NCBI RefSeq assembly: GCF_014652575.1
Contig: NZ_BMZB01000006.1
Location: 62,001-126,000, forward strand
DNA: 64,000 bases
Origin: Asticcacaulis endophyticus
GTDB lineage: Bacteria; Pseudomonadota; Alphaproteobacteria; Caulobacterales; Caulobacteraceae
Direction of reading: 5' to 3'
Under the pieces are notes generated by a model. It was given only the letters and a program-made list of their open reading frames with translations, did not search any database and was not told the DNA's origin. The translations under genes were made by a program, and so were the position numbers. Positions within the stretch are counted from its first letter, which is position 1. Each line of letters starts with the position of its first letter. Positions 1-64,000 of the stretch are shown in pieces.

Positions 1-414
1 CCCGTCATTATTGGCCCCGGTCAGTATAACACCAATCAGGCCGTCACCATAAGCATCCGCCGCCGTTTCAAACAGAACATCAATGGACGGACGCGAAAAC
101 AGCACCGGCGCTTCGGACGACAGCGACAGTTCAAAACTGCGTTCCACCAGCAAATGATAGTCGGGCGGCGCGAAAAAGACGCATCCCCCCTCAATCGGGG
201 TTTTGTCCTCGGCTTCGACCACGCGCACCTGTGATTTTTCCTCAAACAGGGGGGCGATCAGGCTGCGGCGGTGCGGCGGCACATGGATAACGACCATGAT
301 CGGCAGGGGGTAGTCGGCGGGCAGGTGAGGCAGGATCGCCGACAGGGCTTTCAATCCCCCGGCCGACGCGCCGATGACCACGGCACGATAGGGTTTATGG
401 GCGGGCTCAGGCAT
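1..414 (-). CDS. cheB: Chemotaxis-type protein-glutamate methylesterase CheB, catalytic domain (partial, runs off the left edge)
   Basis: The visible 138 residues form the N-terminal part of a CheB methylesterase domain, which removes methyl groups from receptor glutamates. The reading starts MPEPAHKPYRAVVIGASAGG, carrying the nucleophile serine in GASAGG. It continues with the conserved histidine in VVIHVPPHRR and reaches TGANNDG, the segment with the catalytic aspartate, at the window edge. There is no N-terminal receiver domain, so this is a stand-alone esterase rather than canonical receiver-CheB. Its ATG shares one base with the cheR stop codon (TGATG), so the two are translationally coupled. 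It is the last visible gene of a response regulator/hybrid kinase/cheR/cheB operon. The rest of the gene lies outside the window. Confidence 0.93.
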   Translation of the reverse strand, partial: MPEPAHKPYRAVVIGASAGGLKALSAILPHLPADYPLPIMVVIHVPPHRRSLIAPLFEEKSQVRVVEAEDKTPIEGGCVFFAPPDYHLLVERSFELSLSSEAPVLFSRPSIDVLFETAADAYGDGLIGVILTGANNDG

Positions 415-1250
415 CAGATACCCCCGCGCTTCTGATACAGACGTTCATCGCGCGAAAATTCAGTGAATTCATCGGCATGGGGCGAAAAGCGCAGGGTTTC
501 CTTGGCCCCCAGCCCCAGAAAGCCATTGCGGGTCAGCGAGTCCTTGAACAGGCCGATGGCCCGGCCTTGCAGGTCGCGTGTAAAATAAATCAGCACATTG
601 CGGCAGGACACAAACTGGGTTTCCGCAAACACCGCGTCGGTCACTAGAGAATGGTCTGAAAATACCGTGCGTTTGCGCAAAGATTTATCGAAGGTCGCCG
701 CCCCATAGCCTGCCGTATAATAGTCCGACAGGGACGACTTGCCGCCCGACAGGCGGTGATTTTCGGTGAACAGCTTCATGCGTTCAAGGGCGTAGACGCC
801 CATCTCAGCCTTGCGCAGGGCGTCGGCATTGATGTCGGTGGCATAAAACATGGTCCGTTCCTCAAGCCCTTCCTCACGGAACAGGATGGCGAAGGAATAA
901 AGCTCCTCACCGCTGGAACAGCCCGCAATCCACACCTTGAGCGACGGATAGGTTTTAAGGTGCGGCACCACCTTTTCACGGATGGCCCGGAAATAGGCCG
1001 GGTCGCGAAACAACTCGGAGACCTGCACCGTCAGATACCCCAGCAACTCATCCATCATGCCGGATTCATTCAGCACCATATCCTGAAGCTGGGAGAAGGA
1101 GCGGCACCCGAACTGATCGCGGGCCTGGGTCAGGCGACGCTTGATCGACGCCAGAGCATAGTTCCTGAAATCATAGTGATATTTCAGGAAAATCGCCTCC
1201 AGCAGCAGGCGTAATTCTATGTCTTCGGTGCGGGCGATGGCGTTGGGCAT
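414..1250 (-). CDS. cheR: CheR-type protein-glutamate O-methyltransferase
   Basis: A 278-residue SAM-dependent methyltransferase that would methylate receptor glutamates. I chose the start MPNAIARTEDIELRL. An upstream in-frame ATG at 1352 lies inside the kinase gene and the added residues are not CheR-like. An N-terminal helical domain with IKRRLTQARDQFG is followed by the SAM-binding motif KVWIAGCSSGEELYSFAI, then FYATDIN, and FVSCRNVLIYFT near the C-terminus, all typical of CheR. It starts 16 bases after the hybrid kinase stop and overlaps cheB by one base. No chemoreceptor is present in the visible operon, so the pair may serve the kinase or act in a non-motility signalling circuit; that role is inference. 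Confidence 0.93.
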   Translation of the reverse strand: MPNAIARTEDIELRLLLEAIFLKYHYDFRNYALASIKRRLTQARDQFGCRSFSQLQDMVLNESGMMDELLGYLTVQVSELFRDPAYFRAIREKVVPHLKTYPSLKVWIAGCSSGEELYSFAILFREEGLEERTMFYATDINADALRKAEMGVYALERMKLFTENHRLSGGKSSLSDYYTAGYGAATFDKSLRKRTVFSDHSLVTDAVFAETQFVSCRNVLIYFTRDLQGRAIGLFKDSLTRNGFLGLGAKETLRFSPHADEFTEFSRDERLYQKRGGI

Positions 1251-1266
1251 GGGACTATTTTTTATC

Positions 1267-4200
1267 CTATCTCGGCATCCACACGCGCACCAGTGAGACC
1301 AGTTTTTCGACATCCAGCGGCTTGGCCATATAGTCATTGGCTCCGGCGTCAATGCAGCGTTCCTGATCGTCCTTCATGGCCTTGGCGGTCAGCATGATCA
1401 CCGGCAGTTTGGCCCAATCCGGGTTTTTCCTGATTTCGCGCGTGGCGGTCAGGCCGTCCATTTCCGGCATCATCACATCCATCAGCACCAGATCCACGGC
1501 GGTCTGCGGGGATTCCTGCGCCTCGGTCAGGGCCTCCAGCGCCTCACGGCCATTGCGGGCAATCTGGACGATGGCCCCCAGCGGTTCAAAGATGTTGGTG
1601 ACGGCATAGACATTGCGCACATCGTCTTCGACCACCAGAATCCGGCGTCCTTCCAGCATGGCGTCGCGGTTCTTGGCCTTTTTGATCATCTTTTGCTGTT
1701 CGGGCGACAATTCTGAGACGACCTTATGCAGGAACAGGGTGACCTCATCCAGCAGACGCTCCGGCGACTTGGCGCCCTTGATGATGATCGACTTGGAATA
1801 GCGGCGCAGTTTCTGCTCATCGGCGCTCGACAACTCACGGCCGGTATAGACGATGACCGGCGGGAAGGAATAGGCGTCCTCATGGCTTAAGGTTTCCAGC
1901 AGCGAATAGCCGGACTGATCAGGCAGAGACAAATCCAGTACCATGCAGTCAAACGTCTCTTCTTTAAGCTTTTCAAGACATTCGGCTGCGGTGCCGACCG
2001 CGACCGTTTCCACGTCTGTGGTTTGCAGCAGGCGGGCCACGCTGTCGCGTTGTACGTCGTCGTCCTCAACGATCAAAATCCGACGCACGCTGGCGGTCAG
2101 GCGCATCTCCAGCGCCTTAAAGGCGTCGACCAGTTCCTCACGCTTGACGGGCTTAAGCATGTAGCCGATCGCCCCCAGCGACAGGGCGGCATGGGTGTAG
2201 TCGTCGCCGGAGACCACATGGACCGGAATGTGGCGGGTGCGCGGATCGCGCTTGAGGCGGTCGAGCACGGACAAACCGGAATGATCGGGTAGGCCGACAT
2301 CCAGAACGACCGCCTGCGGCAGGTACTGACGTGCGACGCTGAGCGCGTCCTCAGCCGTGTGGGCCACCAGGCACTTAAAGTCCAGTTCGTGGGCCAGATC
2401 AAACAGGATGCGGGCAAAGGCCTCATCATCCTCGACCACCATGATGGTGCGACTGTCGGGCTCCAGCTTATCTCGATCATCCTGCGCCGCCGATGCGGTC
2501 AGCAAACTGTCGTCCATGGCCGTGCGGCTGGCCAGGGCCTTTTTCGCCCGTGACTTTGCGGTGGCAGTGGGCTGTTGCGCAGCCATGTCAGGGGTGACCG
2601 ACATCGGCAAGGCGTCGCGCACGGCAATACCTGTGGAATCATAGATGGCGGGGACGGTGACCGCAAAAGTCGAGCCCTGACCATAGGCGCTGTTCAGCGA
2701 TATGGCCCCGCCCAGCAACCGCGCCAGTTCGCGTGAGATCGACAGCCCCAGGCCCGTGCCGCCATATTTACGGCTGATGGTGCCGTCCGCTTGCCTGAAC
2801 GCATCAAAGACTGTGGCCTGATGGTCTTCCGAAATGCCGATACCGGTGTCGGTGACGCTGAATGATATCTGACCATCCGCCGCCATCTGAACCCGGAAGC
2901 GTACCTCGCCCCGCTCGGTGAATTTAAAGGCATTGGACAGCAGGTTTTTCAGGATCTGCTCAAGACGCAGCCGGTCGGTCTCAATCACCTCGGCCACACC
3001 CGGTTCAACAAAGGTACTGAATTTCAGCCCCTTATCGCCCGCGACCGGATCAAAGGTGCGTGTCATGTCACTAACAAGGCGTTTAATCGATACGGTTTCC
3101 GGCCGGATGTCCATCTGGCCGGCTTCGATCTTGGACAGGTCGAGAATATCGTTGATCAGCAACAAAAGGTCGTTGCCCGATGATTGAATAGTGCGGGCGA
3201 ACTTAATCTGTTCTTCGCTGAGATTGCCTTCGGGATTGTCGCCCAGAAGCTTGGCCAGAATAAGCGACGAATTGAGCGGGGTGCGCAGTTCGTGGGACAT
3301 GTTGGCTAGGAAGTCAGACTTATAGCGGCTGGCCTGTTCCAGTTCCTGAGCCTTGAGGGCGATTTCGGACTGTGATTGCTCCAGATTATCGCGCTGAACC
3401 TCCAGAAGCCGTGCCTGTTCGGACAACTGAACATTGGTCTGTTCCAGTTCGGCCTGCTGCTGTTCAAGGCGCAGTTGCGATTCGCGCAAAGCCCGGCTTT
3501 GTTCTTCGAGTTCTTCGTTATTTACGCGCAGTTCCTCAGATTGGGTCTGAAGTTCTTCGGACTGGCGTTGGGTTTCCTCCAGCAGGTTTTGCAGGGAGGC
3601 ACGGTAGTTGGCCGACTTAATCGCGACTGATACGGACTCCGCCGCCCGCTCCAGCAAGGCGCTGATTGTGAATGGCATAGGGTTGATGAAGCCCAGTTCA
3701 ATGACACCGTCGACCTGACCGTCCGAAGCCACGCCCACAAGGGCCAGATGCCGCGGTCGCCACTGTCCAAGGCTTGTCCCTACCATAAGGGCATCGTCGC
3801 CCGGCATGTTTTCAATGACGATGGCGCCACTCTTGAGCGCAGCCTGACCCGGCAGACCGTCACCGGGGCCAAAAGTCAGGGGCAGGTCGTTTTCTGGCGG
3901 TACGCCAAAGGTTGAAACCTGCTTGAAAATGCCACCATCCTTGGCATAAAACGCTGCCGCCTGAGCGCCGGTATATTTGGCCAGGAAACCCAGAATGTTC
4001 TTGCCCAGTTGATCGAGCCGAAGTTCGCCCAGCATGGCTTCGCTCAGGCCAACCTGAGCGGCCTGCAGCCAGGCCTGACGGCGACGCTCCATAGTAGAGC
4101 GGCGGATGATCACACCCACAATTATGGTCAGGATTAGTCCCAGAATGGCGGTCGTGATGACACTGACGACCGTCGCCCGGTAGGCTTTTTCCATTTCATT

Positions 4201-4761
4201 CAGGCGCTCGGTGCGTCTCTGGCGCTCAAATGATTGCATTTCCTGTATATGCAGGCGGATGGCATCCATGTGATTTTTGCCAAGGTGCTTATTGACCTCT
4301 TCTTGGGCGGCGCTTAACCCGCGGGTACGCCTTACATCAAGGGTGCGGGCCAGTTCGTCAGTCTTGGCGGCGATCAGCCCTCTCAGGATCGACAGCCGCT
4401 GCCGCTGGTTAGACGTGTCGGTCATCAACCGGTCAAGATTTGACAATTGCGCCTGAACGCCATTCAGGCCGGTGGAGTAAGGCGTCAGATAGGCACTGTC
4501 GCCGGTGATAATATAGCCGCGCTGTCCGGTTTCGGCATCCTTCATTGACGACATGACTTCGCTCAAGGCCAAAAGCACATCGTGGGTCTGCGTCACCTGG
4601 CGCGTGTCGCGGTTCAGGGTATGAATGTTATTATAGGAAATGGCACCGGTGATAACAAAGAACAGTCCGACAACGATCAGGCTTATCAATATACCGAGAT
4701 CAGCGCGTGCAGCTCGGTCAGATAGCGAAAGCTTAACAGTGTTCGGCATTTGAAACGGCAT
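1267..4761 (-). CDS. CHASE3/GAF hybrid sensor histidine kinase with three receiver domains
   Basis: An inner-membrane hybrid kinase of 1164 residues. Order: TM helix about 22-42; periplasmic CHASE3 domain (motif KDAETGQRGYIITGD, about 74-88); TM about 197-220; GAF-like domain about 235-385; long Gln/Glu-rich coiled coil about 388-480; HisKA with the phospho-accepting His490 in SHELRTPLN; HATPase with NLLSNAFKF, DTGIGIS and GGTGLGLS. Three receiver domains follow, with predicted phospho-aspartates D821, D943 and D1095. The second receiver has IIIKGAKSPERL where the usual Lys-Pro loop sits, so it may be degenerate. No HAMP domain is obvious. It is 51 bases downstream of the response regulator and leads into cheR and cheB. 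The signal it senses is unknown. Confidence 0.92.
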   Translation of the reverse strand: MPFQMPNTVKLSLSDRAARADLGILISLIVVGLFFVITGAISYNNIHTLNRDTRQVTQTHDVLLALSEVMSSMKDAETGQRGYIITGDSAYLTPYSTGLNGVQAQLSNLDRLMTDTSNQRQRLSILRGLIAAKTDELARTLDVRRTRGLSAAQEEVNKHLGKNHMDAIRLHIQEMQSFERQRRTERLNEMEKAYRATVVSVITTAILGLILTIIVGVIIRRSTMERRRQAWLQAAQVGLSEAMLGELRLDQLGKNILGFLAKYTGAQAAAFYAKDGGIFKQVSTFGVPPENDLPLTFGPGDGLPGQAALKSGAIVIENMPGDDALMVGTSLGQWRPRHLALVGVASDGQVDGVIELGFINPMPFTISALLERAAESVSVAIKSANYRASLQNLLEETQRQSEELQTQSEELRVNNEELEEQSRALRESQLRLEQQQAELEQTNVQLSEQARLLEVQRDNLEQSQSEIALKAQELEQASRYKSDFLANMSHELRTPLNSSLILAKLLGDNPEGNLSEEQIKFARTIQSSGNDLLLLINDILDLSKIEAGQMDIRPETVSIKRLVSDMTRTFDPVAGDKGLKFSTFVEPGVAEVIETDRLRLEQILKNLLSNAFKFTERGEVRFRVQMAADGQISFSVTDTGIGISEDHQATVFDAFRQADGTISRKYGGTGLGLSISRELARLLGGAISLNSAYGQGSTFAVTVPAIYDSTGIAVRDALPMSVTPDMAAQQPTATAKSRAKKALASRTAMDDSLLTASAAQDDRDKLEPDSRTIMVVEDDEAFARILFDLAHELDFKCLVAHTAEDALSVARQYLPQAVVLDVGLPDHSGLSVLDRLKRDPRTRHIPVHVVSGDDYTHAALSLGAIGYMLKPVKREELVDAFKALEMRLTASVRRILIVEDDDVQRDSVARLLQTTDVETVAVGTAAECLEKLKEETFDCMVLDLSLPDQSGYSLLETLSHEDAYSFPPVIVYTGRELSSADEQKLRRYSKSIIIKGAKSPERLLDEVTLFLHKVVSELSPEQQKMIKKAKNRDAMLEGRRILVVEDDVRNVYAVTNIFEPLGAIVQIARNGREALEALTEAQESPQTAVDLVLMDVMMPEMDGLTATREIRKNPDWAKLPVIMLTAKAMKDDQERCIDAGANDYMAKPLDVEKLVSLVRVWMPR

Positions 4762-4812
4762 CCCCCAAAAAATACAAAGTCTTACAGGTAAAAATTAAAG
4801 CGGTGAAGCCCC

Positions 4813-5184
4813 TTAAGCCGCCGCGTTTTGGGCTATGGCATCTAAGGTTGCCTGTAATTTTTCAATATTGACCGGCTTGACCAGATGATGGTGGAAACCG
4901 GCGTCTTCGGCCATCTGCCGGTGTTCGGGTTCGGCACGGCCGGTCTGGGCAATGAATACCGTCTCCGACAGGTGCGGCTGCGCGCGCATCAGGCGGCACA
5001 GGTCATAGCCGTTCATGCCGGGCAGGCCAATGTCCATGATGATGACGTGCGGCTTATACTCAGCAGCAGCCGCAATGGCGCTGTCGGCGGTGTGGCTGAA
5101 GCGGTAGTCGTGCCCAAACATTTCCACGATCCAGCCGGTCGTCTGGGCAAGGGCTTCGTTGTCCTCAACGATCAGAATCTTCAT
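4813..5184 (-). CDS. Single-domain response regulator (CheY-like)
   Basis: A 123-residue stand-alone receiver domain with no output domain. Acidic pocket residues lie in IVEDNE, the predicted phospho-acceptor is D51 in IIMDIGLPGMNG, the conserved threonine is T81 and the conserved lysine is K103 in VKPV. It is the first gene of the minus-strand operon with the hybrid kinase, cheR and cheB, so it is probably a phosphate shuttle or allosteric partner for that kinase. The 51-base gap to the kinase shows no clear terminator. Confidence 0.92.
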   Translation of the reverse strand: MKILIVEDNEALAQTTGWIVEMFGHDYRFSHTADSAIAAAAEYKPHVIIMDIGLPGMNGYDLCRLMRAQPHLSETVFIAQTGRAEPEHRQMAEDAGFHHHLVKPVNIEKLQATLDAIAQNAAA

Positions 5185-5583
5185 TGTGCAGTCCCCACGC
5201 GTGGCGCCATTTATAACCGAACAGGGCTATGGGCCGTTTTGATTTGATGGGGAAAGCTAGAGCATTTCAAAACGGCTGGCAATATTATAGGGGCGAAATT
5301 ATGGCTAACGTATCCCTGCTTATCGATTACTTATAATTTTTGCTTAAATTTTTTCAAAATAATGATGTGTATTTGCTTATGTGTTATTGTGTTTATTTTG
5401 ACACTATTTGCTTTGGTTTTAAAAATTAAACTGACTTTATAAGTGTAATTTATATTTATTTCTGCAAAGTCATTCTTATATATTCATTTATTTTCTGATG
5501 ATTAAAAGATTTAGTGATCCACAGCCTGCGCGTTATGATGGCTAAGACCGTTAAGGGATTCGGTCGCTGTAAGGTTTAAAGTC
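5185..5583. other. AT-rich divergent intergenic region
   Basis: A 399-base gap between the divergent response-regulator and MprF-like genes. From about 5280 to 5520 the sequence is strongly AT-rich, with runs of T and A such as AAATTTTTTCAAAATAATGA, against a high-GC background. It must hold both promoters. I found no open reading frame, clear operator or RNA gene in it. Confidence 0.6.
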
Positions 5584-7236
5584 ATGGCCACCCGGCTCAA
5601 CGTCAATCATCTTCTGATCGATGCGGCCACGCGCCTGGTCCCCAAGTTGTTCGGTATTTTGACGTTTGTGGCCGGGGTTGCCCTGCTGCTGCTGGTGCTG
5701 ACGCCGATCGACCCTGAGGCACTGCCGGTGGTACAGCGTCTGTTGCCGCTGGAACTGGTCGAAATTTCGCACATGGCGGGCACGGCGATTGCGGTACTGC
5801 TAATTCTGGTGGCGCGCGGTCTGTGGGAACGGGTCGATACCGCCTGGTATATGGCCATTGCGCTCCTGCTGTTGGGGGCGGTGGTGTCGCTGACGCGGGA
5901 ACTGGCGGTCGCCCCGGCGGTCGTGCTGGCGGTCTGTGCGGCCTTGCTGGTGCCGTGTAAGCAGGCCTTCCGGCGCAAGTCGCAATTGTTGACGCTTAAG
6001 GTACGGCCCCTGTGGATGGGGGTTATCGGCATGACCCTCCTGCTGATCGGGCTGGGCGGTTTCTATGCCTATGAGCAGGTGCCCTATGCCCACAAACTGT
6101 GGGGGCAGTTTGAATATGAGGCGTCCGTGTCGCGTTTCCTGCGCGGGCTGGTCATCATGGTGGTGACGGTTGGGGTATTTGCGCTCTACCGCCTGTTTGG
6201 GGTGGCCCGCGCCGCCCCGCCCATGCCGGATGAAGATGACCTGTCTGACCTGCATGAGGTGGTGTCGGAATCGGTGAACCCTCAGGCGTGGCTGGCCTTG
6301 CTGCGCGATAAGCACATCCTGTGGAGCGACGACCGTAAGGCGTTTGTGATGTATGGCATCAGCGGTAAGCAGTGGATCGTCATGGGTGAGCCGGTTGGCG
6401 ATGAAGCCCACCGCACGCAACTGTGCTGGCAGCTCAAGGACATGGCGTCGCTGGCCAAGGCCAAGCTGTCGTTTTATCAAATATCTCCGGCTATGCTGCC
6501 GCTGATTATCGATCTGGGCCTTACGCCCTATAAGATCGGTGAGGAGGCGATGGTCGATGTCAATGCCTTCACAACGGCGGGCAAAAAAGGCATCAATCTG
6601 CGCCAGACCCTGAAAAAATATGACGGCACCGCGACCTTTGAAGTCATTCCGCCCGAACAGATCGAGCCGGAACTGCCGCGGCTGCGTGAAGTCTCCGACA
6701 TCTGGCTGAAGTCCAAGGGCGCCAAGGAAAAGAAATATTCGCTCGGCTTTTTCGATGAGACCTATATCCGCCTGATGCCGGTCGCAGTGGTGCGCATGGA
6801 CGGTAAGATCATGGCTTTTGCCAATCTGTGGCCGACCGGCGATCGCAGTGAGCTTAGTCTTGACCTGATGCGTTATGACACCGACGCGCCGCACGGGATT
6901 ATGGAGTATCTGTTCCTGCAACTGATTTTCTACAGCCGTGATGCCGGGTATCGCTATTTCAGTCTGGGGTTGGCGCCGCTGGCCGGGCTTGAGGCCGGGC
7001 CGCTCAGCCCGTTGTGGTCCAAGCTGGGGTCGCTGATCTATACGTTCGGGGGGGAGATTTACAATTTCGAGGGCCTGCGGGCCTATAAGGAAAAGTTCCG
7101 ACCGCAGTGGCAGCCACGCTATTTCGCCATTGCCGGTCGCGAGACGGCGCTGGTGCCTGCCCTGATCGCGCTGGCAGCGCTTGGGGTTAAGTCCGACAAA
7201 CCGCATCCGGCGAAGGCTCTGGTTAAGAAAGCGTAA
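5584..7236 (+). CDS. MprF/LpiA-like phosphatidylglycerol lysyltransferase (DUF2156) with shortened membrane part
   Basis: A 550-residue membrane protein that would transfer an amino acid, classically lysine from Lys-tRNA, to phosphatidylglycerol and so lower the surface negative charge. About six hydrophobic segments occupy residues 20-205. The cytoplasmic synthase (DUF2156) domain fills about 225-520, with LSLDLMRYDTDAPHGIMEYL, FSLGLAPLAGLEAG and the signature FEGLRAYKEKFRPQWQPRY. Full-length MprF proteins are about 840 residues with a larger flippase domain, so this is the short synthase-type form. No acvB/virJ-like lipase partner follows, as it does in some rhizobia. Amino-acid specificity cannot be read here. 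Confidence 0.85.
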   Translation: MATRLNVNHLLIDAATRLVPKLFGILTFVAGVALLLLVLTPIDPEALPVVQRLLPLELVEISHMAGTAIAVLLILVARGLWERVDTAWYMAIALLLLGAVVSLTRELAVAPAVVLAVCAALLVPCKQAFRRKSQLLTLKVRPLWMGVIGMTLLLIGLGGFYAYEQVPYAHKLWGQFEYEASVSRFLRGLVIMVVTVGVFALYRLFGVARAAPPMPDEDDLSDLHEVVSESVNPQAWLALLRDKHILWSDDRKAFVMYGISGKQWIVMGEPVGDEAHRTQLCWQLKDMASLAKAKLSFYQISPAMLPLIIDLGLTPYKIGEEAMVDVNAFTTAGKKGINLRQTLKKYDGTATFEVIPPEQIEPELPRLREVSDIWLKSKGAKEKKYSLGFFDETYIRLMPVAVVRMDGKIMAFANLWPTGDRSELSLDLMRYDTDAPHGIMEYLFLQLIFYSRDAGYRYFSLGLAPLAGLEAGPLSPLWSKLGSLIYTFGGEIYNFEGLRAYKEKFRPQWQPRYFAIAGRETALVPALIALAALGVKSDKPHPAKALVKKA

Positions 7237-7353
7237 ATTTTGTGTGCAAAAACCCGCATCATCCCTATGTTTGATGCGTCGGGTGCATTGACCAAGGCTA
7301 CCACGGCGCGACATTAGGGGGATAAAGACTGCACTTGATTGGGAGTAACGGGT

Positions 7354-8229
7354 TTGGCGTTTAAACAGGCATCTGGGCCAGCACGCATTTTGGTGTTCGG
7401 CAACGAAAAAGGCGGGGCTGGCAAATCAACGGTCGCCATGCACATCGCCGTGGCCCTGCTGCATCAGGGAAAGTCGGTGGCCTTCATCGATCTTGATCTG
7501 CGCCAACGCTCACTGGCGCGCTTTTTCTCCAACCGCAAGGCGTGGACGGAGGCTAACCAGAAAACCCTGCCGCAGGCGTTTGAGCCCTTCCTGCATGAAA
7601 CGCCCGCCAAACTGGTCGATGCCCCCGAAGACGTAGCGGTAGCCGCCTTTGACCGCGCGCTGGGGGAAGCGCTGGCAACCTGTGATATGATCGTCATCGA
7701 CACGCCGGGCGGAGATTCGGCCATGTCGCGCCGCGCCCATATGTGCGCCGACCTGATCCTGACGCCGATGAACGACAGCTTTATCGACTTTGACCTGTTG
7801 GGGCAGGTCGATCCGGTCACCCTCGACCTCAAGCGCCCCTCCATCTATTCCGAAACCGTATGGAATGCCCGTAAGCACCGCGCCATTGAAAACGGCCAGA
7901 GCATCGATTGGGTCGTTCTGCGCAACCGTCTGGCCACAACCGAAGCCCGTAACCGTAAGCGGGTCGATGAGCGGGTCGCTGCCTTATCTAAGCGCGTCGG
8001 TTTCCGGGTTTCGGCGGGTTTGCGCGACCGGGTGATTTATCGTGAGCTTTTCCCGTTTGGTCTGACGGTGGCCGATTTGAGCAGCGATGTCCGGCCGGTG
8101 GCGGTATCTCTGGCCCATGTGGCCGCGCGTCAGGAATTGCGCAGCGTGATGATTGAGCTTAATCTCGAACAGGGTGCCCAGATTGCGGGCGCCGTGGATG
8201 AGGATGAGCGCGAACGCGTTCAGGCGTAG
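7354..8229 (+). CDS. mipZ: MipZ, ParA-family ATPase positioning the division site
   Basis: A P-loop ATPase that in Caulobacter forms a gradient from the poles through ParB and inhibits FtsZ assembly, placing the Z-ring at midcell. The reading shows the deviant Walker A KGGAGKST at residues 19-26, FIDLDLRQRSLARFF, IDTPGGDS, TPMNDSFIDFDLLG and VVLRNRLATTEARNRKR with RVIYRELFPFGLT. These match what I recall of Caulobacter MipZ very closely. I chose the TTG at 7354 because GGGAG lies 8 bases upstream; a TTG at 7339 is the alternative. The J-domain gene begins immediately after its stop. It is the strongest taxonomic marker in the window. Confidence 0.95.
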   Translation: MAFKQASGPARILVFGNEKGGAGKSTVAMHIAVALLHQGKSVAFIDLDLRQRSLARFFSNRKAWTEANQKTLPQAFEPFLHETPAKLVDAPEDVAVAAFDRALGEALATCDMIVIDTPGGDSAMSRRAHMCADLILTPMNDSFIDFDLLGQVDPVTLDLKRPSIYSETVWNARKHRAIENGQSIDWVVLRNRLATTEARNRKRVDERVAALSKRVGFRVSAGLRDRVIYRELFPFGLTVADLSSDVRPVAVSLAHVAARQELRSVMIELNLEQGAQIAGAVDEDERERVQA

Positions 8230-8679
8230 ATGATTTATATTCTGGGTGCGCTGCTGGGTGGGTTTGCCCTTCTGGTCTGGTTGGGGCGTAAGGCAAACGC
8301 CGGTAAGCTGAAGCCCGGGCCGTGGATTCGTCAGGGCGGCACCATCAATGCCTTATTGGCGCTGATGACGCTGATTTCAGGAGGTATGAGCGTGTTTCGA
8401 GGACAGTGGATCATCGGTGGCGCACTTATCCTGCTGGCGCTGGCCTTTTTAGGCGGCACACGCTTTCGTTATGAAGGCGACAAAAGCCCGCAACCGGCGC
8501 GCACCGACATGACGCGGGCGGGGGCGTTCAAGGTTTTGGGCCTGAGCGAAGGGGCCGATCGTAAAACCATATTGAGCACCTATCGCCGACTGATGAAGGA
8601 TGCTCACCCGGACCTGGGTGGCACCAAGGAAAAGGCCGCAGCGCTCAATGCCGCGCGCGATATTCTGCTGAAATCCTGA
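8230..8679 (+). CDS. Membrane-anchored J-domain protein
   Basis: A 149-residue protein with N-terminal hydrophobic segments (about 3-18, 38-52 and 60-75) and a C-terminal J-domain holding the HPD tripeptide at 126-128 (LMKDAHPDLGG). J-domains stimulate the ATPase of DnaK-type chaperones, and this one would recruit them to the inner membrane. The architecture resembles TIM14/DnaJ-like membrane proteins. The ATG follows the mipZ TAG with no gap, so the two are translationally coupled. The specific client is unknown. Confidence 0.9.
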   Translation: MIYILGALLGGFALLVWLGRKANAGKLKPGPWIRQGGTINALLALMTLISGGMSVFRGQWIIGGALILLALAFLGGTRFRYEGDKSPQPARTDMTRAGAFKVLGLSEGADRKTILSTYRRLMKDAHPDLGGTKEKAAALNAARDILLKS

Positions 8680-8684
8680 CAGGC

Positions 8685-9473
8685 GTGTTGGGGCGGGTTC
8701 TCCTTCTGTGGCTGGTGTTGGCGGTGCCGGTAAAGGCGGCGGCGATTGAGGATATGACCCGACCCTGGCCGGGAGCGGTTGTGCCGTACAAAATCGATCC
8801 CGCCATATTAAAACGCGCCGGTGCCAAGGGGACAGATTGCCGCAACTGGCGCGACTGGAGCGCGGCGACCCAAGGCTATAAGGTCTGCCGCGCCATGTCG
8901 GAATGGCAAACTGAGACCGGGGTGCGCTTTGTGGCCTACAGCAAGGGCCCAAAGTGGCTGGATATCCGCACGTCCGACAGCCGTACCAATGCGACTTTGG
9001 GCTATACCGTCATCAACTGGGTCAATGTGCAAAGCCGCTCAAGCTATGGGGCGGTGCTGCATGAATTTGGCCATGTCTTGGGCCTGACCCATGAGCATAT
9101 GCGGCCCGACCGCGACGACTATATCGTGCTGGCGCCGTTCATTGCGGATAGCCTTAAGGGCTGCAATCCCGCCTCGGCCATGTGCCGGGATGTTCTGCTG
9201 AATTTCCCGCGTCATGGCCGCCTTCAAATGAAAACTGACTATGATCCGTGCTCATTGATGCATTACCTCAGCCATCAGGGGCCGCGCTATCCCGACGATC
9301 CGCGCTGGCGGCAGGCCTTTACCCTGACGCGGGCCGGGGCCGATCGCATGGATGTCTGTTCCGGGCAGTTTCAGCAGCGCGAAGCCCGCTGCCGTAAGGT
9401 CGGTCAGAAATGCGCGATCACTGAGGATGATGCTGGCCTTGTGCGCCGGTTTCATGGCCTTGCGCTCCATTGA
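8685..9473 (+). CDS. Secreted astacin-type (M12A) zinc metalloprotease
   Basis: A 262-residue protein with an N-terminal signal peptide (VLLLWLVLAVPVKAAA). The astacin zinc signature is seen as HEFGHVLGLTHEHMRPDRDDY, with H126, E127, H130 and H136. The Met-turn is SLMHYLSH further on. The start is a GTG five bases after the J-domain stop, so it probably belongs to the mipZ operon transcript. Six or more cysteines suggest disulfides and an extracytoplasmic location. Its last 56 bases overlap, on the opposite strand, the 3' end of the adenylation/acyltransferase gene. The substrate is unknown. Confidence 0.88.
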   Translation: MLGRVLLLWLVLAVPVKAAAIEDMTRPWPGAVVPYKIDPAILKRAGAKGTDCRNWRDWSAATQGYKVCRAMSEWQTETGVRFVAYSKGPKWLDIRTSDSRTNATLGYTVINWVNVQSRSSYGAVLHEFGHVLGLTHEHMRPDRDDYIVLAPFIADSLKGCNPASAMCRDVLLNFPRHGRLQMKTDYDPCSLMHYLSHQGPRYPDDPRWRQAFTLTRAGADRMDVCSGQFQQREARCRKVGQKCAITEDDAGLVRRFHGLALH

Positions 9474-12216
9474 GACGGATATCGTCCACGCGGTCGGTAA
9501 TCCAGCTTTGGATCTGCGGCCATTTGTCGACCATCTGATGCAGGAGGATGCCACCGGCCACAGCCGCCGCCGTTTCAAGCACAGGCATCAAGGGGCTATG
9601 GTATCCCGTGTGTCCCAAAAGATATTGCAAGGGTTTGGCCATCCATATCTGACCCAGATATATATAAAGTGTAGCCCCGCCAATGAGATAGACGATTTTG
9701 CTTAAGCCGCGCATTACATAGATCGTTGGCACATACATGATCAGGAACGCGCTGATAATCACGCCCAGAGCACTGTGATCGCTGAAATAGAAACTGTTTA
9801 TGGAGCCGGTAATTAAGCACAGGATCATCATGGTTTGTTTGGACAGGTCGACCTTAAGCTGCGACATGACGATGCCCATGTAAAACAGAGCCAGATTGGA
9901 TACCGGGTTCAGTTGCAGCCAGATGGTGTTCGGCGCGAAATAGTCGACGGGCATGTCCGTGAATAAGGTCGGCAGGCCGAACCGGATCGCACACAGGCCC
10001 AGCATAACCCCGATGGTCAGGCGCAGTCTATCGGTATTCGGCCACAGTTTCTGAAGGCCCCACTGCACCCCCGCCGTCAGCAGGATCAACTTGATCAGGT
10101 CATGGGTGTACCAGTAGAGCGTATGGCGCAGCGGCTCATTCGGCGAGGCAAACATATCGGTGGTCAGGGTCAGCATCGGCCAGTAGACCGGTCCGCCCTT
10201 TGCCATATCGATCAACACCACAGCCACAGAGCACACAAAGGTTGCGGGTAAAATGGCCTTAAGCGGCTTGAGTAAGGCACTGAATTTGCCGCTTGCGAAC
10301 ATATTGTCCCATTGGGTGCGCCCGTACAGAAAGCCTGAGACGATAAACAAGGCCGTGGTCATGCCGTTGCCCCAGGTGCCCAGCCCGAAATGCAGCCCGA
10401 CCAGAAAGATGATGGCGACGGCCCGGATCATAATCGTGCTGTCTATAGCGGCAAACATTTTATCCCGCGGACGGGCGCGGGCGACAATGTCTTTCAGCGG
10501 CAGGGACTGCCATCCTTCGGGCACGCCCCCGACCACCTCTTCGGCCGCCAGAAACGCGCCGACATAGGACAGACTGTCACCGCCCAGGCCCACAAACGTG
10601 CTGTCGGGGGTGATGTCGCGGCGCTGAAACACTTTGCGCCAGCCACCGATCAGTGTGTTGACACGCGGGTCGTCGCTTTCCGCCATAGCAACGGGCAGGT
10701 CTTTGTCCGGTTCTGACGCGAGCGCAATCAGGGCCTGCCGGTCAATCTTGCCGTTGGGCAGCAGCGGAAGTCCGTGCTCCATGACCCAGAATTTCGACGG
10801 AACCATATAAACCGGCAGGACTGACGCGAAGTGACGGCGCAGGGCTTCAACGCCATGGATCAGCGGATATTTCGGGCTGACAAAAGCTTCGATACGTCGG
10901 TTATCGCCATCGCCGGTGGTCAGGGCAATCGCGCCGCACAGGTCGGGATGCGCGTTGAGTGCGGCTGTAATTTCAGATAAATCAACACGATATCCGCGTA
11001 TCTTAATCTGATCGTCAGCCCGCCCCAAACCGATGACCTGACCGTCTGCGTTCATGTAGCCGCGATCGCCGGTATAGTAGATGGTCTGACCATCTGCCGA
11101 GTGATGGCGATCGTCAGGGGCTGAAATCTGACCGTTACGGGCATATCCCAAGCTGAGATAGGCGGATTTGACGGCGATTTCACCGGTTTCACCCATAGCC
11201 ACAGGTTGTTTGTCAGTATTGACGATTATCAGTTCGAAGCCGTCCGAGCCTTTACCGAGCGGGATCGGCTGATCACTTGGAACTGAGGGCAGGCGATAGA
11301 AGGCTGCCGCCTGCGGAGTTTCGGTACTGCCGTAGAAATTGATGTGCTCTGCGTTGGGCGCGACCGTTTTCATCTCTGTGACGAGGCCGGCTTGCAACTG
11401 ATCCCCGCCCCAGAAGAAGCGGCGTATGGCTTTAAGCGTCGGGACTTTCGGACAGCCGGCCAGCAAAAGCTGCCCCATCGGCGGTGTCAGATGCACGACC
11501 GTGGCCTTAACCTTATGCAGCCATGTCCTGAGCGCCCCCGGCGCCGTTATGGTCGACTGCGCCGGAATATTGAGCACCGCGCCCACCGACAGGGGCGTGA
11601 ATATGTCGCGCAGCAGCGGATCATGCGACAGGCCCGACAGAAGGGTGAACTGATCGCGCGCACTCAGGTCAAATGTCTTTTTATGCCAGTCAACGAACCG
11701 AACCAAGGGCGTGTGATGGCAGGCAACGACCTTGGGGTGGCCGGTGCTGCCGGAGGTAAAAAGATAATAGGCCGGCGCATCGGGCGAGGTGGCCGGGTCG
11801 TTAAACTCAGCTTTACGACGCATATCCAGATCGGCCAGATGCAGATGGATATCTGGCGGTGATGTTAGTGCATAAACTATTGATTTAAGGTGCGCGCCGC
11901 CGCAGGTTATGATCGCGTTCGGCCGGACCTGAGCGAACAAGGTATTGATGCGAGCGGCCGGGTAGGCGGAGTCGACGACCGTGAATATGGCGCCCGCCCG
12001 CAGCACCCCGAGTATCGACCAGATCAGTTCCGGGCCGCGCTCGGCGATAATGGCGACGACATCGCCGGGAATGATGCCCGCCTGGGTCAAGTGCCACGCT
12101 ACCTGACCCGAGCGATCGCGGACATCGCGGTAGCTATAGGTCCGGGCGTCAAATTTGAGGCAGGGGGATGAGGGCTTGCGCTCGCAAACCGATAAAAAAG
12201 TATCCTGAATCCGCAT
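9418..12216 (-). CDS. NRPS-like adenylation / carrier / membrane acyltransferase-3 fusion protein
   Basis: A 932-residue protein with three parts. Residues 1-500 form an AMP-forming adenylation domain: YLFTSGSTGHPK (151-162), NFYGSTET (293-300), YTGDRGY (381-387), GRADDQIKIRGYRVD (398-412) and LPNGKID (486-492). A carrier domain follows with GGDSLSYV, whose Ser548 should take phosphopantetheine. From about 590 to 910 there are about ten hydrophobic segments starting with IRAVAIIFLVGLHFG and ALFIVSGFLYGR, which resembles acyltransferase-3 membrane enzymes. The expected logic is to activate an acid, load it on the carrier and transfer it across or onto an envelope acceptor. It stands alone, without other NRPS genes. 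Substrate and acceptor are unknown. Confidence 0.85.
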   Translation of the reverse strand: MRIQDTFLSVCERKPSSPCLKFDARTYSYRDVRDRSGQVAWHLTQAGIIPGDVVAIIAERGPELIWSILGVLRAGAIFTVVDSAYPAARINTLFAQVRPNAIITCGGAHLKSIVYALTSPPDIHLHLADLDMRRKAEFNDPATSPDAPAYYLFTSGSTGHPKVVACHHTPLVRFVDWHKKTFDLSARDQFTLLSGLSHDPLLRDIFTPLSVGAVLNIPAQSTITAPGALRTWLHKVKATVVHLTPPMGQLLLAGCPKVPTLKAIRRFFWGGDQLQAGLVTEMKTVAPNAEHINFYGSTETPQAAAFYRLPSVPSDQPIPLGKGSDGFELIIVNTDKQPVAMGETGEIAVKSAYLSLGYARNGQISAPDDRHHSADGQTIYYTGDRGYMNADGQVIGLGRADDQIKIRGYRVDLSEITAALNAHPDLCGAIALTTGDGDNRRIEAFVSPKYPLIHGVEALRRHFASVLPVYMVPSKFWVMEHGLPLLPNGKIDRQALIALASEPDKDLPVAMAESDDPRVNTLIGGWRKVFQRRDITPDSTFVGLGGDSLSYVGAFLAAEEVVGGVPEGWQSLPLKDIVARARPRDKMFAAIDSTIMIRAVAIIFLVGLHFGLGTWGNGMTTALFIVSGFLYGRTQWDNMFASGKFSALLKPLKAILPATFVCSVAVVLIDMAKGGPVYWPMLTLTTDMFASPNEPLRHTLYWYTHDLIKLILLTAGVQWGLQKLWPNTDRLRLTIGVMLGLCAIRFGLPTLFTDMPVDYFAPNTIWLQLNPVSNLALFYMGIVMSQLKVDLSKQTMMILCLITGSINSFYFSDHSALGVIISAFLIMYVPTIYVMRGLSKIVYLIGGATLYIYLGQIWMAKPLQYLLGHTGYHSPLMPVLETAAAVAGGILLHQMVDKWPQIQSWITDRVDDIRLNGAQGHETGAQGQHHPQ

Positions 12217-12546
12217 TTAGCCGCCGCCTCGTTAGACCTGAATCGTGTTCAGGTCGTGCCCCGAACCTCTTTGGGTACAAGGTGTGAGCAACGGGCGTGC
12301 CAGATTATAAAGATTACATAAATTAAAACCTGGGCGTGTCGGGCCCTGTAAACTTAAAGGGTTGAGTGCGATTCAGCCTCACGTTGTTTAGGTTAATCGC
12401 GCACGGGGGCTTGGCGGTATTGGGTTAAATTGAACCGTCTGCAAAAAGAACTTGTCCCGAACTGGGCTTAATGGCGAAAGACGGTGTTAATGCACCGTTT
12501 CGGTTCGCCTTTATTTCGGTAGGGCCCGCAATTGACCGAACGCTAA
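12217..12546. other. Intergenic region upstream of the adenylation fusion gene
   Basis: A 330-base gap. It should contain the minus-strand promoter of the adenylation/acyltransferase gene, whose ATG is preceded by GAGG about 11 bases upstream. A short hairpin, ACGGTG with CACCGT, lies near 12481-12498. I see no convincing gene or RNA. Confidence 0.4.
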
Positions 12547-13083
12547 TCACGGTGGAGCCGAGTAGGTGCCTGAGTTGGGGCCGGAGGGGTGTTTCGCGCT
12601 TGCGGTTTTTTCGGCCAGTTTTTCAGCTAGGCTGCGCGGGGCACGACCCAAGGCCCACTGGATGCCGTTGGGCCAGCAGCCGGGGCAGTGGTCGTCCATG
12701 CCGCTGTTGGCATTGATCTGCGGGTCGTGGAAGTGATGCAGGCCGTAGTTGGGATCGGCGGCGTCATATATCGTGCCGTCGGGCCAGACACCGTGGGCCT
12801 CAGCCTGCGCCTTATGGATGCGGTCAAGGCGCGTGCCGATGATCTCAGCCATTTCGAGAAAGGCCTGGGCTTCGTGGTCGATGCGCTCAGCTTCGCTTAA
12901 ACCTTCCAGATCGTCGTCATCGTCCTCGTCGCGTGACGGGCGGCGTGAGGGGCCAGATGCGGTCGTGGCGCGCGGGGCGGGCGCAAGCTTTTCCGCCGGT
13001 TCGCCGTAAAGCTGCACCAGCATGGCGTCGCAGGCCTTGACGGCCTTATGGGCGCGCTCAGCCTCAAGGAAGCTGTCGGGCAT
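12547..13083 (-). CDS. Hypothetical acidic protein, probably the 3' part of a frameshifted gene
   Basis: About 178 residues starting MPDSFLEAERAHKAVKACDA. The middle is acidic and low-complexity (DEDDDDDLEGLSEAERIDHE), followed by a Trp/His/Cys-containing section (GVWPDGTIYDAADPNYGLHH, DDHCPGCWPNG). I do not recognise the family. The reading has no good ribosome site, and a helical, charged reading frame directly upstream (13064-13189) would join it if one C were removed from a CCCC run at 13084-13087. The intact product would be about 215 residues. The protein may therefore be broken, or the assembly may carry a one-base error. Confidence 0.55.
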   Translation of the reverse strand: MPDSFLEAERAHKAVKACDAMLVQLYGEPAEKLAPAPRATTASGPSRRPSRDEDDDDDLEGLSEAERIDHEAQAFLEMAEIIGTRLDRIHKAQAEAHGVWPDGTIYDAADPNYGLHHFHDPQINANSGMDDHCPGCWPNGIQWALGRAPRSLAEKLAEKTASAKHPSGPNSGTYSAPP

Positions 13084-13189
13084 GGGGATCATCTCGACCG
13101 GCTTCCAGCAGCCGGTCGGCATAGGCGCGCAACCGTAACCGGCGCGTCTTTAGCGCGTCTGCGTCGGTGATGTCGGTGTCCGTGTCCAT
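13064..13189 (-). pseudogene. 5' fragment of the frameshifted acidic-protein gene
   Basis: An ATG-initiated 41-codon frame reads MDTDTDITDADALKTRRLRL and continues RAYADRLLEAGRDDP before running into a TGA. Its tail overlaps the start of the next frame. The helical, Arg/Leu-rich composition looks like true coding sequence, and it flows into MPDSFLEAERAHKAVK if the CCCC at 13084-13087 is read as CCC. I treat it as the N-terminus of the downstream protein. Confidence 0.5.
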
Positions 13190-13245
13190 CGGGTGATGAT
13201 GGCGCGGGATGGGGTGAGGGGGGATAAGTGACGCTATAACTCAGG

Positions 13246-13776
13246 TTAGTCTGATGGAAAAGTGAGTTCAATTTGATCAGATTGAGGTGGTAATTCCATC
13301 TCCCAAACTCTGACGACATTAAGATCAGCCAATTTTGCAAAATTTGCGAGGTTTTTATCGTCACTGTAAATTGTGTCAGCACCATTAACTTTGGCTATAG
13401 CAACGATTTGCCGATCAAACTTAATCTTAGTCCAGCTTTCATCTGATCCACCCTTTTTATCCCCCGATGCAATAGCGGCGCGATGTATAATCGCTAGCTC
13501 TACCGCAGCACGTTCATCAAATGGAACGATTTTGAATCTGGCTGATTTATGAAGTCTTTCAAGGATCAGCGGTGCACTGTCCCCTGCGAAGATCAATATT
13601 TCAGATAGGACTGGTGTGGGAATTAGTAAGGTTTCTTGTTCTTTAGCAAGTTTGGTTTGAAAAAAATCAAAACGCTCTTTTATGCGCGTTACCACGTTGC
13701 CAGTGGCAGGGTCTAAAGGTGCATTTGCCGATGGGTTTATAAGCAAAGACAGAGAGTTAGCGTCAATAGCTATCAC
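13246..13776 (-). CDS. PIN-domain ribonuclease-like protein (VapC-like)
   Basis: A 176-residue PIN-fold protein. The expected acidic metal-binding residues are visible: D5 in MIAIDANSL, E59 in PVLSEI, D121 in KFDRQIVAIA and D139/D140 in TIYSDDKNL. PIN proteins are Mg-dependent ribonucleases, often toxins. The start is a GTG immediately following the TAA of the 241-residue partner, so the pair is translationally coupled. It is longer than the usual 130-140-residue VapC, and base composition is lower in GC than the neighbours, suggesting transfer. A toxin role is inference; it could equally be an RNA-processing or defence nuclease. Confidence 0.8.
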   Translation of the reverse strand: MIAIDANSLSLLINPSANAPLDPATGNVVTRIKERFDFFQTKLAKEQETLLIPTPVLSEILIFAGDSAPLILERLHKSARFKIVPFDERAAVELAIIHRAAIASGDKKGGSDESWTKIKFDRQIVAIAKVNGADTIYSDDKNLANFAKLADLNVVRVWEMELPPQSDQIELTFPSD

Positions 13777-14502
13777 TTAGTGAACCTCTTCATCGCCATT
13801 GCGCAAACTCATCAGGTCGCGATAAATTTGAGGCTCCATAAGTTCAGGCGAAATCGCCCTAACTTGATCCAATGTTTCGGTCAGCGGTGCATCATCAAGC
13901 AATTCATGCCTGTCTACAGAAAAGGATTCCAGCTTCCAAGCGCCGTCGGGCAATCTGGCCCAACGACCTGTGCCAAATAATCTGATCTTTTGGCCATACA
14001 ATTGCGAAGCAAGGTTTCGAGCAAGCTCTCTCGATAAACTTATTCCGGTATAGGTAATCTTTCCATCTTGAAGTGTTACATGTGCAGATGCATCGGTTCC
14101 GCCTATCCTTACAATTTGGCCGTCTATGGAGCCATCTTGCTTGATGATGGGGAAATTCAATGGCTTGGGGCGGTTTCGGCCAGGGAAGGGGATTACGACA
14201 GCACCTTCGTTGTTTAATAATTTGCCGACAGCATTGTCAGAGGCAAGCATATCGTCGAGCCTACTGAAAGCTGCTTTTACATCTTTAGCTGCAAGTCCAT
14301 TTAGGCGTTGCTCGACTTTGGGTGCAGTTTGATACTCGACACTGGATACAATACAGGCGCTTCCAAACTCTAGTCGTTCGAAGTGAACATTAGGTTTGTA
14401 ACCTATAAGATCGGCTAAGGCGCTCATGTACTGAGCCAAGCGGTCTAAAGGGAGAGTTTCCGGAGTAAAGGCGTCGATATGAAATGTGTATTCTGTTTTC
14501 AT
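13777..14502 (-). CDS. Protein of unknown function, partner of the PIN-domain protein
   Basis: A 241-residue soluble protein with no signal peptide and no membrane segment. It begins MKTEYTFHIDAFTPETLPLD, with a strong GGAAGGAGG ribosome site just upstream. It has a helical N-terminal half (RLAQYMSALADLIG, DVKAAFSRLDDML) and a beta-rich middle (GQIVRIGGTDASAHVTLQDG). I do not recognise a family. Its stop TAA abuts the GTG of the PIN gene, so the two make a tight two-gene cassette. By position it would be the antitoxin or adaptor, but it is much larger than the usual 70-90-residue VapB. GC content is low for this genome. Confidence 0.7.
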   Translation of the reverse strand: MKTEYTFHIDAFTPETLPLDRLAQYMSALADLIGYKPNVHFERLEFGSACIVSSVEYQTAPKVEQRLNGLAAKDVKAAFSRLDDMLASDNAVGKLLNNEGAVVIPFPGRNRPKPLNFPIIKQDGSIDGQIVRIGGTDASAHVTLQDGKITYTGISLSRELARNLASQLYGQKIRLFGTGRWARLPDGAWKLESFSVDRHELLDDAPLTETLDQVRAISPELMEPQIYRDLMSLRNGDEEVH

Positions 14503-14762
14503 AATCTGCCTCCTTCCACGACTCGTTCATCAGCCTATCTCGGACTGTATAATAAAATCTTGCCAACAAATGGGCGATAAATCCAGAAGAACATAAGGCG
14601 TGGGGTTGCCCTGCGCATGGCTACGGGCGTTCGGTGCGGAAATCGCTGCATTTAGTACCGATTTCATCCGGTTTGCAAAATGGCAAACCGGCGCACCTCA
14701 CCCCCACACCCCGTTAATTTAGTACCAACCTATCCACCCGCGCCAAGTTACGGGTGCAGGGT

Positions 14763-16658
<1,896 letters not shown>

Positions 16659-16687
16659 CTATGCTGTCGAGGTGACGGCATAGCGTT

Positions 16688-16797
16688 TCAACTCCCTTCG
16701 CCGGCATGACCCGGATCAGGTTCGGCGGTTTTAGGGTGAGGCTCCCGCAAGGGGTAACACCCAGTCTCAGCCCGCATAAGCCTGCGGACACTCCGGT
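16688..16797 (-). promoter_or_regulatory. TPP (thiamine pyrophosphate) riboswitch aptamer upstream of thiC
   Basis: The minus strand carries the conserved THI-element sequences in order: GGCTGAGA-type core (CTGAGA at 16770-16765), then ACCTGATC, GGGTCATGCC, GGCGAAGGGA (16721-16693). The arms CCCGCATAAGCCTGCGG form an internal hairpin. Position, orientation and the downstream thiC gene all agree. Binding of TPP would be expected to repress thiC. Confidence 0.95.
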
Positions 16798-16854
16798 GAA
16801 CTAACTGGGTTCAATGTAAGGGAAGCCGTGCGCCTGAGCAAGCGGATAAAAAAA

Positions 16855-16883
16855 GACCCGAAGCGGACAAGCCGCGCCGGGTC
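16855..16883 (-). terminator. Rho-independent terminator reading leftward, upstream of the thiC leader
   Basis: The arms GACCCG and CGGGTC, with inner AGCGG/GCCGC pairing, are followed on the minus strand by a run of seven T (16854-16848). It would stop transcripts coming from the 17172-17734 genes before the thiC leader. Confidence 0.6.
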
Positions 16884-17049
16884 GAAGTTTCACCACAAGG
16901 ACTTAAGCCTTAATCACCCTCATGGTGTTATCAGCAACGCTCAAAAAGGGGTGCAAAGTGAACGTTCATTCATTTGTACGCATGGCCGTGCACTTTCCGT
17001 CGCGGGAATTGTAAATTTTTGATGGGGGGGAGAGGGGGGATAGAAAGCT

Positions 17050-17174
17050 ACCCCTCCGTCGCGGACTTCGCCGCGCCACCTCCCCACTACGTAGGGAGGA
17101 GGATCGGCGCTGAATCTCCTCCCCATATCATGGGGAGGTGGATGCGAGCACAGCGAGCAGACGGAGGGGTATTA
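17050..17174. repeat. Dispersed palindromic repeat, copy 1
   Basis: Bounded by ACCCCTCCGTCGCGGA and its complement-like GACGGAGGGGTA. Inside are ACCTCCCCACTACGTAGGGAGG and CTCCCCATATCATGGGGAGG, two hairpins. The same ends and hairpins recur at 21140-21295 and partly at 37191-37240. It sits between genes and ends at the stop of the phosphatase gene. Confidence 0.75.
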
Positions 17175-17495
17175 CCTCAGGTGCGGCGTCACGCGGGCCT
17201 TAAGGATGGTGATGAGGGTTTCATCCATATATTCAAACTCATCAGGAATATTCAGGCAGATGATGCGCGCCGATTTCAGATGGGCTTTGAACTTTTTGCT
17301 CAGTTTGGTGCGATGGGCTTTTTCCATCAGGAAAATGGTGTCAACGCCCAATAGATGCTCAGGCGTCAGGGGATCGACGGCATCGTGGTTTAAGCCTGCT
17401 GAACTAACTTCCAGATTGGGATACTGTGAAAATACCTGTTCACCGGTCGGACTTCTTAGTCGGTTAGCGCTGCAAATAAACAGTATTTTCTGCAT
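17172..17495 (-). CDS. Low-molecular-weight protein tyrosine phosphatase-like protein (COG4551 type)
   Basis: A 107-residue protein starting MQKILFICSANRLRSPTGEQ. It carries the phosphatase signature C-x5-R as C8 to R14, and the family-typical VFSQYPNLEVSSAGLN, FLMEKAHRTKLSKKF and ICLNIPDEFEYMDETLI. It is shorter than canonical 150-residue arsenate-reductase/phosphatase proteins but matches the compact predicted-phosphatase group. The general acid is probably in the IPDEF segment. The ATG at 17495 is preferred over an upstream TTG at 17504. It stands alone, with DUF6496 upstream on the same strand. Confidence 0.85.
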   Translation of the reverse strand: MQKILFICSANRLRSPTGEQVFSQYPNLEVSSAGLNHDAVDPLTPEHLLGVDTIFLMEKAHRTKLSKKFKAHLKSARIICLNIPDEFEYMDETLITILKARVTPHLR

Positions 17496-17557
17496 AACAA
17501 CCAAAGGCCATGGTAAAAATTGACCATGACCTGAGTGGCGTTGTTTTTCAACGAAGA

Positions 17558-17734
17558 TTAATCCTTACGGGCCGTCTCACCCTTTTTCGGGATATCCGCT
17601 TCGCGAAGAGCGATGGCGACGATCTGTTTGCGGCTTTTGACCTTATCTCCACTGCTGCTTTTCAGGTCACCTTCTTTAAATTCGTGCATGACCTTTTCGA
17701 CCTTTTTCGACTGAGCCGGGGTTTGTTTGGGCAT
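17558..17734 (-). CDS. Small DUF6496-type protein
   Basis: A 58-residue basic protein reading MPKQTPAQSKKVEKVMHEFK and then EGDLKSSSGDKVKSRKQIVA. The VMHEFKxGxLKSS...VKSRKQ(A/I)xAIAL core is characteristic of DUF6496, a small family of unknown function. I chose the ATG at 17734, preceded by AAGGTGATC, over the ATG at 17767. The size and charge suggest a nucleic-acid-associated or stress protein, but this is a guess. Confidence 0.75.
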   Translation of the reverse strand: MPKQTPAQSKKVEKVMHEFKEGDLKSSSGDKVKSRKQIVAIALREADIPKKGETARKD

Positions 17735-17845
17735 GATGATCACCTTGGGCTTTGGGGAGGTCATCATTATAGTCCCAATGCCGTAAGGATCGGGTGCGGA
17801 TGCAGGAACGTAGGTGCAAGATTTTGGGGATGTAGTTTACCCCCT

Positions 17846-17875
17846 CTTTTTATTGATGCGCGCATCAATAAAAAG
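17846..17875. repeat. Perfect 30-base palindrome between DUF6496 and putA
   Basis: Two 15-base arms, CTTTTTATTGATGCG and its exact complement, meet without a loop. T-rich ends on both strands would let it act as part of a bidirectional terminator together with the adjacent CTCCCCCTC hairpin. Confidence 0.7.
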
Positions 17876-17896
17876 CTCCCCCTCCAAGAGGGGGAG
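17876..17896 (-). terminator. Rho-independent terminator of putA
   Basis: On the minus strand CTCCCCCTC pairs with GAGGGGGAG around a short loop and is followed by CTTTTTATT. It lies 15 bases after the putA stop. Confidence 0.7.
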
Positions 17897-17910
17897 TTCT
17901 TAAGGAAAGA

Positions 17911-20900
17911 CTAAAGATTAAGCAGGGCCGGATCGCCACCCTGCGCGGTGATATTGTTGGACACGGCGCGTTCTGACGCAAAGCGGATCAGGCTGAACGG
18001 GCCGCCCGCCTTGGGGCCAGTGCCGGAAAGACCTTCGCCGCCAAAGGGTTGCACACCAACCACCGCGCCGATGATAGAGCGGTTGATATAGACATTCCCC
18101 GCCGGCACGGCGTCCGCGATATCCTCCGCAAAGGCCTCGATCCGCGAATGTACGCCCAAGGTCAGCCCGTAGCCGCGCCCGGCCATAGCGTCGGTCGTCG
18201 GCTGATAATTCTGCGAGTCATAACGCACCACATGCAGAACCGGCCCGAACACTTCGCGCTCCAGCTCATCAGCCGAGGACAACTCCACCAATGTCGGCGC
18301 GAAATAATCGCCATTAAGGCCCGCAGGCATGGGCGTGCGGTGCAGAACCTGCCCCTTGGCCTCACAGACGGCCAGATGGGCCTCTAATATTTCGCGCGCG
18401 TCTTGGTCGATCACCGGGCCGGTGTCATTGACCGGGTTGGCCGGATCGCCGATCAGAAGCATGTCCATCGCGCCTTTGAGGCCCTCGATATAGGCATCGG
18501 CGACCTCATGCGGCAGGAACAGTAACCGCAGGGCCGAACAGCGTTGACCCGACGATCCAAACGCCGACAGTATGACATCGTCAATGACCTGTTCTTTCAG
18601 GGCGGTGGTATCGACAAACAGGCCGTTCAGCCCGCCGGTTTCAGCAATAAACGGCACGATCGGGCCGCGTTTGGCCGCAAGAGTCTTATTGATCATCCAT
18701 GCGGTCTCAGTCCCGCCGGTAAAGGCGACACCGGCGATATGCGGATGGGCGGTCAGTTCTGCGCCGACCGTCTCCCCGCGTCCGGGAAGCAGAGCCAGCA
18801 GGGCTGCGTTCAAACCCGCTTTGTGGAACAGCTTGACGGCCTCAGCGGCGATCAGCGGCGTCTGCTCGGCCGGTTTGGCCAGCACCGCGTTACCGGCAGC
18901 CAAAGCCGCGGCAATCTGGCCCGTAAAGATCGCCAGCGGAAAGTTCCACGGGCTGATGCACACAAACACGCCGCGGCCATGCAGTTCGTGGGAATTGCGC
19001 TCACCGACCGGGCCGGTCAGCATCTTTGGCTGGCCGAATTGTTCAATGGCAAGACGCGCATAATAGCGGCAGAAATCAACGGCTTCACGCACTTCGGCAA
19101 TCGCGTCAGCCCAGGTTTTACCGGCTTCACGCACGATCAGGGCGCACAGACGGTTGAGGTCGGCCTCCAGCGCATCGCCCATTTTGTTGAGTACGTCGGC
19201 GCGCTTGGCCCCGCCCAGCTTGTTCCAATGCGGTTGCGCCGATTTGGCGAGGTCAAACGCGCCCGCGATATCGGCTTTTGAGGCTTCGTGGACGACGCCG
19301 ACCTTGATCAGTCGGTTGGCAGGGGCGGTTACGACGTCAAATGCGCCGGATGTATTTTCCTGACCGCCGATCAGGGGCGCGGCGACGAATTTGGCGGCAT
19401 CGACCTTATCCAGCGCGGTGGTAAAGCTATCGCGCACCTTTTGCACCGACAGATCTGGCCCTACGGAGTTCAGCCGATCCCCATAGATATTGCGCGGCAG
19501 GTTGAGGCGCGGGTGACGATCCGGGTGGGCCATGACCTCATCAATCGGGTCATGAATGACCGCTTCGGCGGGGATGTTTTCATCCATCAAGGCGTTGACG
19601 AACGACGAATTGGCCCCATTTTCCAGCAGGCGGCGCACCAGATAGGGCAGCAGGTCTTCGTGACCGCCGACGGGGGCATAGGCGCGCAACGGGAAGTCGC
19701 CAAACAGACCTTCCGCGCAGTCATAAAGCACCTCACCCATGCCATGCAGGCGCTGGGATTCGACGGTGACCTTGGCGTCGCGGGCCATGCGGCGCACGGC
19801 GGCTAAGGTATGGGCATTGTGGCTGGCGAACTGGGCATAGATATGGGGGGCGGCGCCGATCAGGGCCTTGGCGCAAATCAGGTAGCTGAGGTCGGTCGCC
19901 ACCTTGGTGGTATGCACCGGATAGTCTTCGCGGCCAAGCACCTGCGCGCGCTTGATTTCCGAATCCCAATAGGCGCCTTTGACCAGCCGTACCATCAGGC
20001 GGCGACCGGATTGTTCAGCCAGGGTTTTGAGGGCGGCGATCACTTCGGGGCAGCGCTTCTGATAGGCCTGAACGGCAAGGCCCAGCCCCTGCCAGTCGCC
20101 AAGCTCCGGCTCATAGCACAGTTTGTCGAGCAGTTTCAAAGAGATAGCCAGACGGTCGGTTTCTTCGGCATCGATCGTGAAGTTGATATTGGCCTTGGCG
20201 GCCTGCACGGCCAGCGCCTTGAGGCGTGGATAGAGCACCTCGAATACGTCAGCGACCTTGACCGCCTCATAGCGCGAATAGATGGCCGACAGCTTGACCG
20301 AAATGCCGTGGTCGGCTTCGGGGCCGCGGGTGCAGACTTTTGAGAGGGCGGTGATGGCGTCAGAATAAGCCTCAGCGTAGCGGATTGCGTCGGCTTCGGT
20401 GCGCGCCCCTTCGCCCAGCATGTCGAACGAACACAGATAGCCGTCTTTTTTCGAGCGTTTCAGGGCGGCTTCGATGGTGCGGCCCAGCACAAACTGTTCC
20501 CCCATGATGCGGATGGCGGCGGCGACCGCCTGACGGATGACGGGTTCGCCCACGCGGGTGGCAAGGCCGGATACATAGCCCTTCACGTCCTTTTTTGCAT
20601 GGTCTTCGACGTCGATCAGCTTGCCCGTCAGCATCAACCCCCAGGTCGAGGCATTGACGAACAGGTTGTCGGACTTACCAAAATGGCTGGCCCAGTCGGC
20701 GGAGGCAATTTTTTCGGCGATGAGTTGATCGCGGGTGTCTTCGTCAGGTGTGCGCAGCAGGGCCTCGGCCAGACACATCAGTGCCAGACCTTCGCGGGTG
20801 CCGAGCGAAAACTCTTTCAGGAAGCTTTCGACCACGCCCTGCCGACGGGCGGCTTTGCGGGTGGCGCGGACCAGATTTTCGGCTTCGGCGCGGATAACGG

Positions 20901-21021
20901 CGCGGTCTTGGCTCGACAGGGTGTTGGCCACCAGCAACCGCTCACAGGCTTTGGCGTCGGTCATGTATTTGGTGTCGTCGAGGGCGTCCCAATCGACGGT
21001 GAAGCTGGTGAAGGTCGCCAT
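17911..21021 (-). CDS. putA: Bifunctional proline dehydrogenase / delta-1-pyrroline-5-carboxylate dehydrogenase PutA
   Basis: A 1036-residue enzyme that oxidises proline to glutamate in two steps, with FAD and NAD. The proline dehydrogenase half has RLVKGAYWDSEIKRAQ (345-360) and YAPVGGHEDLLPYLVRRLLE (448-467). The aldehyde dehydrogenase half has SPWNFPLAIFTGQ, the catalytic E794 in AETGG and C828 in GSSGQRCSA. It begins directly with the alpha domain and lacks the N-terminal ribbon-helix-helix DNA-binding domain of E. coli PutA, so it should not autoregulate. Two residues after ETGG differ from the common form (LN rather than QN). It stands alone with its own terminator. No putP or Lrp-type putR adjoins it. 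Confidence 0.96.
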   Translation of the reverse strand: MATFTSFTVDWDALDDTKYMTDAKACERLLVANTLSSQDRAVIRAEAENLVRATRKAARRQGVVESFLKEFSLGTREGLALMCLAEALLRTPDEDTRDQLIAEKIASADWASHFGKSDNLFVNASTWGLMLTGKLIDVEDHAKKDVKGYVSGLATRVGEPVIRQAVAAAIRIMGEQFVLGRTIEAALKRSKKDGYLCSFDMLGEGARTEADAIRYAEAYSDAITALSKVCTRGPEADHGISVKLSAIYSRYEAVKVADVFEVLYPRLKALAVQAAKANINFTIDAEETDRLAISLKLLDKLCYEPELGDWQGLGLAVQAYQKRCPEVIAALKTLAEQSGRRLMVRLVKGAYWDSEIKRAQVLGREDYPVHTTKVATDLSYLICAKALIGAAPHIYAQFASHNAHTLAAVRRMARDAKVTVESQRLHGMGEVLYDCAEGLFGDFPLRAYAPVGGHEDLLPYLVRRLLENGANSSFVNALMDENIPAEAVIHDPIDEVMAHPDRHPRLNLPRNIYGDRLNSVGPDLSVQKVRDSFTTALDKVDAAKFVAAPLIGGQENTSGAFDVVTAPANRLIKVGVVHEASKADIAGAFDLAKSAQPHWNKLGGAKRADVLNKMGDALEADLNRLCALIVREAGKTWADAIAEVREAVDFCRYYARLAIEQFGQPKMLTGPVGERNSHELHGRGVFVCISPWNFPLAIFTGQIAAALAAGNAVLAKPAEQTPLIAAEAVKLFHKAGLNAALLALLPGRGETVGAELTAHPHIAGVAFTGGTETAWMINKTLAAKRGPIVPFIAETGGLNGLFVDTTALKEQVIDDVILSAFGSSGQRCSALRLLFLPHEVADAYIEGLKGAMDMLLIGDPANPVNDTGPVIDQDAREILEAHLAVCEAKGQVLHRTPMPAGLNGDYFAPTLVELSSADELEREVFGPVLHVVRYDSQNYQPTTDAMAGRGYGLTLGVHSRIEAFAEDIADAVPAGNVYINRSIIGAVVGVQPFGGEGLSGTGPKAGGPFSLIRFASERAVSNNITAQGGDPALLNL

Positions 21022-21139
21022 GTTCGCACTCCGGCATTAGATGTGCTGGTAAACTACATTATGCCGTGCCGGAACGTAATGATGTCATGTTATGATAAAA
21101 CGGAATGACCTGTTTCCGGTTTTGCGGGACGTTGGAAAA

Positions 21140-21295
21140 GATACCCCTCCGTCCGCTTCGCGGCCACCTCCCCATGCTTGTTCGGCGCGCTACCGCTTCG
21201 CTGCTTGAGCGCATGGGGAGGAGAAGAGGGCGCGTTTTTCTCCTCCCTACGCAGTGGGGAGGTGGCGCGGCGAAGTCCGCGACGGAGGGGTATCT
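21140..21295. repeat. Dispersed palindromic repeat, copy 2
   Basis: Ends ATACCCCTCCGTCCGC and GTCCGCGACGGAGGGGTAT are near-complementary. Internal hairpins include CACCTCCCCATG/CATGGGGAGG and CTCCTCCCTACGCAGTGGGGAGG. It fills most of the gap between putA and the flavoprotein gene. It shares both ends and the GTGGCGCGGCGAAGTCCGCGA segment (in inverse orientation) with copy 1. Confidence 0.75.
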
Positions 21296-21296
21296 T

Positions 21297-22460
21297 TCAG
21301 GCCTTTAGGATCGACCGTGCCGCAAGAACGGCCGTGGCGAAGGTCGCTTGCAGCAGATAGCCGCCGGTCGGGGCTTCCCAGTCGAGCATTTCACCGACCG
21401 CATAGGTGTGGGGCAGGGCCTTCAATTCAAACGCGGGCGTCAGACTGTTGAAACTGATCCCGCCCGCCGACGATATAGCGCGCTCAAGCCCTTGCGCGCC
21501 GGTCAGTCGCAGGGGGACGGCCTTGATATCGGTCGCCTTGGTTTCCTGCACCAGCGCGATGGCGGCGGGGCTGAGGTTCAGCGCTTTGCGCAGGCGGTTG
21601 CTGTGGCTGTCCTTGGGCGAGGCGCGGCCCAGCTTCGAGATCACCTGACCGGCATTCAAATCAGGGCGCAAATCAACTACCAATTCGGCCTGACCGTGGC
21701 GGGTGATGGTGTCGCGCAGGGCCGCACTTAAGGCATAGATCGCGCCGCCTTCGATGCCGGTGCGGGTCAGCATCAGTTCGCCCTTGACCTCACGGCCCGC
21801 AAACTGAACGGCGATATTTTTGAGTGGTTCGCCCGCGAATTTCTCGCGGAAATGGTCGCTCCAGACGGTGGTGAACCCGGCGTTTGATGGCTGAAACGGT
21901 ATGATCTCAACGCCTTTATCGCGCAGGTAGGGCACCCAGCCGCCGTCACCGCCGAGTTTAGGCCAGCTTGCGCCGCCCAGCGCCAATAGGGTGTAATCGG
22001 CCGCCACACGCACGGTCTCGCCCTGATGATCGAACACCAGATCAGCGCCCGACCATCCGCGCCAGTCATGGCGGGTGTGGAGGGTAACCCCTTGGGCTTC
22101 CAGCCGTTTCAGCCATGCCCGTAACAGCGGTGAGGCCTTCATCGCCTTGGGGAACACCCGGCCCGATGAGCCGACAAAGGTTTCGGCCTCAAGGTTATCG
22201 GCCCAGTCGCGCAAATCCTTGGGCGTAAAGGCTTCCAGTGCGGCGCGTAAATGCGGACTGCGTTTGCCGTAGCGCGCGATAAAGCGCTCAAACGGCTCCG
22301 AATGGGTCAGGTTCAATCCGCCGCGGCCGGCCATCAGAAACTTGCGCGCCACCGACGGCATCCGGTCATAGAGGTGGGCGCGGTGGCCTGCCGCGCTTAA
22401 AATCTCTGCGGCTATAAGACCGGCTGGGCCGGCGCCGATTATGGCGACGGTCTTAGTCAT
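21297..22460 (-). CDS. NAD(P)/FAD-dependent oxidoreductase, HI0933/BaiN-like flavoprotein (TIGR03862 type)
   Basis: A 387-residue flavoprotein starting MTKTVAIIGAGPAGLIAAEI, with the dinucleotide-binding GAGPAG near residues 9-14. The motif ARKFLMAGRGGLNLTHSE and the C-terminal AVGEMLDWEAPTGGYLLQAT are typical of the HI0933-like family. The start ATG at 22460 overlaps the end of the EEP-family gene by 8 bases, so the two are co-transcribed. The substrate is unknown for this subgroup. Confidence 0.85.
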   Translation of the reverse strand: MTKTVAIIGAGPAGLIAAEILSAAGHRAHLYDRMPSVARKFLMAGRGGLNLTHSEPFERFIARYGKRSPHLRAALEAFTPKDLRDWADNLEAETFVGSSGRVFPKAMKASPLLRAWLKRLEAQGVTLHTRHDWRGWSGADLVFDHQGETVRVAADYTLLALGGASWPKLGGDGGWVPYLRDKGVEIIPFQPSNAGFTTVWSDHFREKFAGEPLKNIAVQFAGREVKGELMLTRTGIEGGAIYALSAALRDTITRHGQAELVVDLRPDLNAGQVISKLGRASPKDSHSNRLRKALNLSPAAIALVQETKATDIKAVPLRLTGAQGLERAISSAGGISFNSLTPAFELKALPHTYAVGEMLDWEAPTGGYLLQATFATAVLAARSILKA

Positions 22461-23394
22461 GGATAGCCCCCAGTTCAATATCGGCGCGAACCGGGAAATG
22501 ATCCGAGCCCACGGACGGCAGCACTTTGAAGCGGGCGGAAGGGATGTCACGGGTCAGTACATGGTCAATCTGAATGGCCATGAGCGGATTATTCGTGGGC
22601 CAGGTGTAGGCAAAACCGGAGCCTTTAGGCCGCTGCATCTTGGCCGCAACCAGCGGTGTCAGGCTGTACGACCACAGGGTCGAATTGAGGTCGCCGGTGA
22701 CGATGACCGGTTTTTGCGCATCGCGCACCTGATTGGCCAGCGCCTTAAGATAGATGCTGTTTTCCAGGGCGTAGGCGGCGTTAATTGGCGGCACCGGATG
22801 AGCGACCAGCAGGATGAAATCGGCAAACTCCGCCCGTAACAGCGGCACCGCCGCATGGGCAGGCGTAATCACGCGGGCCGTAAACGGGGCCTTGGCATAG
22901 AGGCTGATGCCAAAGGCGCTGCGGCCGGAAACATCGTAGCTGTAAGGGTAGCGGGTTTTCAGATCGGTCAGGGCTGATTGCCAGTGATCGGCGGCTTCGA
23001 CCACGGCAAAGATGTCCGGGTCTTCGCGGGCGACCATATCAAGAACCGTGTCATAATCCGTGCTGACATAGAGCACATTGCTCATGATCAGACTTATGGG
23101 CTTTGCAGCGGGTTCGAGCGCGGGCAGGGCGGGGACACTTAAGGTGCGGGTGATGATCGGGGCCAGAGTAAGCGCAAATACCACCAGCGACGCGGTAATG
23201 GTTAGCCGGTGGCGCATCAGTAAACTGGCCGCACAAAGCACGGCGGCGGCCATAGCGATCTGAAGCCGGAACGGTGTGATCAGGTCGGCAAACCATATCC
23301 ATCTAGCCAAAAATCCGAACAGGCTGACGGTGGCCACGCCCACAAGGGCAATGGTAAGGCCTGAGAGCAGGCATGAACGAAGACGAGGGGGCAT
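22453..23394 (-). CDS. Membrane-anchored endonuclease/exonuclease/phosphatase (EEP) family protein
   Basis: A 313-residue protein with three hydrophobic N-terminal segments (about 8-28, 42-58 and 65-85), followed by an EEP hydrolase domain. Visible EEP motifs are SNVLYVSTDYD, EDPDIFAVVEAADHW, VTGDLNSTLWS and the C-terminal SVGSDHFPV with the catalytic histidine. The closest known architecture is YafD/vanadium-binding-like membrane EEP proteins. The active site probably faces the periplasm. It lies upstream of and overlaps the flavoprotein gene. Confidence 0.85.
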   Translation of the reverse strand: MPPRLRSCLLSGLTIALVGVATVSLFGFLARWIWFADLITPFRLQIAMAAAVLCAASLLMRHRLTITASLVVFALTLAPIITRTLSVPALPALEPAAKPISLIMSNVLYVSTDYDTVLDMVAREDPDIFAVVEAADHWQSALTDLKTRYPYSYDVSGRSAFGISLYAKAPFTARVITPAHAAVPLLRAEFADFILLVAHPVPPINAAYALENSIYLKALANQVRDAQKPVIVTGDLNSTLWSYSLTPLVAAKMQRPKGSGFAYTWPTNNPLMAIQIDHVLTRDIPSARFKVLPSVGSDHFPVRADIELGAIHD

Positions 23395-23524
23395 TATGAT
23401 CCGAGACGGTAAGTTTGCGTCACATAATCGTCTGCGAGGGCTTAAGGCCAGCCTAAAAATGCAAGGCGGCGGAATAAATTTGTCTTATCTCATATTCAAA
23501 AACAATTGATTTTACCTATATTGT

Positions 23525-23544
23525 AATTGCGAGTAATTTGCATT
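23525..23544. promoter_or_regulatory. Candidate Fur-type box upstream of the DUF2061 gene
   Basis: The sequence AATTGCGAGTAATTTGCATT is an imperfect inverted repeat (TTGCGA, TTTGCA arms) resembling alphaproteobacterial Fur/Irr-type sites. It lies 25 bases before the ATG, a position compatible with repression. Recognised by pattern only. Confidence 0.35.
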
Positions 23545-23568
23545 TATCGAATTTCAGGAGAGACCACC

Positions 23569-23778
23569 ATGCGTTTAGCCGCCAAAACATTGTCGTACAG
23601 CCTTATGCACGTCACCGTTGCCACCAGTGTGGCCTATGTGCTGACCGGAAACTGGGCGATCGCGCTCGGCATCGGTTTGCTGGAGCCGATGGTGCAGACC
23701 ATTGCCTATCCGCTGCACGAGTATCTGTGGGAACGCAAGCCGGTCAAGGTTGAGCTGTTCCATAACCACGGGCATTAG
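23569..23778 (+). CDS. Small DUF2061 membrane protein
   Basis: A 69-residue protein MRLAAKTLSYSLMHVTVATS with two hydrophobic stretches (VAYVLTGNWAIALGIGLLEP) and the ending YPLHEYLWERKPVKVELFHN, which matches DUF2061. The ATG at 23569 has AGGAGAG 6 bases upstream. The function of the family is unknown. A possible Fur-type box precedes it, and a strong bidirectional terminator follows at 23852. Confidence 0.8.
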   Translation: MRLAAKTLSYSLMHVTVATSVAYVLTGNWAIALGIGLLEPMVQTIAYPLHEYLWERKPVKVELFHNHGH

Positions 23779-23814
23779 GAGGGGCAAACCCTAAAAGATT
23801 GCCCCTCACCCTAA

Positions 23815-23841
23815 CCCTCTCCCCGTTGTACGGGGAGAGGG
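23815..23841. repeat. Intergenic palindrome of the CCCTCTCCCC/CGGGGAGAGGG type
   Basis: The arms CCCTCTCCCCG and CGGGGAGAGGG enclose a TTGTA loop, preceded by CCCCTCACCCTAA. This unit is very widespread in alphaproteobacterial intergenic DNA. Confidence 0.65.
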
Positions 23842-23851
23842 AACTTACACG

Positions 23852-23892
23852 AAAAAGGCCGCTGGCGTCTCTCTTCCGCCAGCGGCCTTTTC
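23852..23892. terminator. Bidirectional terminator between the DUF2061 and CsbD genes
   Basis: The arms AAAAAGGCCGCTGGCG and CGCCAGCGGCCTTTT enclose a 9-base loop. The A and T ends make it work in both directions for the convergent genes. Confidence 0.85.
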
Positions 23893-23918
23893 CATAAGCA
23901 TGCCGGTTAAGGCGTGCG

Positions 23919-24131
23919 TTATCTTACATTGTCATAGTCGGCATCGTTCCACTTTTTGATCTGGGAATCGACTTCGTCCTGAGCGATGCCGTAGCGTTCC
24001 TGCAGCTTACCGGCCAGTTGCTTGCGGTCGCCTTCGATGACGTCAAGGTCGTTGTTGGTCAGCTTGCCCCAGGTTTCCTGAAGCGAGCCCTTAACCTGTT
24101 CCCAGCTACCTTCGATACGATTGCGATTCAT
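23919..24131 (-). CDS. CsbD family stress-response protein
   Basis: A 70-residue hydrophilic protein beginning MNRNRIEGSWEQVKGSLQET, with the CsbD hallmark of W-x-x-VKG and LTNNDLDVIEGDRKQLAGKL. Family members accumulate under general stress; the biochemical role is unknown. GGAG lies 7 bases before the chosen ATG. It converges on the DUF2061 gene across a shared terminator. Confidence 0.92.
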   Translation of the reverse strand: MNRNRIEGSWEQVKGSLQETWGKLTNNDLDVIEGDRKQLAGKLQERYGIAQDEVDSQIKKWNDADYDNVR

Positions 24132-24333
24132 GGTCATTCTCCGTAATTTCAATATGTTGGGTCGGTTTATACTTTAACGCGGAGGGGGCTAAAGGTTCAA
24201 AGCGGATGGTGGGCTGACACGTAAGAATGACGTAAACGAAACCGCCCTCCCGGCCGGGGAGGGCGTGATCTCAAGCCGCCACCCCGGCGGCGGCCAAGGT
24301 GGCGCAGCCACCGCCCGGCGAGGGACTAAAAAT

Positions 24334-25053
24334 TCAGTGGGCGGCGTTGAACACCTTCTCCAGACCGGCGGCATTGGTGGCCCAGGTCGCACCTATCGCC
24401 TGAGCGGTCGGATCGGGATAGATATAGAGATCCCCCGCTTCGATGCCCGCGACGATCAGGGCGGCGGCCGATTCCGGTGTGGCTTTGCTAAGCGGAATGT
24501 CGCGCGCCATGTCGGTGTCGATCGGGCCGGGGAAGACGCCTAAGACGTCAACGCCGCTGTCTTTCAATTCTTCGCGCACCGACTGGGTGATCGACAGCAG
24601 GGCGGCCTTCGAGGCGGAATAACCCGCCAGACTATGGGCGGCCACAAGGCCTACGACGCTGATGACATTGACGATCGCGCCGGATTTTTTAGCCACCAGT
24701 TGCGGCGTGAAGGCGCGCAGTACGTTCAATGTCCCAAAGACGTTGGTGGTAAAGTCATAGCCGAACGCTTCATTGGACGTGGTCAGCACCGTGCCGAACT
24801 GAGCGGTCCCGGCATTATTGATGAGGATGTCGATGTCTGCGTGGACTGCGGCCAAAGCCTGAATGGCGGCCTCATCGGTAATGTCGAGTTTTACCGGCAC
24901 GACCCGGTCATCGCCAAAGTCAGGCAAGGAGGCAGGGTTGCGGGCACCGGCATAGACTTTGGCCACGCCTTTGTTCAGCAGTTCGCGCACAATGGCGGCA
25001 CCTATGCCGCGGTTGGCGCCGGAAACGAGGACGGTTGCGTTAGAGATTTTCAT
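24334..25053 (-). CDS. SDR-family oxidoreductase
   Basis: A 239-residue classical short-chain dehydrogenase. It has the cofactor motif SGANRGIG (11-18), NNAG (79-82), S132 and the Y145-x3-K149 catalytic pair (GYSASKAALL). It is divergently transcribed from a TetR regulator, with two near-identical palindromes between the two genes, so it is very probably that regulator's target. Inserts such as FGDDRVVPVKLDITDE are usual for the SDR group acting on small carbonyl or hydroxy compounds. The substrate is not known. Confidence 0.9.
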   Translation of the reverse strand: MKISNATVLVSGANRGIGAAIVRELLNKGVAKVYAGARNPASLPDFGDDRVVPVKLDITDEAAIQALAAVHADIDILINNAGTAQFGTVLTTSNEAFGYDFTTNVFGTLNVLRAFTPQLVAKKSGAIVNVISVVGLVAAHSLAGYSASKAALLSITQSVREELKDSGVDVLGVFPGPIDTDMARDIPLSKATPESAAALIVAGIEAGDLYIYPDPTAQAIGATWATNAAGLEKVFNAAH

Positions 25054-25103
25054 GATCTGGGCTCCGAAAAAGAAGGGGGATGGGAACGCTTTGAGGACTA
25101 ATA

Positions 25104-25152
25104 GTAAACCGATCTGTTTACATTGAGGCTGTGTGTAAACCGATCGGTTTAC
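25104..25152. promoter_or_regulatory. Twin TetR operators between SDR and TetR genes
   Basis: Two 18-base sites: GTAAACCGATCTGTTTAC at 25104-25121 and the perfect palindrome GTAAACCGATCGGTTTAC at 25135-25152. They differ by one base and are centred 31 bases apart, about three helical turns. They overlap the likely promoters of both divergent genes. Confidence 0.85.
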
Positions 25153-25210
25153 ATTGTCAACGATATCCGCTATAAAAAATATCACCCATCCCCCATCGGA
25201 CTGTGCGCAC

Positions 25211-25774
25211 ATGACCAAGGCTCTGAAAAAACAGGAAATTATAGATCACGCCTATGAGCTGTTTTACGATCATGGCTTTCACGCCACCGGCGTCGATAAG
25301 GTCATGGCCGACACCGGCATATCAAAGCGCACGCTCTATAAGTATTTTGCCTCCAAAGAGGACCTGATCGCCGAACTTATCGGTCACTATGGCGAGACGT
25401 TTTTGAAAATAGCTCCGGTTGAGATCGCGCGCCTAAGCCCCGATCCCGCAGGGCAGATCATGGCGCTGTTCGATTTCCGTAAGGCGATGTTTGATGAGGG
25501 CAGTTTTCGCGGCTGTTTTGCCATCAGCGCCAATCTGGAATATTCCGGTCGCGATACACCGGTGCAGGCGGCCAGCCTAAAATTCTTTGAGACCTTCCTG
25601 AACTACATCAAAAGCCTGTGCGCGGACGGCGGCTATAAAGACCCCGATAAACTGGCGGGGCAAGTCATTGTCCTGTTTAACGGGGCGGTGGTCGCGTCTC
25701 AGGCCAGCCGCAGTCCGGCGCCGTTTGATGCCGCCAAATCGGTGCTGGCCATGCTATTGGCGGCGGCGAAATAG
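25211..25774 (+). CDS. TetR/AcrR family transcriptional regulator
   Basis: A 187-residue regulator. The N-terminal helix-turn-helix reads EIIDHAYELFYDHGFHATGV and then MADTGISKRTLYKYFASKED, characteristic of TetR proteins; the C-terminal two thirds bind an unknown ligand. The start at 25211 is used because the upstream frame from 25154 crosses the operator region. Divergent from the SDR gene and flanked by twin operators, it probably represses both. Confidence 0.92.
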   Translation: MTKALKKQEIIDHAYELFYDHGFHATGVDKVMADTGISKRTLYKYFASKEDLIAELIGHYGETFLKIAPVEIARLSPDPAGQIMALFDFRKAMFDEGSFRGCFAISANLEYSGRDTPVQAASLKFFETFLNYIKSLCADGGYKDPDKLAGQVIVLFNGAVVASQASRSPAPFDAAKSVLAMLLAAAK

Positions 25775-25787
25775 GCTGCACTTTACA

Positions 25788-25815
25788 ACATTCAAATAAC
25801 TGTTTATATGTTTGT
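25788..25815. promoter_or_regulatory. Candidate ArsR-type operator
   Basis: An imperfect dyad (ACA...ATAA-CTGT-TTAT...TGT) overlaps the first ATG of the ArsR gene. The AT-rich 12-2-12-like form fits SmtB/CzrA-family sites. The overlap with the ATG at 25808 argues for use of the second ATG at 25817. Confidence 0.4.
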
Positions 25816-26143
25816 CATGGATAAAGCCGTGACCAATATCGCTGTGGCCGATGACGATGATGTCGTTATCGAACTGGCTGAGATTTTCCACCTGCTGGGT
25901 GATCCCATGCGGCTGCGCATTGTCCTGTGCTGTCTGGCGGGCGAGGCGGCCGTCGGTGATATTGCGGCCTCAGTCGGGGCCTCAACAGCCCTGACCAGCC
26001 ACCATTTGCGGCTGCTGAAAGCGGCGCGGCTGGTGCGCTTTCGCAAGCAGGGCAAGCAGATTTTCTATACCCTAAGCGACCATCACGTCCGCCATATGAT
26101 TGAGGATATGCGCGACCATATCCGGGAGCCCGACCATGACTGA
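25808..26143 (+). CDS. ArsR/SmtB-family metal-sensing repressor
   Basis: A winged-helix regulator of 111 residues (108 from the second ATG at 25817). The DNA-binding core is VGDIAASVGASTALTSHHLR followed by LLKAARLVRFRKQGKQIFYT. The C-terminal helix reads SDHHVRHMIEDMRDHIREP. There D-x-H, then a His 11 residues later and a Glu 3 after that, reproduce the spacing of the alpha-5 zinc/cobalt site known from CzrA/SmtB. Its stop overlaps by 8 bases the start of a cation efflux gene, so it should repress its own metal-exporter operon and release on Zn or Co. No Shine-Dalgarno is seen. Confidence 0.9.
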   Translation: MFVMDKAVTNIAVADDDDVVIELAEIFHLLGDPMRLRIVLCCLAGEAAVGDIAASVGASTALTSHHLRLLKAARLVRFRKQGKQIFYTLSDHHVRHMIEDMRDHIREPDHD

Positions 26144-26840
26144 GCATGACCATTCCCACGAGCATGGCGCGACCTGTTCCCACGGCCATGATCACAGCCA
26201 CGACAAAGGCCACGGTTTTCTGGGCTTGGGCCACCATGATCATGATACCGGCCCGGTGGTTGAGGCGCGCTATCGCAAGGTGTTGTGGATCGTGCTGGCG
26301 GCCAATGCGGCGATGTTTTTGGTCGAAATCGGGGCGGGGCTTAAGGGCCTGTCGATGGCGCTTTTGGCCGATGCGCTCGATTTCGCGGGCGATGCCGGCA
26401 ATATCGCTATTAGCCTGCTGGTCTTAAGCGCCGTGCAGTCGGTGCGCGCTAAGGCATCCCTGTTCAAGGTCGCCTGCATGGTCGCGTTCAGCCTGTGGGT
26501 CGGGGTGGCGACGGTCGTGCAACTCATCAACGGGACGGTGCCGCGCCCTGAGATCATGGGGATAGTCTCGGTGCTGGCTATCGCCGTTAATCTGGGCAGT
26601 GCGGCGTTTCTGTATCGTTATAGGTCGGGTGATTCCAACGTCATGTCGGTGTGGCTGTGTGCGCGCAATGATGCCATCGGCAATGTTATGGTGATGGTCG
26701 CCGCCGTCATCGTCTGGCTGACCGGATCAAACATCGCCGATGCGGTGGTAGCTCTGTTGATGGTGGCTCTGGGGTTATCGGCGGCGTGGCGGATCACGCG
26801 TCAGGCGATATTGGAATTGCGCACCAGATCAAAATTTTGA
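26136..26840 (+). CDS. Cation diffusion facilitator (CDF) metal efflux transporter
   Basis: A 234-residue inner-membrane transporter with a His-rich N-terminus (HDHSHEHGATCSHGHDHSHD, about 4-23), about six TM helices from residue 45, and D-x-x-x-D metal-site signatures in ALLADALDFAGDAGN and ARNDAIGNVM. It exports divalent cations (Zn, Co, Cd class) from the cytoplasm using the proton gradient. The usual cytoplasmic C-terminal domain is missing, so this is a short CDF. It is the second gene of the ArsR operon, overlapping it by 8 bases. Confidence 0.92.
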   Translation: MTEHDHSHEHGATCSHGHDHSHDKGHGFLGLGHHDHDTGPVVEARYRKVLWIVLAANAAMFLVEIGAGLKGLSMALLADALDFAGDAGNIAISLLVLSAVQSVRAKASLFKVACMVAFSLWVGVATVVQLINGTVPRPEIMGIVSVLAIAVNLGSAAFLYRYRSGDSNVMSVWLCARNDAIGNVMVMVAAVIVWLTGSNIADAVVALLMVALGLSAAWRITRQAILELRTRSKF

Positions 26841-26846
26841 TCTGGT
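26823..26846 (+). terminator. Perfect 24-base palindrome at the CDF stop codon, probable terminator
   Basis: Twelve-base arms ACCAGATCAAAA and their exact complement span the TGA. The following sequence is T-rich (TATTTGTTTTGTCGCTC). It could be a terminator or an attenuation element. Confidence 0.5.
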
Positions 26847-26871
26847 TATTTGTTTTGTCGCTCTTTCTTCA

Positions 26872-26895
26872 CCCAAAAGTGGGGCCACTTTTGGG
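26872..26895. repeat. Palindrome CCCAAAAGTGG/CCACTTTTGGG
   Basis: Two 11-base arms are separated by GG, in the gap between the CDF and MliC genes. It resembles small extragenic palindromes found widely in bacteria. Confidence 0.5.
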
Positions 26896-27012
26896 GAAAA
26901 CGCTCTCATTAATCCCTATCAAAAACTTATTTTGAAGCGGGTACAAAACCTTTATAAGACATATGGTAAACCGCACAGGTCGTCGAAAGACCGAAGGAAA
27001 AAGGGCAGGGAC

Positions 27013-27348
27013 ATGATCCGCATTTTAGCCGCGTCAACCGCAGTGATCACCTTATCGGCCTGCGCCACCATGCCGTCCGCCCCGCCACCACCTCCGCCGC
27101 CACCTTTGGGCGCACCGTCAGCCGACGGTATCCCGTACACTTGCGCGGATGGCACCAGCTTTGTGATCAGCTTTACGCCGGATGCGGCCATTGTGACTCT
27201 GGCTGACGGTACGCAACTGCAACTCAAGCAGCAGCCGGTGGCGTCCGGCATGTGGTACACGTCGGGCAAGCATGAGTTCCGCGGCAAGGGCTCAGAGGCG
27301 ACCTGGGGCGTCGGGCGCATGGTGCCCACGCAGTGTAAGACAGATTAA
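27013..27348 (+). CDS. MliC-family lysozyme-inhibitor lipoprotein
   Basis: A 111-residue lipoprotein. The signal sequence ends in the lipobox LSAC (about residues 14-17), followed by a Pro-rich linker of eight prolines. The domain YTCADGTSFVISFTPDAAIV, ending GVGRMVPTQC, fits the MliC fold with its disulfide cysteines and the DG..L.L loop. The family inhibits C-type lysozyme in the periplasm. Its stop codon interlocks with that of the convergent DUF1345 gene in TTAA. Confidence 0.82.
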   Translation: MIRILAASTAVITLSACATMPSAPPPPPPPPLGAPSADGIPYTCADGTSFVISFTPDAAIVTLADGTQLQLKQQPVASGMWYTSGKHEFRGKGSEATWGVGRMVPTQCKTD

Positions 27349-28028
27349 GTCACAAAACCGGCGGCAATATTTATCGTTAGCGCCAGTATGGCGGTATTGA
27401 AAAAGAACGCAAACACCGCATGGAACAGGTTCGTCCGGCGCATGGCTTTTGAGGTGATGGCGACATCAGCGGTCTGGGCGGCGGTGCCTATGATAAATGA
27501 GAAATACAGGAAATCGAGATAGTCGGGCGTTGGGTCTTTATCCGGAAAGCTCAGGCCGGGGGACTTATTGCGCTCAAGGCCGATATAATAGGCATGGGCG
27601 TAATGCAGCGCGAAAATCGTGTGTACGAAGGCCCAACTGGTGACAATGGTGGCCACCACCAGCGCAATGGTCAGGCTGCGCTGCGCACCATGCAGGGTTT
27701 TGGCTTCAATCAGTTCAGTGACCACCGCGGTGATGCAGATGATGATCGTCAGTACTGACAACATGAGGATGGCGACCTGCGCCACGTCCTGCTGTTCGGC
27801 CCGTTTATGCATTGACGCTTCGTTCGCCTTAAGCATCATCCGCCAGCTAAGGCTCAGATAGATGACGGCGGCGATATTCCACGCAATCACTATGTCTTTG
27901 GACAGCCGCCAGTCGGTCAGCCACATAAGGCCCGCGACTATGGCCACGGCCAAGGCTGCGCACCCGGACAGGATGGGGCGGGCATGGACAAAGCGTATAG
28001 CGATATGGGGCGGCTTTGAGGTAGACAT
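27345..28028 (-). CDS. DUF1345 integral membrane protein
   Basis: A 227-residue protein with about five hydrophobic helices and the family landmarks SWAFVHTIFALHYAHAYYIG and PDYLDFLYFSFIIGTAAQTA. Its function is unknown. It is convergent with, and overlaps by four bases, the MliC gene. It lies 20 bases downstream of the adenosine deaminase gene on the same strand, so it may be co-transcribed with it. Confidence 0.88.
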   Translation of the reverse strand: MSTSKPPHIAIRFVHARPILSGCAALAVAIVAGLMWLTDWRLSKDIVIAWNIAAVIYLSLSWRMMLKANEASMHKRAEQQDVAQVAILMLSVLTIIICITAVVTELIEAKTLHGAQRSLTIALVVATIVTSWAFVHTIFALHYAHAYYIGLERNKSPGLSFPDKDPTPDYLDFLYFSFIIGTAAQTADVAITSKAMRRTNLFHAVFAFFFNTAILALTINIAAGFVT

Positions 28029-28048
28029 GGTGGTATAATAGGTTGAAT

Positions 28049-29065
28049 TTAACCCGCGTATATCTCTAATTCTTTGAGCAGCGCGGCCTTTCGTGCATCC
28101 GGGGCGAATGACCCGGTGATGGAGTTGCGCGCCAAGGTCACGCAGTCGGCTTGGTCGATCAGGCCAATCGCCGTCAGGGCGCGGAAATTGTCATTCACAT
28201 AACCGCCGAAATAGGCCGGATCATCGGAATTGATGGTGGCTTTCAGGCCGCGTTTGAGCATGTGCGGGATGGGGTGGTGGGTCATGTCCTCAACCACGCA
28301 CAGCTTATAGTTCGACAGTGGACACACGGTTAGCGTCAGGCCGGACGCCACCAGACGCTTCGTGAGGGCGTCATCCTCCAGTGAGCGGTTACCGTGGTCA
28401 ACGCGGTCGATGTTCAGGATATCCAGTGCTTCGTAAACGTATTCTGGCGGGCCTTCTTCGCCGGCGTGGGCGACCAGCTTCAGCCCCAGTTCGCGGGCGC
28501 GGGCAAAGACGCGGGCGAATTTCGACGGTGGGTGGCCGACTTCGGAGGAATCAAGGCCCACGCCGATAATCTTATCAAGGTGGGTCAGGGCCATCTCAAG
28601 GGTCTCTAACGCCGCCTCTTCCGGCAGATGGCGCAGAAAACACAGGATCAAACCGCTGGTCAGGCCCCATTTAGCTTCGGCCTCAAGCTGTGCGCGGTTA
28701 AGGCCGCCAACTACCGTCTCATAGGCTATGCCGCGATCGGTATGGGTCTGCGGATCAAAGAAAATCTCGGCATGGCGGACGCAGTCGGCGGCGGCGCGCG
28801 CAAAATAGGCCATGGCCAGATCGTAAAAATCGGCCTCGGTGCGCAGGACATCGGCGCCCTGATAATAGATGTCGAGAAAGTCCTGAAGGTTCGAGAAATC
28901 ATAGGCGGCCCGTACAGCCTCTATGCTGTTGAAGGGCAGGGTGATGCCGTTACGCTGCGCCAGATCGAACATCAGTTCGGGCTCCAGCGTGCCTTCGATA
29001 TGGACATGCAGTTCCGCCTTGGGAAGGCCCGCCACAAAATCATCCAGCGTCAAATTGTTGGTCAT
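28049..29065 (-). CDS. add: Adenosine deaminase
   Basis: A 338-residue amidohydrolase-fold enzyme converting adenosine to inosine (or a close adenosine/adenine deaminase). Metal and catalytic residues show in [43 protein letters not shown] and [14 protein letters not shown]. The start at 29065 is used because GGAG lies six bases before it; an ATG at 29077 is the alternative. It sits downstream of an isochorismatase-fold gene on the same strand. Adenosine and adenine deaminases of this family are hard to separate by eye. Confidence 0.88.
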
Positions 29066-29116
29066 CACGATCTCCATATCTTATAGTTGGTTGGAAACCA
29101 TAGCGTGGCAAGGGGC

Positions 29117-29686
29117 TTAAGCCGTAAAATGCAGTTCGGCGCTTTGGATAACGCGGGCAAGGCGCGGCAGGATGTGCTGGACGCTCAGGCGGTGCAGGTG
29201 GTCGGACTGGCTGGTGCAGATATCTTCGCAGATGACGACATCATAGCCATGCTCCCACGCCTGACGCGCCGTTGATTCGACGCCGAAATTGGTGGCGATA
29301 CCGCCGAGGACTATGGTTTTCATCCCGCGCCGGCGCAGTTGGGCATCAAGCTCGGTCCCGTACAGCGCGCCCCACTGATGTTTGGCAATTACCAGATCGT
29401 TGTCTTTGACCAGACCGGGGTGAAAGGTGGCAAAATCGGCAGGCAAGCCGCCTTCGGGACGGGCCATGGGCTGATCGACATTCATGGACGGCATGTCGGC
29501 ATAGTCCTTGGCCCAGCAGACGTGAACGGGTACGACCAGTGCGTTCGCAGCCCTGAACCGTTCCGCCAGAGCCATGCCACTTTGCGCCACCACCTGACCG
29601 TCGCGCGGCTCCAGCGGCCGGTTGATGATGCCGTTTTGCAGGTCGATCAGGACAAGGGCGGTGGTGCGGGGATTAAGCGCGATCAT
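29117..29686 (-). CDS. Isochorismatase-fold protein lacking the catalytic cysteine
   Basis: A 189-residue protein of the cysteine-hydrolase/isochorismatase superfamily, starting MIALNPRTTALVLIDLQNGI. The conserved D15 and K102 are present. The cysteine expected in the GxATNxCVExTAR motif is replaced: here the text is GGIATNFGVESTARQAWEHG, with Gly at 135. E. coli YecD-type relatives are known with the same substitution. It therefore should not use the usual thiol nucleophile. It lies just upstream of adenosine deaminase on the same strand. Confidence 0.85.
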   Translation of the reverse strand: MIALNPRTTALVLIDLQNGIINRPLEPRDGQVVAQSGMALAERFRAANALVVPVHVCWAKDYADMPSMNVDQPMARPEGGLPADFATFHPGLVKDNDLVIAKHQWGALYGTELDAQLRRRGMKTIVLGGIATNFGVESTARQAWEHGYDVVICEDICTSQSDHLHRLSVQHILPRLARVIQSAELHFTA

Positions 29687-29854
29687 ATCAGGTCTCTTTT
29701 GGTATAGTCTCTCCCCATCTTCGAGAGGGGGGAGGTAGGTTGTCAATTCGGAAGTCGGTTTAAGGGCTTGCTTTGGCGGTGCGTTGCGCTAAATTAATCG
29801 CAATCAATCAATATCGAGCATATGTTCGGCTCGGTAAATCTCAGGGGCTTGTGC

Positions 29855-30844
29855 ATGGATCGTCGTCGTTTACTCACGCTGGGGGCTGCGGCCGCGTTTT
29901 TTCCGCAGGTTGCCTGCGCCCAAACGCCAACTGCGCCTGCGAGCCTCGCGCCAAAACCCGTTCCGGCGCTGAAACCGCCGCTCGAAAGCTTTAAATTATG
30001 GCCCAACGGTGCGCCGGGGGCGGAAAACGTCACGGCCAAAGAAGACTGGATTTTGCGTAACCCCGGTGGCGACCCGAACGACACCGCCGCCACCCATGTT
30101 ACCGATCCGATCCTGATGGTGCGCAGGCCTAAAAACCCCAATGGCGCAGCGGTGCTGATGATCCCCGGCGGCGGCTATGTGCGGGTGGCGGTATCGCGCG
30201 CGGGCGGAGGCACCGATCAGTGGCTGGCCGATCAGGGCATCACCACCTTCACCATGACCTACCGCTTACCGGCCGATGGTTGGGCCGCGGGACCGCAAGC
30301 GCCGCTTCAGGACGCCCAGCGCGCCATCCGTCTGATCCGTCACCGCGCCGCCGAGTTCGGTATTGATCCGAACCATATCGGGGTGATTGGTTTTTCGGCG
30401 GGCGGGCATCTGGCCGGTTGGGTGTCGGAAAGCTTTGGACGGGAAACCTATGCCGCCGTCGATGAAGCCGATACGCAATCGTCCAAGCCCCTGATGGCGG
30501 CTCTGTTCTATCCGGTTATGACGATGATGGCCCCCTATGCCCACGGCGGGTCGGTCAAGCAGTTGTTCCCCAATGGCCCGACCGATGCCCAGCGCAAGGC
30601 CTTGTCGCTGGAGCAAAACCTGCCGGTCGATATGCCGCCGACCTTTCTGGCCCATGCCGGTGATGACCGGGTGGTGGTGGCTGAAAACAGCCTGATGCTC
30701 TATCAGGCCCTGCGCGCCAATAAGACGCCGACGGAACTGCATATCTTTGAGAAAGGCGGCCACGGACTGCGCACCGACGGCAAGGATGAGCCGTTCATGG
30801 AGCTATGGTTGCCGTTCGCTAAGCGGCACGGGCTGTTGGGCTAG
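29855..30844 (+). CDS. Exported alpha/beta hydrolase (BD-FAE/acetyl-esterase-like)
   Basis: A 329-residue protein with a twin-arginine-like signal (MDRRRLLTLGAAAAFFPQVA, ending CAQ), so it is probably periplasmic. The hydrolase domain shows an oxyanion segment IPGGGYVRVAVS, the nucleophile GFSAGGHLAGW, the aspartate in AHAGDDRVVV and the histidine in GGHGLR. The start at 29855 has CAGGGG about 8 bases upstream. Homologous esterases deacetylate xylan and other polysaccharides. It has no partner genes here. Confidence 0.88.
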   Translation: MDRRRLLTLGAAAAFFPQVACAQTPTAPASLAPKPVPALKPPLESFKLWPNGAPGAENVTAKEDWILRNPGGDPNDTAATHVTDPILMVRRPKNPNGAAVLMIPGGGYVRVAVSRAGGGTDQWLADQGITTFTMTYRLPADGWAAGPQAPLQDAQRAIRLIRHRAAEFGIDPNHIGVIGFSAGGHLAGWVSESFGRETYAAVDEADTQSSKPLMAALFYPVMTMMAPYAHGGSVKQLFPNGPTDAQRKALSLEQNLPVDMPPTFLAHAGDDRVVVAENSLMLYQALRANKTPTELHIFEKGGHGLRTDGKDEPFMELWLPFAKRHGLLG

Positions 30845-31000
30845 CGGGCTAATTGCCGCTATTGGACTGTGTAAACAATTATTAACCATGATGGTTGTTT
30901 GTTGATTTCCATCAAAATCTAAATGCACCAAGTGTTCTGTAGTGCTTATATTTTGGTAATGTATTTTTTTAAATTATATATTGTTAATTAAGGGGGAAAG

Positions 31001-31858
31001 ATGACTGAAGACACTGATTTATCGGAAGGGTATGTAAGTATTCCTACAGATGAAGATGATTTATCAATATTTCTAAATGGGCTTGATAGCATGCCTTTAG
31101 GAAAAGCTGGCAATAAATCTTTAAGAGAGAAATTAGGTTGGAACGAAGATCATAACCGGTATTGGCGTGCTCATGGACGAGCTCTCGATCAAGGTAAAAT
31201 AGAGGTTGGTCGCGGTAGAGGGGGGAGTGTTCAGTTAGTTAAAATTATTGAAGAGTTAGACAATGGTTCAGAAGCAACTAATGTTTTACACCAATCAGCT
31301 CCTTTAAACCCTCAACGAGAAGCGAATTTATATGAACCAGCGAGGAAAGTTATTGATAATAGTTGGGCAAAAGCTGAAAATTACGATGAATATGTAGTGA
31401 GTATAACCGCAACTCGTGGACGCGCGTACACTGGGGGAAAGTGGACACGGCCGGATATATCAATACTAGCTATAAAGGCGTATCCTTATTTACCTCATCG
31501 TTATTTTGAAATCGTAACATTCGAGGTAAAACCAAAAGACCAAACTACTGTTGAGGGAGTTTTCGAGGCGCTATCCCATCAGCAATTTGCAACCAGATCA
31601 TATGCTATTTTTCATGTTCCCGATCTAAACCAGAATGAGGTTTTTCTTGATAAATTTCCTGATGGTCAACGCATCCTAGCAACTGCTCGGAAACATGGAA
31701 TAGGCGTAATATTAGCTACGGATATTGAGGATTGGGAAACTTGGGACGAAATTCTCAGCGCGGAGAAGACAATTCCTGACCCTGAACAAGCTAACAGATT
31801 TATTGCGACCGGGTTTGGTTCTGATATCCATGATAAGATTATAAAGTGGCATAAATAA
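31001..31858 (+). CDS. Putative PD-(D/E)xK nuclease with N-terminal DNA-binding-like region (AT-rich, probably acquired)
   Basis: A 285-residue protein of markedly lower GC than its neighbours. The N-terminal part looks helical and basic (NKSLREKLGWNEDHNRYWRA, then HGRALDQGKIEVGRGRGGSV), as a winged-helix would. The C-terminal part has PDIS (D152), and 21-25 residues later FEVK (E175, K177), the spacing of a PD-(D/E)xK catalytic core. A downstream helix reads EALSHQQFATRSYAIF, where Q194/Q195 and Y201 resemble the QxxxY-like fourth motif. The nuclease call is motif-based. A GGGG ribosome site precedes it. It stands alone, with no methylase beside it. It could be a defence nuclease or a degenerate fragment. 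Confidence 0.6.
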   Translation: MTEDTDLSEGYVSIPTDEDDLSIFLNGLDSMPLGKAGNKSLREKLGWNEDHNRYWRAHGRALDQGKIEVGRGRGGSVQLVKIIEELDNGSEATNVLHQSAPLNPQREANLYEPARKVIDNSWAKAENYDEYVVSITATRGRAYTGGKWTRPDISILAIKAYPYLPHRYFEIVTFEVKPKDQTTVEGVFEALSHQQFATRSYAIFHVPDLNQNEVFLDKFPDGQRILATARKHGIGVILATDIEDWETWDEILSAEKTIPDPEQANRFIATGFGSDIHDKIIKWHK

Positions 31859-31885
31859 AATGTCAGGAATATTGGGCAGGTAATC

Positions 31886-32449
31886 TTAAGTCGCTCTAAA
31901 ACAATCCTTAACGTGGTCATCAACCATGCCGATGGCCTGCATATAGGCATAGAGTATGGTCGAGCCGACAAAGCTCATGCCGCGTTTTTTGAGATCTTTC
32001 GAGAGGGCGTCCGATTCAGGCGTCATCGCGGGCACGTCTTTGAGCGTTGCTGGCCGGTTGATCTTGGGCGCACCGCCCACAAAGCGCCACAGATAAGCAT
32101 CAAACGATCCGAACTCTTTTTGAATGGCCATGAACGCAAGGGCATTTTTGCGCACCGAATATATCTTGAGGCGATTCTTTATAATGCCGGGGTGGGTCAT
32201 CAGGGCCTCACATTCGTCATCGGTCATCTGCGAACAGGCGACCACATCGAAATTGTGAAAGGCCTCGCGATACCCTTCCCGACGGACCAGAATGCTTTCC
32301 CAGTTCAGGCCCGCCTGCGCGCCCTCCAGGATCAGCATCTCGAACAACAGCCGGTCGTCGTGGACGGCCATACCCCATTCCGTGTCATGATAATGGACAT
32401 AGTGAGGCTTGTTCAGGTTCACCCAGCCGCAGCGGATTTTATCGGTCAT
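31886..32449 (-). CDS. tag: DNA-3-methyladenine glycosylase I
   Basis: A 187-residue base-excision repair enzyme removing 3-methyladenine. It reads MTDKIRCGWVNLNKPHYVHY with the family-typical YHDTEWGMAVHDDRLLFEML, followed by EGAQAGLNWESIL. The four zinc-binding residues usually include the early Cys and the late H/C pair; C9 and the late C (KDCFRA) are visible. The start at 32449 has AAGAG about 6 bases upstream; the alternative at 32455 is less good. It is followed on the same strand by the DUF1398 and MarR genes. Confidence 0.94.
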   Translation of the reverse strand: MTDKIRCGWVNLNKPHYVHYHDTEWGMAVHDDRLLFEMLILEGAQAGLNWESILVRREGYREAFHNFDVVACSQMTDDECEALMTHPGIIKNRLKIYSVRKNALAFMAIQKEFGSFDAYLWRFVGGAPKINRPATLKDVPAMTPESDALSKDLKKRGMSFVGSTILYAYMQAIGMVDDHVKDCFRAT

Positions 32450-32462
32450 AGGCATCTCTTTT

Positions 32463-32855
32463 TTAGCTGGCGGATGGGAAGTGTTCTATATGCTGTGACC
32501 CGTCGCGTCCGAAATAGATAGCCTGTCTGCCCGAAATGAATACCCAATAATGGCAGCAGCCCGCCCTAACGATCAGGTCCATAAAGGTCAGATATTTGAT
32601 CCGGCCATGCTGGATGTCGGTAATGGCAGACTTGACGGCGGCGGCATCGAAGGTGAGGGGGATGTCGCCCGCGTCATAATCATAGGCGCCGACGTGGCTG
32701 GAACCATCTGTGCCCCAGGCCAGATGACGCTGGCCCGGAATGTCGACCAGATAGCGTTCCGTACCGCTTTGCGCCAGACGCATGACCACTTCGGGAAAGG
32801 TGATCTGCTCGGCCAGCGACAATTTCAGGGTGCTTTCGACAATATGTGCGTCCAT
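32463..32855 (-). CDS. DUF1398 family protein
   Basis: A 130-residue protein beginning MDAHIVESTLKLSLAEQITF with the family's PEVVMRLAQSGTERYLVDIP and IQHGRIKYLTFMDLI. It resembles E. coli YbcV, a small family of unknown function. It is encoded between MarR and tag with tiny gaps, so the three probably form an operon. Confidence 0.78.
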   Translation of the reverse strand: MDAHIVESTLKLSLAEQITFPEVVMRLAQSGTERYLVDIPGQRHLAWGTDGSSHVGAYDYDAGDIPLTFDAAAVKSAITDIQHGRIKYLTFMDLIVRAGCCHYWVFISGRQAIYFGRDGSQHIEHFPSAS

Positions 32856-32858
32856 GAT

Positions 32859-33326
32859 CTATACCATCCGGTCTTTGCCGCGCGTGTCAGGGTTCCAGCC
32901 ATTGGCGGCGAGCAAGGCTTTGATGGTGGCGGTGAGTTTGGCCTTATCGGCGGCGTTTAAGGTACTGAAAAACGCCGCATCATTGGCATCGGCCTCATCG
33001 GCAAGCTGCGGCAAAAGCTGCGCGCCTTTGCGGGTCAGGGATAGTTTCACCGCCCGTCGGTCGATCGGATCGGTGTTGCGGTTAATCAGCCCTTTGTGGA
33101 CCATACGCTCGGCCATGCGCGACAGCGACGAGGCATCGATGCCGACGATTCGCGCCGCTTCGTTAAGGCTCAGGTCGCCTTTGCCATATAGTGAGCGCAT
33201 GACGACCCACTGGGCGACGGTGATATCGTGTTTTTCGAGCCGTTTCGCAAAGCTGTCAGACACGAAATTCGACAGGCAACGCAGCCAGTAACCCAAATGA
33301 TCGTCGAGGGATGAGATTTTTTTCAT
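32859..33326 (-). CDS. MarR family transcriptional regulator
   Basis: A 155-residue winged-helix regulator starting MKKISSLDDHLGYWLRCLSN. Its DNA-binding region is LSLNEAARIVGIDASSLSRM followed by AERMVHKGLINRNTDPIDRR, a classical MarR wing. It is the first gene of the MarR/DUF1398/tag set and has a good promoter whose calculated start falls on the ATG itself, so the mRNA is probably leaderless. A partly symmetrical AT-rich element overlaps the promoter and may be its operator. Confidence 0.9.
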   Translation of the reverse strand: MKKISSLDDHLGYWLRCLSNFVSDSFAKRLEKHDITVAQWVVMRSLYGKGDLSLNEAARIVGIDASSLSRMAERMVHKGLINRNTDPIDRRAVKLSLTRKGAQLLPQLADEADANDAAFFSTLNAADKAKLTATIKALLAANGWNPDTRGKDRMV

Positions 33327-33332
33327 GATTCA

Positions 33333-33361
33333 TCATTAATTGCATATACATTAATTGTCAA
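33333..33361 (-). promoter_or_regulatory. Sigma-70 type promoter of the MarR gene with overlapping dyad
   Basis: The minus strand shows TTGACA (33361-33356), a 17-base spacer, then TAATGA (33338-33333). Transcription would begin about position 33326, which is the A of the MarR ATG. CATTAATTGCAT and ATACATTAATTG give an imperfect dyad over 33334-33357. Confidence 0.6.
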
Positions 33362-33706
33362 TGCAATATCAAGTTCGACTGATTAATCGTTGACGGTTAA
33401 CGGTTTGCGATGGATTTGCAAAAAGTGAAATAGGGCGCAATCTGGCCCTTGTTAACCCCTGACGCGAACGGGTTTTTTCCTGATCGTTTCTTTATTCTGC
33501 TTGGGTTAGCGTGGTTTTCGAAGGGCCATGCGGGGCTTAACGGCCAACGGCTTTATCGCTCCCGCAGACCTTACGGTGGATGTATCCACCACCTTATTAG
33601 TTTCGATAATCTGGCACAGCCTCCCCCTGAATATGTGCGGGTTATCGGGTAAGTCCATACTGGACATCACGTTCGTACTGAACCTAACTTGAAAAGAGAA
33701 ACGTTC
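33362..33706. other. Intergenic stretch with one strong hairpin
   Basis: About 345 bases between the MarR promoter and the small exported protein. It holds GGTGGATGTATCCACC (33575-33590), a perfect short hairpin. The sequence around it could form a structured leader, but I cannot assign it to a known RNA family. A reading frame at 33449-33652 lacks family-like features and was not called. Confidence 0.35.
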
Positions 33707-34099
33707 ATGAAAACCACGACCTCAAAAATTGCTGTTGCTGCCCTGCTGGGTGCCTTTGTTGCCGCGCCGGTAATGGCTCAGGAAGCCACTATGCCAGCGA
33801 CCCCGCCAACCACAGCCACACCGGCGACTACACCTGAAGCGGCGACAACCGCTGAACCTGCGGCTGATGCGGTGCGTGTCACCGGCACGGTGGCCGAAGC
33901 GGCTGGCGACGGCAAAAGCTACTCGGTGGAAGTGGTCACCCAGTCCGGCAAGAGCCGCCCGATCGCGGTTGATGCCTCGGCTGTGACCGGTGCGCCCTTT
34001 GCGGTCGGTGACACTGTATCCATCACGGGTACGCTGGATGCTGACCAGACCAAGTTGACGGCTTCGGCCATCACCAAGGCGGACGCTGCGGGCCAGTAA
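33707..34099 (+). CDS. Small exported Ala/Thr/Pro-rich protein
   Basis: A 130-residue protein with a signal peptide (MKTTTSKIAVAALLGAFVAA, cleavage after VMAQ). After a low-complexity stretch of Thr, Ala and Pro (about 29-55), a beta-rich C-terminal part reads VRVTGTVAEAAGDGKSYSVE to FAVGDTVSITGTLDADQTKL, resembling an OB-like beta-barrel. I do not recognise the family. A Rho-independent terminator follows. It is probably periplasmic. Confidence 0.75.
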   Translation: MKTTTSKIAVAALLGAFVAAPVMAQEATMPATPPTTATPATTPEAATTAEPAADAVRVTGTVAEAAGDGKSYSVEVVTQSGKSRPIAVDASAVTGAPFAVGDTVSITGTLDADQTKLTASAITKADAAGQ

Positions 34100-34156
34100 G
34101 CCCCCACCCCTGACCGCAGTTTGGCCTGAATAGGGTCGACCGCGCTTGCGTCAACG

Positions 34157-34187
34157 AAAAAGGCCCTCCTAAGCGGGGGCCTTTTTT
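34157..34187 (+). terminator. Terminator after the small exported protein
   Basis: The arms AAAAAGGCCC and GGGCCTTTTTT enclose a short loop, 58 bases after the stop codon. Confidence 0.85.
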
Positions 34188-34267
34188 GTGTTTGCAGATA
34201 AGGCCCGCGCGGCATAAAACTTGCTGATCATTGCGCGACGAATTGCCTGTAACCGCCGAAAGCCATT

Positions 34268-35167
34268 ATGAGCCACCTGAAAATCGATATCGGTATAGCC
34301 ACCGCCGGACGCCGCGACATTTTGAGCGACGTCATCAATTTCATGGGCCGCATGAAGCGCCCGGCCAACAAGCTGATTATCTGTCCGGCCAAACCCGAAG
34401 ATGTCGATGCGGCTGCCCTGACTGGCTATGGCGCGCCGATTGAGATTGTCTCCGGACCGACCGGCTTGCCCGCCCAACGTAATGTCATTATCGAGGCGTC
34501 GGATGCCGATGTGATCGTGTTCTTTGACGACGATTTCCTGCCTTCCGAAGATTTTCTGATCGAGCTTGAGGCCCTGATGACGGGCGACCCGCAGGTTGTG
34601 GTGGCGACCGGCCATGTGGTCGCTGATGGCGCGCTGGGGCCGGGTCTTGAGTTCGCCGAAGGCGTCGATATCGTTAAAGGGCTGGGGCCCAATGACGATT
34701 CCACCCTTGAGCCGACCTATAATGGCTATGGCTGCAATATGGCGATCCGCATGGACTCTGTGCGCAAACACAATATCCGCTTTGATGAAGCTCTGCCGCT
34801 TTACGCATGGTTTGAGGATGTCGATTTTTCGCGTCAGTTAGCGCCGTACGGCACGATTGTGCGCTCATATCGGCTGCGCGGCGTGCATCTGGGCACCAAG
34901 AAGGCCGGGCGCAGTCCGGGTAAGCGGCTGGGCTACTCGCAGGTCGCCAACCGAATCTATCTGGCGCGCAAGAAAACCCTGTCGTGGCCTGCCGCGATTG
35001 AGGGCATTGCCAAGCATCTGGCCGCCAATCTGGTGCGCTCCATTGCGCCTGAGCCGTGGGCTGACCGGCGCGGGCGGCTGATCGGCAATCTTAAGGCACT
35101 CAGTGAATGGCCGAGCGGGCGGATGTCGCCGGGGCGTATCCTCGATTCCGATCTTAAAAACTCCTGA
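34268..35167 (+). CDS. Family 2 glycosyltransferase
   Basis: A 299-residue GT-A fold enzyme. The N-terminus reads HLKIDIGIATAGRRDILSDV, the acidic DxD-like motif is VIVFFDDDFLPSEDF, and the acceptor-side acidic residue is in FEDVDFSRQL. It transfers a sugar from an activated donor to an unknown acceptor. It has a basic C-terminus (ARKKTLSWPAAIEGIAKH) and no membrane segment. No exopolysaccharide cluster is nearby. The Shine-Dalgarno is weak. Confidence 0.88.
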   Translation: MSHLKIDIGIATAGRRDILSDVINFMGRMKRPANKLIICPAKPEDVDAAALTGYGAPIEIVSGPTGLPAQRNVIIEASDADVIVFFDDDFLPSEDFLIELEALMTGDPQVVVATGHVVADGALGPGLEFAEGVDIVKGLGPNDDSTLEPTYNGYGCNMAIRMDSVRKHNIRFDEALPLYAWFEDVDFSRQLAPYGTIVRSYRLRGVHLGTKKAGRSPGKRLGYSQVANRIYLARKKTLSWPAAIEGIAKHLAANLVRSIAPEPWADRRGRLIGNLKALSEWPSGRMSPGRILDSDLKNS

Positions 35168-35254
35168 GCCATTATAAACCGCCAGATGCTTCCTGATGGG
35201 ATACTTACCCACGCGCGCCTAAACTTTTTGGGCAGGGTAGGGCGCACAGGAGAT

Positions 35255-35593
35255 ATGGAAATGGCAGGTTTTATCACCAACGGGCCGCTGAGCGAAGAAG
35301 CTGAACGCGGCTGGAGCAACCATGATGCGCACTGGCGTCAGGCCTATCGCGGTCGGCCAGAGCACGCTGAGCGCGACTATTCGGACGTTCAGCCCGCCTA
35401 TCGCTATGGCTACGAGCTTTATAACAACAACCGCAACCGTCCGTTCGAGGATATAGACGAGGCCGATTTACGGGCGGAATGGGAAGCGCGCAACAGTGCC
35501 GTACCGTGGGAAAATGCTCGCGGTGCCGTGCGCGATGCCTTCACTCGCGGTGATATCGATCATCCGCAGGCGTTTGAGCGGGCGACCGATTAA
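35255..35593 (+). CDS. Small acidic/aromatic protein of unknown function
   Basis: A 112-residue hydrophilic protein starting MEMAGFITNGPLSEEAERGW. The tyrosine- and arginine-rich part reads HWRQAYRGRPEHAERDYSDV and YRYGYELYNNNRNRPFEDID. Proteins of this kind are found in stress-associated neighbourhoods, but I do not assign a family. AGGAG lies upstream of the ATG. The very strong terminator at 35607-35642 follows 14 bases after its stop. Next to it, convergently, is a GlsB-type gene. Confidence 0.75.
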   Translation: MEMAGFITNGPLSEEAERGWSNHDAHWRQAYRGRPEHAERDYSDVQPAYRYGYELYNNNRNRPFEDIDEADLRAEWEARNSAVPWENARGAVRDAFTRGDIDHPQAFERATD

Positions 35594-35606
35594 GCGGCAA
35601 GAACGT

Positions 35607-35642
35607 AAAAAAGCCCGCCGGATCAATCCGGCGGGCTTTTTT
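35607..35642. terminator. Bidirectional terminator between the convergent genes
   Basis: Seventeen-base arms (AAAAAAGCCCGCCGGAT and its complement) enclose a CA loop. A- and T-rich ends give function in both directions. Confidence 0.95.
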
Positions 35643-35659
35643 GATGGCTATGAAACGGA

Positions 35660-35920
35660 TCAGGCTTTTCGACCCTTGAGCATTCGCCCAAGCGCGATCA
35701 GGATACAGGCCCCGATAACACCGGCGACCAGGAAGCCGACAATACCACCGAACGAAATGCCTAGGATCGAGAACAGGCCATTGGCGATCATGGCGCCGAC
35801 GATGCCTAAGATTATGTTTAGCAACAGGCCCTGATCGGATTTCATGATCTTTTCAGCGATCCAGCCCGCAAGGGCCCCGACGATGATAGCGGCCAGCCAG
35901 CCGACTTGATTTTCTTCCAT
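35660..35920 (-). CDS. GlsB/YeaQ/YmgE family stress-response membrane protein
   Basis: An 86-residue protein with three hydrophobic segments, MEENQVGWLAAIIVGALAGW, LLNIILGIVGAMIANGLFSI and GGIVGFLVAGVIGACILIAL, and the family signature GWxAxxIxKxxxGLLxNIxLGIxGA. It is a general-stress, transglycosylase-associated family with an unclear role. It converges on the small acidic protein and shares its terminator. Confidence 0.93.
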   Translation of the reverse strand: MEENQVGWLAAIIVGALAGWIAEKIMKSDQGLLLNIILGIVGAMIANGLFSILGISFGGIVGFLVAGVIGACILIALGRMLKGRKA

Positions 35921-36042
35921 AACAGCCTCTTACAGTTGGGTTGATAGTGAACTGACTTTGGCGGTTACCCCATAAGGTTGAAATGGGTGGGCGTGGGTTG
36001 AAAATAAGGATGTTGCAAAGCGTTTAACCCGCAGGAAATCTA

Positions 36043-36477
36043 TCAAGATTTGCAAATTATCGGTACTTTGGATTCCGGTTGTAAAGTGTCAATAATCTCA
36101 AAGCTTTTGACTTCGATAATATTGAAACCGAAGCTTCCGTTTACACGTAACGCTTTTGCTTTGAATTGGCCTTTAAGAAGAGTTGGCCTTGGATTGGGAT
36201 AGGTTGGGCGAGGAATATGGGAAACAAAGTTCGCTTTATTTTCCGCCAAGCCATCAAGGATAACAAAGTATTGAGCGTGGCAAGATTCATCCATGATAGA
36301 GTAATGATTATCTCCGCCATCTTTTATATATCCGTGGACATTGATGATGTTGCCTACCAGAGCGTTTTGGTATCTCCACATATGACGGACAGAATGGTCG
36401 TGCCATTTAAGGGCGTAAACATAAAAACCAACCAAAATCATCATCATAAGTATGAGTATGGCTGTGAGTTTTTTCAT
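36043..36477 (-). CDS. Hypothetical membrane-anchored protein (AT-rich)
   Basis: A 144-residue protein with a single N-terminal hydrophobic segment (MKKLTAILILMMMILVGFYV), so it is either a signal anchor or a lipid-less signal. The mature part has several Trp, His and Tyr (KWHDHSVRHMWRYQN) and two cysteines. I do not recognise the family. GC is below that of the neighbours, suggesting recent arrival. A GGGGGGATC ribosome-site-like sequence lies upstream. Confidence 0.7.
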   Translation of the reverse strand: MKKLTAILILMMMILVGFYVYALKWHDHSVRHMWRYQNALVGNIINVHGYIKDGGDNHYSIMDESCHAQYFVILDGLAENKANFVSHIPRPTYPNPRPTLLKGQFKAKALRVNGSFGFNIIEVKSFEIIDTLQPESKVPIICKS

Positions 36478-36611
36478 TGAGCGATCCCCCCGTAGTTGCT
36501 CCAATTCTATGTATATCGATAAGGCCCATATTTATATAATTCGCAGCTTTTAACAGCGATTTTTTAGGCGCACCGCTTCAGATTACCCCCATCTGAACAA
36601 AGGAACCTACC

Positions 36612-37157
36612 ATGACTTTCAAACATTTAATGCTGGCTGGCGGTATGTTGGGCCTGATGGCGATTGCGCGCAATGTGACCCGTAAAGGGGCTGGTCTCAC
36701 GCAGAAGATTACCCCTGAAAATCTGGCGGGTGAGTTGCGCATCATCGGTAATTTCCAGAAACGCGTCGGGGCGCTGGCGGCCGAAAAATCGCAGCGCGAG
36801 GCGGTACGCGGCTTTGCGCGCCGGATGATGGACGATCATGCCCGCTTGTCGCAGCGGCTGGAAACCATAGCCATTAATGAAGGTCTGTGGATGCCGGGCG
36901 TAGATCTGGATGGCCTGCGCACCTCACTGGCCGATAAGCTGCAACGGGCACCGCTCAGTGCCTTTGATGCCCTTTATCTTCAGACGCAGGACAATGCCCA
37001 TAATGACGCCATTGCCCTGTTGGAAGGCTTTGTCGCGGCATCCGAGGCCGGAGCGCTCAAGGACTTTGCCGAAGACGCTCTCAACCAACTGATTGATCAT
37101 CAGAGTCATATCCGTGACCTGATGACCACCCAGCCGGAAGACGCCTTAGCTTTCTAA
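36612..37157 (+). CDS. DUF4142 four-helix (ferritin-like) protein
   Basis: A 181-residue exported or anchored helical protein. The N-terminus is hydrophobic (TFKHLMLAGGMLGLMAIARN). The DUF4142 core reads AAEKSQREAVRGFARRMMDD HARLSQRLE and ALYLQTQDNAHNDAIALLEG, with a late histidine pair in QLIDHQSHIRDLM. The fold is ferritin-like but its role is unclear. AAGGA lies 6 bases upstream of the ATG. It is followed by the repeat at 37191. Confidence 0.85.
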   Translation: MTFKHLMLAGGMLGLMAIARNVTRKGAGLTQKITPENLAGELRIIGNFQKRVGALAAEKSQREAVRGFARRMMDDHARLSQRLETIAINEGLWMPGVDLDGLRTSLADKLQRAPLSAFDALYLQTQDNAHNDAIALLEGFVAASEAGALKDFAEDALNQLIDHQSHIRDLMTTQPEDALAF

Positions 37158-37190
37158 ATCGAGTAGATGGAGGGGGGCTCACCGCCAGAA

Positions 37191-37240
37191 TACCCCTCCG
37201 CCTCGATAAACTCGGCACCTCCCCATGGAATGGGGAGGAG
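37191..37240. repeat. Dispersed palindromic repeat, partial copy 3
   Basis: TACCCCTCCG and CACCTCCCCATGGAATGGGGAGGAGG, the half-unit shared with copies at 17050 and 21140. The other end is missing. It lies between the DUF4142 and halogenase genes. Confidence 0.65.
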
Positions 37241-37253
37241 GTAGAGGAAGCAC

Positions 37254-38747
37254 TCAGGCCGGTTCGGGCAGGGCGCAGTAGGATTTCAGGAAATCCCCGT
37301 GGGCGGGCATAGCGGCCACGGCCTTATCGATCTGGGATTTGATGGCGGCCAGAGCGTCTCTGGATTGCTCAACCGTCATCATCTGCCCCAGACGGTGCCA
37401 TGATTTCGGCTCAAGGCGCTGGCCGGTCATGACCTGCAGCCAGGAATCGATCCGGAAGACCTCATCGGCGACCTGCCAGGCGTGGCCGGTGTCGCGGAAC
37501 ATCTCAATGCGCTCAGTTAAGGTGTAGGGTACGGCCATGTCGCGCCGCTCCCGCCAGTAGGCGGTGTCGTCACGCTCGGTCAGCTTATAGTGCATGATGA
37601 CGAAATCGCGGATGTTGACGACCTCATCCTCGGTCAGCTTATTGAAGCGGTTGATCAGGGCGTCGGTGATCCCGTCGAATGGGAATAGCTGCACCAGTCG
37701 GGTCGCTGCAATCTGCATCAGGTGGATATTGGTCGATTCCAGCGGCTCGATAAAACCGCTCGACAGGCCCATAGCGATACAGTTTTTGTTCCAGATTTTT
37801 AAACGACGGCCGGTGCGGTATTTAATCGTGCGCGGTTTTGTCAGCGGCTTGGCGCCGACGGTCGCCATAAAGCTATCCATAGCCTGATCATCGCTCATGT
37901 GCTGGCTGGAATAGACGTGCCCTTGTCCGACCCGGTTTTGCAGCGGGATGCGCCAGTGCCAGCCCGCGTCATGGGCTATGGCCTGCGTGTAGGGCACAAT
38001 CGCGCCGGTCGGCTCGGTCTGCATGGCGATGGCGCTGTCGTTGGACAGCCAGTGGCTCCAGTCCTCATAGCCGCTTTTCAGCGCCCCTTCGATCAACAGG
38101 CCGCGCAGGCCCGTGCAGTCGATATATAGATCGCCTTCGATAGTTTGACCAGACTCAAGCTTTAACGCGGTGATATCGCCGCTTTCCGGGTTTTGATCGA
38201 CGCGGGCGATCTTGCCCTCGATGCGGGTAACGCCTGCGGCCTCGCTAAGGCGGCGCAGGAACGGGCCGTAAAGGCCGGTATCGAAATGATAGGCATAGTT
38301 GATGCGTGAAGTGGGGGAGGTCTCGAACTTGCCATTTTCTGCGGCCTGAAGCTCGAAACAATAGTCGCTTAACGGGCCTGCGACCCCCTTGGCGCGCGCC
38401 TCCAGCCAGATGTGGTGAAACGGCGCCATCCAGCTCGATTTGCCGAGCACGCCAAACGAGTGGAAATAGTGATCGCCCTTGCGCGCCCAGTTATCGAACG
38501 AAATGCCGAGTTTAATGCTGGCATTGGTCTCGCGCATAAACTGGCGCTCATCAATCCCCAACAGGTGGTGAAAGGTGCGGATGGTCGGCACGGTCGCTTC
38601 GCCGACACCGATAATGCCGATTTCATCCGATTCCACGAGGGTGACCTCAATCAGTGGGCCGATCATTTTGCTCAGGGCGGCGGCGGCGCACCAGCCAGCG
38701 GTGCCGCCTCCGGCGATGACGACTTTCTTAACGGGCGGTCGGGTCAT
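37254..38747 (-). CDS. Flavin-dependent tryptophan halogenase family protein
   Basis: A 497-residue flavoprotein. FAD-binding GGGTAGW is at 13-19. The lysine in ASIKLGI is exactly residue 79, the position of the catalytic lysine in PrnA-type halogenases. WHWRIP (263-268) is the WxWxIP signature that blocks monooxygenation. FIEPLESTNIH carries the glutamate equivalent (E337, with E334 nearby). In Caulobacterales such genes lie beside TonB receptors, SapC and cupin genes, and their true substrates are mostly unknown. It starts eight bases after the cupin gene stop. Confidence 0.93.
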   Translation of the reverse strand: MTRPPVKKVVIAGGGTAGWCAAAALSKMIGPLIEVTLVESDEIGIIGVGEATVPTIRTFHHLLGIDERQFMRETNASIKLGISFDNWARKGDHYFHSFGVLGKSSWMAPFHHIWLEARAKGVAGPLSDYCFELQAAENGKFETSPTSRINYAYHFDTGLYGPFLRRLSEAAGVTRIEGKIARVDQNPESGDITALKLESGQTIEGDLYIDCTGLRGLLIEGALKSGYEDWSHWLSNDSAIAMQTEPTGAIVPYTQAIAHDAGWHWRIPLQNRVGQGHVYSSQHMSDDQAMDSFMATVGAKPLTKPRTIKYRTGRRLKIWNKNCIAMGLSSGFIEPLESTNIHLMQIAATRLVQLFPFDGITDALINRFNKLTEDEVVNIRDFVIMHYKLTERDDTAYWRERRDMAVPYTLTERIEMFRDTGHAWQVADEVFRIDSWLQVMTGQRLEPKSWHRLGQMMTVEQSRDALAAIKSQIDKAVAAMPAHGDFLKSYCALPEPA

Positions 38748-38755
38748 GGGCTTTA

Positions 38756-39796
38756 CTACCTGTTTAATTTCTGAAGTATCTGTGCGCGCAGACGGCGCGC
38801 CGTCAGGTTATCGAGCGGGGCGAGGGGGCCACGCGCCGCCTCTGGCAGATGGGCGGCAGGCACTTCGGCGGGGCCGAAGATGTAGTAATCGAACAATTCT
38901 CGCCAGGCGGCCTTTTCAGGGTCTGGCCGGTCACGCAGGCTGAGCATCCCGTGCAGCAGCGTCGTCCAGGGTGTGTCCATGAAGGTGGGCGAGGTGTTCC
39001 ACCAGTAATTGATCAGGATATTGAAGGGCTCAAGCGCTTCGACATGATGCCACCACAGGGCCGGATAGAACAGCACATCGCCGGGTTCGAGGTCTGCGAC
39101 CTGAGCCTGAGCCAGTGCCTCACGAAAGCGCGGGAAGCGCTCATAATCGGGGTTGCGGAAATCGACCATGCTGACGACCTGACCGCCGGGGGTCGGCTCC
39201 AGCGGGCCCGGATAGAGGTTGTGGACCTGATCGGGTGGAAACAGGGTAAATCGGCGCTTACCCGCGACACAGACCGCCAGATTATGCGACATATCAAAAT
39301 GACAGGTGGCAATGGTACGGTTACCGATCCAGATGCTGGCCAAGGGCGGATTGGCCTCAAACATATCGTGGTTCAGGATCAGGTCATTGTCATCGCGCAA
39401 ACCGGGCAGATAAAGGCCCAGATCGGTTGAACCGATGTAAAAGGCGGGCGCGGTGGGGTCGTTGATGTGGTCGTGAATTCGGGCCAGAAAGTCATTGAGC
39501 GCCACCCGCTCGCCCTTAAAATTCATGGCGGTGACGTCATCATTATAGAAAAAACGTCCGCCGATACCGGGGGCTGCGGTATAGGCGGTGACTGGCCGGC
39601 CCTGATAATAGCGCAGCAGATCATCCATGGCCGCTTTGTGGCTGTTCAAGCCTGCCTTAACAAGCGGCCAGTCCCGCGCCAGCCCTTTCAGAATCACCGG
39701 GCGTTGCCCTGCCATCAGGTCATCATAGGGGATGTCGCCCGGTGCGATGCCGTCCAGGATCAGTGGCTGGGTGGTGGGGGCGCGGCTGTCGGCCAT
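38756..39796 (-). CDS. JmjC/cupin-8-like Fe(II)/2-oxoglutarate oxygenase-type protein
   Basis: A 346-residue cupin-like protein. The facial-triad pattern is visible: HFD in RTIATCHFDMSHNLA, with a second His in ALWWHHVEALEPFNILINYW. PGDVLFYPALWW is typical of the cupin-8 fold. The start is the ATG at 39796, one base after the SapC stop. A role in hydroxylation of a macromolecule, or of the halogenase product, is inference. It sits between sapC and the halogenase gene in one operon. Confidence 0.9.
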   Translation of the reverse strand: MADSRAPTTQPLILDGIAPGDIPYDDLMAGQRPVILKGLARDWPLVKAGLNSHKAAMDDLLRYYQGRPVTAYTAAPGIGGRFFYNDDVTAMNFKGERVALNDFLARIHDHINDPTAPAFYIGSTDLGLYLPGLRDDNDLILNHDMFEANPPLASIWIGNRTIATCHFDMSHNLAVCVAGKRRFTLFPPDQVHNLYPGPLEPTPGGQVVSMVDFRNPDYERFPRFREALAQAQVADLEPGDVLFYPALWWHHVEALEPFNILINYWWNTSPTFMDTPWTTLLHGMLSLRDRPDPEKAAWRELFDYYIFGPAEVPAAHLPEAARGPLAPLDNLTARRLRAQILQKLNR

Positions 39797-39797
39797 G

Positions 39798-40529
39798 TCA
39801 CAGGCCCGCCCCACGTTTATGGTTTTTCAGTTCTATGATCTTCGACATATTGCCCAGCGACGACATCACCTGAAACGCCAGGGCGAGAAAGCCGGATTGA
39901 TTGAGCGCGTGCAGCGCCTCACCCTTAAGGCCGTTCAGCGCTTCGGCGCTGATGCCGAACAGATCGGGTATCTTATAGGCGGTGGTCTCATCAAGTCGGA
40001 TGTCGACCTCAATCGGCGCCAGCAGACCGGCGGCTTCGAAGCTTGAGAACATCACCGGCATGACCTCAGCGCCGGTGTGAATGGTGCGCAACGTCCGGGC
40101 GATGCGCTCAAGGCGCGGGGCATTGCCGCCGTGGGGCAGAAACAGAGGCTCGCCCTCGGTACGGCTGAAACGGGGGTGGGTAATATCGGCGTGGATCATC
40201 GGCTCACGGCGGGTTTCACCGTCGATCTCTTCGGATTTGAAGCCGATCAGGAACGGGCCGCGCGCGATCATGGCCGGGATATAACGGGCATTCCAGTGGT
40301 TGCCGTCAAGAAACAGGTTCTCGTCCTTGTCCAGACCCAGCAGGGCTATGGCGTAGAATGTTCCCTGATTGTCACGGCGGAAAAAGATCGGGTATTCGCG
40401 CTGAATATCAGCAAATTCAGTGGGGAAGACCGGGGCCTGATTGACGCTGTCGCCAAAGGCAGGCGCATGGCCTGAGATATATTTCAGGTCGTGGTGTTCG
40501 ACATTATCGATAAGGACGGGCTGGCTCAT
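39798..40529 (-). CDS. SapC family protein
   Basis: A 243-residue protein MSQPVLIDNVEHHDLKYISG with the SapC features FPTEFADIQREYPIFFRRDN and ALLGLDKDENLFLDGNHWNARY IPAMIARGPFLIG. SapC proteins are encoded next to TonB receptors in carbohydrate loci but have no settled biochemical role. It starts the sapC-cupin-halogenase operon. A terminator-like hairpin lies between it and the TonB receptor gene. Confidence 0.9.
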   Translation of the reverse strand: MSQPVLIDNVEHHDLKYISGHAPAFGDSVNQAPVFPTEFADIQREYPIFFRRDNQGTFYAIALLGLDKDENLFLDGNHWNARYIPAMIARGPFLIGFKSEEIDGETRREPMIHADITHPRFSRTEGEPLFLPHGGNAPRLERIARTLRTIHTGAEVMPVMFSSFEAAGLLAPIEVDIRLDETTAYKIPDLFGISAEALNGLKGEALHALNQSGFLALAFQVMSSLGNMSKIIELKNHKRGAGL

Positions 40530-40559
40530 AACGGTACTTTATATACTCGGCAGAGAAAG

Positions 40560-40587
40560 AAAAGGCCGCGACGGTACGCGGCCTTTT
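40560..40587 (-). terminator. Terminator between the TonB receptor and sapC
   Basis: The arms AAAAGGCCGCG and CGCGGCCTTTT enclose ACGGTA, 21 bases after the receptor stop. The trailing T-run is short (TTTTC), so it may be leaky and let some transcripts read into sapC. Confidence 0.65.
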
Positions 40588-40608
40588 CCATCAGTTTAAG
40601 CGACGCGA

Positions 40609-43600
40609 TTAGAACTTGTAACGCAGACCCACTTGATAGCGGGTGTCCAGTTCCTGAGCGTAGTACAGGTTGACCTTGTCACGTCCGTGCTGGCGGATGT
40701 GTTCCTTGGTCAGGTTCAGCCCTTCGACGGTGAGCTGGATCGACGGTGTGACCTGATAGTTGACCGACACATCGACCACGCCGAAAGCTTCGACATAGGT
40801 CGGGTTGTGGGCGGAACCATCGCGGTTAGCGCCGCTGATATACTCATCACGCCAGTTGTAGGACAGGCGGCCCGACAGTGGCCCCTTATCGTAGATCAGG
40901 GTGACGTTATAGGTGTCCGACAGACCCAGAAGCGGGAACTGAACCGTGTCGGTATCCGCCTGAGAGTTGTCGAATTCGACATCGCCATCAACCGTGGTCA
41001 GGCTGCCCGCGACCCCAAAGCCCGTATCACCAAAGAAGTGCTGGAAGGCCAGTTCAAAGCCGTACAGGTTCGCGGTTTTGTTGTTGATCGGGATGCTGGT
41101 GACAAAGGTATGCAGCGGATCATTGGCATCAGCGGTGATGTCATAGGCAGCCAGAACCTGATCAACGAACGACTGGTTCAGATTGCCGCCGGTCGAGTTG
41201 GCCTGATACTCGGCCGTTGCCGCGGTAGCATTACCATTGTTCTTGATCAGCAAGGCGGTCATGGTGAACAGGTTCACGTCCGTTGTGCCCTGACCGATAG
41301 CGGCCAGTGCGGTAGCTGCTGTGCCGGAACGCGACCCCGCCTGACCCGATGACGGATCACGCAGACCGAACAGGCTTTGTTCGACCGAGCCCTGACCTAC
41401 GAAGTTGGCTATGTCCTTGTTGTAGAAGCCAATCGAGGCGTAGTTGGTCGGGCCATAGTACCATTCGACCGAGAAATCGACATTGCTCGATTCCAGCGGC
41501 AGAAGGCCGGGGTTGCCACTGGTGGCGGTCGGGTTGACGCCGTTAAGGGTCGGACGTGGCGGACCATTGACGGTGGTGGTGGCGTACATATTGCCGAACG
41601 ACGGACGGGCAATCGTCTTAGAGAACGATCCGCGCGCCACGATGTCATCACGCACGTTGAGCGATACATCCAGGTTCGGCAACCAGTTATGGTAGCTGGA
41701 GTCGAAATTCAGAGCGACTGTGCCGCCATTGAAATCAACGGTGGTGTCGTTATCAGCCGTCCAGCGAATGGCGGTAGGCAGGCTTTGCAGGGCCGATGCG
41801 GTGACATCGGTCTTTTCGTAGCGCAGGCCGGCGACCACAGTGGCGGACATACCCAGGAAGTCCCCCTTCATCATGAACTGACCGTAGATAGCTTTGATAT
41901 CTTCTTCGATCTGGTTCGAGGTGATGGCGGCGGTTGGGATGGAGACGTTGTAACCATCAGCCAGAGCATTATAGATATCAAGCGCATTGCCACGGAAAGC
42001 TACGCTGGAATCACCCGGCGTAAAGTCCTGGAACATGGCCCCGATATCGTAGGTCTGAACCAGACCCGGTGCGTACTGTTGGACATCGCCTGGATTGGAA
42101 ATGCCCCAGTCACCCAAAGCCTGATAGGTGGAGCCGGTGGTGGTGTCCATCTTTGACTTTATGAAATCGATACCGGCATCAAAGCGGCTTTCGCTGTCAA
42201 AGTCGTAACGGAAGTTAGCTTTGAACTCATCGATCTTATGCGACTGGCTGTTGGTCACCATACGACCGACCTGAGAGCCCAAGTCCCCTAGGTCCAGTTG
42301 TCCGTTACGGTTCCCACGGTAGCCTATGATAGTGGTTGTGCTGTTAGGGGCGTAGATAGGCGTGCCGTCATTGATCACATAGCGCTGGATCGGAATCTCA
42401 CCGCGGAAATCAACCGAGTGCGAGGCAATAACCGGTGCACCCAGGGCGATCAGCACGGCGGTGGTGCCGTTTGGATTACCGGGCAGGGCTTCGGCCTTGG
42501 AGCTGTGGGCGTCCAGGGTCAGCGTCATGCTGTCATTGATGTTCCATTCGGCGTTCAGGCCGTAGGAGGTCAGCTTGTCGTTAACGCCGCGCAGAGCCTG
42601 TTCAAAGCCCATGTCCTTGGTGCCGGACAGATTTTCCTGCATGAAGACGGCGTTATAGATGCCGGAGGCGCCTTGTTCAAACACGACCTGATCGAACGGA
42701 CGGTTGAACCAGTTACCAGCGTCGGAGCGGTTTTCGGTCGCCTTGTTTTCGGCATACAAGGCATCTGCCGTGAACAGCCAGTTTTCAGCCGGACGCCACT
42801 GAACCGTCGCCTGAAGGTTGGTGCGCTCGGTATGAGCATCGTTCAACTGGTAACGGCTGTCGTTGGCGTAGGAGACCTGCGCGCCGTCGGGCGGACGGTT
42901 GGTGATGGTCGACAACAGGTTGCCATTGGTGTCATAGCGCAGACGGCCGCTGCCGCTGGGCAGGAACAAAGAACAGTCTGGCTTCAGTTCAGGGCAGGTG
43001 GCGAAATAGTCGATGTTCCAAGAGTTCTGGGTGGCGGTGCGGGTGGCTACGTCACGTTCGGAATAGGAACCGAATACGGCGACGCCAAAGGTCTTGTCTT
43101 CGCTGCCCCAGCTATAGGCGCCGGAAACTTCCGGGGTCCAGTCCTTGCCATCGACCATGTTTTCGCCGTGCAGCCCCTTGACGGTGATGCTGCCGGTCGA
43201 GCCTGAACGGTTAATCGGGCGCAGGGTCTTGATGTTCAGCGTGGCACCGATGCCGCCCGAAGCTACATCCGCCTTGCCGGTTTTGTAGACTTCAAAGCCG
43301 CTCACGCCATCAGAGGCAATGTTGGAAAAGTCGAAGTTACGGCTGCCGCCGCCGCCAAAGTCGTTGTCCTGACCCACCACGGCGATGTTAGCCGAAGGCA
43401 TGACCCGTCCGTTCAGGGTCGTCAGGTTAAAGCCCGGACCGAAACCGCGCACGGTCACTTCGGAGCCTTCGCCGTTGATGCGGTTGATCGATACGCCTGA
43501 GATGCGCTGAATCGATTCGGCCAGGTTGGTGTCCGGATACTTGCCGATATCTTCGGCCGAGATCGCATCAACCACGCCGATGGCGTTGCGCTTGATGTTC

Positions 43601-43788
43601 ATAGAGCGTTGCAGAGAGCCGCGCACGCCGGTGACGATGACGGTTTCAACGTCTCCGGCTTCCGGTGATGCCGGGGCCGCGTCCTGCGCATAGGCGCCGC
43701 TGGCCACGAGGGCGAGAGTCGAGGCGCTGCATAGCACCGCCGCCCGTACCGCCCGCGTCAACCCCCTGTTGGATTTAGTCGTGTTCAT
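40609..43788 (-). CDS. TonB-dependent outer-membrane receptor
   Basis: A 1059-residue receptor. The signal peptide reads MNTTKSNRGLTRAVRAAVLC and ends SGAYAQD. Just after it comes VETVIVTGVRGSLQRSMNIK, the TonB box/plug region, with SAEDIGKYPDTNLAESIQRI SGVSINR and RGFGPGFNLTTLNGR. The barrel ends in aromatic VGLRYKF, as OMP folding requires. The start at 43788 is chosen over longer frames to give the signal peptide. The size and the TVRGFGP-type plug match the carbohydrate-type receptors of Caulobacter and Xanthomonas. LacI-type sites lie upstream. Confidence 0.95.
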   Translation of the reverse strand: MNTTKSNRGLTRAVRAAVLCSASTLALVASGAYAQDAAPASPEAGDVETVIVTGVRGSLQRSMNIKRNAIGVVDAISAEDIGKYPDTNLAESIQRISGVSINRINGEGSEVTVRGFGPGFNLTTLNGRVMPSANIAVVGQDNDFGGGGSRNFDFSNIASDGVSGFEVYKTGKADVASGGIGATLNIKTLRPINRSGSTGSITVKGLHGENMVDGKDWTPEVSGAYSWGSEDKTFGVAVFGSYSERDVATRTATQNSWNIDYFATCPELKPDCSLFLPSGSGRLRYDTNGNLLSTITNRPPDGAQVSYANDSRYQLNDAHTERTNLQATVQWRPAENWLFTADALYAENKATENRSDAGNWFNRPFDQVVFEQGASGIYNAVFMQENLSGTKDMGFEQALRGVNDKLTSYGLNAEWNINDSMTLTLDAHSSKAEALPGNPNGTTAVLIALGAPVIASHSVDFRGEIPIQRYVINDGTPIYAPNSTTTIIGYRGNRNGQLDLGDLGSQVGRMVTNSQSHKIDEFKANFRYDFDSESRFDAGIDFIKSKMDTTTGSTYQALGDWGISNPGDVQQYAPGLVQTYDIGAMFQDFTPGDSSVAFRGNALDIYNALADGYNVSIPTAAITSNQIEEDIKAIYGQFMMKGDFLGMSATVVAGLRYEKTDVTASALQSLPTAIRWTADNDTTVDFNGGTVALNFDSSYHNWLPNLDVSLNVRDDIVARGSFSKTIARPSFGNMYATTTVNGPPRPTLNGVNPTATSGNPGLLPLESSNVDFSVEWYYGPTNYASIGFYNKDIANFVGQGSVEQSLFGLRDPSSGQAGSRSGTAATALAAIGQGTTDVNLFTMTALLIKNNGNATAATAEYQANSTGGNLNQSFVDQVLAAYDITADANDPLHTFVTSIPINNKTANLYGFELAFQHFFGDTGFGVAGSLTTVDGDVEFDNSQADTDTVQFPLLGLSDTYNVTLIYDKGPLSGRLSYNWRDEYISGANRDGSAHNPTYVEAFGVVDVSVNYQVTPSIQLTVEGLNLTKEHIRQHGRDKVNLYYAQELDTRYQVGLRYKF

Positions 43789-44046
43789 TTCGCTTCCTTC
43801 CAGCTTTGTTTTTTTGGTTACGCAGATACTGTGGCGCGGCCGTGATAAGGCCGCGCCATTCGCTGTCCGCCACACGTGCGGACGCGCATTTCCATGCCCG
43901 GAAACGCCATGACGGAATTGCCGGTACTGGATCTTTTTTAAAACGCCTGGACTTTTGCCCTAAGCCGTTTCCTTCCCTTGGCAGCTCTTATGTGGGGGAA
44001 CGCATCATGTGACTCGTTCGGGCTGCCTGTGTCGTTACCGCTATCA

Positions 44047-44154
44047 TGACAACGCTATCATTGTAAAACACTGTCGACACAATTTTGCGCTGGTGAAAGC
44101 GCTTTGGGGCGCAATGTTGTATAATTGCGACAAAAATTTGACTAATGCGTCAAA
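44047..44154. promoter_or_regulatory. LacI-type operators and a dyad upstream of the TonB receptor
   Basis: TGACAACGCTATCA (44047-44060) and TGAAAGCGCTTTGG (44094-44107) both have the central CG and TGAxAxCGxTxTCA-like form of LacI/GalR operators. A third dyad, TTTGAC-TAATGC-GTCAAA (44137-44154), lies further upstream. The 436-base gap 43789-44224 holds no gene; its rest has no feature I can name. Confidence 0.55.
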
Positions 44155-44224
44155 TGAACTGCATTTGTCTTACAAAATAAGGGTTTGGTAACCGCGTATT
44201 GGCCTGTGTTTGGCCATATTTGTA

Positions 44225-45274
44225 TTACGAATTGACGCGTGAGTTAAAAATTTGAGGTGCGGCGGCAGGGCTTTTTATGCCCTTGGCGATGGGATTCGCG
44301 CGCGGTTTAGAGGCTTTCAGGTTGAGCAGAATGACCCCGGTCGAAACCAGTGCCGCCCCTGTCAGCAGAAGTGGCGTCAGGGGTTCTCCCAGAAAGAGGC
44401 CCGCGCAGATCGCCGTGACGGCCGGTGACAGCGACCCCAGCGCCGAGGCTTGCACCGCCCCCAGCTTGCGGATGGCAAAGGCGTAACACAGGCCCGCCAT
44501 CAGGCCGGTGCCCACGCCGTGCGCCAGTATAAACGGCCATGCGGACAAGATATTATGCAGGCCCAGATGAATGGGCGCGTAGCCTGAGACCGACAGAACC
44601 GCCAGAGCGGCCAGAGACGGCAGGCACTGCACCAGCGACACGGCGATCGCATCGAGACCGGTTTTACGCACCGACAGGGTAAACAGGGCCCATAGAGCGC
44701 CTGCGACGAACACCAGAGCTGTCCCCAGTGGCGACAAGGCGGTGGCGCCCGTATTCAGACGGCTGACCATCGTGACGGCCGCAAGGCCGCAGGCGATCAG
44801 GGCCAGCCCGGTCATGACCGAGACGGAGACTTTTGAGCGGGCGTTCAGGGCCTGAAACAGGCTGACGATCAGCACGCTGCCGCCGGGGATGAGTGCGGCC
44901 GACAGGGCGGCTGAGGTCAGGGTAGCCCCCTTAACGGCAACCAGATAAAACGGCAGGCCGCCCCCGGCGAACACCGACAGAACCGCACTTAAAGGGGCGC
45001 GGCGGATGTGGGGCCAGCGTGATTTCAGCAGCGGCAGGAACAGCAGGGCCGGCAGGCCAAAGCGGACGAGGGCGGCATCAGCCGGCGTCAGGTTCAGATG
45101 GCTAAGGCCGCGTGCCGATAGGCTGAAGCCGGTCCATACGGCGATGACCATCATCATGGCGGCTATGCCCGTAATCGAACCCCAGAGGGCGGGCAGCGTA
45201 CGCGCCTGTGCCGTCTCTTCGGAGAGCAAGGCGTTGCAGGGTGTTTCGGGCTTAGATGAGTCTGATTGCTGCAT
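44225..45274 (-). CDS. EamA/DMT-family transporter
   Basis: A 349-residue protein with about ten TM helices in two EamA repeats, for example ITGIAAMMMVIAVWTGFSLS and ALGSLSPAVTAICAGLFLGE PLTPLLLTGAALVSTG. The start is placed at the ATG at 45274 (MQQSDSSKPETPC). Such proteins often export amino acids or metabolites. It is divergent from a MarR gene and lies beside an aminotransferase, so amino-acid export is plausible, but the substrate is unknown. Confidence 0.9.
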   Translation of the reverse strand: MQQSDSSKPETPCNALLSEETAQARTLPALWGSITGIAAMMMVIAVWTGFSLSARGLSHLNLTPADAALVRFGLPALLFLPLLKSRWPHIRRAPLSAVLSVFAGGGLPFYLVAVKGATLTSAALSAALIPGGSVLIVSLFQALNARSKVSVSVMTGLALIACGLAAVTMVSRLNTGATALSPLGTALVFVAGALWALFTLSVRKTGLDAIAVSLVQCLPSLAALAVLSVSGYAPIHLGLHNILSAWPFILAHGVGTGLMAGLCYAFAIRKLGAVQASALGSLSPAVTAICAGLFLGEPLTPLLLTGAALVSTGVILLNLKASKPRANPIAKGIKSPAAAPQIFNSRVNS

Positions 45275-45365
45275 TGCGAAACAATATACGCTGCGCTGCG
45301 AAATTTCTTGCCTCAATTGCCGTCAGAGACGGGCGTTCACGAAAAATTTAGTCTCCGGTGAAATT

Positions 45366-45388
45366 TTATTGTATACCATATTCGATAA
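45366..45388. promoter_or_regulatory. Candidate MarR-type operator between the DMT and MarR genes
   Basis: TTATTGTAT and ATTCGATAA arms (7 of 9 pairs) flank a 5-base spacer in the divergent intergenic region. It sits about 90 bases before the DMT start. Pattern-based only. Confidence 0.4.
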
Positions 45389-45524
45389 TTGATTTAGGGT
45401 GAAAATTTCCGGATCGGATAGGTTTACGGAAAAAATCATGCGGCAATGTGGAATCAATCATCGTTTAGGGGTGATATTTTGCCGATGATCATGCTATGCT
45501 CACGGCAAAAGGGGATTGAGTGTC

Positions 45525-46025
45525 ATGCGTCAGGGATTACCGGGTTACAGTACCTACTTACCGCATAACATTGAGCAGTTGTCTGAGATGGTGTCAGCTA
45601 TTGCCGCGGCGGCTCATGACGCTCACGGTCTGACCGCCACCGAATGGCGTATCCTGGCGATGCTGAGCGCTCACGGGCGCGTGCCACAAAAGGATATTGC
45701 GGCGGGCGTTGGTGTGGAAAAGGTGGTTGCCTGGCGCGCCATTACCAGCCTGCGCAAGAAGCGCTTTGTCAGCCGCCAATTCTGCGAAGGTGACTACCGG
45801 GCCTATGACCTGTTTCTGACGGAAGCCGGTCGACACAAATTTGAAGACACCGTGCCGGTGGCGCGCGAACGCGAAGCGGCGTTGATTGCCGGGTTGACGC
45901 GTGATGAGGTGCGCCGCCTGTGTGAATTGCTAAAAAAGCTGGCCCCGGCTGAGGCCTCTGACGACGAGGCTGAGGCGTTTTCATCCCATCTGCCTGCCGG
46001 TTTCGAGCAGGCCAGCGCCGCCTAA
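45525..46025 (+). CDS. MarR family regulator
   Basis: A 166-residue winged-helix regulator starting MRQGLPGYSTYLPHNIEQLS. The helix-turn-helix reads PQKDIAAGVGVEKVVAWRAI TSLRKKRFVSRQF. GGGG lies 10 bases before the ATG. It is divergent from the EamA transporter and convergent with the aminotransferase gene, so it probably controls the transporter. The ligand is unknown. Confidence 0.9.
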   Translation: MRQGLPGYSTYLPHNIEQLSEMVSAIAAAAHDAHGLTATEWRILAMLSAHGRVPQKDIAAGVGVEKVVAWRAITSLRKKRFVSRQFCEGDYRAYDLFLTEAGRHKFEDTVPVAREREAALIAGLTRDEVRRLCELLKKLAPAEASDDEAEAFSSHLPAGFEQASAA

Positions 46026-46037
46026 ATCAAATATAAA

Positions 46038-47234
46038 TCAGATACGGTATTGGCGCAGGCCCTGCGTCATGCGCTCCAGCGCCTGCGACATGCCGGTGAT
46101 ATCCTTGGCAAAACCGATGCGCACAGATCCCGCCGCGCCAAAATATTCGCCGGGCGCTACGCGAACATTATGGGTTTTGGCCAGCCAGTCTGAAAAGGCG
46201 ATGGTATCGTCTATGCCGACCAGTTTCGGGAAACAGATGCAGCCATGTTCAGGCAATTGGCCCTCAATCAGGCCTTCCGCACGCCATAGCTCGAAAAACC
46301 TGGCCATGACCGGACGGCTCTCCAGCATCACCTGACGGCGGTAGGCATCGTAGGCGTCATCCGCGTCGAGCACCAAAGCGGCGACGGCATGCGACAGGTT
46401 CGAGGTGGTGAAGTCGTAACGGCCCGCCACATCGCGCACGGGTGCCAGCGCTTCGGGCGCCCCCATTATCCAGCCGCAGCGAAGCGTCGACAGGCCATAG
46501 ATCTTGGTCAGGGAGTTGATAGCGATAAAGTGGGGCGAATATTTCACGGCCGATCCGGTGCGCGCGTCACCGGCATAGTCGCCGTAAACTTCATCGATCA
46601 TGACCTTAAGGCCATGAGCTTGCGCCAGTTCGGCAAGGGCCATGAGGGTCGCCTCATTTAGCAACATGCCCGATGGATTATGCAGATCCGACAGGACGAT
46701 AAGGCGGGTATCCGGGCGGATGCGAGCGCGCAGATCGTCCATATCAATGGCAAAATCGTCGCCGGTGCGTTGAAAATCCTCAACCTCGACCCCCATGCTG
46801 AGGGCCGTGGTCGCCAACAGGTCAAAGCGCGGCGTTTCAACGAGGATATGGTCACCCGCTGACAGATAGGCGCGGTAGACCAGGGCAATCGCGGTCGTGG
46901 CGGCGGACGTCGTCAGAATGTGATCCTGCGGCACGCCGTACCGGCGCGACAGGGCCCCCAGCACATAAGGGTTGCCGTTCACAAAGGCCGAGGTGTAGCG
47001 GTCGCTAAAACCGTCTGCGAAACCGGCGCTGATCGTTTGTTGCAGCAGGGCCTTGGGTTCATCGACCGAACTGTCGAACAGGACAAAGGCTTTGGCCCGA
47101 TCGGCCAGAGCCTGCCGCACCCACTGGGCATAGGACAGCGGCGGCCAGGCATCTGCGACCGAAGACAGAGGTGACGCCACAAGGCCGGTATCAGACCGGC
47201 TCAGCCGCGAGGAGATATTCATACTGTTTTCCAT
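46038..47234 (-). CDS. PLP-dependent class I/II aminotransferase
   Basis: A 398-residue cytoplasmic fold-type I enzyme. Motifs: GNPYVLGALSRRYGVP, TSAATTAIALVYRAY, IVLSDLHNPSGMLLNEATL (the Asn-Pro-type motif), VMIDEVYGDYAG (PLP-binding Asp/Tyr) and the Schiff-base lysine in INSLTKIYGLSTLRCGW. It resembles alanine/aspartate-type and aminotransferase-like proteins; specificity is not visible. It is the last gene of the minus-strand amino-acid/peptide run and converges on the MarR gene. Confidence 0.92.
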   Translation of the reverse strand: MENSMNISSRLSRSDTGLVASPLSSVADAWPPLSYAQWVRQALADRAKAFVLFDSSVDEPKALLQQTISAGFADGFSDRYTSAFVNGNPYVLGALSRRYGVPQDHILTTSAATTAIALVYRAYLSAGDHILVETPRFDLLATTALSMGVEVEDFQRTGDDFAIDMDDLRARIRPDTRLIVLSDLHNPSGMLLNEATLMALAELAQAHGLKVMIDEVYGDYAGDARTGSAVKYSPHFIAINSLTKIYGLSTLRCGWIMGAPEALAPVRDVAGRYDFTTSNLSHAVAALVLDADDAYDAYRRQVMLESRPVMARFFELWRAEGLIEGQLPEHGCICFPKLVGIDDTIAFSDWLAKTHNVRVAPGEYFGAAGSVRIGFAKDITGMSQALERMTQGLRQYRI

Positions 47235-47350
47235 ATGCGCCTACCCCGGTCAAAGGGTGGCTATGAGGAAAAATTTAGCTGATAATCCGGGCAATTCTTA
47301 TGTGAAGTGCTAAGGGTCAGACCCGGTTTTCGCATAAATTACATCGTATT

Positions 47351-48667
47351 CTACGGGTTGCGGGGCTGATTTATCCTTGAGCGAACCGCCCAGTAGATGA
47401 CGCCGATCACCGCCCAGACTGCCAAAAGGCCGTAAGGGCGCACATCGGCTTCGATACCGGCAAGTATCACCACAACCGCGCAGGCGGCCCCCAGATAGCC
47501 CAACCACAGCACGGAATTTTTCTTCCACTTCAAACCCGCATTAGCGTGCAGTTCGGGGTGATGCTTGACCAGATTGGTGGCGGAGATCGAGCAGGCCATA
47601 TATTTCAACATGGTCGGGATATTGACGGCCAGCAGCAAAAACACCAGATCATCTGGCAAAAAGATACCGGCAAGGCCTGCGCCCCAGCCGATCAGGATCG
47701 CCATATAGGGCGTGCCGAATTTCGGATGAATCTTATTGAACACGGAGGGCAGGGCGCCTTCGCGGCCCATAGCAAACAACGAGCGCGAAAAACCGAGCGC
47801 CAGACCATTGAGCGACTTCATGATCGAAATGGTGGCGGCCCCGATGATGACGGGGGCTGCCCATGGGCCAAGGGGAATTTTGGCGGCGTCCAGCAGTGGG
47901 GTTTTGGTACCCGCCAGCGCGTCCGGCCCGATCAGGCCCAGCGCCGTCACCGCCACCAGACCGTACACCACCAGCGTCAGCAGCACGGCCAGCACGATGC
48001 CGCGCGGCAGGGTTTTTTGCGGGTTTTTGACCTCTTCGCCGATTTCGACGGCGGCTTCGATGCCGAGAAACAGGGAGATCATTAGCGGCACACAGGCCAG
48101 AATGGCGACCCAGCCGTGACCGACGATCGGCTGGATGAGATCCATGCTGGTCATCGGCAGGCCGGTGAAGGTAAAGGCCGCCAGCACGATCAGCAGCAGA
48201 CCCATCAGCACGGTCTGGATACCCGACGCGATCGACACCCCGAAATAGTTGAGCGCAAAGGCAATGGTAATCGCCGCAGCCATGGTCGGTTTACGCGGCA
48301 GGTCGAACGCCATGCTTAAGTAACTGACCAGCACCGACGACAGCACAATGACCGCGCCGACATTGGCCACGATCCGCAGCCACGCAATCATGAAGCCGAC
48401 AAATGGGTGGATGAACCGGCGCGGCCATTCATAGGACGCCCCCGATGTGGGCAGGGCTGAGCCCATGAAGGCGTAGGATGAGGCAAACAGCACCATCGGG
48501 ATCGTAGCGATCAGCATGGCGATCAAAAGGCCGGAACCGGCGACCTGAGCTGCCGGTTGCAGCACCGAGAAAATCGACACGCCGATGGCGCTGCCCGCGC
48601 CAAACATGACCACGCCGGTCAGGCCGACGTTCTGTTTCAGGAGGCGCGAAGGTGTTGGTTCGGTCAT
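47351..48667 (-). CDS. APC-superfamily amino-acid permease
   Basis: A 438-residue protein with about 12 TM helices. The first helix region NVGLTGVVMFGAGSAIGVSI F carries the GxG unwinding motif typical of APC transporters; SLFLGIEAAVEIGEEVKNPQ KTLPRG is the conserved TM6/loop segment with E-V-K-N-P. It would import amino acids or their derivatives. Its start overlaps by ATGA the stop of the first S10 carboxypeptidase, tying import to peptide cleavage. Confidence 0.92.
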   Translation of the reverse strand: MTEPTPSRLLKQNVGLTGVVMFGAGSAIGVSIFSVLQPAAQVAGSGLLIAMLIATIPMVLFASSYAFMGSALPTSGASYEWPRRFIHPFVGFMIAWLRIVANVGAVIVLSSVLVSYLSMAFDLPRKPTMAAAITIAFALNYFGVSIASGIQTVLMGLLLIVLAAFTFTGLPMTSMDLIQPIVGHGWVAILACVPLMISLFLGIEAAVEIGEEVKNPQKTLPRGIVLAVLLTLVVYGLVAVTALGLIGPDALAGTKTPLLDAAKIPLGPWAAPVIIGAATISIMKSLNGLALGFSRSLFAMGREGALPSVFNKIHPKFGTPYMAILIGWGAGLAGIFLPDDLVFLLLAVNIPTMLKYMACSISATNLVKHHPELHANAGLKWKKNSVLWLGYLGAACAVVVILAGIEADVRPYGLLAVWAVIGVIYWAVRSRINQPRNP

Positions 48668-50178
48668 GGGGCGGTACTCGAAGCGGTGATAAAGGTGCGA
48701 AGATCGGCCGACAGGGCCTTACGGCTATCCGGGCCCATATAGGGCATGTGGCCGGAGTCGTAGGTTTTGAAGGTGACGGCTTTCAGGTCGATCCCTGAAT
48801 GCGCAAGGGTGTATTCGGCGGAACCGAGCGTGGTCACCAAATCATAGACGCCGGTGCCGACCATCAGTTTAAGCGACGGATTGCGGCGCATGGCGATGGC
48901 CAGATCGGTGGCATAATTCTTTGACGGCGGCGTACCGGCCCCGCCACCCCAGTCCCAGCGGGCATTGACGGTACGAAACTCAATCGCCTTGTAGGGCGCA
49001 TCGATTTTGACGCCGAGATTCTGGGTGAAGTGGGTATTAAGGGCGGCCAGATAACCCGGCACATACTGACCCATGGCCGGATCATCAGCGACCGGATCGC
49101 CGCCGGACGATTTGAGCGGCAGGGTGTAGCGGCCATCATACATGCCGATCTGGATGTTTTTCGAGGCCAGCACCTCAGAGGCAAATTCATTCAGACTGAC
49201 GCGCAAGTTTTGGCGCACGATATAGTCTTGCGTCAGGCCGGTCAGCGTCGACAGCTTTGCGGCCACGGCGGCTTTTTCGGACGGCGTGGCGCGATCACCG
49301 AGATAGAGCGCGCGCAAATAGTCTCCGGCGGCAAAGGCCTCGGCCTCGCTGATCTGTTTGGACAGCGTGGTCGCAGACTTATCGACGGCGCCGTGATACC
49401 AGGCGGTGGCGGCCATGGTCGGCAGGCCCGTAAGATAAGCGGTGTCGCCCTTGGGGGACATGTCCATCGCCTGACCCAGCAGGATAACGCCGTTGAGCGT
49501 CAGGCCGGTCATGGAGCCGGTTTCCGAGGGCCCTCCGGCCAGAAGTTTAGCTAAACGTGCGGCGCGGATGGTGCCGTAGGATTCGCCGACCACAAATTTG
49601 GGGGCACCCACGCGATCATATTGGCGCAGCCAGCCCTGAATGAAGCCAGCGGTGATTATGGCGTCCTGTTCCACGCCGAAGGCTTGGGATTCTTTACCCA
49701 TGACCACTTGCGAATAGCCGGTGCCGGGAGGGTCGAACAGGACGATATCGGCGACATCAAGCGGGCTGTCCGGGTTGTCGGTGATCTTAAACGGCGGGGT
49801 GGTTTCGGGCTTCACATCGTCAGTGAAGGCGACGCGCTTTGGGCCCATAATGCCCATGTGCAGCCAAACCGAGGCCGAACCGGGGCCGCCGTTGAAGACG
49901 AAAATAACCGGCCTGACCGTGCCTTTGGGTGTGTCGGTGCGGATATAGCTGGTGGCGACGATCTGGGCGATAGCCTGACCGTCTGCGCCCATGATCGGGG
50001 TTTGTTCGACCACGGCCTTATAACGGAGGGTCTTGCCGCCAAAGTTGCCGGAATGTTGGGTTTCAAAACGCATCGGTGCGGATGTCGCCGCGGTCTGGGC
50101 GAGGGCGGGGGCTGTGCTGATCGGGGCTGCCATCAGCACGGCGGCCAGAACCCATTTGGAGGCTGCGGTTTTCATCAT
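48664..50178 (-). CDS. Exported S10 serine carboxypeptidase (copy 1)
   Basis: A 504-residue protein with a signal peptide (WVLAAVLMAAPISTAPALA). The S10 oxyanion motif NGGPGSASVWLHMG (96-109) is followed by DPPGTGYSQ, the nucleophile S200 in GESYG, and the C-terminal Asp (VGTGVYDLVTTLGSAEYT) and His (YDSGHMPYMGP) of the triad. S10 enzymes release C-terminal residues at acidic pH. GGGG sits before the two adjacent ATGs. Its stop overlaps the APC permease start. It is about 30% similar to the two other S10 genes in this locus as judged by shared motifs, so these are old paralogues. Confidence 0.9.
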   Translation of the reverse strand: MMKTAASKWVLAAVLMAAPISTAPALAQTAATSAPMRFETQHSGNFGGKTLRYKAVVEQTPIMGADGQAIAQIVATSYIRTDTPKGTVRPVIFVFNGGPGSASVWLHMGIMGPKRVAFTDDVKPETTPPFKITDNPDSPLDVADIVLFDPPGTGYSQVVMGKESQAFGVEQDAIITAGFIQGWLRQYDRVGAPKFVVGESYGTIRAARLAKLLAGGPSETGSMTGLTLNGVILLGQAMDMSPKGDTAYLTGLPTMAATAWYHGAVDKSATTLSKQISEAEAFAAGDYLRALYLGDRATPSEKAAVAAKLSTLTGLTQDYIVRQNLRVSLNEFASEVLASKNIQIGMYDGRYTLPLKSSGGDPVADDPAMGQYVPGYLAALNTHFTQNLGVKIDAPYKAIEFRTVNARWDWGGGAGTPPSKNYATDLAIAMRRNPSLKLMVGTGVYDLVTTLGSAEYTLAHSGIDLKAVTFKTYDSGHMPYMGPDSRKALSADLRTFITASSTAP

Positions 50179-50186
50179 CTATCCCC

Positions 50187-50576
50187 TCATTTTACGTTTT
50201 TTAGGCTGACTTCGATTTCGACCTGCGCGCCGTAGGCCAGGGCTGATATCCCAAACGTCGTACACACCGGCAGGCACAGAGGCTTGAAATAGAGCCGGTA
50301 AATCTCAAATACCTCCTCTAGACGGCCAATATCAGTCAGCATCAGGCGGCATTTGAACACATCATCGAATGTGGCGCCGACCGTCTTTAATGAGGCCGCG
50401 ACATTGCGCATCATCTGCTCGGTTTGCTCGGCCAGAGTGTCAGGTACATTCCCGTCATCATCGTCGCCAATATGGCCGGACAGGTGCAGGATGCCGCCGG
50501 TTGAGACAGCTTCTGATGCCGGAAGGTCGAAATCGTAAGGCCAGTAAGCAATATCAGTAGTGGAAGTGGGCGCCAT
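50187..50576 (-). CDS. Rid/YjgF-family protein lacking the catalytic arginine
   Basis: A 129-residue protein of the RidA fold: TGGILHLSGHIGDDDDGN, QTEQMMRNVAASLKTVGATFDDVFKC and FGISALAYGAQVEIEVSL. RidA deaminates reactive 2-aminoacrylate imines and needs an Arg in the PARSxFGVxxL segment. Here that segment is LPVCTTFGISAL, with Cys in place of Arg. It may therefore be a binding or hydrolytic variant. It overlaps the amidohydrolase gene by 23 bases and is close to the first S10 gene. Confidence 0.85.
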   Translation of the reverse strand: MAPTSTTDIAYWPYDFDLPASEAVSTGGILHLSGHIGDDDDGNVPDTLAEQTEQMMRNVAASLKTVGATFDDVFKCRLMLTDIGRLEEVFEIYRLYFKPLCLPVCTTFGISALAYGAQVEIEVSLKNVK

Positions 50577-52656
50577 CGGACTCTCCGTGATCAGAGTGAT
50601 CGGATGCGGCGACCGGGCTGTCGGGCTTGGTCACCGTGGGCGCCGTGGTGAAGGGCGTGATGCCGAGCGCGTCATAGATCTCGTTCGGGAAATAGACAAA
50701 GCCGCCCTTGAGCACCATGCGGGTTTCACGCAGCGCGCTTAAGTCCTGGGTCGGATCGCCTTTGACGAGGAAAAAGTCGGCCAGCTTGCCGCGCTCAATC
50801 GTGCCCAGTTGCTGGTCGCGGCCCAGATAGACTTCCATGTCGTAGGTGCCGACCTTGAGCGCCTCCGCCGGGGTCATGCCGGCCTTGACATAGAGTTCCA
50901 GTTCGCGCTTGACCGAGAAGCCGAGCGTATCGTCGGTGCCCGGCAGTAATTGGATACCATTATCATGCAGCATCTTCATAATATCGACCAGCTTATCAAA
51001 GGCGGTGAAATAGCTGGCGTCTTCGGCAGCATCTTTCAGCGGCACATAGGTGCGCTTGCGGTAGCGCTGATAGCCGATAGGCATGTTCTTGAGGTACCAC
51101 GCATCGGCCGGATTGACCTTGCCCGCGCGGCTGAGCATCAGGCGCTCAACGATCACGGCGGTGGTATCAAGGCCCATGCCCTGAGCCTTCATGGTCGCAA
51201 CCGACGCCTGAACCGGGGCGGAATTGAGATCAAGCGTGGCCGCGCGGGCAAGGGCCGTCAGCCGCAGCGGCGTGCGGGTGTCCTCGCCGTCTTTCAGCAG
51301 CCAGCCCAGCACTAACTGGTTGATGTGCGTGATTTCGTCATAGCCGTCTTTCATGCCGCGATCAGGGCTGTAAAAGGCGGGGATATGACCGACCACATCC
51401 ATGCCGAGGCGGTGGGATTCAGCGGCGACGGCGGGAATCCAGTCGGGGTTGAAGCTGTTGTAGATTTTGAGCTGATAATAGCCGTGATCGGCGTACCAGC
51501 GCACAGCCTTCATCGCCTCATCTAATGACGACACCACAAATCCGTGGTTGGCGGAATAGGGGCTCTTGCCTTCGATAAAGCCGTTGCGGACGATGCGCGG
51601 GCCCGCGACCGTGCCTTCATTCATCAGGCGGATCTGAGTATCCAAAAAGCCGTTATCATTGCCCATGTCGCGCACCGAAGTGACACCTGATGCGAGCAGA
51701 AATAGCCCTGATGAGCGCGTGGTGTGGGAGTGCATGTCGTGCAGACCGGGCACCAGCGTGCCGCCTTCACCATCGATGATGGTCTCATCTTTTGGGGCGT
51801 TGGTCGCGGCCTCCGCTTCGGGCAGGATGGTGGCGATGGTGTCACCATTGACCACGACGCTGGACAGCGCGCTAAGCCTGCCGGTTTTGGGGTCGAGCAC
51901 CCGCACATTTTTGATACGCACCGGCCCGTCAAAGCGGTGGCCCAGTTCGGCCTGAAGGGTCTTCTGGCGCTCGGCCTCCAGTTCGCTGTTGAGCTTACCC
52001 AAGGCTTTGATCTCGGCCTCATAGCCTTTGCGCACCATATTGCCGGCGGCGAACAGTTCGTTTTGCTCATCGAGCAGGATATAGGCGGGGGCGAGGTCGA
52101 GGCCATCCAGACGGTAGATGGTGACCGCAATCGCCTGATCGCCCTGACCGACATCGAGGGTTTTGATCGCTTGCAACCGCGCCGATCCGCCGGGCAGGGT
52201 CTCGGCGGTCTGGTTCGGCTGGGTCAGCAGGTAGCGGGCATATATGGCCAGGTCGTATGGGTTGGAATCGTTGACGATATAAATCTTGGGGGCTTTCAGC
52301 GCCATCTTGCCTGAATCCGCCTGTGACGACCAGGTGAATGTTGTGCCCTTGATGGCAAAGGTCTCATTGACAGCGCCACCCATCAGGGAGGTTCCGGCAA
52401 CCGTACCTGCGACCGGAAGGCCCTTATCGTTCAGGGTGATGGTTTGCTTGTGCTTGGGGCCACGGCCATTGTCATCAACGACGTAGTCGATATTGAGGGT
52501 TTTGCCCTTATCGGCAGCGGTTTCCACCACCTCGACATGGCCGACATTCTCGCCGTTCTGGATGATGACAAAGCTGGCGTCAGCCAAGGCTGCGGTCGCA
52601 AAGCCTAATCCAAACACGGTCGTCAACAGGGCGGAACGGATCAGGCGTCGGGTCAT
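50554..52656 (-). CDS. Exported metal-dependent amidohydrolase
   Basis: A 700-residue protein with a signal peptide (MTRRLIRSALLTTVFGLGFA TAALA). About 250 N-terminal residues form a separate beta-rich region (ASFVIIQNGENVGHVEVV...). The amidohydrolase barrel follows, with HxH in VPGLHDMHSHTTRSSG, a Lys in YYQLKIYNSFNP, His in VVGHIPAFY and EITHINQ, and the Asp in LLPGTDDTLGF. The end is a His/Asp-rich tail. It may cleave N-acyl or dipeptide-like substrates in the periplasm. The start at 52656 follows the OCD stop by 13 bases. Confidence 0.88.
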   Translation of the reverse strand: MTRRLIRSALLTTVFGLGFATAALADASFVIIQNGENVGHVEVVETAADKGKTLNIDYVVDDNGRGPKHKQTITLNDKGLPVAGTVAGTSLMGGAVNETFAIKGTTFTWSSQADSGKMALKAPKIYIVNDSNPYDLAIYARYLLTQPNQTAETLPGGSARLQAIKTLDVGQGDQAIAVTIYRLDGLDLAPAYILLDEQNELFAAGNMVRKGYEAEIKALGKLNSELEAERQKTLQAELGHRFDGPVRIKNVRVLDPKTGRLSALSSVVVNGDTIATILPEAEAATNAPKDETIIDGEGGTLVPGLHDMHSHTTRSSGLFLLASGVTSVRDMGNDNGFLDTQIRLMNEGTVAGPRIVRNGFIEGKSPYSANHGFVVSSLDEAMKAVRWYADHGYYQLKIYNSFNPDWIPAVAAESHRLGMDVVGHIPAFYSPDRGMKDGYDEITHINQLVLGWLLKDGEDTRTPLRLTALARAATLDLNSAPVQASVATMKAQGMGLDTTAVIVERLMLSRAGKVNPADAWYLKNMPIGYQRYRKRTYVPLKDAAEDASYFTAFDKLVDIMKMLHDNGIQLLPGTDDTLGFSVKRELELYVKAGMTPAEALKVGTYDMEVYLGRDQQLGTIERGKLADFFLVKGDPTQDLSALRETRMVLKGGFVYFPNEIYDALGITPFTTAPTVTKPDSPVAASDHSDHGESDGAHFHY

Positions 52657-52669
52657 GGCAGATACTCTC

Positions 52670-53641
52670 TTAAGCGGTGGCTTTGGCGTGGATATAGGCG
52701 GCGGAACAGAGATCCTGCACGACATGGCCCAGCGATTTGTAAAAGGTGATATCGGTATCGCTGCGGCGGCCAATGACCGTACCGTTCAGGACTTCGCCGA
52801 TTTCCGCGACAATGTGGTCGTCGCTAATCAGACCGGCCTCTTTGGCGACCAGAAATTCAGCGCCTGCGGCCAGCACCGAGCGGCGGCTGTCGGCAATATA
52901 GCGTGAGGCGACGACAAGATCGTTATCGACCTCGACCGGGCCGGGGCCGGAGGAGCCGACGATATTCAGGTGGGTGCCGTCTTCGACCCAGTCTCTAAAC
53001 AGGATCGGCTCAGATGACCCGGTGGTGGTGCAGATGATATCAGCCCCTTTGCAGGCATCGGGGGCGGAGGCGACGGCATAGACCCTCAAGCCCGTGGATA
53101 AGGCCATGTCGGCGGCGAAATTGGCCGCCTTATCATAGTCACGCGCCCAGATGCGCACGTCCTCTAAATCGCGGACATGGCGGAGGGCCTCGATGTGGGA
53201 TTTGGCCTGAGCTCCCGCGCCAAAGATCGTCAGGCGTTTGGCGCACTTGCGCGCCAATGCGTCGGTCGCCACGGCAGAGGCGCAGGCCGTGCGGATTTCG
53301 GTGACTTCGCCCGCATCAGCCGAGCAGACTAACTCTCCGGTTTTCGGATCAAACACGATGATCAGGCCATGATGCTTTGACCTGCCCGGATTTTCAGGAT
53401 TACGCACGACCGAAATGATCTTACCGCCATAGATGCCGAGTTTATCCGCCGCGGCCTCATCCATCAGAAACCCTGGCATAAGGGCCAGAACCTTAAGCGG
53501 CGCCAGTGGAATGATGGTGCGCAAGGGCTGGGGCGCTTCGGAGGCTGAGAACGCCGCCATCGCCAGCCGCACGGCCGCGATGCAGCCGGGATAATCCAGC
53601 CATTTTATGACGGCGGTGGGATCATAGTGGGCGTAACTCAT
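52670..53641 (-). CDS. Ornithine cyclodeaminase / mu-crystallin family NAD-dependent enzyme
   Basis: A 323-residue Rossmann protein. The nucleotide-binding motif is LTIFGAGAQAKSHIEAL, near residue 140, and NIVGSSGPGPVEVDNDLVVA and YIADSRRSV are family features. Members include ornithine cyclodeaminase, alanine dehydrogenase and ketimine reductase. The ATG overlaps the stop of the second S10 gene (ATGA). It would act on an amino acid released by the peptidases, or on a cyclic imine; it cannot be assigned further. Confidence 0.9.
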   Translation of the reverse strand: MSYAHYDPTAVIKWLDYPGCIAAVRLAMAAFSASEAPQPLRTIIPLAPLKVLALMPGFLMDEAAADKLGIYGGKIISVVRNPENPGRSKHHGLIIVFDPKTGELVCSADAGEVTEIRTACASAVATDALARKCAKRLTIFGAGAQAKSHIEALRHVRDLEDVRIWARDYDKAANFAADMALSTGLRVYAVASAPDACKGADIICTTTGSSEPILFRDWVEDGTHLNIVGSSGPGPVEVDNDLVVASRYIADSRRSVLAAGAEFLVAKEAGLISDDHIVAEIGEVLNGTVIGRRSDTDITFYKSLGHVVQDLCSAAYIHAKATA

Positions 53642-55152
53642 TGGCCCTCCTTAAGGAAGGCGCGGATATCAACGCCCAGTTTTTCCAGCGCCTTTGAATT
53701 GGAATAGTTCATATGCCCGCCTTCGTAATAGGTCAGGCGGGTATTGGCCTTGGGCCATCCGGCCTGTTTCAAAAGGTACTCCGAGCCGCCAACGGTGGTT
53801 TGGGTGTCGTACCAGCCGACGCCAACCATGATCTTCATCTTCGGCTGGGTTTTTAGCACATCGGTCAGCATCGAAAAATAGGGCCAGTCGCTAAACGGCC
53901 CCTTGCCATAGCCCCAGTCCCAGCCGTCCAACCCGCCGGTGACGGGGCTGTTGGTCAGATATTTGACCTCGGTTTTGATGTTCAGAAAATCGCGGGCATA
54001 AGGAACAAAGCCATTAATCATGGCATTGGGGGCCACACTTGATGGATCACCCTTATCGAGCGGGCCTGTGTAGCGGGTGTCGGCCATGCCGATGATCAGG
54101 CCTTTGTCCTTAAACAGCAGGCGGCGATAGGCTTCCTTGGAAATGCGCAGGCGGGCATCGGCAAAGGTTTTGGCGGGAACACCCGTGAACCCTTCCAGCT
54201 TTTTTGCGACCGCATCGCGCTCCGCGTCAGGCAAATCGCCGCCGCGATAAAGGGCCGCGAGGTACTCGGTGTCGGCAAAGCTGCGCGCCTCGGCCACAAA
54301 AGCCTCAAGCGACAGCCCGCGGGTATCGACCGCCTTGTGATACCAGGCGGTGGCGGCCAGCGTCGGGAGCGACACGACATAGGAAATGATATTGGTCGGA
54401 CGCTGGACATAATCGACGATATTGGCGGCCTGCCCAAACAGAACGACCCCGCCAAGGGTCAGAGGTGTCTCATCCTCAGCCAGCTTTTTGGCGATCTGCG
54501 GGGCGCGCATGGTGCCGTAGGATTCGCCAAAGATATAGACGGGAGAGGCTTCGCGGCCGCGCGATTTGACCCACTGGGTGATGACCTGCGCGAACTGCTC
54601 ACCATCGGCTTCGACCGAAAACCAGTCTTTCAGGTCAGTGCCGGGCAGGGGGCGGCTGTAGCCGGTGCCCGCCGGATCAATGAACACCAGGTCGGCGACC
54701 TCAAGCGGCGCATTGGGGTTATCGACCAGCTTAAACGTAGACGGATCGGCGCTTAAGTCATCGGGCATATGCACGCGCTTAGGGGCAAAGGCACCCATGT
54801 GCAGATAAACCGACGGGCTGATCGGGCCGCCGTTAAAGATGAACATCACCGGGCGGTTCGCGGTCTTTGATTTGGCCTCATAGGAAAAGGTTACGACCGA
54901 CAAAGCGTCACTGCCGGACTTATCCTTGACGATATAGGGGGCAGCGGTGGCGGTATAGTCGATCTTTTGGCCGCCAAACGTGCCCTTGTGCTTGGTGACT
55001 ACGGCGTCACCAAACGCGGCGGGCGCGAAGTTTTCAGCCACAGATGGCGGCGTTTGCGCGAATGCGGGCAGGGCAGCGCCTGCACATAAGATGAGGGCTA
55101 GCGCGCCCACTACGGAATTTTGGGCGGCTTTACGGACGGTTCGCACAGTCAT
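53638..55152 (-). CDS. Exported S10 serine carboxypeptidase (copy 2)
   Basis: A 504-residue protein from ATG 55152 (GGGGA seven bases upstream), with a signal peptide (NSVVGALALILCAGAALPAF A). It has the nucleophile in GESYGTMRA, Asp in MVGVGWYDTQTTVGGSEYLL and His in YEGGHMNYSNS. The oxyanion segment reads NGGPISPSVYLHMGAF: the usual NGGPGS has Ile in place of the second Gly, unlike the other two copies. The stop overlaps the ornithine-cyclodeaminase gene by four bases. It starts the downstream five-gene run. Confidence 0.9.
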   Translation of the reverse strand: MTVRTVRKAAQNSVVGALALILCAGAALPAFAQTPPSVAENFAPAAFGDAVVTKHKGTFGGQKIDYTATAAPYIVKDKSGSDALSVVTFSYEAKSKTANRPVMFIFNGGPISPSVYLHMGAFAPKRVHMPDDLSADPSTFKLVDNPNAPLEVADLVFIDPAGTGYSRPLPGTDLKDWFSVEADGEQFAQVITQWVKSRGREASPVYIFGESYGTMRAPQIAKKLAEDETPLTLGGVVLFGQAANIVDYVQRPTNIISYVVSLPTLAATAWYHKAVDTRGLSLEAFVAEARSFADTEYLAALYRGGDLPDAERDAVAKKLEGFTGVPAKTFADARLRISKEAYRRLLFKDKGLIIGMADTRYTGPLDKGDPSSVAPNAMINGFVPYARDFLNIKTEVKYLTNSPVTGGLDGWDWGYGKGPFSDWPYFSMLTDVLKTQPKMKIMVGVGWYDTQTTVGGSEYLLKQAGWPKANTRLTYYEGGHMNYSNSKALEKLGVDIRAFLKEGQ

Positions 55153-55184
55153 GATCAATTCCCCTGCTCATGTTTTGTGACAGT

Positions 55185-55217
55185 TTCGCAAAGGTACGCT
55201 ACGCTGCCTTACGCGAA
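55185..55217. promoter_or_regulatory. Inverted repeat upstream of S10 copy 2, candidate Lrp site
   Basis: TTCGC-A-AAGG and CCTT-AC-GCGAA form a dyad over 33 bases, starting 32 bases before the chosen start. With the Lrp-type regulator next door it is a plausible target. Pattern-based only. Confidence 0.35.
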
Positions 55218-55299
55218 TAAATATGTTTTTCTCATCGGGCCGGTCAGTGACGCGCGCATAAAATCCGGTTGCAAATGAGACTACCGGGTTAATTCATGC

Positions 55300-55785
55300 T
55301 CAAAGGGCTTTAGACCCGCGCAACGGAATGGCGGTCGTTGATTTTAGCTCAGTCAGGGTCACGGTCGATTGTATATCGACCACGCCCGGCAGTTTCAGAA
55401 TCACGTTGAAGATGAACTTTTGATACCATTCCATGCTGGGGGCCACGACCTTGAGCATGATGTCCTTTTCGCCGAACAGGGAATGGCACTCCAGGATTTC
55501 AGGCGTGATCTCAATTTTACGCAGGAACTCGGCGCGCTTTTCGTCGGTCAGGGTGGTCATCTTAAGGTAGGCAAACAGCATCAGGGACGCACCGAACTTA
55601 TGGCGATCCAGCAGGGCGACCTGGCCCTTGATATAGCCCTCATCCTTAAGGCGTTGCAGCCGGCGCCAGCACGGTGATTGCGACAGGCCCACCCGGTCAG
55701 CCAGGTCGCTGGTCGACAGGGACGAGTCTTTCTGGATCTGCTCCAGAATACGGATATCTACGCTCGATAACGGTTCTTCGGCCAT
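55300..55785 (-). CDS. Lrp/AsnC-family transcriptional regulator
   Basis: A 161-residue regulator. The N-terminal helix-turn-helix reads VDIRILEQIQKDSSLSTSDL ADRVGLSQSPCWRRLQRLKD EGYIKG, and the C-terminal ligand-binding RAM domain includes VAPSMEWYQKFIFNVILKLP GVVDIQSTVTLTELKS. It usually responds to amino acids. It lies between S10 copies 2 and 3, six bases after copy 3, and is the natural controller of the peptide locus. Two divergent groups flank it. Confidence 0.93.
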   Translation of the reverse strand: MAEEPLSSVDIRILEQIQKDSSLSTSDLADRVGLSQSPCWRRLQRLKDEGYIKGQVALLDRHKFGASLMLFAYLKMTTLTDEKRAEFLRKIEITPEILECHSLFGEKDIMLKVVAPSMEWYQKFIFNVILKLPGVVDIQSTVTLTELKSTTAIPLRGSKAL

Positions 55786-55791
55786 GACACT

Positions 55792-57228
55792 TTACTCTTT
55801 GATAAAGGCTCTGATCTGATCGGCCTTGGCCGTCAGATTGTCAGCGGGGTTAAAGACCGAATGGCCGGTGGCATAGGCGTTGAACGTGACGCGATCCAGC
55901 GGCATGTCGGCATGTTCGATCTCATAGCGCGCCGCCCAAACGGGCGTGGCCAGGTCGAAATAGCCGCCAACCACCATCATCTTAAGGTCGGGCCGGTCTT
56001 TCATCAGGGTGGCCAGATCGGGGGTGACGTTCATCACGAACTGCCGGTCCTTGTTCATATCGTCCCAGTTCCACTGAAAGTTCAGCTCTAGCGACAGCGA
56101 CACATAGTCGGTGGTGGCCGGAAAGTTCAGCTCATCCTTAAGGTAGCGGGTGATCAGGGGCGATGTGATGATATTGGATTTACCAAGGCCCAGTGACGGA
56201 TCATTAGCGGCGGCGGGGCGGTTCGGATTGGCAGGCGGGGCTATGGGAGCCACAACCCGCATATCGAGCCGGCCGGTCAACTGGTCTTTGTCGGCGTTGA
56301 GGGCTTCAAGGTAAGTCTGGCTGCCGACGCGCAGATTGGCCGCGAGTATCGTCTCCACCGGCAGGCCGATCAGGCCGGACAGGCCCTTGGCCACGTCGGT
56401 TTTTTCCGCATGTGTGATCTGCGCGCCTTTGAGCAGGGCCGGGGCGTAGGTCGAGATCGCAAAGCTTTGCGCGTCGTTGAATATGGCCTCAAGGCTGCGG
56501 CCTTTTCTGTCGATTTTGTTGTGGTGCCAGGCGCCTGCGGCCAGGGTCGGTAGTTCCAGAACCTGCCCCATGTCGCGCGATTCTGACATATTGAGCGACG
56601 GCGAAATCAGGATCAGCCCTTTGAGATTGGGTAAGGTTTTGTCCTTGGCGATCTGGCCTGACATGACCGCCAGCCGGTAGCCGCCATAGCTTTCCCCGGC
56701 AATATAGAGCGGAGAGGTTTCGCGACCATTGGCTTTGAGCCATTTGGCAATCAGGCCGTGGACGGCGGCGGCATCGTGATTGACGCCTAAGAAACTGCGC
56801 AACTCATCGGCTTTAAAAACACGACTAAGGCCCGTCCCCGGCGGGTCGATAAACACCAGATCGGCGGCATCCAGCAGGGTATCGGGATTGTCGATCAGGG
56901 CGTCTTTGTCGCGGATGCGCGGGCCGAACGCCGACATATGCAGCGGGGATGATGACGCTCCGGGGCCGCCATTGAAAAAGACGATGACGGGGCGTGTCGC
57001 CTTATCGCCGTCGCGGACATAAGAAATGGCCGACAGGGAGACGACGGCTTCGCCTTTATCGTTTTTCAAAATCTCTTCGGTAAAACCGGCGGTGTAGTTA
57101 AGGGTAGTTTGGGATTGAGTCAGGGTGCGTGGGGTGGTGACGTTGATCGCGTCCTGGGCGGTTGCGGGCGATAACATCAGCCCCAGCGACATGGCAATTG
57201 CCATCACAGATGCACAGGCGCGTCGCAT
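55792..57228 (-). CDS. Exported S10 serine carboxypeptidase (copy 3)
   Basis: A 478-residue protein with a signal peptide (MRRACASVMAIAMSLGLMLS PATA). It has NGGPGASSSPLHMSAFGP, DPPGTGLSR, the nucleophile in GESYGGYRLA, the Asp in VVGGYFDLATPVWAARYE and the His in YATGHSVFNP. The start at 57228 has AGGGG upstream; longer frames cross the promoter area. The gene precedes lrp on the same strand, so regulator and peptidase are co-transcribed. Confidence 0.9.
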   Translation of the reverse strand: MRRACASVMAIAMSLGLMLSPATAQDAINVTTPRTLTQSQTTLNYTAGFTEEILKNDKGEAVVSLSAISYVRDGDKATRPVIVFFNGGPGASSSPLHMSAFGPRIRDKDALIDNPDTLLDAADLVFIDPPGTGLSRVFKADELRSFLGVNHDAAAVHGLIAKWLKANGRETSPLYIAGESYGGYRLAVMSGQIAKDKTLPNLKGLILISPSLNMSESRDMGQVLELPTLAAGAWHHNKIDRKGRSLEAIFNDAQSFAISTYAPALLKGAQITHAEKTDVAKGLSGLIGLPVETILAANLRVGSQTYLEALNADKDQLTGRLDMRVVAPIAPPANPNRPAAANDPSLGLGKSNIITSPLITRYLKDELNFPATTDYVSLSLELNFQWNWDDMNKDRQFVMNVTPDLATLMKDRPDLKMMVVGGYFDLATPVWAARYEIEHADMPLDRVTFNAYATGHSVFNPADNLTAKADQIRAFIKE

Positions 57229-57325
57229 ACTCAGGCCCCTTCTTGATATGCTGATCGTAGGTGGAAACATTAACACCGCTTGGGGGTAGTTTGTCGCTTT
57301 TTTGGCGGAGTGGTAGCGGTAAAAT

Positions 57326-57403
57326 GTATAAATCATGCAGGATTTGAAATTTATACGCATTTATTAGTCTGCGCTGCGTTTTCTTAACCGGCATAAATCA
57401 TGC
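57326..57403. promoter_or_regulatory. Divergent regulatory region between S10 copy 3 and the Tat-exported PLP gene
   Basis: In the 301-base gap 57229-57529, GTATAAAT and ATTTATAC are perfect 8-base arms at 57326-57356. An exact 11-base direct repeat, ATAAATCATGC, occurs at 57328-57338 and 57393-57403. These are good candidates for the Lrp-family site controlling both directions. Confidence 0.5.
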
Positions 57404-57529
57404 GCCGTCGGATGGTTTTTGTGGCCGCAGGGGCGCTTATGTCATCAAAATAGATGCAGTTGGGCTAAAAATTTCAACGATTGCTTATATCATCATCCCC
57501 ATACTGAGTTTTGAGCAAGGGTCATCCTT

Positions 57530-58828
57530 ATGCCGGTAACGCGTCGTGATTGGTTAAAAACTGCGGGGGTAGCATCGGTGGGAACTGTGGGCGCAATGGC
57601 CAGTATGGGGGCCGCATTTGGCGGAACCGCAACAGCGCATACCGCTGCCGCACCGGCGACAGACCCGTTTGCCGGGCCGGATAAACCCGTCAGCTTTCCG
57701 GATAAGACCTCGTTTGGGCCGATGGAGGTGACCTACCTCAATTCCGGCACCATGCATCCGTTCAGCACAGGCGCAAAGGCGGCCTTAGAGGCCTATCAGG
57801 CCAAGCGCTTTATGGACCCGGCCTTTCAGGGCGTGCAGCTTAATGAAAAACGCGTGCTGGAGAAATTCGCCAAGCTGATCAATGCTGAGGCCGACGAAGT
57901 CACATTTGTTCAGTCCACGACTATGGGCGAAAACATGATCGTGGCGGGGCTGGGGCTGGCGGATTCAAAAGCCCGGATCGTCACCGACACCCTGCATTTC
58001 TTTGGCTCGATCCCGCTCTATGAGGAACTGGCCAAACAAGGTTGTGAGGTGGTCTGGGTGCGCGACCGCGACGGCCGCATTGACCTTGAAGACATCAAAA
58101 AGGCCATCACGCCGGGCACCAAGTTTGTCGCCCTGTCGCTGGTCTCGACCATCAATGGCTTTGAGCACGACCTTAAGGCTGTGTGCGATCTGGCTCATGC
58201 TCAAGGGGCGCTGGTCTATGCCGACATCATCCATGCGGCGGGCTGCGTGCCGGTCGATGTCAAGGCGACCGGCGTCGATTTTGCCGCCTGCGCCAGCTAT
58301 AAGTGGCTGATGGGCGATTTCGGCATGGGCTTTGTCTATGCCCGTAAGGACGTGCAAAAGCTGATCAAACGCCCGTTCGTCGGCTATTACGGCATGAGCG
58401 CGTTCAAAAGCCATATCTATCCCTATGATACGCCGGGGGATACCATTGCCGACTATGCCTTTGATGACGGGGCGCGCGGCTTGTTTGCGGTCGGCACCAG
58501 CTCAGAATCCCTACTGGCCCAGCTTGATTATTCGTTGGGCTACATCCTGACCAATGGGGTGGACCGTATTCAGGCCCATGCCCAGACTTTGACGGATCAC
58601 CTTAAGGCTGAACTGCCCAAACGCGGCTACAGGCTGATGACGCCTACGGATGCGAAAACACCGATGGTGGCCTGCGTGCTGGAAAATGCGCGCACAAAGC
58701 TTAATCCGGCGCTGGAGGCGGCTAAGATCAGGATCACCGTGTCTCAGCACCGTTTCCGCTATTCGGTGTCGGTATTCAACGATCACGCCGATATCGAGCG
58801 GGCCTTAGCGGCGCTTCCCAAAATCTGA
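57530..58828 (+). CDS. Tat-exported PLP-dependent class V aminotransferase-like enzyme
   Basis: A 432-residue protein. The N-terminus PVTRRDWLKTAGVASVGTVG is a classical twin-arginine signal followed by a hydrophobic Ala/Gly stretch, so a folded cofactor-containing enzyme would be exported. The class V fold shows TLHFFGSIPLYEELAKQGCE, the PLP-contacting D232 with H235 (VYADIIHAAG) and the Schiff-base lysine K258 in CASYKWLMGDFGMGF. PvdN of pseudomonads is a known Tat-exported relative. It begins the plus-strand group with three metallopeptidases; its substrate may be an amino acid or peptide end in the periplasm. Confidence 0.88.
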   Translation: MPVTRRDWLKTAGVASVGTVGAMASMGAAFGGTATAHTAAAPATDPFAGPDKPVSFPDKTSFGPMEVTYLNSGTMHPFSTGAKAALEAYQAKRFMDPAFQGVQLNEKRVLEKFAKLINAEADEVTFVQSTTMGENMIVAGLGLADSKARIVTDTLHFFGSIPLYEELAKQGCEVVWVRDRDGRIDLEDIKKAITPGTKFVALSLVSTINGFEHDLKAVCDLAHAQGALVYADIIHAAGCVPVDVKATGVDFAACASYKWLMGDFGMGFVYARKDVQKLIKRPFVGYYGMSAFKSHIYPYDTPGDTIADYAFDDGARGLFAVGTSSESLLAQLDYSLGYILTNGVDRIQAHAQTLTDHLKAELPKRGYRLMTPTDAKTPMVACVLENARTKLNPALEAAKIRITVSQHRFRYSVSVFNDHADIERALAALPKI

Positions 58829-58943
58829 TAAAGCTCTGATATAAGCCATTGTGGGCATAAAGTTTCCGGCTTACGGGCGCAATTCGCAAAGACGTGCCTG
58901 CGCTACCGTGGAAATATACGCGCAATATGCAGGGGATTTGCAC

Positions 58944-60635
58944 ATGAAATCTAAGATCGCCGCCGCCTTTGCCATGATGAGCTTGATGTCCGTGAGTGCT
59001 TTCGCGCAATCAGCGCCGCCGAAACTGGATATCCTGCTGAAACCCCACGCGACCGCAGCCGGGGCCGGTGATTATGTCGATGTGACCATAAAGCTTGAGG
59101 CCCCGAAGGCCGCCGCCGGTGACACTTTGGCGCGGTTGCCGCTGATGATCGTGTCCATGCCGGGCATTAAACTTGACTCCAAAGACCTTAAAGTGACCGA
59201 TGCCAAAGGCACTGTGGCTATAACCCAGGCCGATCAGCCCGCCACGCCGCAATGGCAGTACCGTCATTTCAATGCGGGCCGGGCGACGGAAGGCGACGTG
59301 ATCCTGACCTACCGTGCCCATGTGCGCGAAGTCTCCGGCACAACCCGTATGGGGCCTCTGTTTGATCTGCGCGGTCAGCTCGGCGGGGTCAATGGCGCGG
59401 GCATGACCTTTCTGGCCCTGCCCGATAAAAAGACGCCCTATAGCGTGACGCTCAACTGGGATATGTCGGCTTACCCGGCGGGTGCCAAGGGCGTGCATAG
59501 TCTGGGGGAGGGGCAGGTCAAGCAGATTGCCCCGACCGACCTGTGGAACTTCAGCTATTACTATGCCGGCAACGTCCAGACCTATGAAGCCGATGGCTTT
59601 TCGATGTACTGGACGAAAACCCCGCCGTTCGACACCGAAACTGTGGCGCAGAAAATTGGTGCGCTCTACGGACAGATGACGACGTTTTTCAAGGCTGAGG
59701 GCGGAAGCTACCGCGTCTTTGTGCGCGAAAACCCGTTCAGCGGCATGGGCGGCACGGCTCTGGCGTCGTCATTTATCTTTGGCTATGACGCGGGTAATCC
59801 CCCGACCTTGGATCGGCTTCAGGCGCTGCTGGCCCACGAAATGGCCCATAACTGGCTGAAAATCGGTGGCGAGCATGGCGATTCAGCGTGGTACACCGAA
59901 GGCACGGCGGAATATTACTCGATCATGCTGGCCCAGAGAGCTGGTCTTTTGACCCCGGCTCAGGTCGGTGACATGATCAATGACCGGGCGTTCAGCTATT
60001 GGTCCAATCCGTTGAGCGCGCTCAGCAATGCCGATGCGGCGGCCGCGTTCTGGAAAGACAACAGCGCCCAGACCATCCCCTATGGCCGCGGGCTGTTGTA
60101 CCTGATCAATACAGATGCCAAGATCCGGGCGGCGACCGGCGGGGCCAAAACGCTGGATACGATGGTGCAGGCCATGATCGCCAAACAGAAAGCCGGTGAA
60201 ACGCCCGGCATCGAGGTCTGGCTGGCGCTGGTCAGCGCCGAGATCGGGGCAACGGCCAAGACTGACTATGACGACATGGTCGCGGGTAAGTCCCTGATCC
60301 CTGTAGTCGGTGCCTTGGGGCCCTGTTTCAGCGTGGTGCCCGCAACCGTGCGCCGGTTTGATTTGGGCTTTGATCAGCCGTCGCTCGATAAAAAGCTGAT
60401 CAGCGGTGTGCGGGCCGGATCAGCGGCGGAGACAGCGGGGCTGAAAGACGGTGATGTGGTCATTGAGGCCACCAGCGTGTTTGACGCCCAGCGTACCCAG
60501 ACCAGCCCGATGACGCTGAAGGTCAAACGCGGCGAGGCGGTGATCGACATATCCTACTTGCCGCGCGGTGAGGCCGTGGCCGCCCATCAGTGGCAGCGCA
60601 AAACCGATGTGCCAGACATCGCCTGTAAATTATGA
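58944..60635 (+). CDS. Exported gluzincin metallopeptidase with PDZ domain (copy 1, M61/M1-like)
   Basis: A 563-residue protein with a signal peptide (KIAAAFAMMSLMSVSAFAQS). The zinc motif is HEMAH (H298, E299, H302), with the third ligand E319 in WYTEGTAEYY. The N-terminal half is beta-rich, as in M61/M1 families. A PDZ-like domain (AGSAAETAGLKDGDVVIEAT) lies near residues 470-540. A cysteine in LGPCFSVV and one four residues from the end (DIACKL) probably pair. It lies 115 bases after the PLP gene and 27 before copy 2. Confidence 0.85.
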   Translation: MKSKIAAAFAMMSLMSVSAFAQSAPPKLDILLKPHATAAGAGDYVDVTIKLEAPKAAAGDTLARLPLMIVSMPGIKLDSKDLKVTDAKGTVAITQADQPATPQWQYRHFNAGRATEGDVILTYRAHVREVSGTTRMGPLFDLRGQLGGVNGAGMTFLALPDKKTPYSVTLNWDMSAYPAGAKGVHSLGEGQVKQIAPTDLWNFSYYYAGNVQTYEADGFSMYWTKTPPFDTETVAQKIGALYGQMTTFFKAEGGSYRVFVRENPFSGMGGTALASSFIFGYDAGNPPTLDRLQALLAHEMAHNWLKIGGEHGDSAWYTEGTAEYYSIMLAQRAGLLTPAQVGDMINDRAFSYWSNPLSALSNADAAAAFWKDNSAQTIPYGRGLLYLINTDAKIRAATGGAKTLDTMVQAMIAKQKAGETPGIEVWLALVSAEIGATAKTDYDDMVAGKSLIPVVGALGPCFSVVPATVRRFDLGFDQPSLDKKLISGVRAGSAAETAGLKDGDVVIEATSVFDAQRTQTSPMTLKVKRGEAVIDISYLPRGEAVAAHQWQRKTDVPDIACKL

Positions 60636-60662
60636 TGCCGCCTGTAAATTGTGAGACGCAAT

Positions 60663-62363
60663 ATGCGTAGTTTTTTTCTGAGTGCGTCCCTGATGGTTTT
60701 GGCAGCCGGGGCGGTCGCTGAGCCGCTGAAACTCGACCTGACTCTGACGCCGCAGGTGTCGGCGGGTGCCGTCACCGGCTGGTCCGTCGAGAGCCGCTTT
60801 GACACCACGGCGGGCGATCCGGTCATGCGCTTTACGATCCCGAAAACCCTGGGGCCGTTGCAGCGTATTCCTGACCGCCTCAGCCATATCACCGCCCACG
60901 ATGACAAGGGGCTGCTTAACCTGACGGCATCGGACGGCACCGGCTATATGGGCGCACCGGCGCAGATTTTCACGACCGATCGCGCGCCGGTGGGCGATGT
61001 GATCCTAAGCTATGATGTAGCAACTTCGCAGGAAACCATTTCCGGCCCGAACTGGGAATTGCGCGCAGAGGGGCCAGGGTCGAGCGCACAAGGATCATCG
61101 ATCCTGCTGCTGCCCGATCAGGAAAAACCCTATGAGGTTAGCATCCGCTGGGATCTGAAACAGTTGCCGCAGGGGGCGCGCTCGATCACGTCTTATGCGC
61201 GCGATCCGAAGGCGGTGACCGAGCCGATCAGCCGCCTGCGTCAAACCTATTTTATGGCCGGAAATCTGATCTCCACCCCCGATGACTTGACGACGCCGAG
61301 TGTGTTCCGCGCCGCCTCGACTGCCATCAATAACCACCCGCAGAAGCCGCTGCTCGACTGGTCATCCGATGCCTACACGCGCATGTCGGGCTATTTCGGA
61401 TTCTCATCGCCGCCGCCGTTTACGGTGCTGATGCGCTCCAACATCTATGGCGGCACCAGCGGCACGGCAGGCCCGGAAGGCCTGATTGCGACCATGGCCC
61501 CGCAGGCAAGCGAACTGGGCATTAAGAGCCTGATTTCCCATGAAATGGTCCATGTCTATCTGCATGGTCTGATGGAAGCCGATGACAGCGGTCGTAATCC
61601 GGATGCCGGCTGGTTTACTGAAGGCATTGCCGTCTACTATCAGCGCCGCGCCCCGTTCATGACCGGCCTGTTTACGCCCGATCAGTTCCTGGAGGATTTT
61701 AACGAAACGGCGCGCGCCTATTATTCCAATATCCGCATTAACGTTGCGATGTCTGAGGCGATCAAGAACTTCTGGACCGATCCGCGGCAGCGCATCCAGC
61801 CCTATAACCGCGGGTCGATGTATTTCCATGTGCTTGACGGTCAGATTCGCGCCAAATCGGGGGGGGAGCGCACGCTGGATGATGTGGTGCGCGCCTATCT
61901 GAAACGGCACAATGACGGTTTGTCGGTGACCGAAAAAGACTGGATGGATTTGCTGGTGGCGGAACTGGGTCCACAGGCCAAAACCGAGTTTGAGGCTATG
62001 ATGAACGGTGCCGTGCAAATTCCGGCGTCGAACGCTTTGGGGATATGTTTTAAACGCGTCGAAACCCGGATGCCGGTGTTTGAACTGGGCTTTGAGATGT
62101 CGAGCCTGATCAACCGGCCGCGGGTGATTGCGGGTCTCGATCCGGTCTCTCCGGCCGCGAAGGCAGGTCTAAAAGACGGCGATGTCGTCACCAATACCCT
62201 GATTATCGACGCGATTCAGGACGACCCACGCGAGCCGATCACCTTGAAGATCGAGCGCGACGGGCAAAAGCATGACATCACCTTCAGCCCGCAGGGGCGC
62301 CTGACCAAGGGCTATCTGTGGCAGCGGGTCAAAGGTGTTTCCGATAAAAAGTGTGCGGTGTAA
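60663..62363 (+). CDS. Exported gluzincin metallopeptidase with PDZ domain (copy 2)
   Basis: A 566-residue paralogue with a signal peptide (RSFFLSASLMVLAAGAVAE). The zinc motif is HEMVH (H293, E294, H297), with E320 in WFTEGIAVYY. The PDZ-like part reads PVSPAAKAGLKDGDVVTNTL. The cysteine pair LGICFKRV and the terminal KKCAV are conserved with the other copies. The ATG at 60663 is taken over a GTG at 60651; the ribosome site is weak. The next copy starts one base after its stop. Confidence 0.85.
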   Translation: MRSFFLSASLMVLAAGAVAEPLKLDLTLTPQVSAGAVTGWSVESRFDTTAGDPVMRFTIPKTLGPLQRIPDRLSHITAHDDKGLLNLTASDGTGYMGAPAQIFTTDRAPVGDVILSYDVATSQETISGPNWELRAEGPGSSAQGSSILLLPDQEKPYEVSIRWDLKQLPQGARSITSYARDPKAVTEPISRLRQTYFMAGNLISTPDDLTTPSVFRAASTAINNHPQKPLLDWSSDAYTRMSGYFGFSSPPPFTVLMRSNIYGGTSGTAGPEGLIATMAPQASELGIKSLISHEMVHVYLHGLMEADDSGRNPDAGWFTEGIAVYYQRRAPFMTGLFTPDQFLEDFNETARAYYSNIRINVAMSEAIKNFWTDPRQRIQPYNRGSMYFHVLDGQIRAKSGGERTLDDVVRAYLKRHNDGLSVTEKDWMDLLVAELGPQAKTEFEAMMNGAVQIPASNALGICFKRVETRMPVFELGFEMSSLINRPRVIAGLDPVSPAAKAGLKDGDVVTNTLIIDAIQDDPREPITLKIERDGQKHDITFSPQGRLTKGYLWQRVKGVSDKKCAV

Positions 62364-62364
62364 C

Positions 62365-63855
62365 ATGATCAAGGTTTTACTCCCCATCGCCGCCGTTCTG
62401 GCCGCGGGTGCCGCTCAAGGGCAAGTGCTCGACATGACCTGGAAGCCGGTGCGCAATGCGGGCGGTGAGGTCTCGGCTATCGAAGTCACGCAGGTCGTCA
62501 ATGGTGTGGCGGGCGATAAGCCGTTTGGGCTCAATGCGCCGGTAACCTATGCCGCCGTGACCGGCGTGGCCGATCGTATTACGGGCCTCAAGGTCACCGA
62601 CCGCGACGGCGAGATCAGCTTTACCGTGTCGGAAGACAAGCCCGTCTCCGGCGGCTTTCCCTATTACCGCCACTGGACGGCCACGCGCGCCATCACCTAT
62701 CCGGTAACGGTCAGCTATAGTGCGCTGGTACAACCGCCAAACAGTCTCGGCGGCCCGGCCTTTGGCATCCGCCCGTCAGGCGGTGGGGTGTCAGGATCGG
62801 GCGGTGGCTTTCTCATGCTGCCGGAAAATGCCGGAACGACGAGCTCAAAAGTCACCTGGGACTTAAGCGGACTTGAGGCCGGATCGGTCGGGGTGACCAC
62901 CTTTGGCGAAGGCGCGTTTGAGCTCAAGGGCGCGCCACAGGCTTTGACCGGCGGCTGGCTGATGGCCGGGCCTGCCCAGCATTACGCCATTCCCGGAGAT
63001 AGCCATTTCAATGCCTACTGGCTGGGGGCGCTGCCGTTCGATGCCGAGGCTGAGATGGTGTGGGCGTCGAAGGCCTATAAGGTGCTGTCCACCTCATTCA
63101 AATATATGGACCCGGCGCCGGATTACCGGGTGTTTCTGCGTGGCCTTAAGACCCCGCCGTTTGGCGGTGGTACGGCGCTGGGCAACTCCTTCATGTTTTC
63201 GATGAGTGAAACCGCCCAAAAAGATATCCATGACATCCGCATCACCATTTTTCACGAAATGGGCCATCAGTGGGTCGGTGGGATCGAAGGCGGGGTGGCC
63301 GACAACTGGTTCACCGAAGGGCTGAATGTCTATTACACCACCATCCTGCCGCTGCGGGGCGGGCTGGTCAGCTTGGACGAATATGCAGCCCTTTTGAATG
63401 AGCAGGTCGCCAACTATTACACGTCACCGGCGCGCAACTGGTCGGCGGACAGGATCGTCGGTGTCGGCTTTGGTGATGAGAAAATCCGCCACACGCCCTA
63501 TGTGCGTGGCGCGCTGTACTGGGCCGATCTGGATGTCAAAATCCGCGAGAACTCCAAAGGCAAACGCACTCTTGATAGCTTCCTGGCGCCGATGTTTGCG
63601 GCACGCCATAAGGGCGAGCGTTTTGACCGGGCCTATTTCGAGGCCATGCTGACGGCAGAACTGGGGCCGCAGGCGGTTGCCGATTTCCGCGCCATCAATA
63701 TCGACGGCACTAAAACGATCGATCCGTCGCCCAAGGCGTTTGGGCCGTGCTTTACGCGTAAGGCCGCACAATTGCCCGGAAAAGACGGCGTGGTGGACGG
63801 TTTTCAATATATCCGCCTGAAAACCGTCGCGAATAAAAAATGCGCACGCTGGTAA
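62365..63855 (+). CDS. Exported gluzincin metallopeptidase without PDZ domain (copy 3)
   Basis: A 496-residue paralogue with a signal peptide (KVLLPIAAVLAAGAAQGQ). The zinc motif is HEMGH (H297, E298, H301), with E318 in WFTEGLNVYY. It keeps FGPCFTRK and the terminal NKKCARW, but only about 33 residues separate them, against about 100 in copies 1 and 2. The PDZ domain is therefore missing. The ATG is one base past the TAA of copy 2, so the three are co-transcribed. No gene follows up to the window end. Confidence 0.85.
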   Translation: MIKVLLPIAAVLAAGAAQGQVLDMTWKPVRNAGGEVSAIEVTQVVNGVAGDKPFGLNAPVTYAAVTGVADRITGLKVTDRDGEISFTVSEDKPVSGGFPYYRHWTATRAITYPVTVSYSALVQPPNSLGGPAFGIRPSGGGVSGSGGGFLMLPENAGTTSSKVTWDLSGLEAGSVGVTTFGEGAFELKGAPQALTGGWLMAGPAQHYAIPGDSHFNAYWLGALPFDAEAEMVWASKAYKVLSTSFKYMDPAPDYRVFLRGLKTPPFGGGTALGNSFMFSMSETAQKDIHDIRITIFHEMGHQWVGGIEGGVADNWFTEGLNVYYTTILPLRGGLVSLDEYAALLNEQVANYYTSPARNWSADRIVGVGFGDEKIRHTPYVRGALYWADLDVKIRENSKGKRTLDSFLAPMFAARHKGERFDRAYFEAMLTAELGPQAVADFRAINIDGTKTIDPSPKAFGPCFTRKAAQLPGKDGVVDGFQYIRLKTVANKKCARW

Positions 63856-64000
63856 CGGGGCATAGGCCGCTTCAAGCCTGATTGCCGGGTTAGGCATCAC
63901 CGCAAACGGTTGCCGGGCTTGAGTGTGTGGGCATAATGACACAGCAAACCTTACGTCATTTCCATTTGTGGTGAGATTGACACAGTGATGGTTTGGTGAA
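63856..64000. other. Intergenic tail
   Basis: The last 145 bases carry no recognisable gene or terminator. The next gene begins outside the window. Confidence 0.4.

What the first reader, a model, noticed from the sequence alone, without database searches (positions are those of the whole stretch)
46038..63855. Periplasmic peptide-processing and amino-acid catabolism island
About 18 kb holds three exported S10 carboxypeptidases, three paralogous exported gluzincin peptidases, an exported amidohydrolase, a Tat-exported PLP enzyme, a Rid-like protein, an ornithine-cyclodeaminase homologue, an APC permease, an aminotransferase and an Lrp regulator. Several genes overlap by ATGA, showing tight operons in both directions. 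Such a combination is far more than general protein turnover and suggests a dedicated pathway for an unusual peptide (modified, cyclic or D-containing). The substrate and the pathway as a whole are inference.
Basis: partly seen in the sequence, partly recalled or inferred. Interest (0 to 1): 0.75.

Follow-up and report, generated by a model that had tools for sequence, protein, structure and literature searches.

The report
Mobile kit for breaking down peptides
A 21-kilobase set of genes, found together in many distantly related bacteria, appears to import a peptide, take it apart outside the inner membrane and use its amino acids; the peptide itself is still unknown.

Summary

The genes form a co-inherited module. 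Of 31 genomes in a 398-genome order sample that carry its Tat-exported PLP enzyme, 27 hold all nine core families (TonB receptor, S10, M61, amidohydrolase, OCD-fold enzyme, Lrp, PLP enzyme, aminotransferase, APC permease), in 19 arrangements. A close relative seems to have lost it in one 20.9-kb deletion that left stubs of the aminotransferase and receptor genes. The PLP-enzyme tree rejects one Caulobacteraceae clade (AU p 5e-7), which suggests transfer.

Most likely it imports peptides, dismantles them in the periplasm and passes amino acids to cytoplasmic metabolism. New here: among 25 of 80 loci with a Rid match, 15 have a signal-bearing Rid and 7 a Rid fused to the exported amidohydrolase. 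A Sphingobium variant without the peptidases sets the PLP enzyme beside a Rid in 13 of 13 loci, and adds a Tat-exported amine oxidase in 6. The window's own Rid has lost both export signal and active-site Arg.

The substrate ('modified, cyclic or D') stays untested. Ten library searches (listings only) showed no description of the module.

The parts
46038..47234 (-). AT: cytoplasmic class I/II PLP aminotransferase (best NCBIfam models GntC, PRK07324 and VioD, all far below cut-off)
   Evidence: signal-like N terminus in 0 of 43 relatives
47351..48667 (-). APC-family amino-acid permease
48664..50178 (-). S10a: exported serine carboxypeptidase; its stop overlaps the APC start by ATGA
50187..50576 (-). 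Rid-fold protein; here without signal peptide and with Cys in place of the Rid Arg
50554..52656 (-). AHase: exported amidohydrolase with an extra N-terminal domain of about 260 aa; fold of L-Lys/L-Arg carboxypeptidase Cc2672 and Xaa-Pro dipeptidase; metal ligands HxH, K, H, H, D invariant
52670..53641 (-). OCD/mu-crystallin-fold NAD(P) enzyme, probably an imine/ketimine reductase; its start overlaps the S10b stop by ATGA
53638..55158 (-). S10b: exported serine carboxypeptidase
55300..55785 (-). Lrp/AsnC-family regulator
55792..57228 (-). S10c: exported serine carboxypeptidase (longest ORF to 57360; signal peptide starts at 57228)
57229..57529 (.). Intergenic region between the minus-strand run (S10c-Lrp-S10b-OCD-AHase-Rid-S10a-APC-AT) and the plus-strand run (PLPtat-M61a-b-c-TonB receptor)
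   Evidence: gene layout; promoter function inferred, not scanned
57530..58828 (+). PLPtat: Tat-exported fold-type I PLP enzyme, SufS/CsdA-like but without the SufS catalytic-Cys loop
58944..60635 (+). M61a: exported gluzincin, aminopeptidase-like (HExxH...E)
60651..62363 (+). M61b: exported gluzincin, aminopeptidase-like, weak PDZ match near the C terminus
62365..63855 (+). M61c: exported gluzincin, aminopeptidase-like. The next and last gene of the module, the TonB-dependent receptor, lies beyond the window at window-coordinate 64225-67227 (L004 725-3727, + strand)
   Evidence: receptor: matched in 30 of 31 module genomes of the order sample

Best explanation
The region is the greater part of a 21-kb, probably horizontally shared catabolic module (window-coordinate 46038-67227) for TonB-dependent uptake and periplasmic dismantling of peptides. 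Proposed route: the TonB receptor brings a peptide through the outer membrane; three distinct S10 carboxypeptidases trim it from the C terminus, the M61 enzymes from the N terminus, and the exported metallo-amidohydrolase splits the last dipeptides; the Tat-exported PLP enzyme converts one particular residue or peptide end by chemistry that can release an imine or enamine, which in relatives with an exported Rid is hydrolysed there; the APC permease carries amino acids inward, where the aminotransferase and an OCD-fold imine reductase process them; Lrp senses the amino acid. Shown: gene content, export signals, intact catalytic residues, co-inheritance. Inferred from family knowledge: direction of flow, peptidase roles, regulation. 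Guess: the residue handled by the PLP enzyme.
For: Fixed set, free order: 27 of 31 PLPtat genomes hold all nine core families, 2 hold eight; 19 arrangements among the 27 (reverse counted as same, Rid ignored, copy number counted), one shared by 9. Of the 26 complete, 25 span 17.4-22.4 kb; the other was joined from two contigs. PLPtat and an AHase match of 600 bits or more occur together in 28 genomes, alone in 3 and 4, neither in 363 of 398 (p 2e-35, genomes not independent). Loss: relative G013 keeps stubs of AT (59 bp, 85%) and receptor (37 bp, 92%) between collinear flanks. Signal-like N termini: S10 154/162, M61 47/49, AHase 36/42, PLPtat 74/83 (73 with RR), against OCD 0/51, Lrp 0/50, AT 0/43 (edge-cut copies without a signal left out). 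Catalytic residues invariant: S10 triad in 18, AHase metal ligands in 18, M61 HExxH...E in 14. S10 profile finds KEX1, CPDW-II and CPY. S10a/b/c labels need 8 changes on their tree (minimum 2, shuffled 44.8).
Against: No substrate, expression or enzyme data. In the window's genome Rid is cytoplasmic and lacks the active-site Arg, so the periplasmic imine step cannot use this Rid; a search with the window's Rid finds one in only 13 of 31 order-sample loci. G132 has PLPtat with only an OCD match and an APC fragment. G160, G286, G137 and G044 have the AHase orthologue but no PLPtat; G137 has M61, APC, AT, OCD, AHase and one S10 together without PLPtat, Lrp or receptor, so PLPtat is not needed in every form. 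In 13 Sphingobium-type loci PLPtat stands without the peptidases. M61 and S10 Pfam scores are modest. PLPtat reaches no NCBIfam cut-off, so its reaction is open.
Confidence: 0.62

Rival explanations
1. Generalist scavenging: the module is an ordinary peptide-utilisation locus that degrades whatever oligopeptides the receptor admits, and the PLP enzyme and Rid merely handle common amino acids.
For: Peptidases for both termini; Lrp-type regulation; AHase fold of dipeptidases and carboxypeptidases; wide distribution over Alpha-, Beta- and Gammaproteobacteria.
Against: A fixed set of nine families with three mostly separate S10 subfamilies kept side by side, a Tat-exported PLP enzyme and patchy presence within the genus suggest something more specific.
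Confidence: 0.27
2. Peptide resistance: the module inactivates a peptide antibiotic or toxin that enters through the receptor, with feeding secondary.
For: Patchy distribution and signs of transfer; bottromycin amidohydrolase is among the AHase structural matches (rank 26).
Against: A dedicated uptake receptor, an inner-membrane permease and cytoplasmic amino-group enzymes fit use rather than defence; no peptide-biosynthesis genes were noticed beside it, but none were searched for.
Confidence: 0.07
3. Peptide tailoring: a periplasmic maturation pathway for a secreted peptide, like the pyoverdine steps done by PvdN and PtaA.
For: PLPtat is a Tat-exported fold-type I PLP enzyme like PvdN; the Sphingobium variant has a Tat-exported aminotransferase related to PtaA (309 bits, cut-off 500). 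Passages of PMC6206403 describe PvdN and PtaA as periplasmic and Tat-transported.
Against: Seven exported peptidase-like enzymes would endanger a product; no synthesis or export genes were noticed among the neighbours, though none were searched for; PvdN model score 40.3 against cut-off 650.
Confidence: 0.04

Closest known systems
TonB-dependent nutrient utilisation loci (receptor, periplasmic hydrolases, inner-membrane transporter, regulator; recalled)
   Same: Receptor, exported hydrolases, permease and regulator kept together.
   Different: The hydrolases are peptidases, and the set includes an exported PLP enzyme and in some relatives an exported Rid; no such locus appeared in the listings.
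Pyoverdine periplasmic tailoring enzymes PvdN and PtaA (Pseudomonas)
   Same: Tat-transported PLP enzymes working in the periplasm on a peptide (PMC6206403, passages).
   Different: PLPtat scores 40.3 on the PvdN model (cut-off 650) and here sits among peptidases; a PtaA-like partner was seen only in 10 of 13 Sphingobium-type loci.
SufS/CsdA cysteine desulfurases
   Same: Fold (TM to query length 0.68-0.75 over the 50 hits listed) and PLP-site residues.
   Different: Exported, and the loop with the catalytic Cys is missing.
Caulobacter L-Lys/L-Arg carboxypeptidase Cc2672 and Xaa-Pro dipeptidases (amidohydrolase superfamily)
   Same: Best structural matches of AHase; full metal ligand set.
   Different: About 20% identity and an added N-terminal domain of about 260 aa; in seven Hyphomonas/Henriciella-type loci a C-terminal Rid domain.
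RidA imine/enamine deaminases
   Same: An exported Sphingobium Rid matches RidA structures over the domain, active-site Arg included; Arg kept in 23 of 26 module Rids.
   Different: Signal peptide, or fusion to an exported enzyme; the window copy lacks both signal and Arg.
Delta1-pyrroline-2-carboxylate reductase and mu-crystallin ketimine reductase
   Same: Nearest solved relatives of the OCD-fold protein (E 2e-43 and 1e-39).
   Different: Substrate not tested; scores below all NCBIfam cut-offs shown.

Membership tests
MEROPS S10 serine carboxypeptidases (S10a, S10b, S10c) | Pfam PF00450 above its cut-off | tested here: met
   40.3, 52.2 and 62.7 bits, cut-off 21.9; only part of the profile is matched
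MEROPS S10 serine carboxypeptidases (S10a, S10b, S10c) | Ser-Asp-His triad, NGGPG stretch and the Asn/Glu that hold the substrate carboxylate (roles recalled from carboxypeptidase Y) | tested here: met
   N88, G89, G90, P91, E191, S192, D430, H461 invariant in 18 sequences, the three window copies included
MEROPS S10 serine carboxypeptidases (S10a, S10b, S10c) | Carboxypeptidase activity | not testable with these tools
   needs an enzyme assay
MEROPS M61 glycyl aminopeptidases | PF05299 above cut-off and HExxH...E zinc site | tested here: met
   25.4, 23.2 and 28.2 bits, cut-off 22 (weak); H298, E299, H302, E319 invariant in 14
SufS-type cysteine desulfurase (PLPtat) | Catalytic Cys loop and model cut-off | tested here: not met
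   loop absent in profile alignments to 8d8s and 7e6a; sufS model 99.9 bits, cut-off 475.1
PvdN (PLPtat) | NCBIfam NF051467 cut-off | tested here: not met
   40.3 bits, cut-off 650
Tat-exported protein (PLPtat) | Twin-arginine signal peptide | tested here: met
   TRRDWLK in the window; 73 of 83 PLPtat copies have RR before a signal-like stretch (home-made rule)
RidA deaminase (window Rid) | Active-site Arg (RidA Arg105, number recalled) | tested here: not met
   Cys at that column in window, L152 and L153; Arg in the other 23 of 26 rows
RidA deaminase (window Rid) | TIGR00004 cut-off | tested here: not met
   63.2 bits, cut-off 106.25
Ornithine cyclodeaminase (OCD-fold protein) | Closer to ornithine cyclodeaminase than to reductases of the superfamily | tested here: not met
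   1u7h E 2.4e-22 against pyrroline-2-carboxylate reductase 2.1e-43 and mu-crystallin type 1.4e-39
Amidohydrolase-superfamily peptidases such as Cc2672 (AHase) | Binuclear site HxH, Lys, two His, Asp (assignment recalled) | tested here: met
   H309, H311, K397, H424, H444, D575 invariant in 18; fold match
TonB-dependent utilisation locus | Receptor linked to exported hydrolases, permease and regulator | tested here: met
TonB-dependent utilisation locus | Induction by, and growth on, its substrate | not testable with these tools
   needs RNA-seq and growth tests

The most novel reading that the evidence does not exclude
The module and its Sphingobium variant are two forms of an extracytoplasmic amino-acid catabolism: PLP-dependent deamination or decarboxylation outside the inner membrane, with a dedicated exported Rid that hydrolyses the imine product there, and in part of Sphingobium also a Tat-exported FAD amine oxidase beside an exported cytochrome c. 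That would place imine-forming amino-acid chemistry and its Rid-type hydrolysis, which I know only from the cytoplasm and organelles, in the periplasm.
Probability: 0.4. Interest if true: 0.8.

Novelty: new variant of a known kind. Interest (0 to 1): 0.6.

Why it matters
It turns a list of generic annotations into a defined 21-kb unit shared by Proteobacteria of several classes (274 stretches that encode a relative of its PLP enzyme at E 1e-3 were found in the scan of 84,980 genomes; the best 80 were kept). If right, many sphingomonads, hyphomonads and caulobacters carry a dedicated peptide-feeding route that generic annotation does not show, and exported Rid proteins indicate that reactive imines are made outside the inner membrane. 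The nine-gene set gives a handle for finding the peptide.

Tried and rejected
Rejected: chance clustering (same nine families in 27 of 31 genomes, 19 arrangements). GH35, MarR and EamA neighbours as part of the module (kept on both sides of the deletion in G013; GH35 matched in 2 of 80 loci). Cysteine desulfurase (Cys loop missing). Ornithine cyclodeaminase proper. The best NCBIfam hit of AT, a guanitoxin-pathway enzyme model, is far below cut-off (166.6 of 415) and gets no weight. Considered, not pursued: Lys/Orn peptides as substrate, from AHase's nearest fold and the ketimine-reductase-like OCD; only a guess.

Limits. Counts are lower bounds: loci reach at most 10 kb each side, and 12 of 80 are 20 kb or shorter; matches under 60 bits were dropped, so it missed Sphingobium Rids that one search found. 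Only the best 80 of 274 loci were returned. The signal-peptide rule is home-made; it left out copies at a locus edge without a signal and matches under 85 aa; it also fires on 45 of 49 permeases, as expected for membrane proteins. The output was cut in the middle; the AHase-Rid fusions are read from its first and last blocks and agree with open frames of 823-886 aa. The order count (25) took a locus and its reverse as different; one search mends this and adds DNA for G122, which raised complete sets from 26 to 27. The PLPtat tree is a quick one with long branches; the clade tested is a taxonomic family but was tested after the tree was seen, and paralogy is not excluded. The 600-bit AHase cut-off was chosen after seeing the list; G366 falls under it because its gene is split over two contigs. 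Fisher p treats related genomes as independent. GH35, GH27 and cytochrome c labels are read from sequence or recalled, not from a family search. That the window is Asticcacaulis follows from near identity to named records.
Full report
WHERE IT IS. The window is part of a 3.95-Mb genome in 13 contigs. Its nearest named relatives in PLPtat are two Asticcacaulis records (97% and 93%), so the genus is taken as Asticcacaulis.

WHAT IS THERE. Two gene runs face away from 57229-57529. Minus strand: S10c, Lrp, S10b, OCD-fold enzyme, amidohydrolase (AHase), Rid, S10a, APC permease, aminotransferase (AT). Plus strand: Tat-exported PLP enzyme (PLPtat), M61a, M61b, M61c and, about 370 bases on and outside the window, a TonB-dependent receptor at window-coordinate 64225-67227. 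The ATGA overlaps at 48664-48667 and 53638-53641 are real. The three S10 genes are the only PF00450 matches in the genome.

IS IT A UNIT? Four tests say yes. (1) Conserved set, free order. PLPtat at 46% identity or more occurs in 31 of 398 genomes of the order sample; six more have matches of about 31%. Around it, 27 of the 31 hold all nine core families and 2 hold eight (G159, G239); G383 holds five on a 12.5-kb contig and G132 two, a true exception. The 27 show 19 arrangements, one of them shared by 9 genomes, when a locus and its reverse count as one and Rid is ignored (copy-number differences count as different). Of the 26 sets complete, 25 span 17.4-22.4 kb; the other, G366, was joined from two contigs. 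S10 is present in three or more copies in 28 of 31. (2) Co-occurrence. PLPtat and an AHase match of at least 600 bits occur together in 28 genomes, PLPtat alone in 3, AHase alone in 4, neither in 363. Weaker AHase relatives are common (129 of 398 at E 1e-60), so only orthologue-grade matches track the module. (3) Loss. Within the genus, 4 of 25 genomes hold the two- or three-S10 set (G000, G003, G008, G012) and four others a single S10, which is only 30-32% identical to the window's. G003, G008 and G012 are collinear with the window, receptor included. The close relative G013 lacks the module; between its GH35 and MarR genes lie a 59-bp stretch that matches the AT 3' end (85%) and a 37-bp stretch that matches the receptor 3' end (92%). 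The simplest reading is one deletion of about 20.9 kb; the flanking GH35, MarR and EamA genes are outside the module. (4) Transfer. The PLPtat tree rejects a single Caulobacteraceae clade (AU p 4.8e-7); Caulobacter and Brevundimonas group with Steroidobacter, while Asticcacaulis lies elsewhere, near Nitrospirillum with modest support (80). Old paralogy is not excluded. Related loci occur in Alpha-, Beta- and Gammaproteobacteria.

WHAT THE PARTS DO. S10: triad and carboxylate-binding residues are invariant in 18 sequences, and a profile finds KEX1, wheat carboxypeptidase II and carboxypeptidase Y; a single-sequence search with S10b found no solved relative at E 0.001. The labels S10a, b and c, given by best match to the window, need 8 changes on the tree of 95 copies (minimum 2; shuffled mean 44.8), so the subfamilies are mostly but not fully separate. 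M61: zinc site invariant in 14; Pfam scores only just pass the cut-off. AHase: good model (pLDDT 88.4), best structural matches Cc2672 and Xaa-Pro dipeptidases, metal ligands invariant in 18. PLPtat: model pLDDT 86.5, SufS/CsdA fold, but the SufS Cys loop is missing; RR signal in 73 of 83 copies. OCD-fold enzyme: nearest solved relatives are a pyrroline-2-carboxylate reductase and mu-crystallin; 10 of 31 order-sample loci hold two copies.

EXPORTED RID. Among the 80 loci, 25 have a Rid match to the window's Rid. Of these, 15 have a signal-like N terminus and 7 have Rid fused to the C terminus of the exported AHase. The other 3 are two Asticcacaulis loci and Duganella. The active-site Arg is present in 23 of 26 aligned Rids and missing only in the three Asticcacaulis copies, the window's included. 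So where a Rid is present it is usually extracytoplasmic, next to an extracytoplasmic PLP enzyme, and the window shows a derived, probably inactive Rid.

SPHINGOBIUM VARIANT. In 13 loci with a different receptor and no peptidases, PLPtat stands beside a Rid in 13, with a receptor in 12, a PtaA-like aminotransferase in 10, and a FAD amine oxidase, a cytochrome c and a second Rid in 6. N termini: a twin-Arg signal in all 10 aminotransferases and all 6 amine oxidases; a signal peptide at the cytochrome c in 5 of 6; at the Rid next to PLPtat in 9 of 13, the other 4 unsettled because the true start is unclear; at the second Rid seen in 2 of 6, the rest unsettled. The absence of peptidases counts against a strict peptidase link but for periplasmic imine chemistry.

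RESULTS AGAINST. G137 holds M61, APC, AT, OCD, AHase and one S10 together without PLPtat, Lrp or receptor. G160 and G044 have only the AHase match in the stretches fetched, and G286 Lrp, AHase and S10c at a contig end, all without PLPtat. A search with the window's Rid finds one in only 13 of 31 order-sample loci, so Rid is not a core part. No activity or expression data exist here, and the substrate is unknown.

MECHANISM. Import by the receptor, trimming from both ends, dipeptide cleavage, PLP step, uptake of amino acids and cytoplasmic amino-group handling under Lrp: order and direction are inferred from family knowledge. Precedent for periplasmic PLP enzymes on peptides is PvdN and PtaA, both Tat-transported with bound cofactor (PMC6206403, passages seen). 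I hold the module claim at about 0.95, periplasmic peptide use at about 0.8, and a specific residue handled by the PLP enzyme at about 0.5.

LITERATURE. Ten searches of the open library were used. Searches looked for the gene combination, 50 for M61 history, 68 and 85 for periplasmic PLP enzymes, 69 for exported Rid. Searches returned nothing; one search listed 10 of 28. I saw listings and abstract starts only, plus passages of PMC6206403. None of these described the module or an exported Rid; most subscription papers and all bioRxiv preprints are missing from that library, so this is weak evidence of absence.

Noticed in passing
L214:3639-11638 and 12 further Sphingobium-type loci: Locus with TonB receptor, exported Rid, Tat-exported FAD amine oxidase, exported cytochrome c, Tat-exported PtaA-like aminotransferase, PLPtat and a second Rid: apparently a wholly periplasmic amine/amino-acid pathway (all seven genes in 5 of 13).
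   Followed up: partly
L242:8681-8766 (G013): Deletion scar with stubs of the aminotransferase and TonB receptor genes where the module seems to have been.
   Followed up: yes
L048:14588-16098 (G012): S10a is split over two reading frames in this otherwise complete copy of the module.
   Followed up: no
L173, L174, L177, L179, L181, L192, L205: Amidohydrolase and Rid form one exported protein; three (L173, L192, L205) end in a membrane-anchor-like stretch.
   Followed up: partly
L170, L186, L195: Two PLPtat matches (43-47% and 56-58% to the window) in one locus of Betaproteobacteria.
   Followed up: no
window 50554-50600: His-rich C-terminal tail on the amidohydrolase, overlapping the Rid start; a similar tail in L212.
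   Followed up: no
G137:C7 (L285, L234, L284): Partial set (M61, APC, AT, OCD, AHase, S10) without PLPtat, Lrp or receptor: a possible simpler form of the module.
   Followed up: partly
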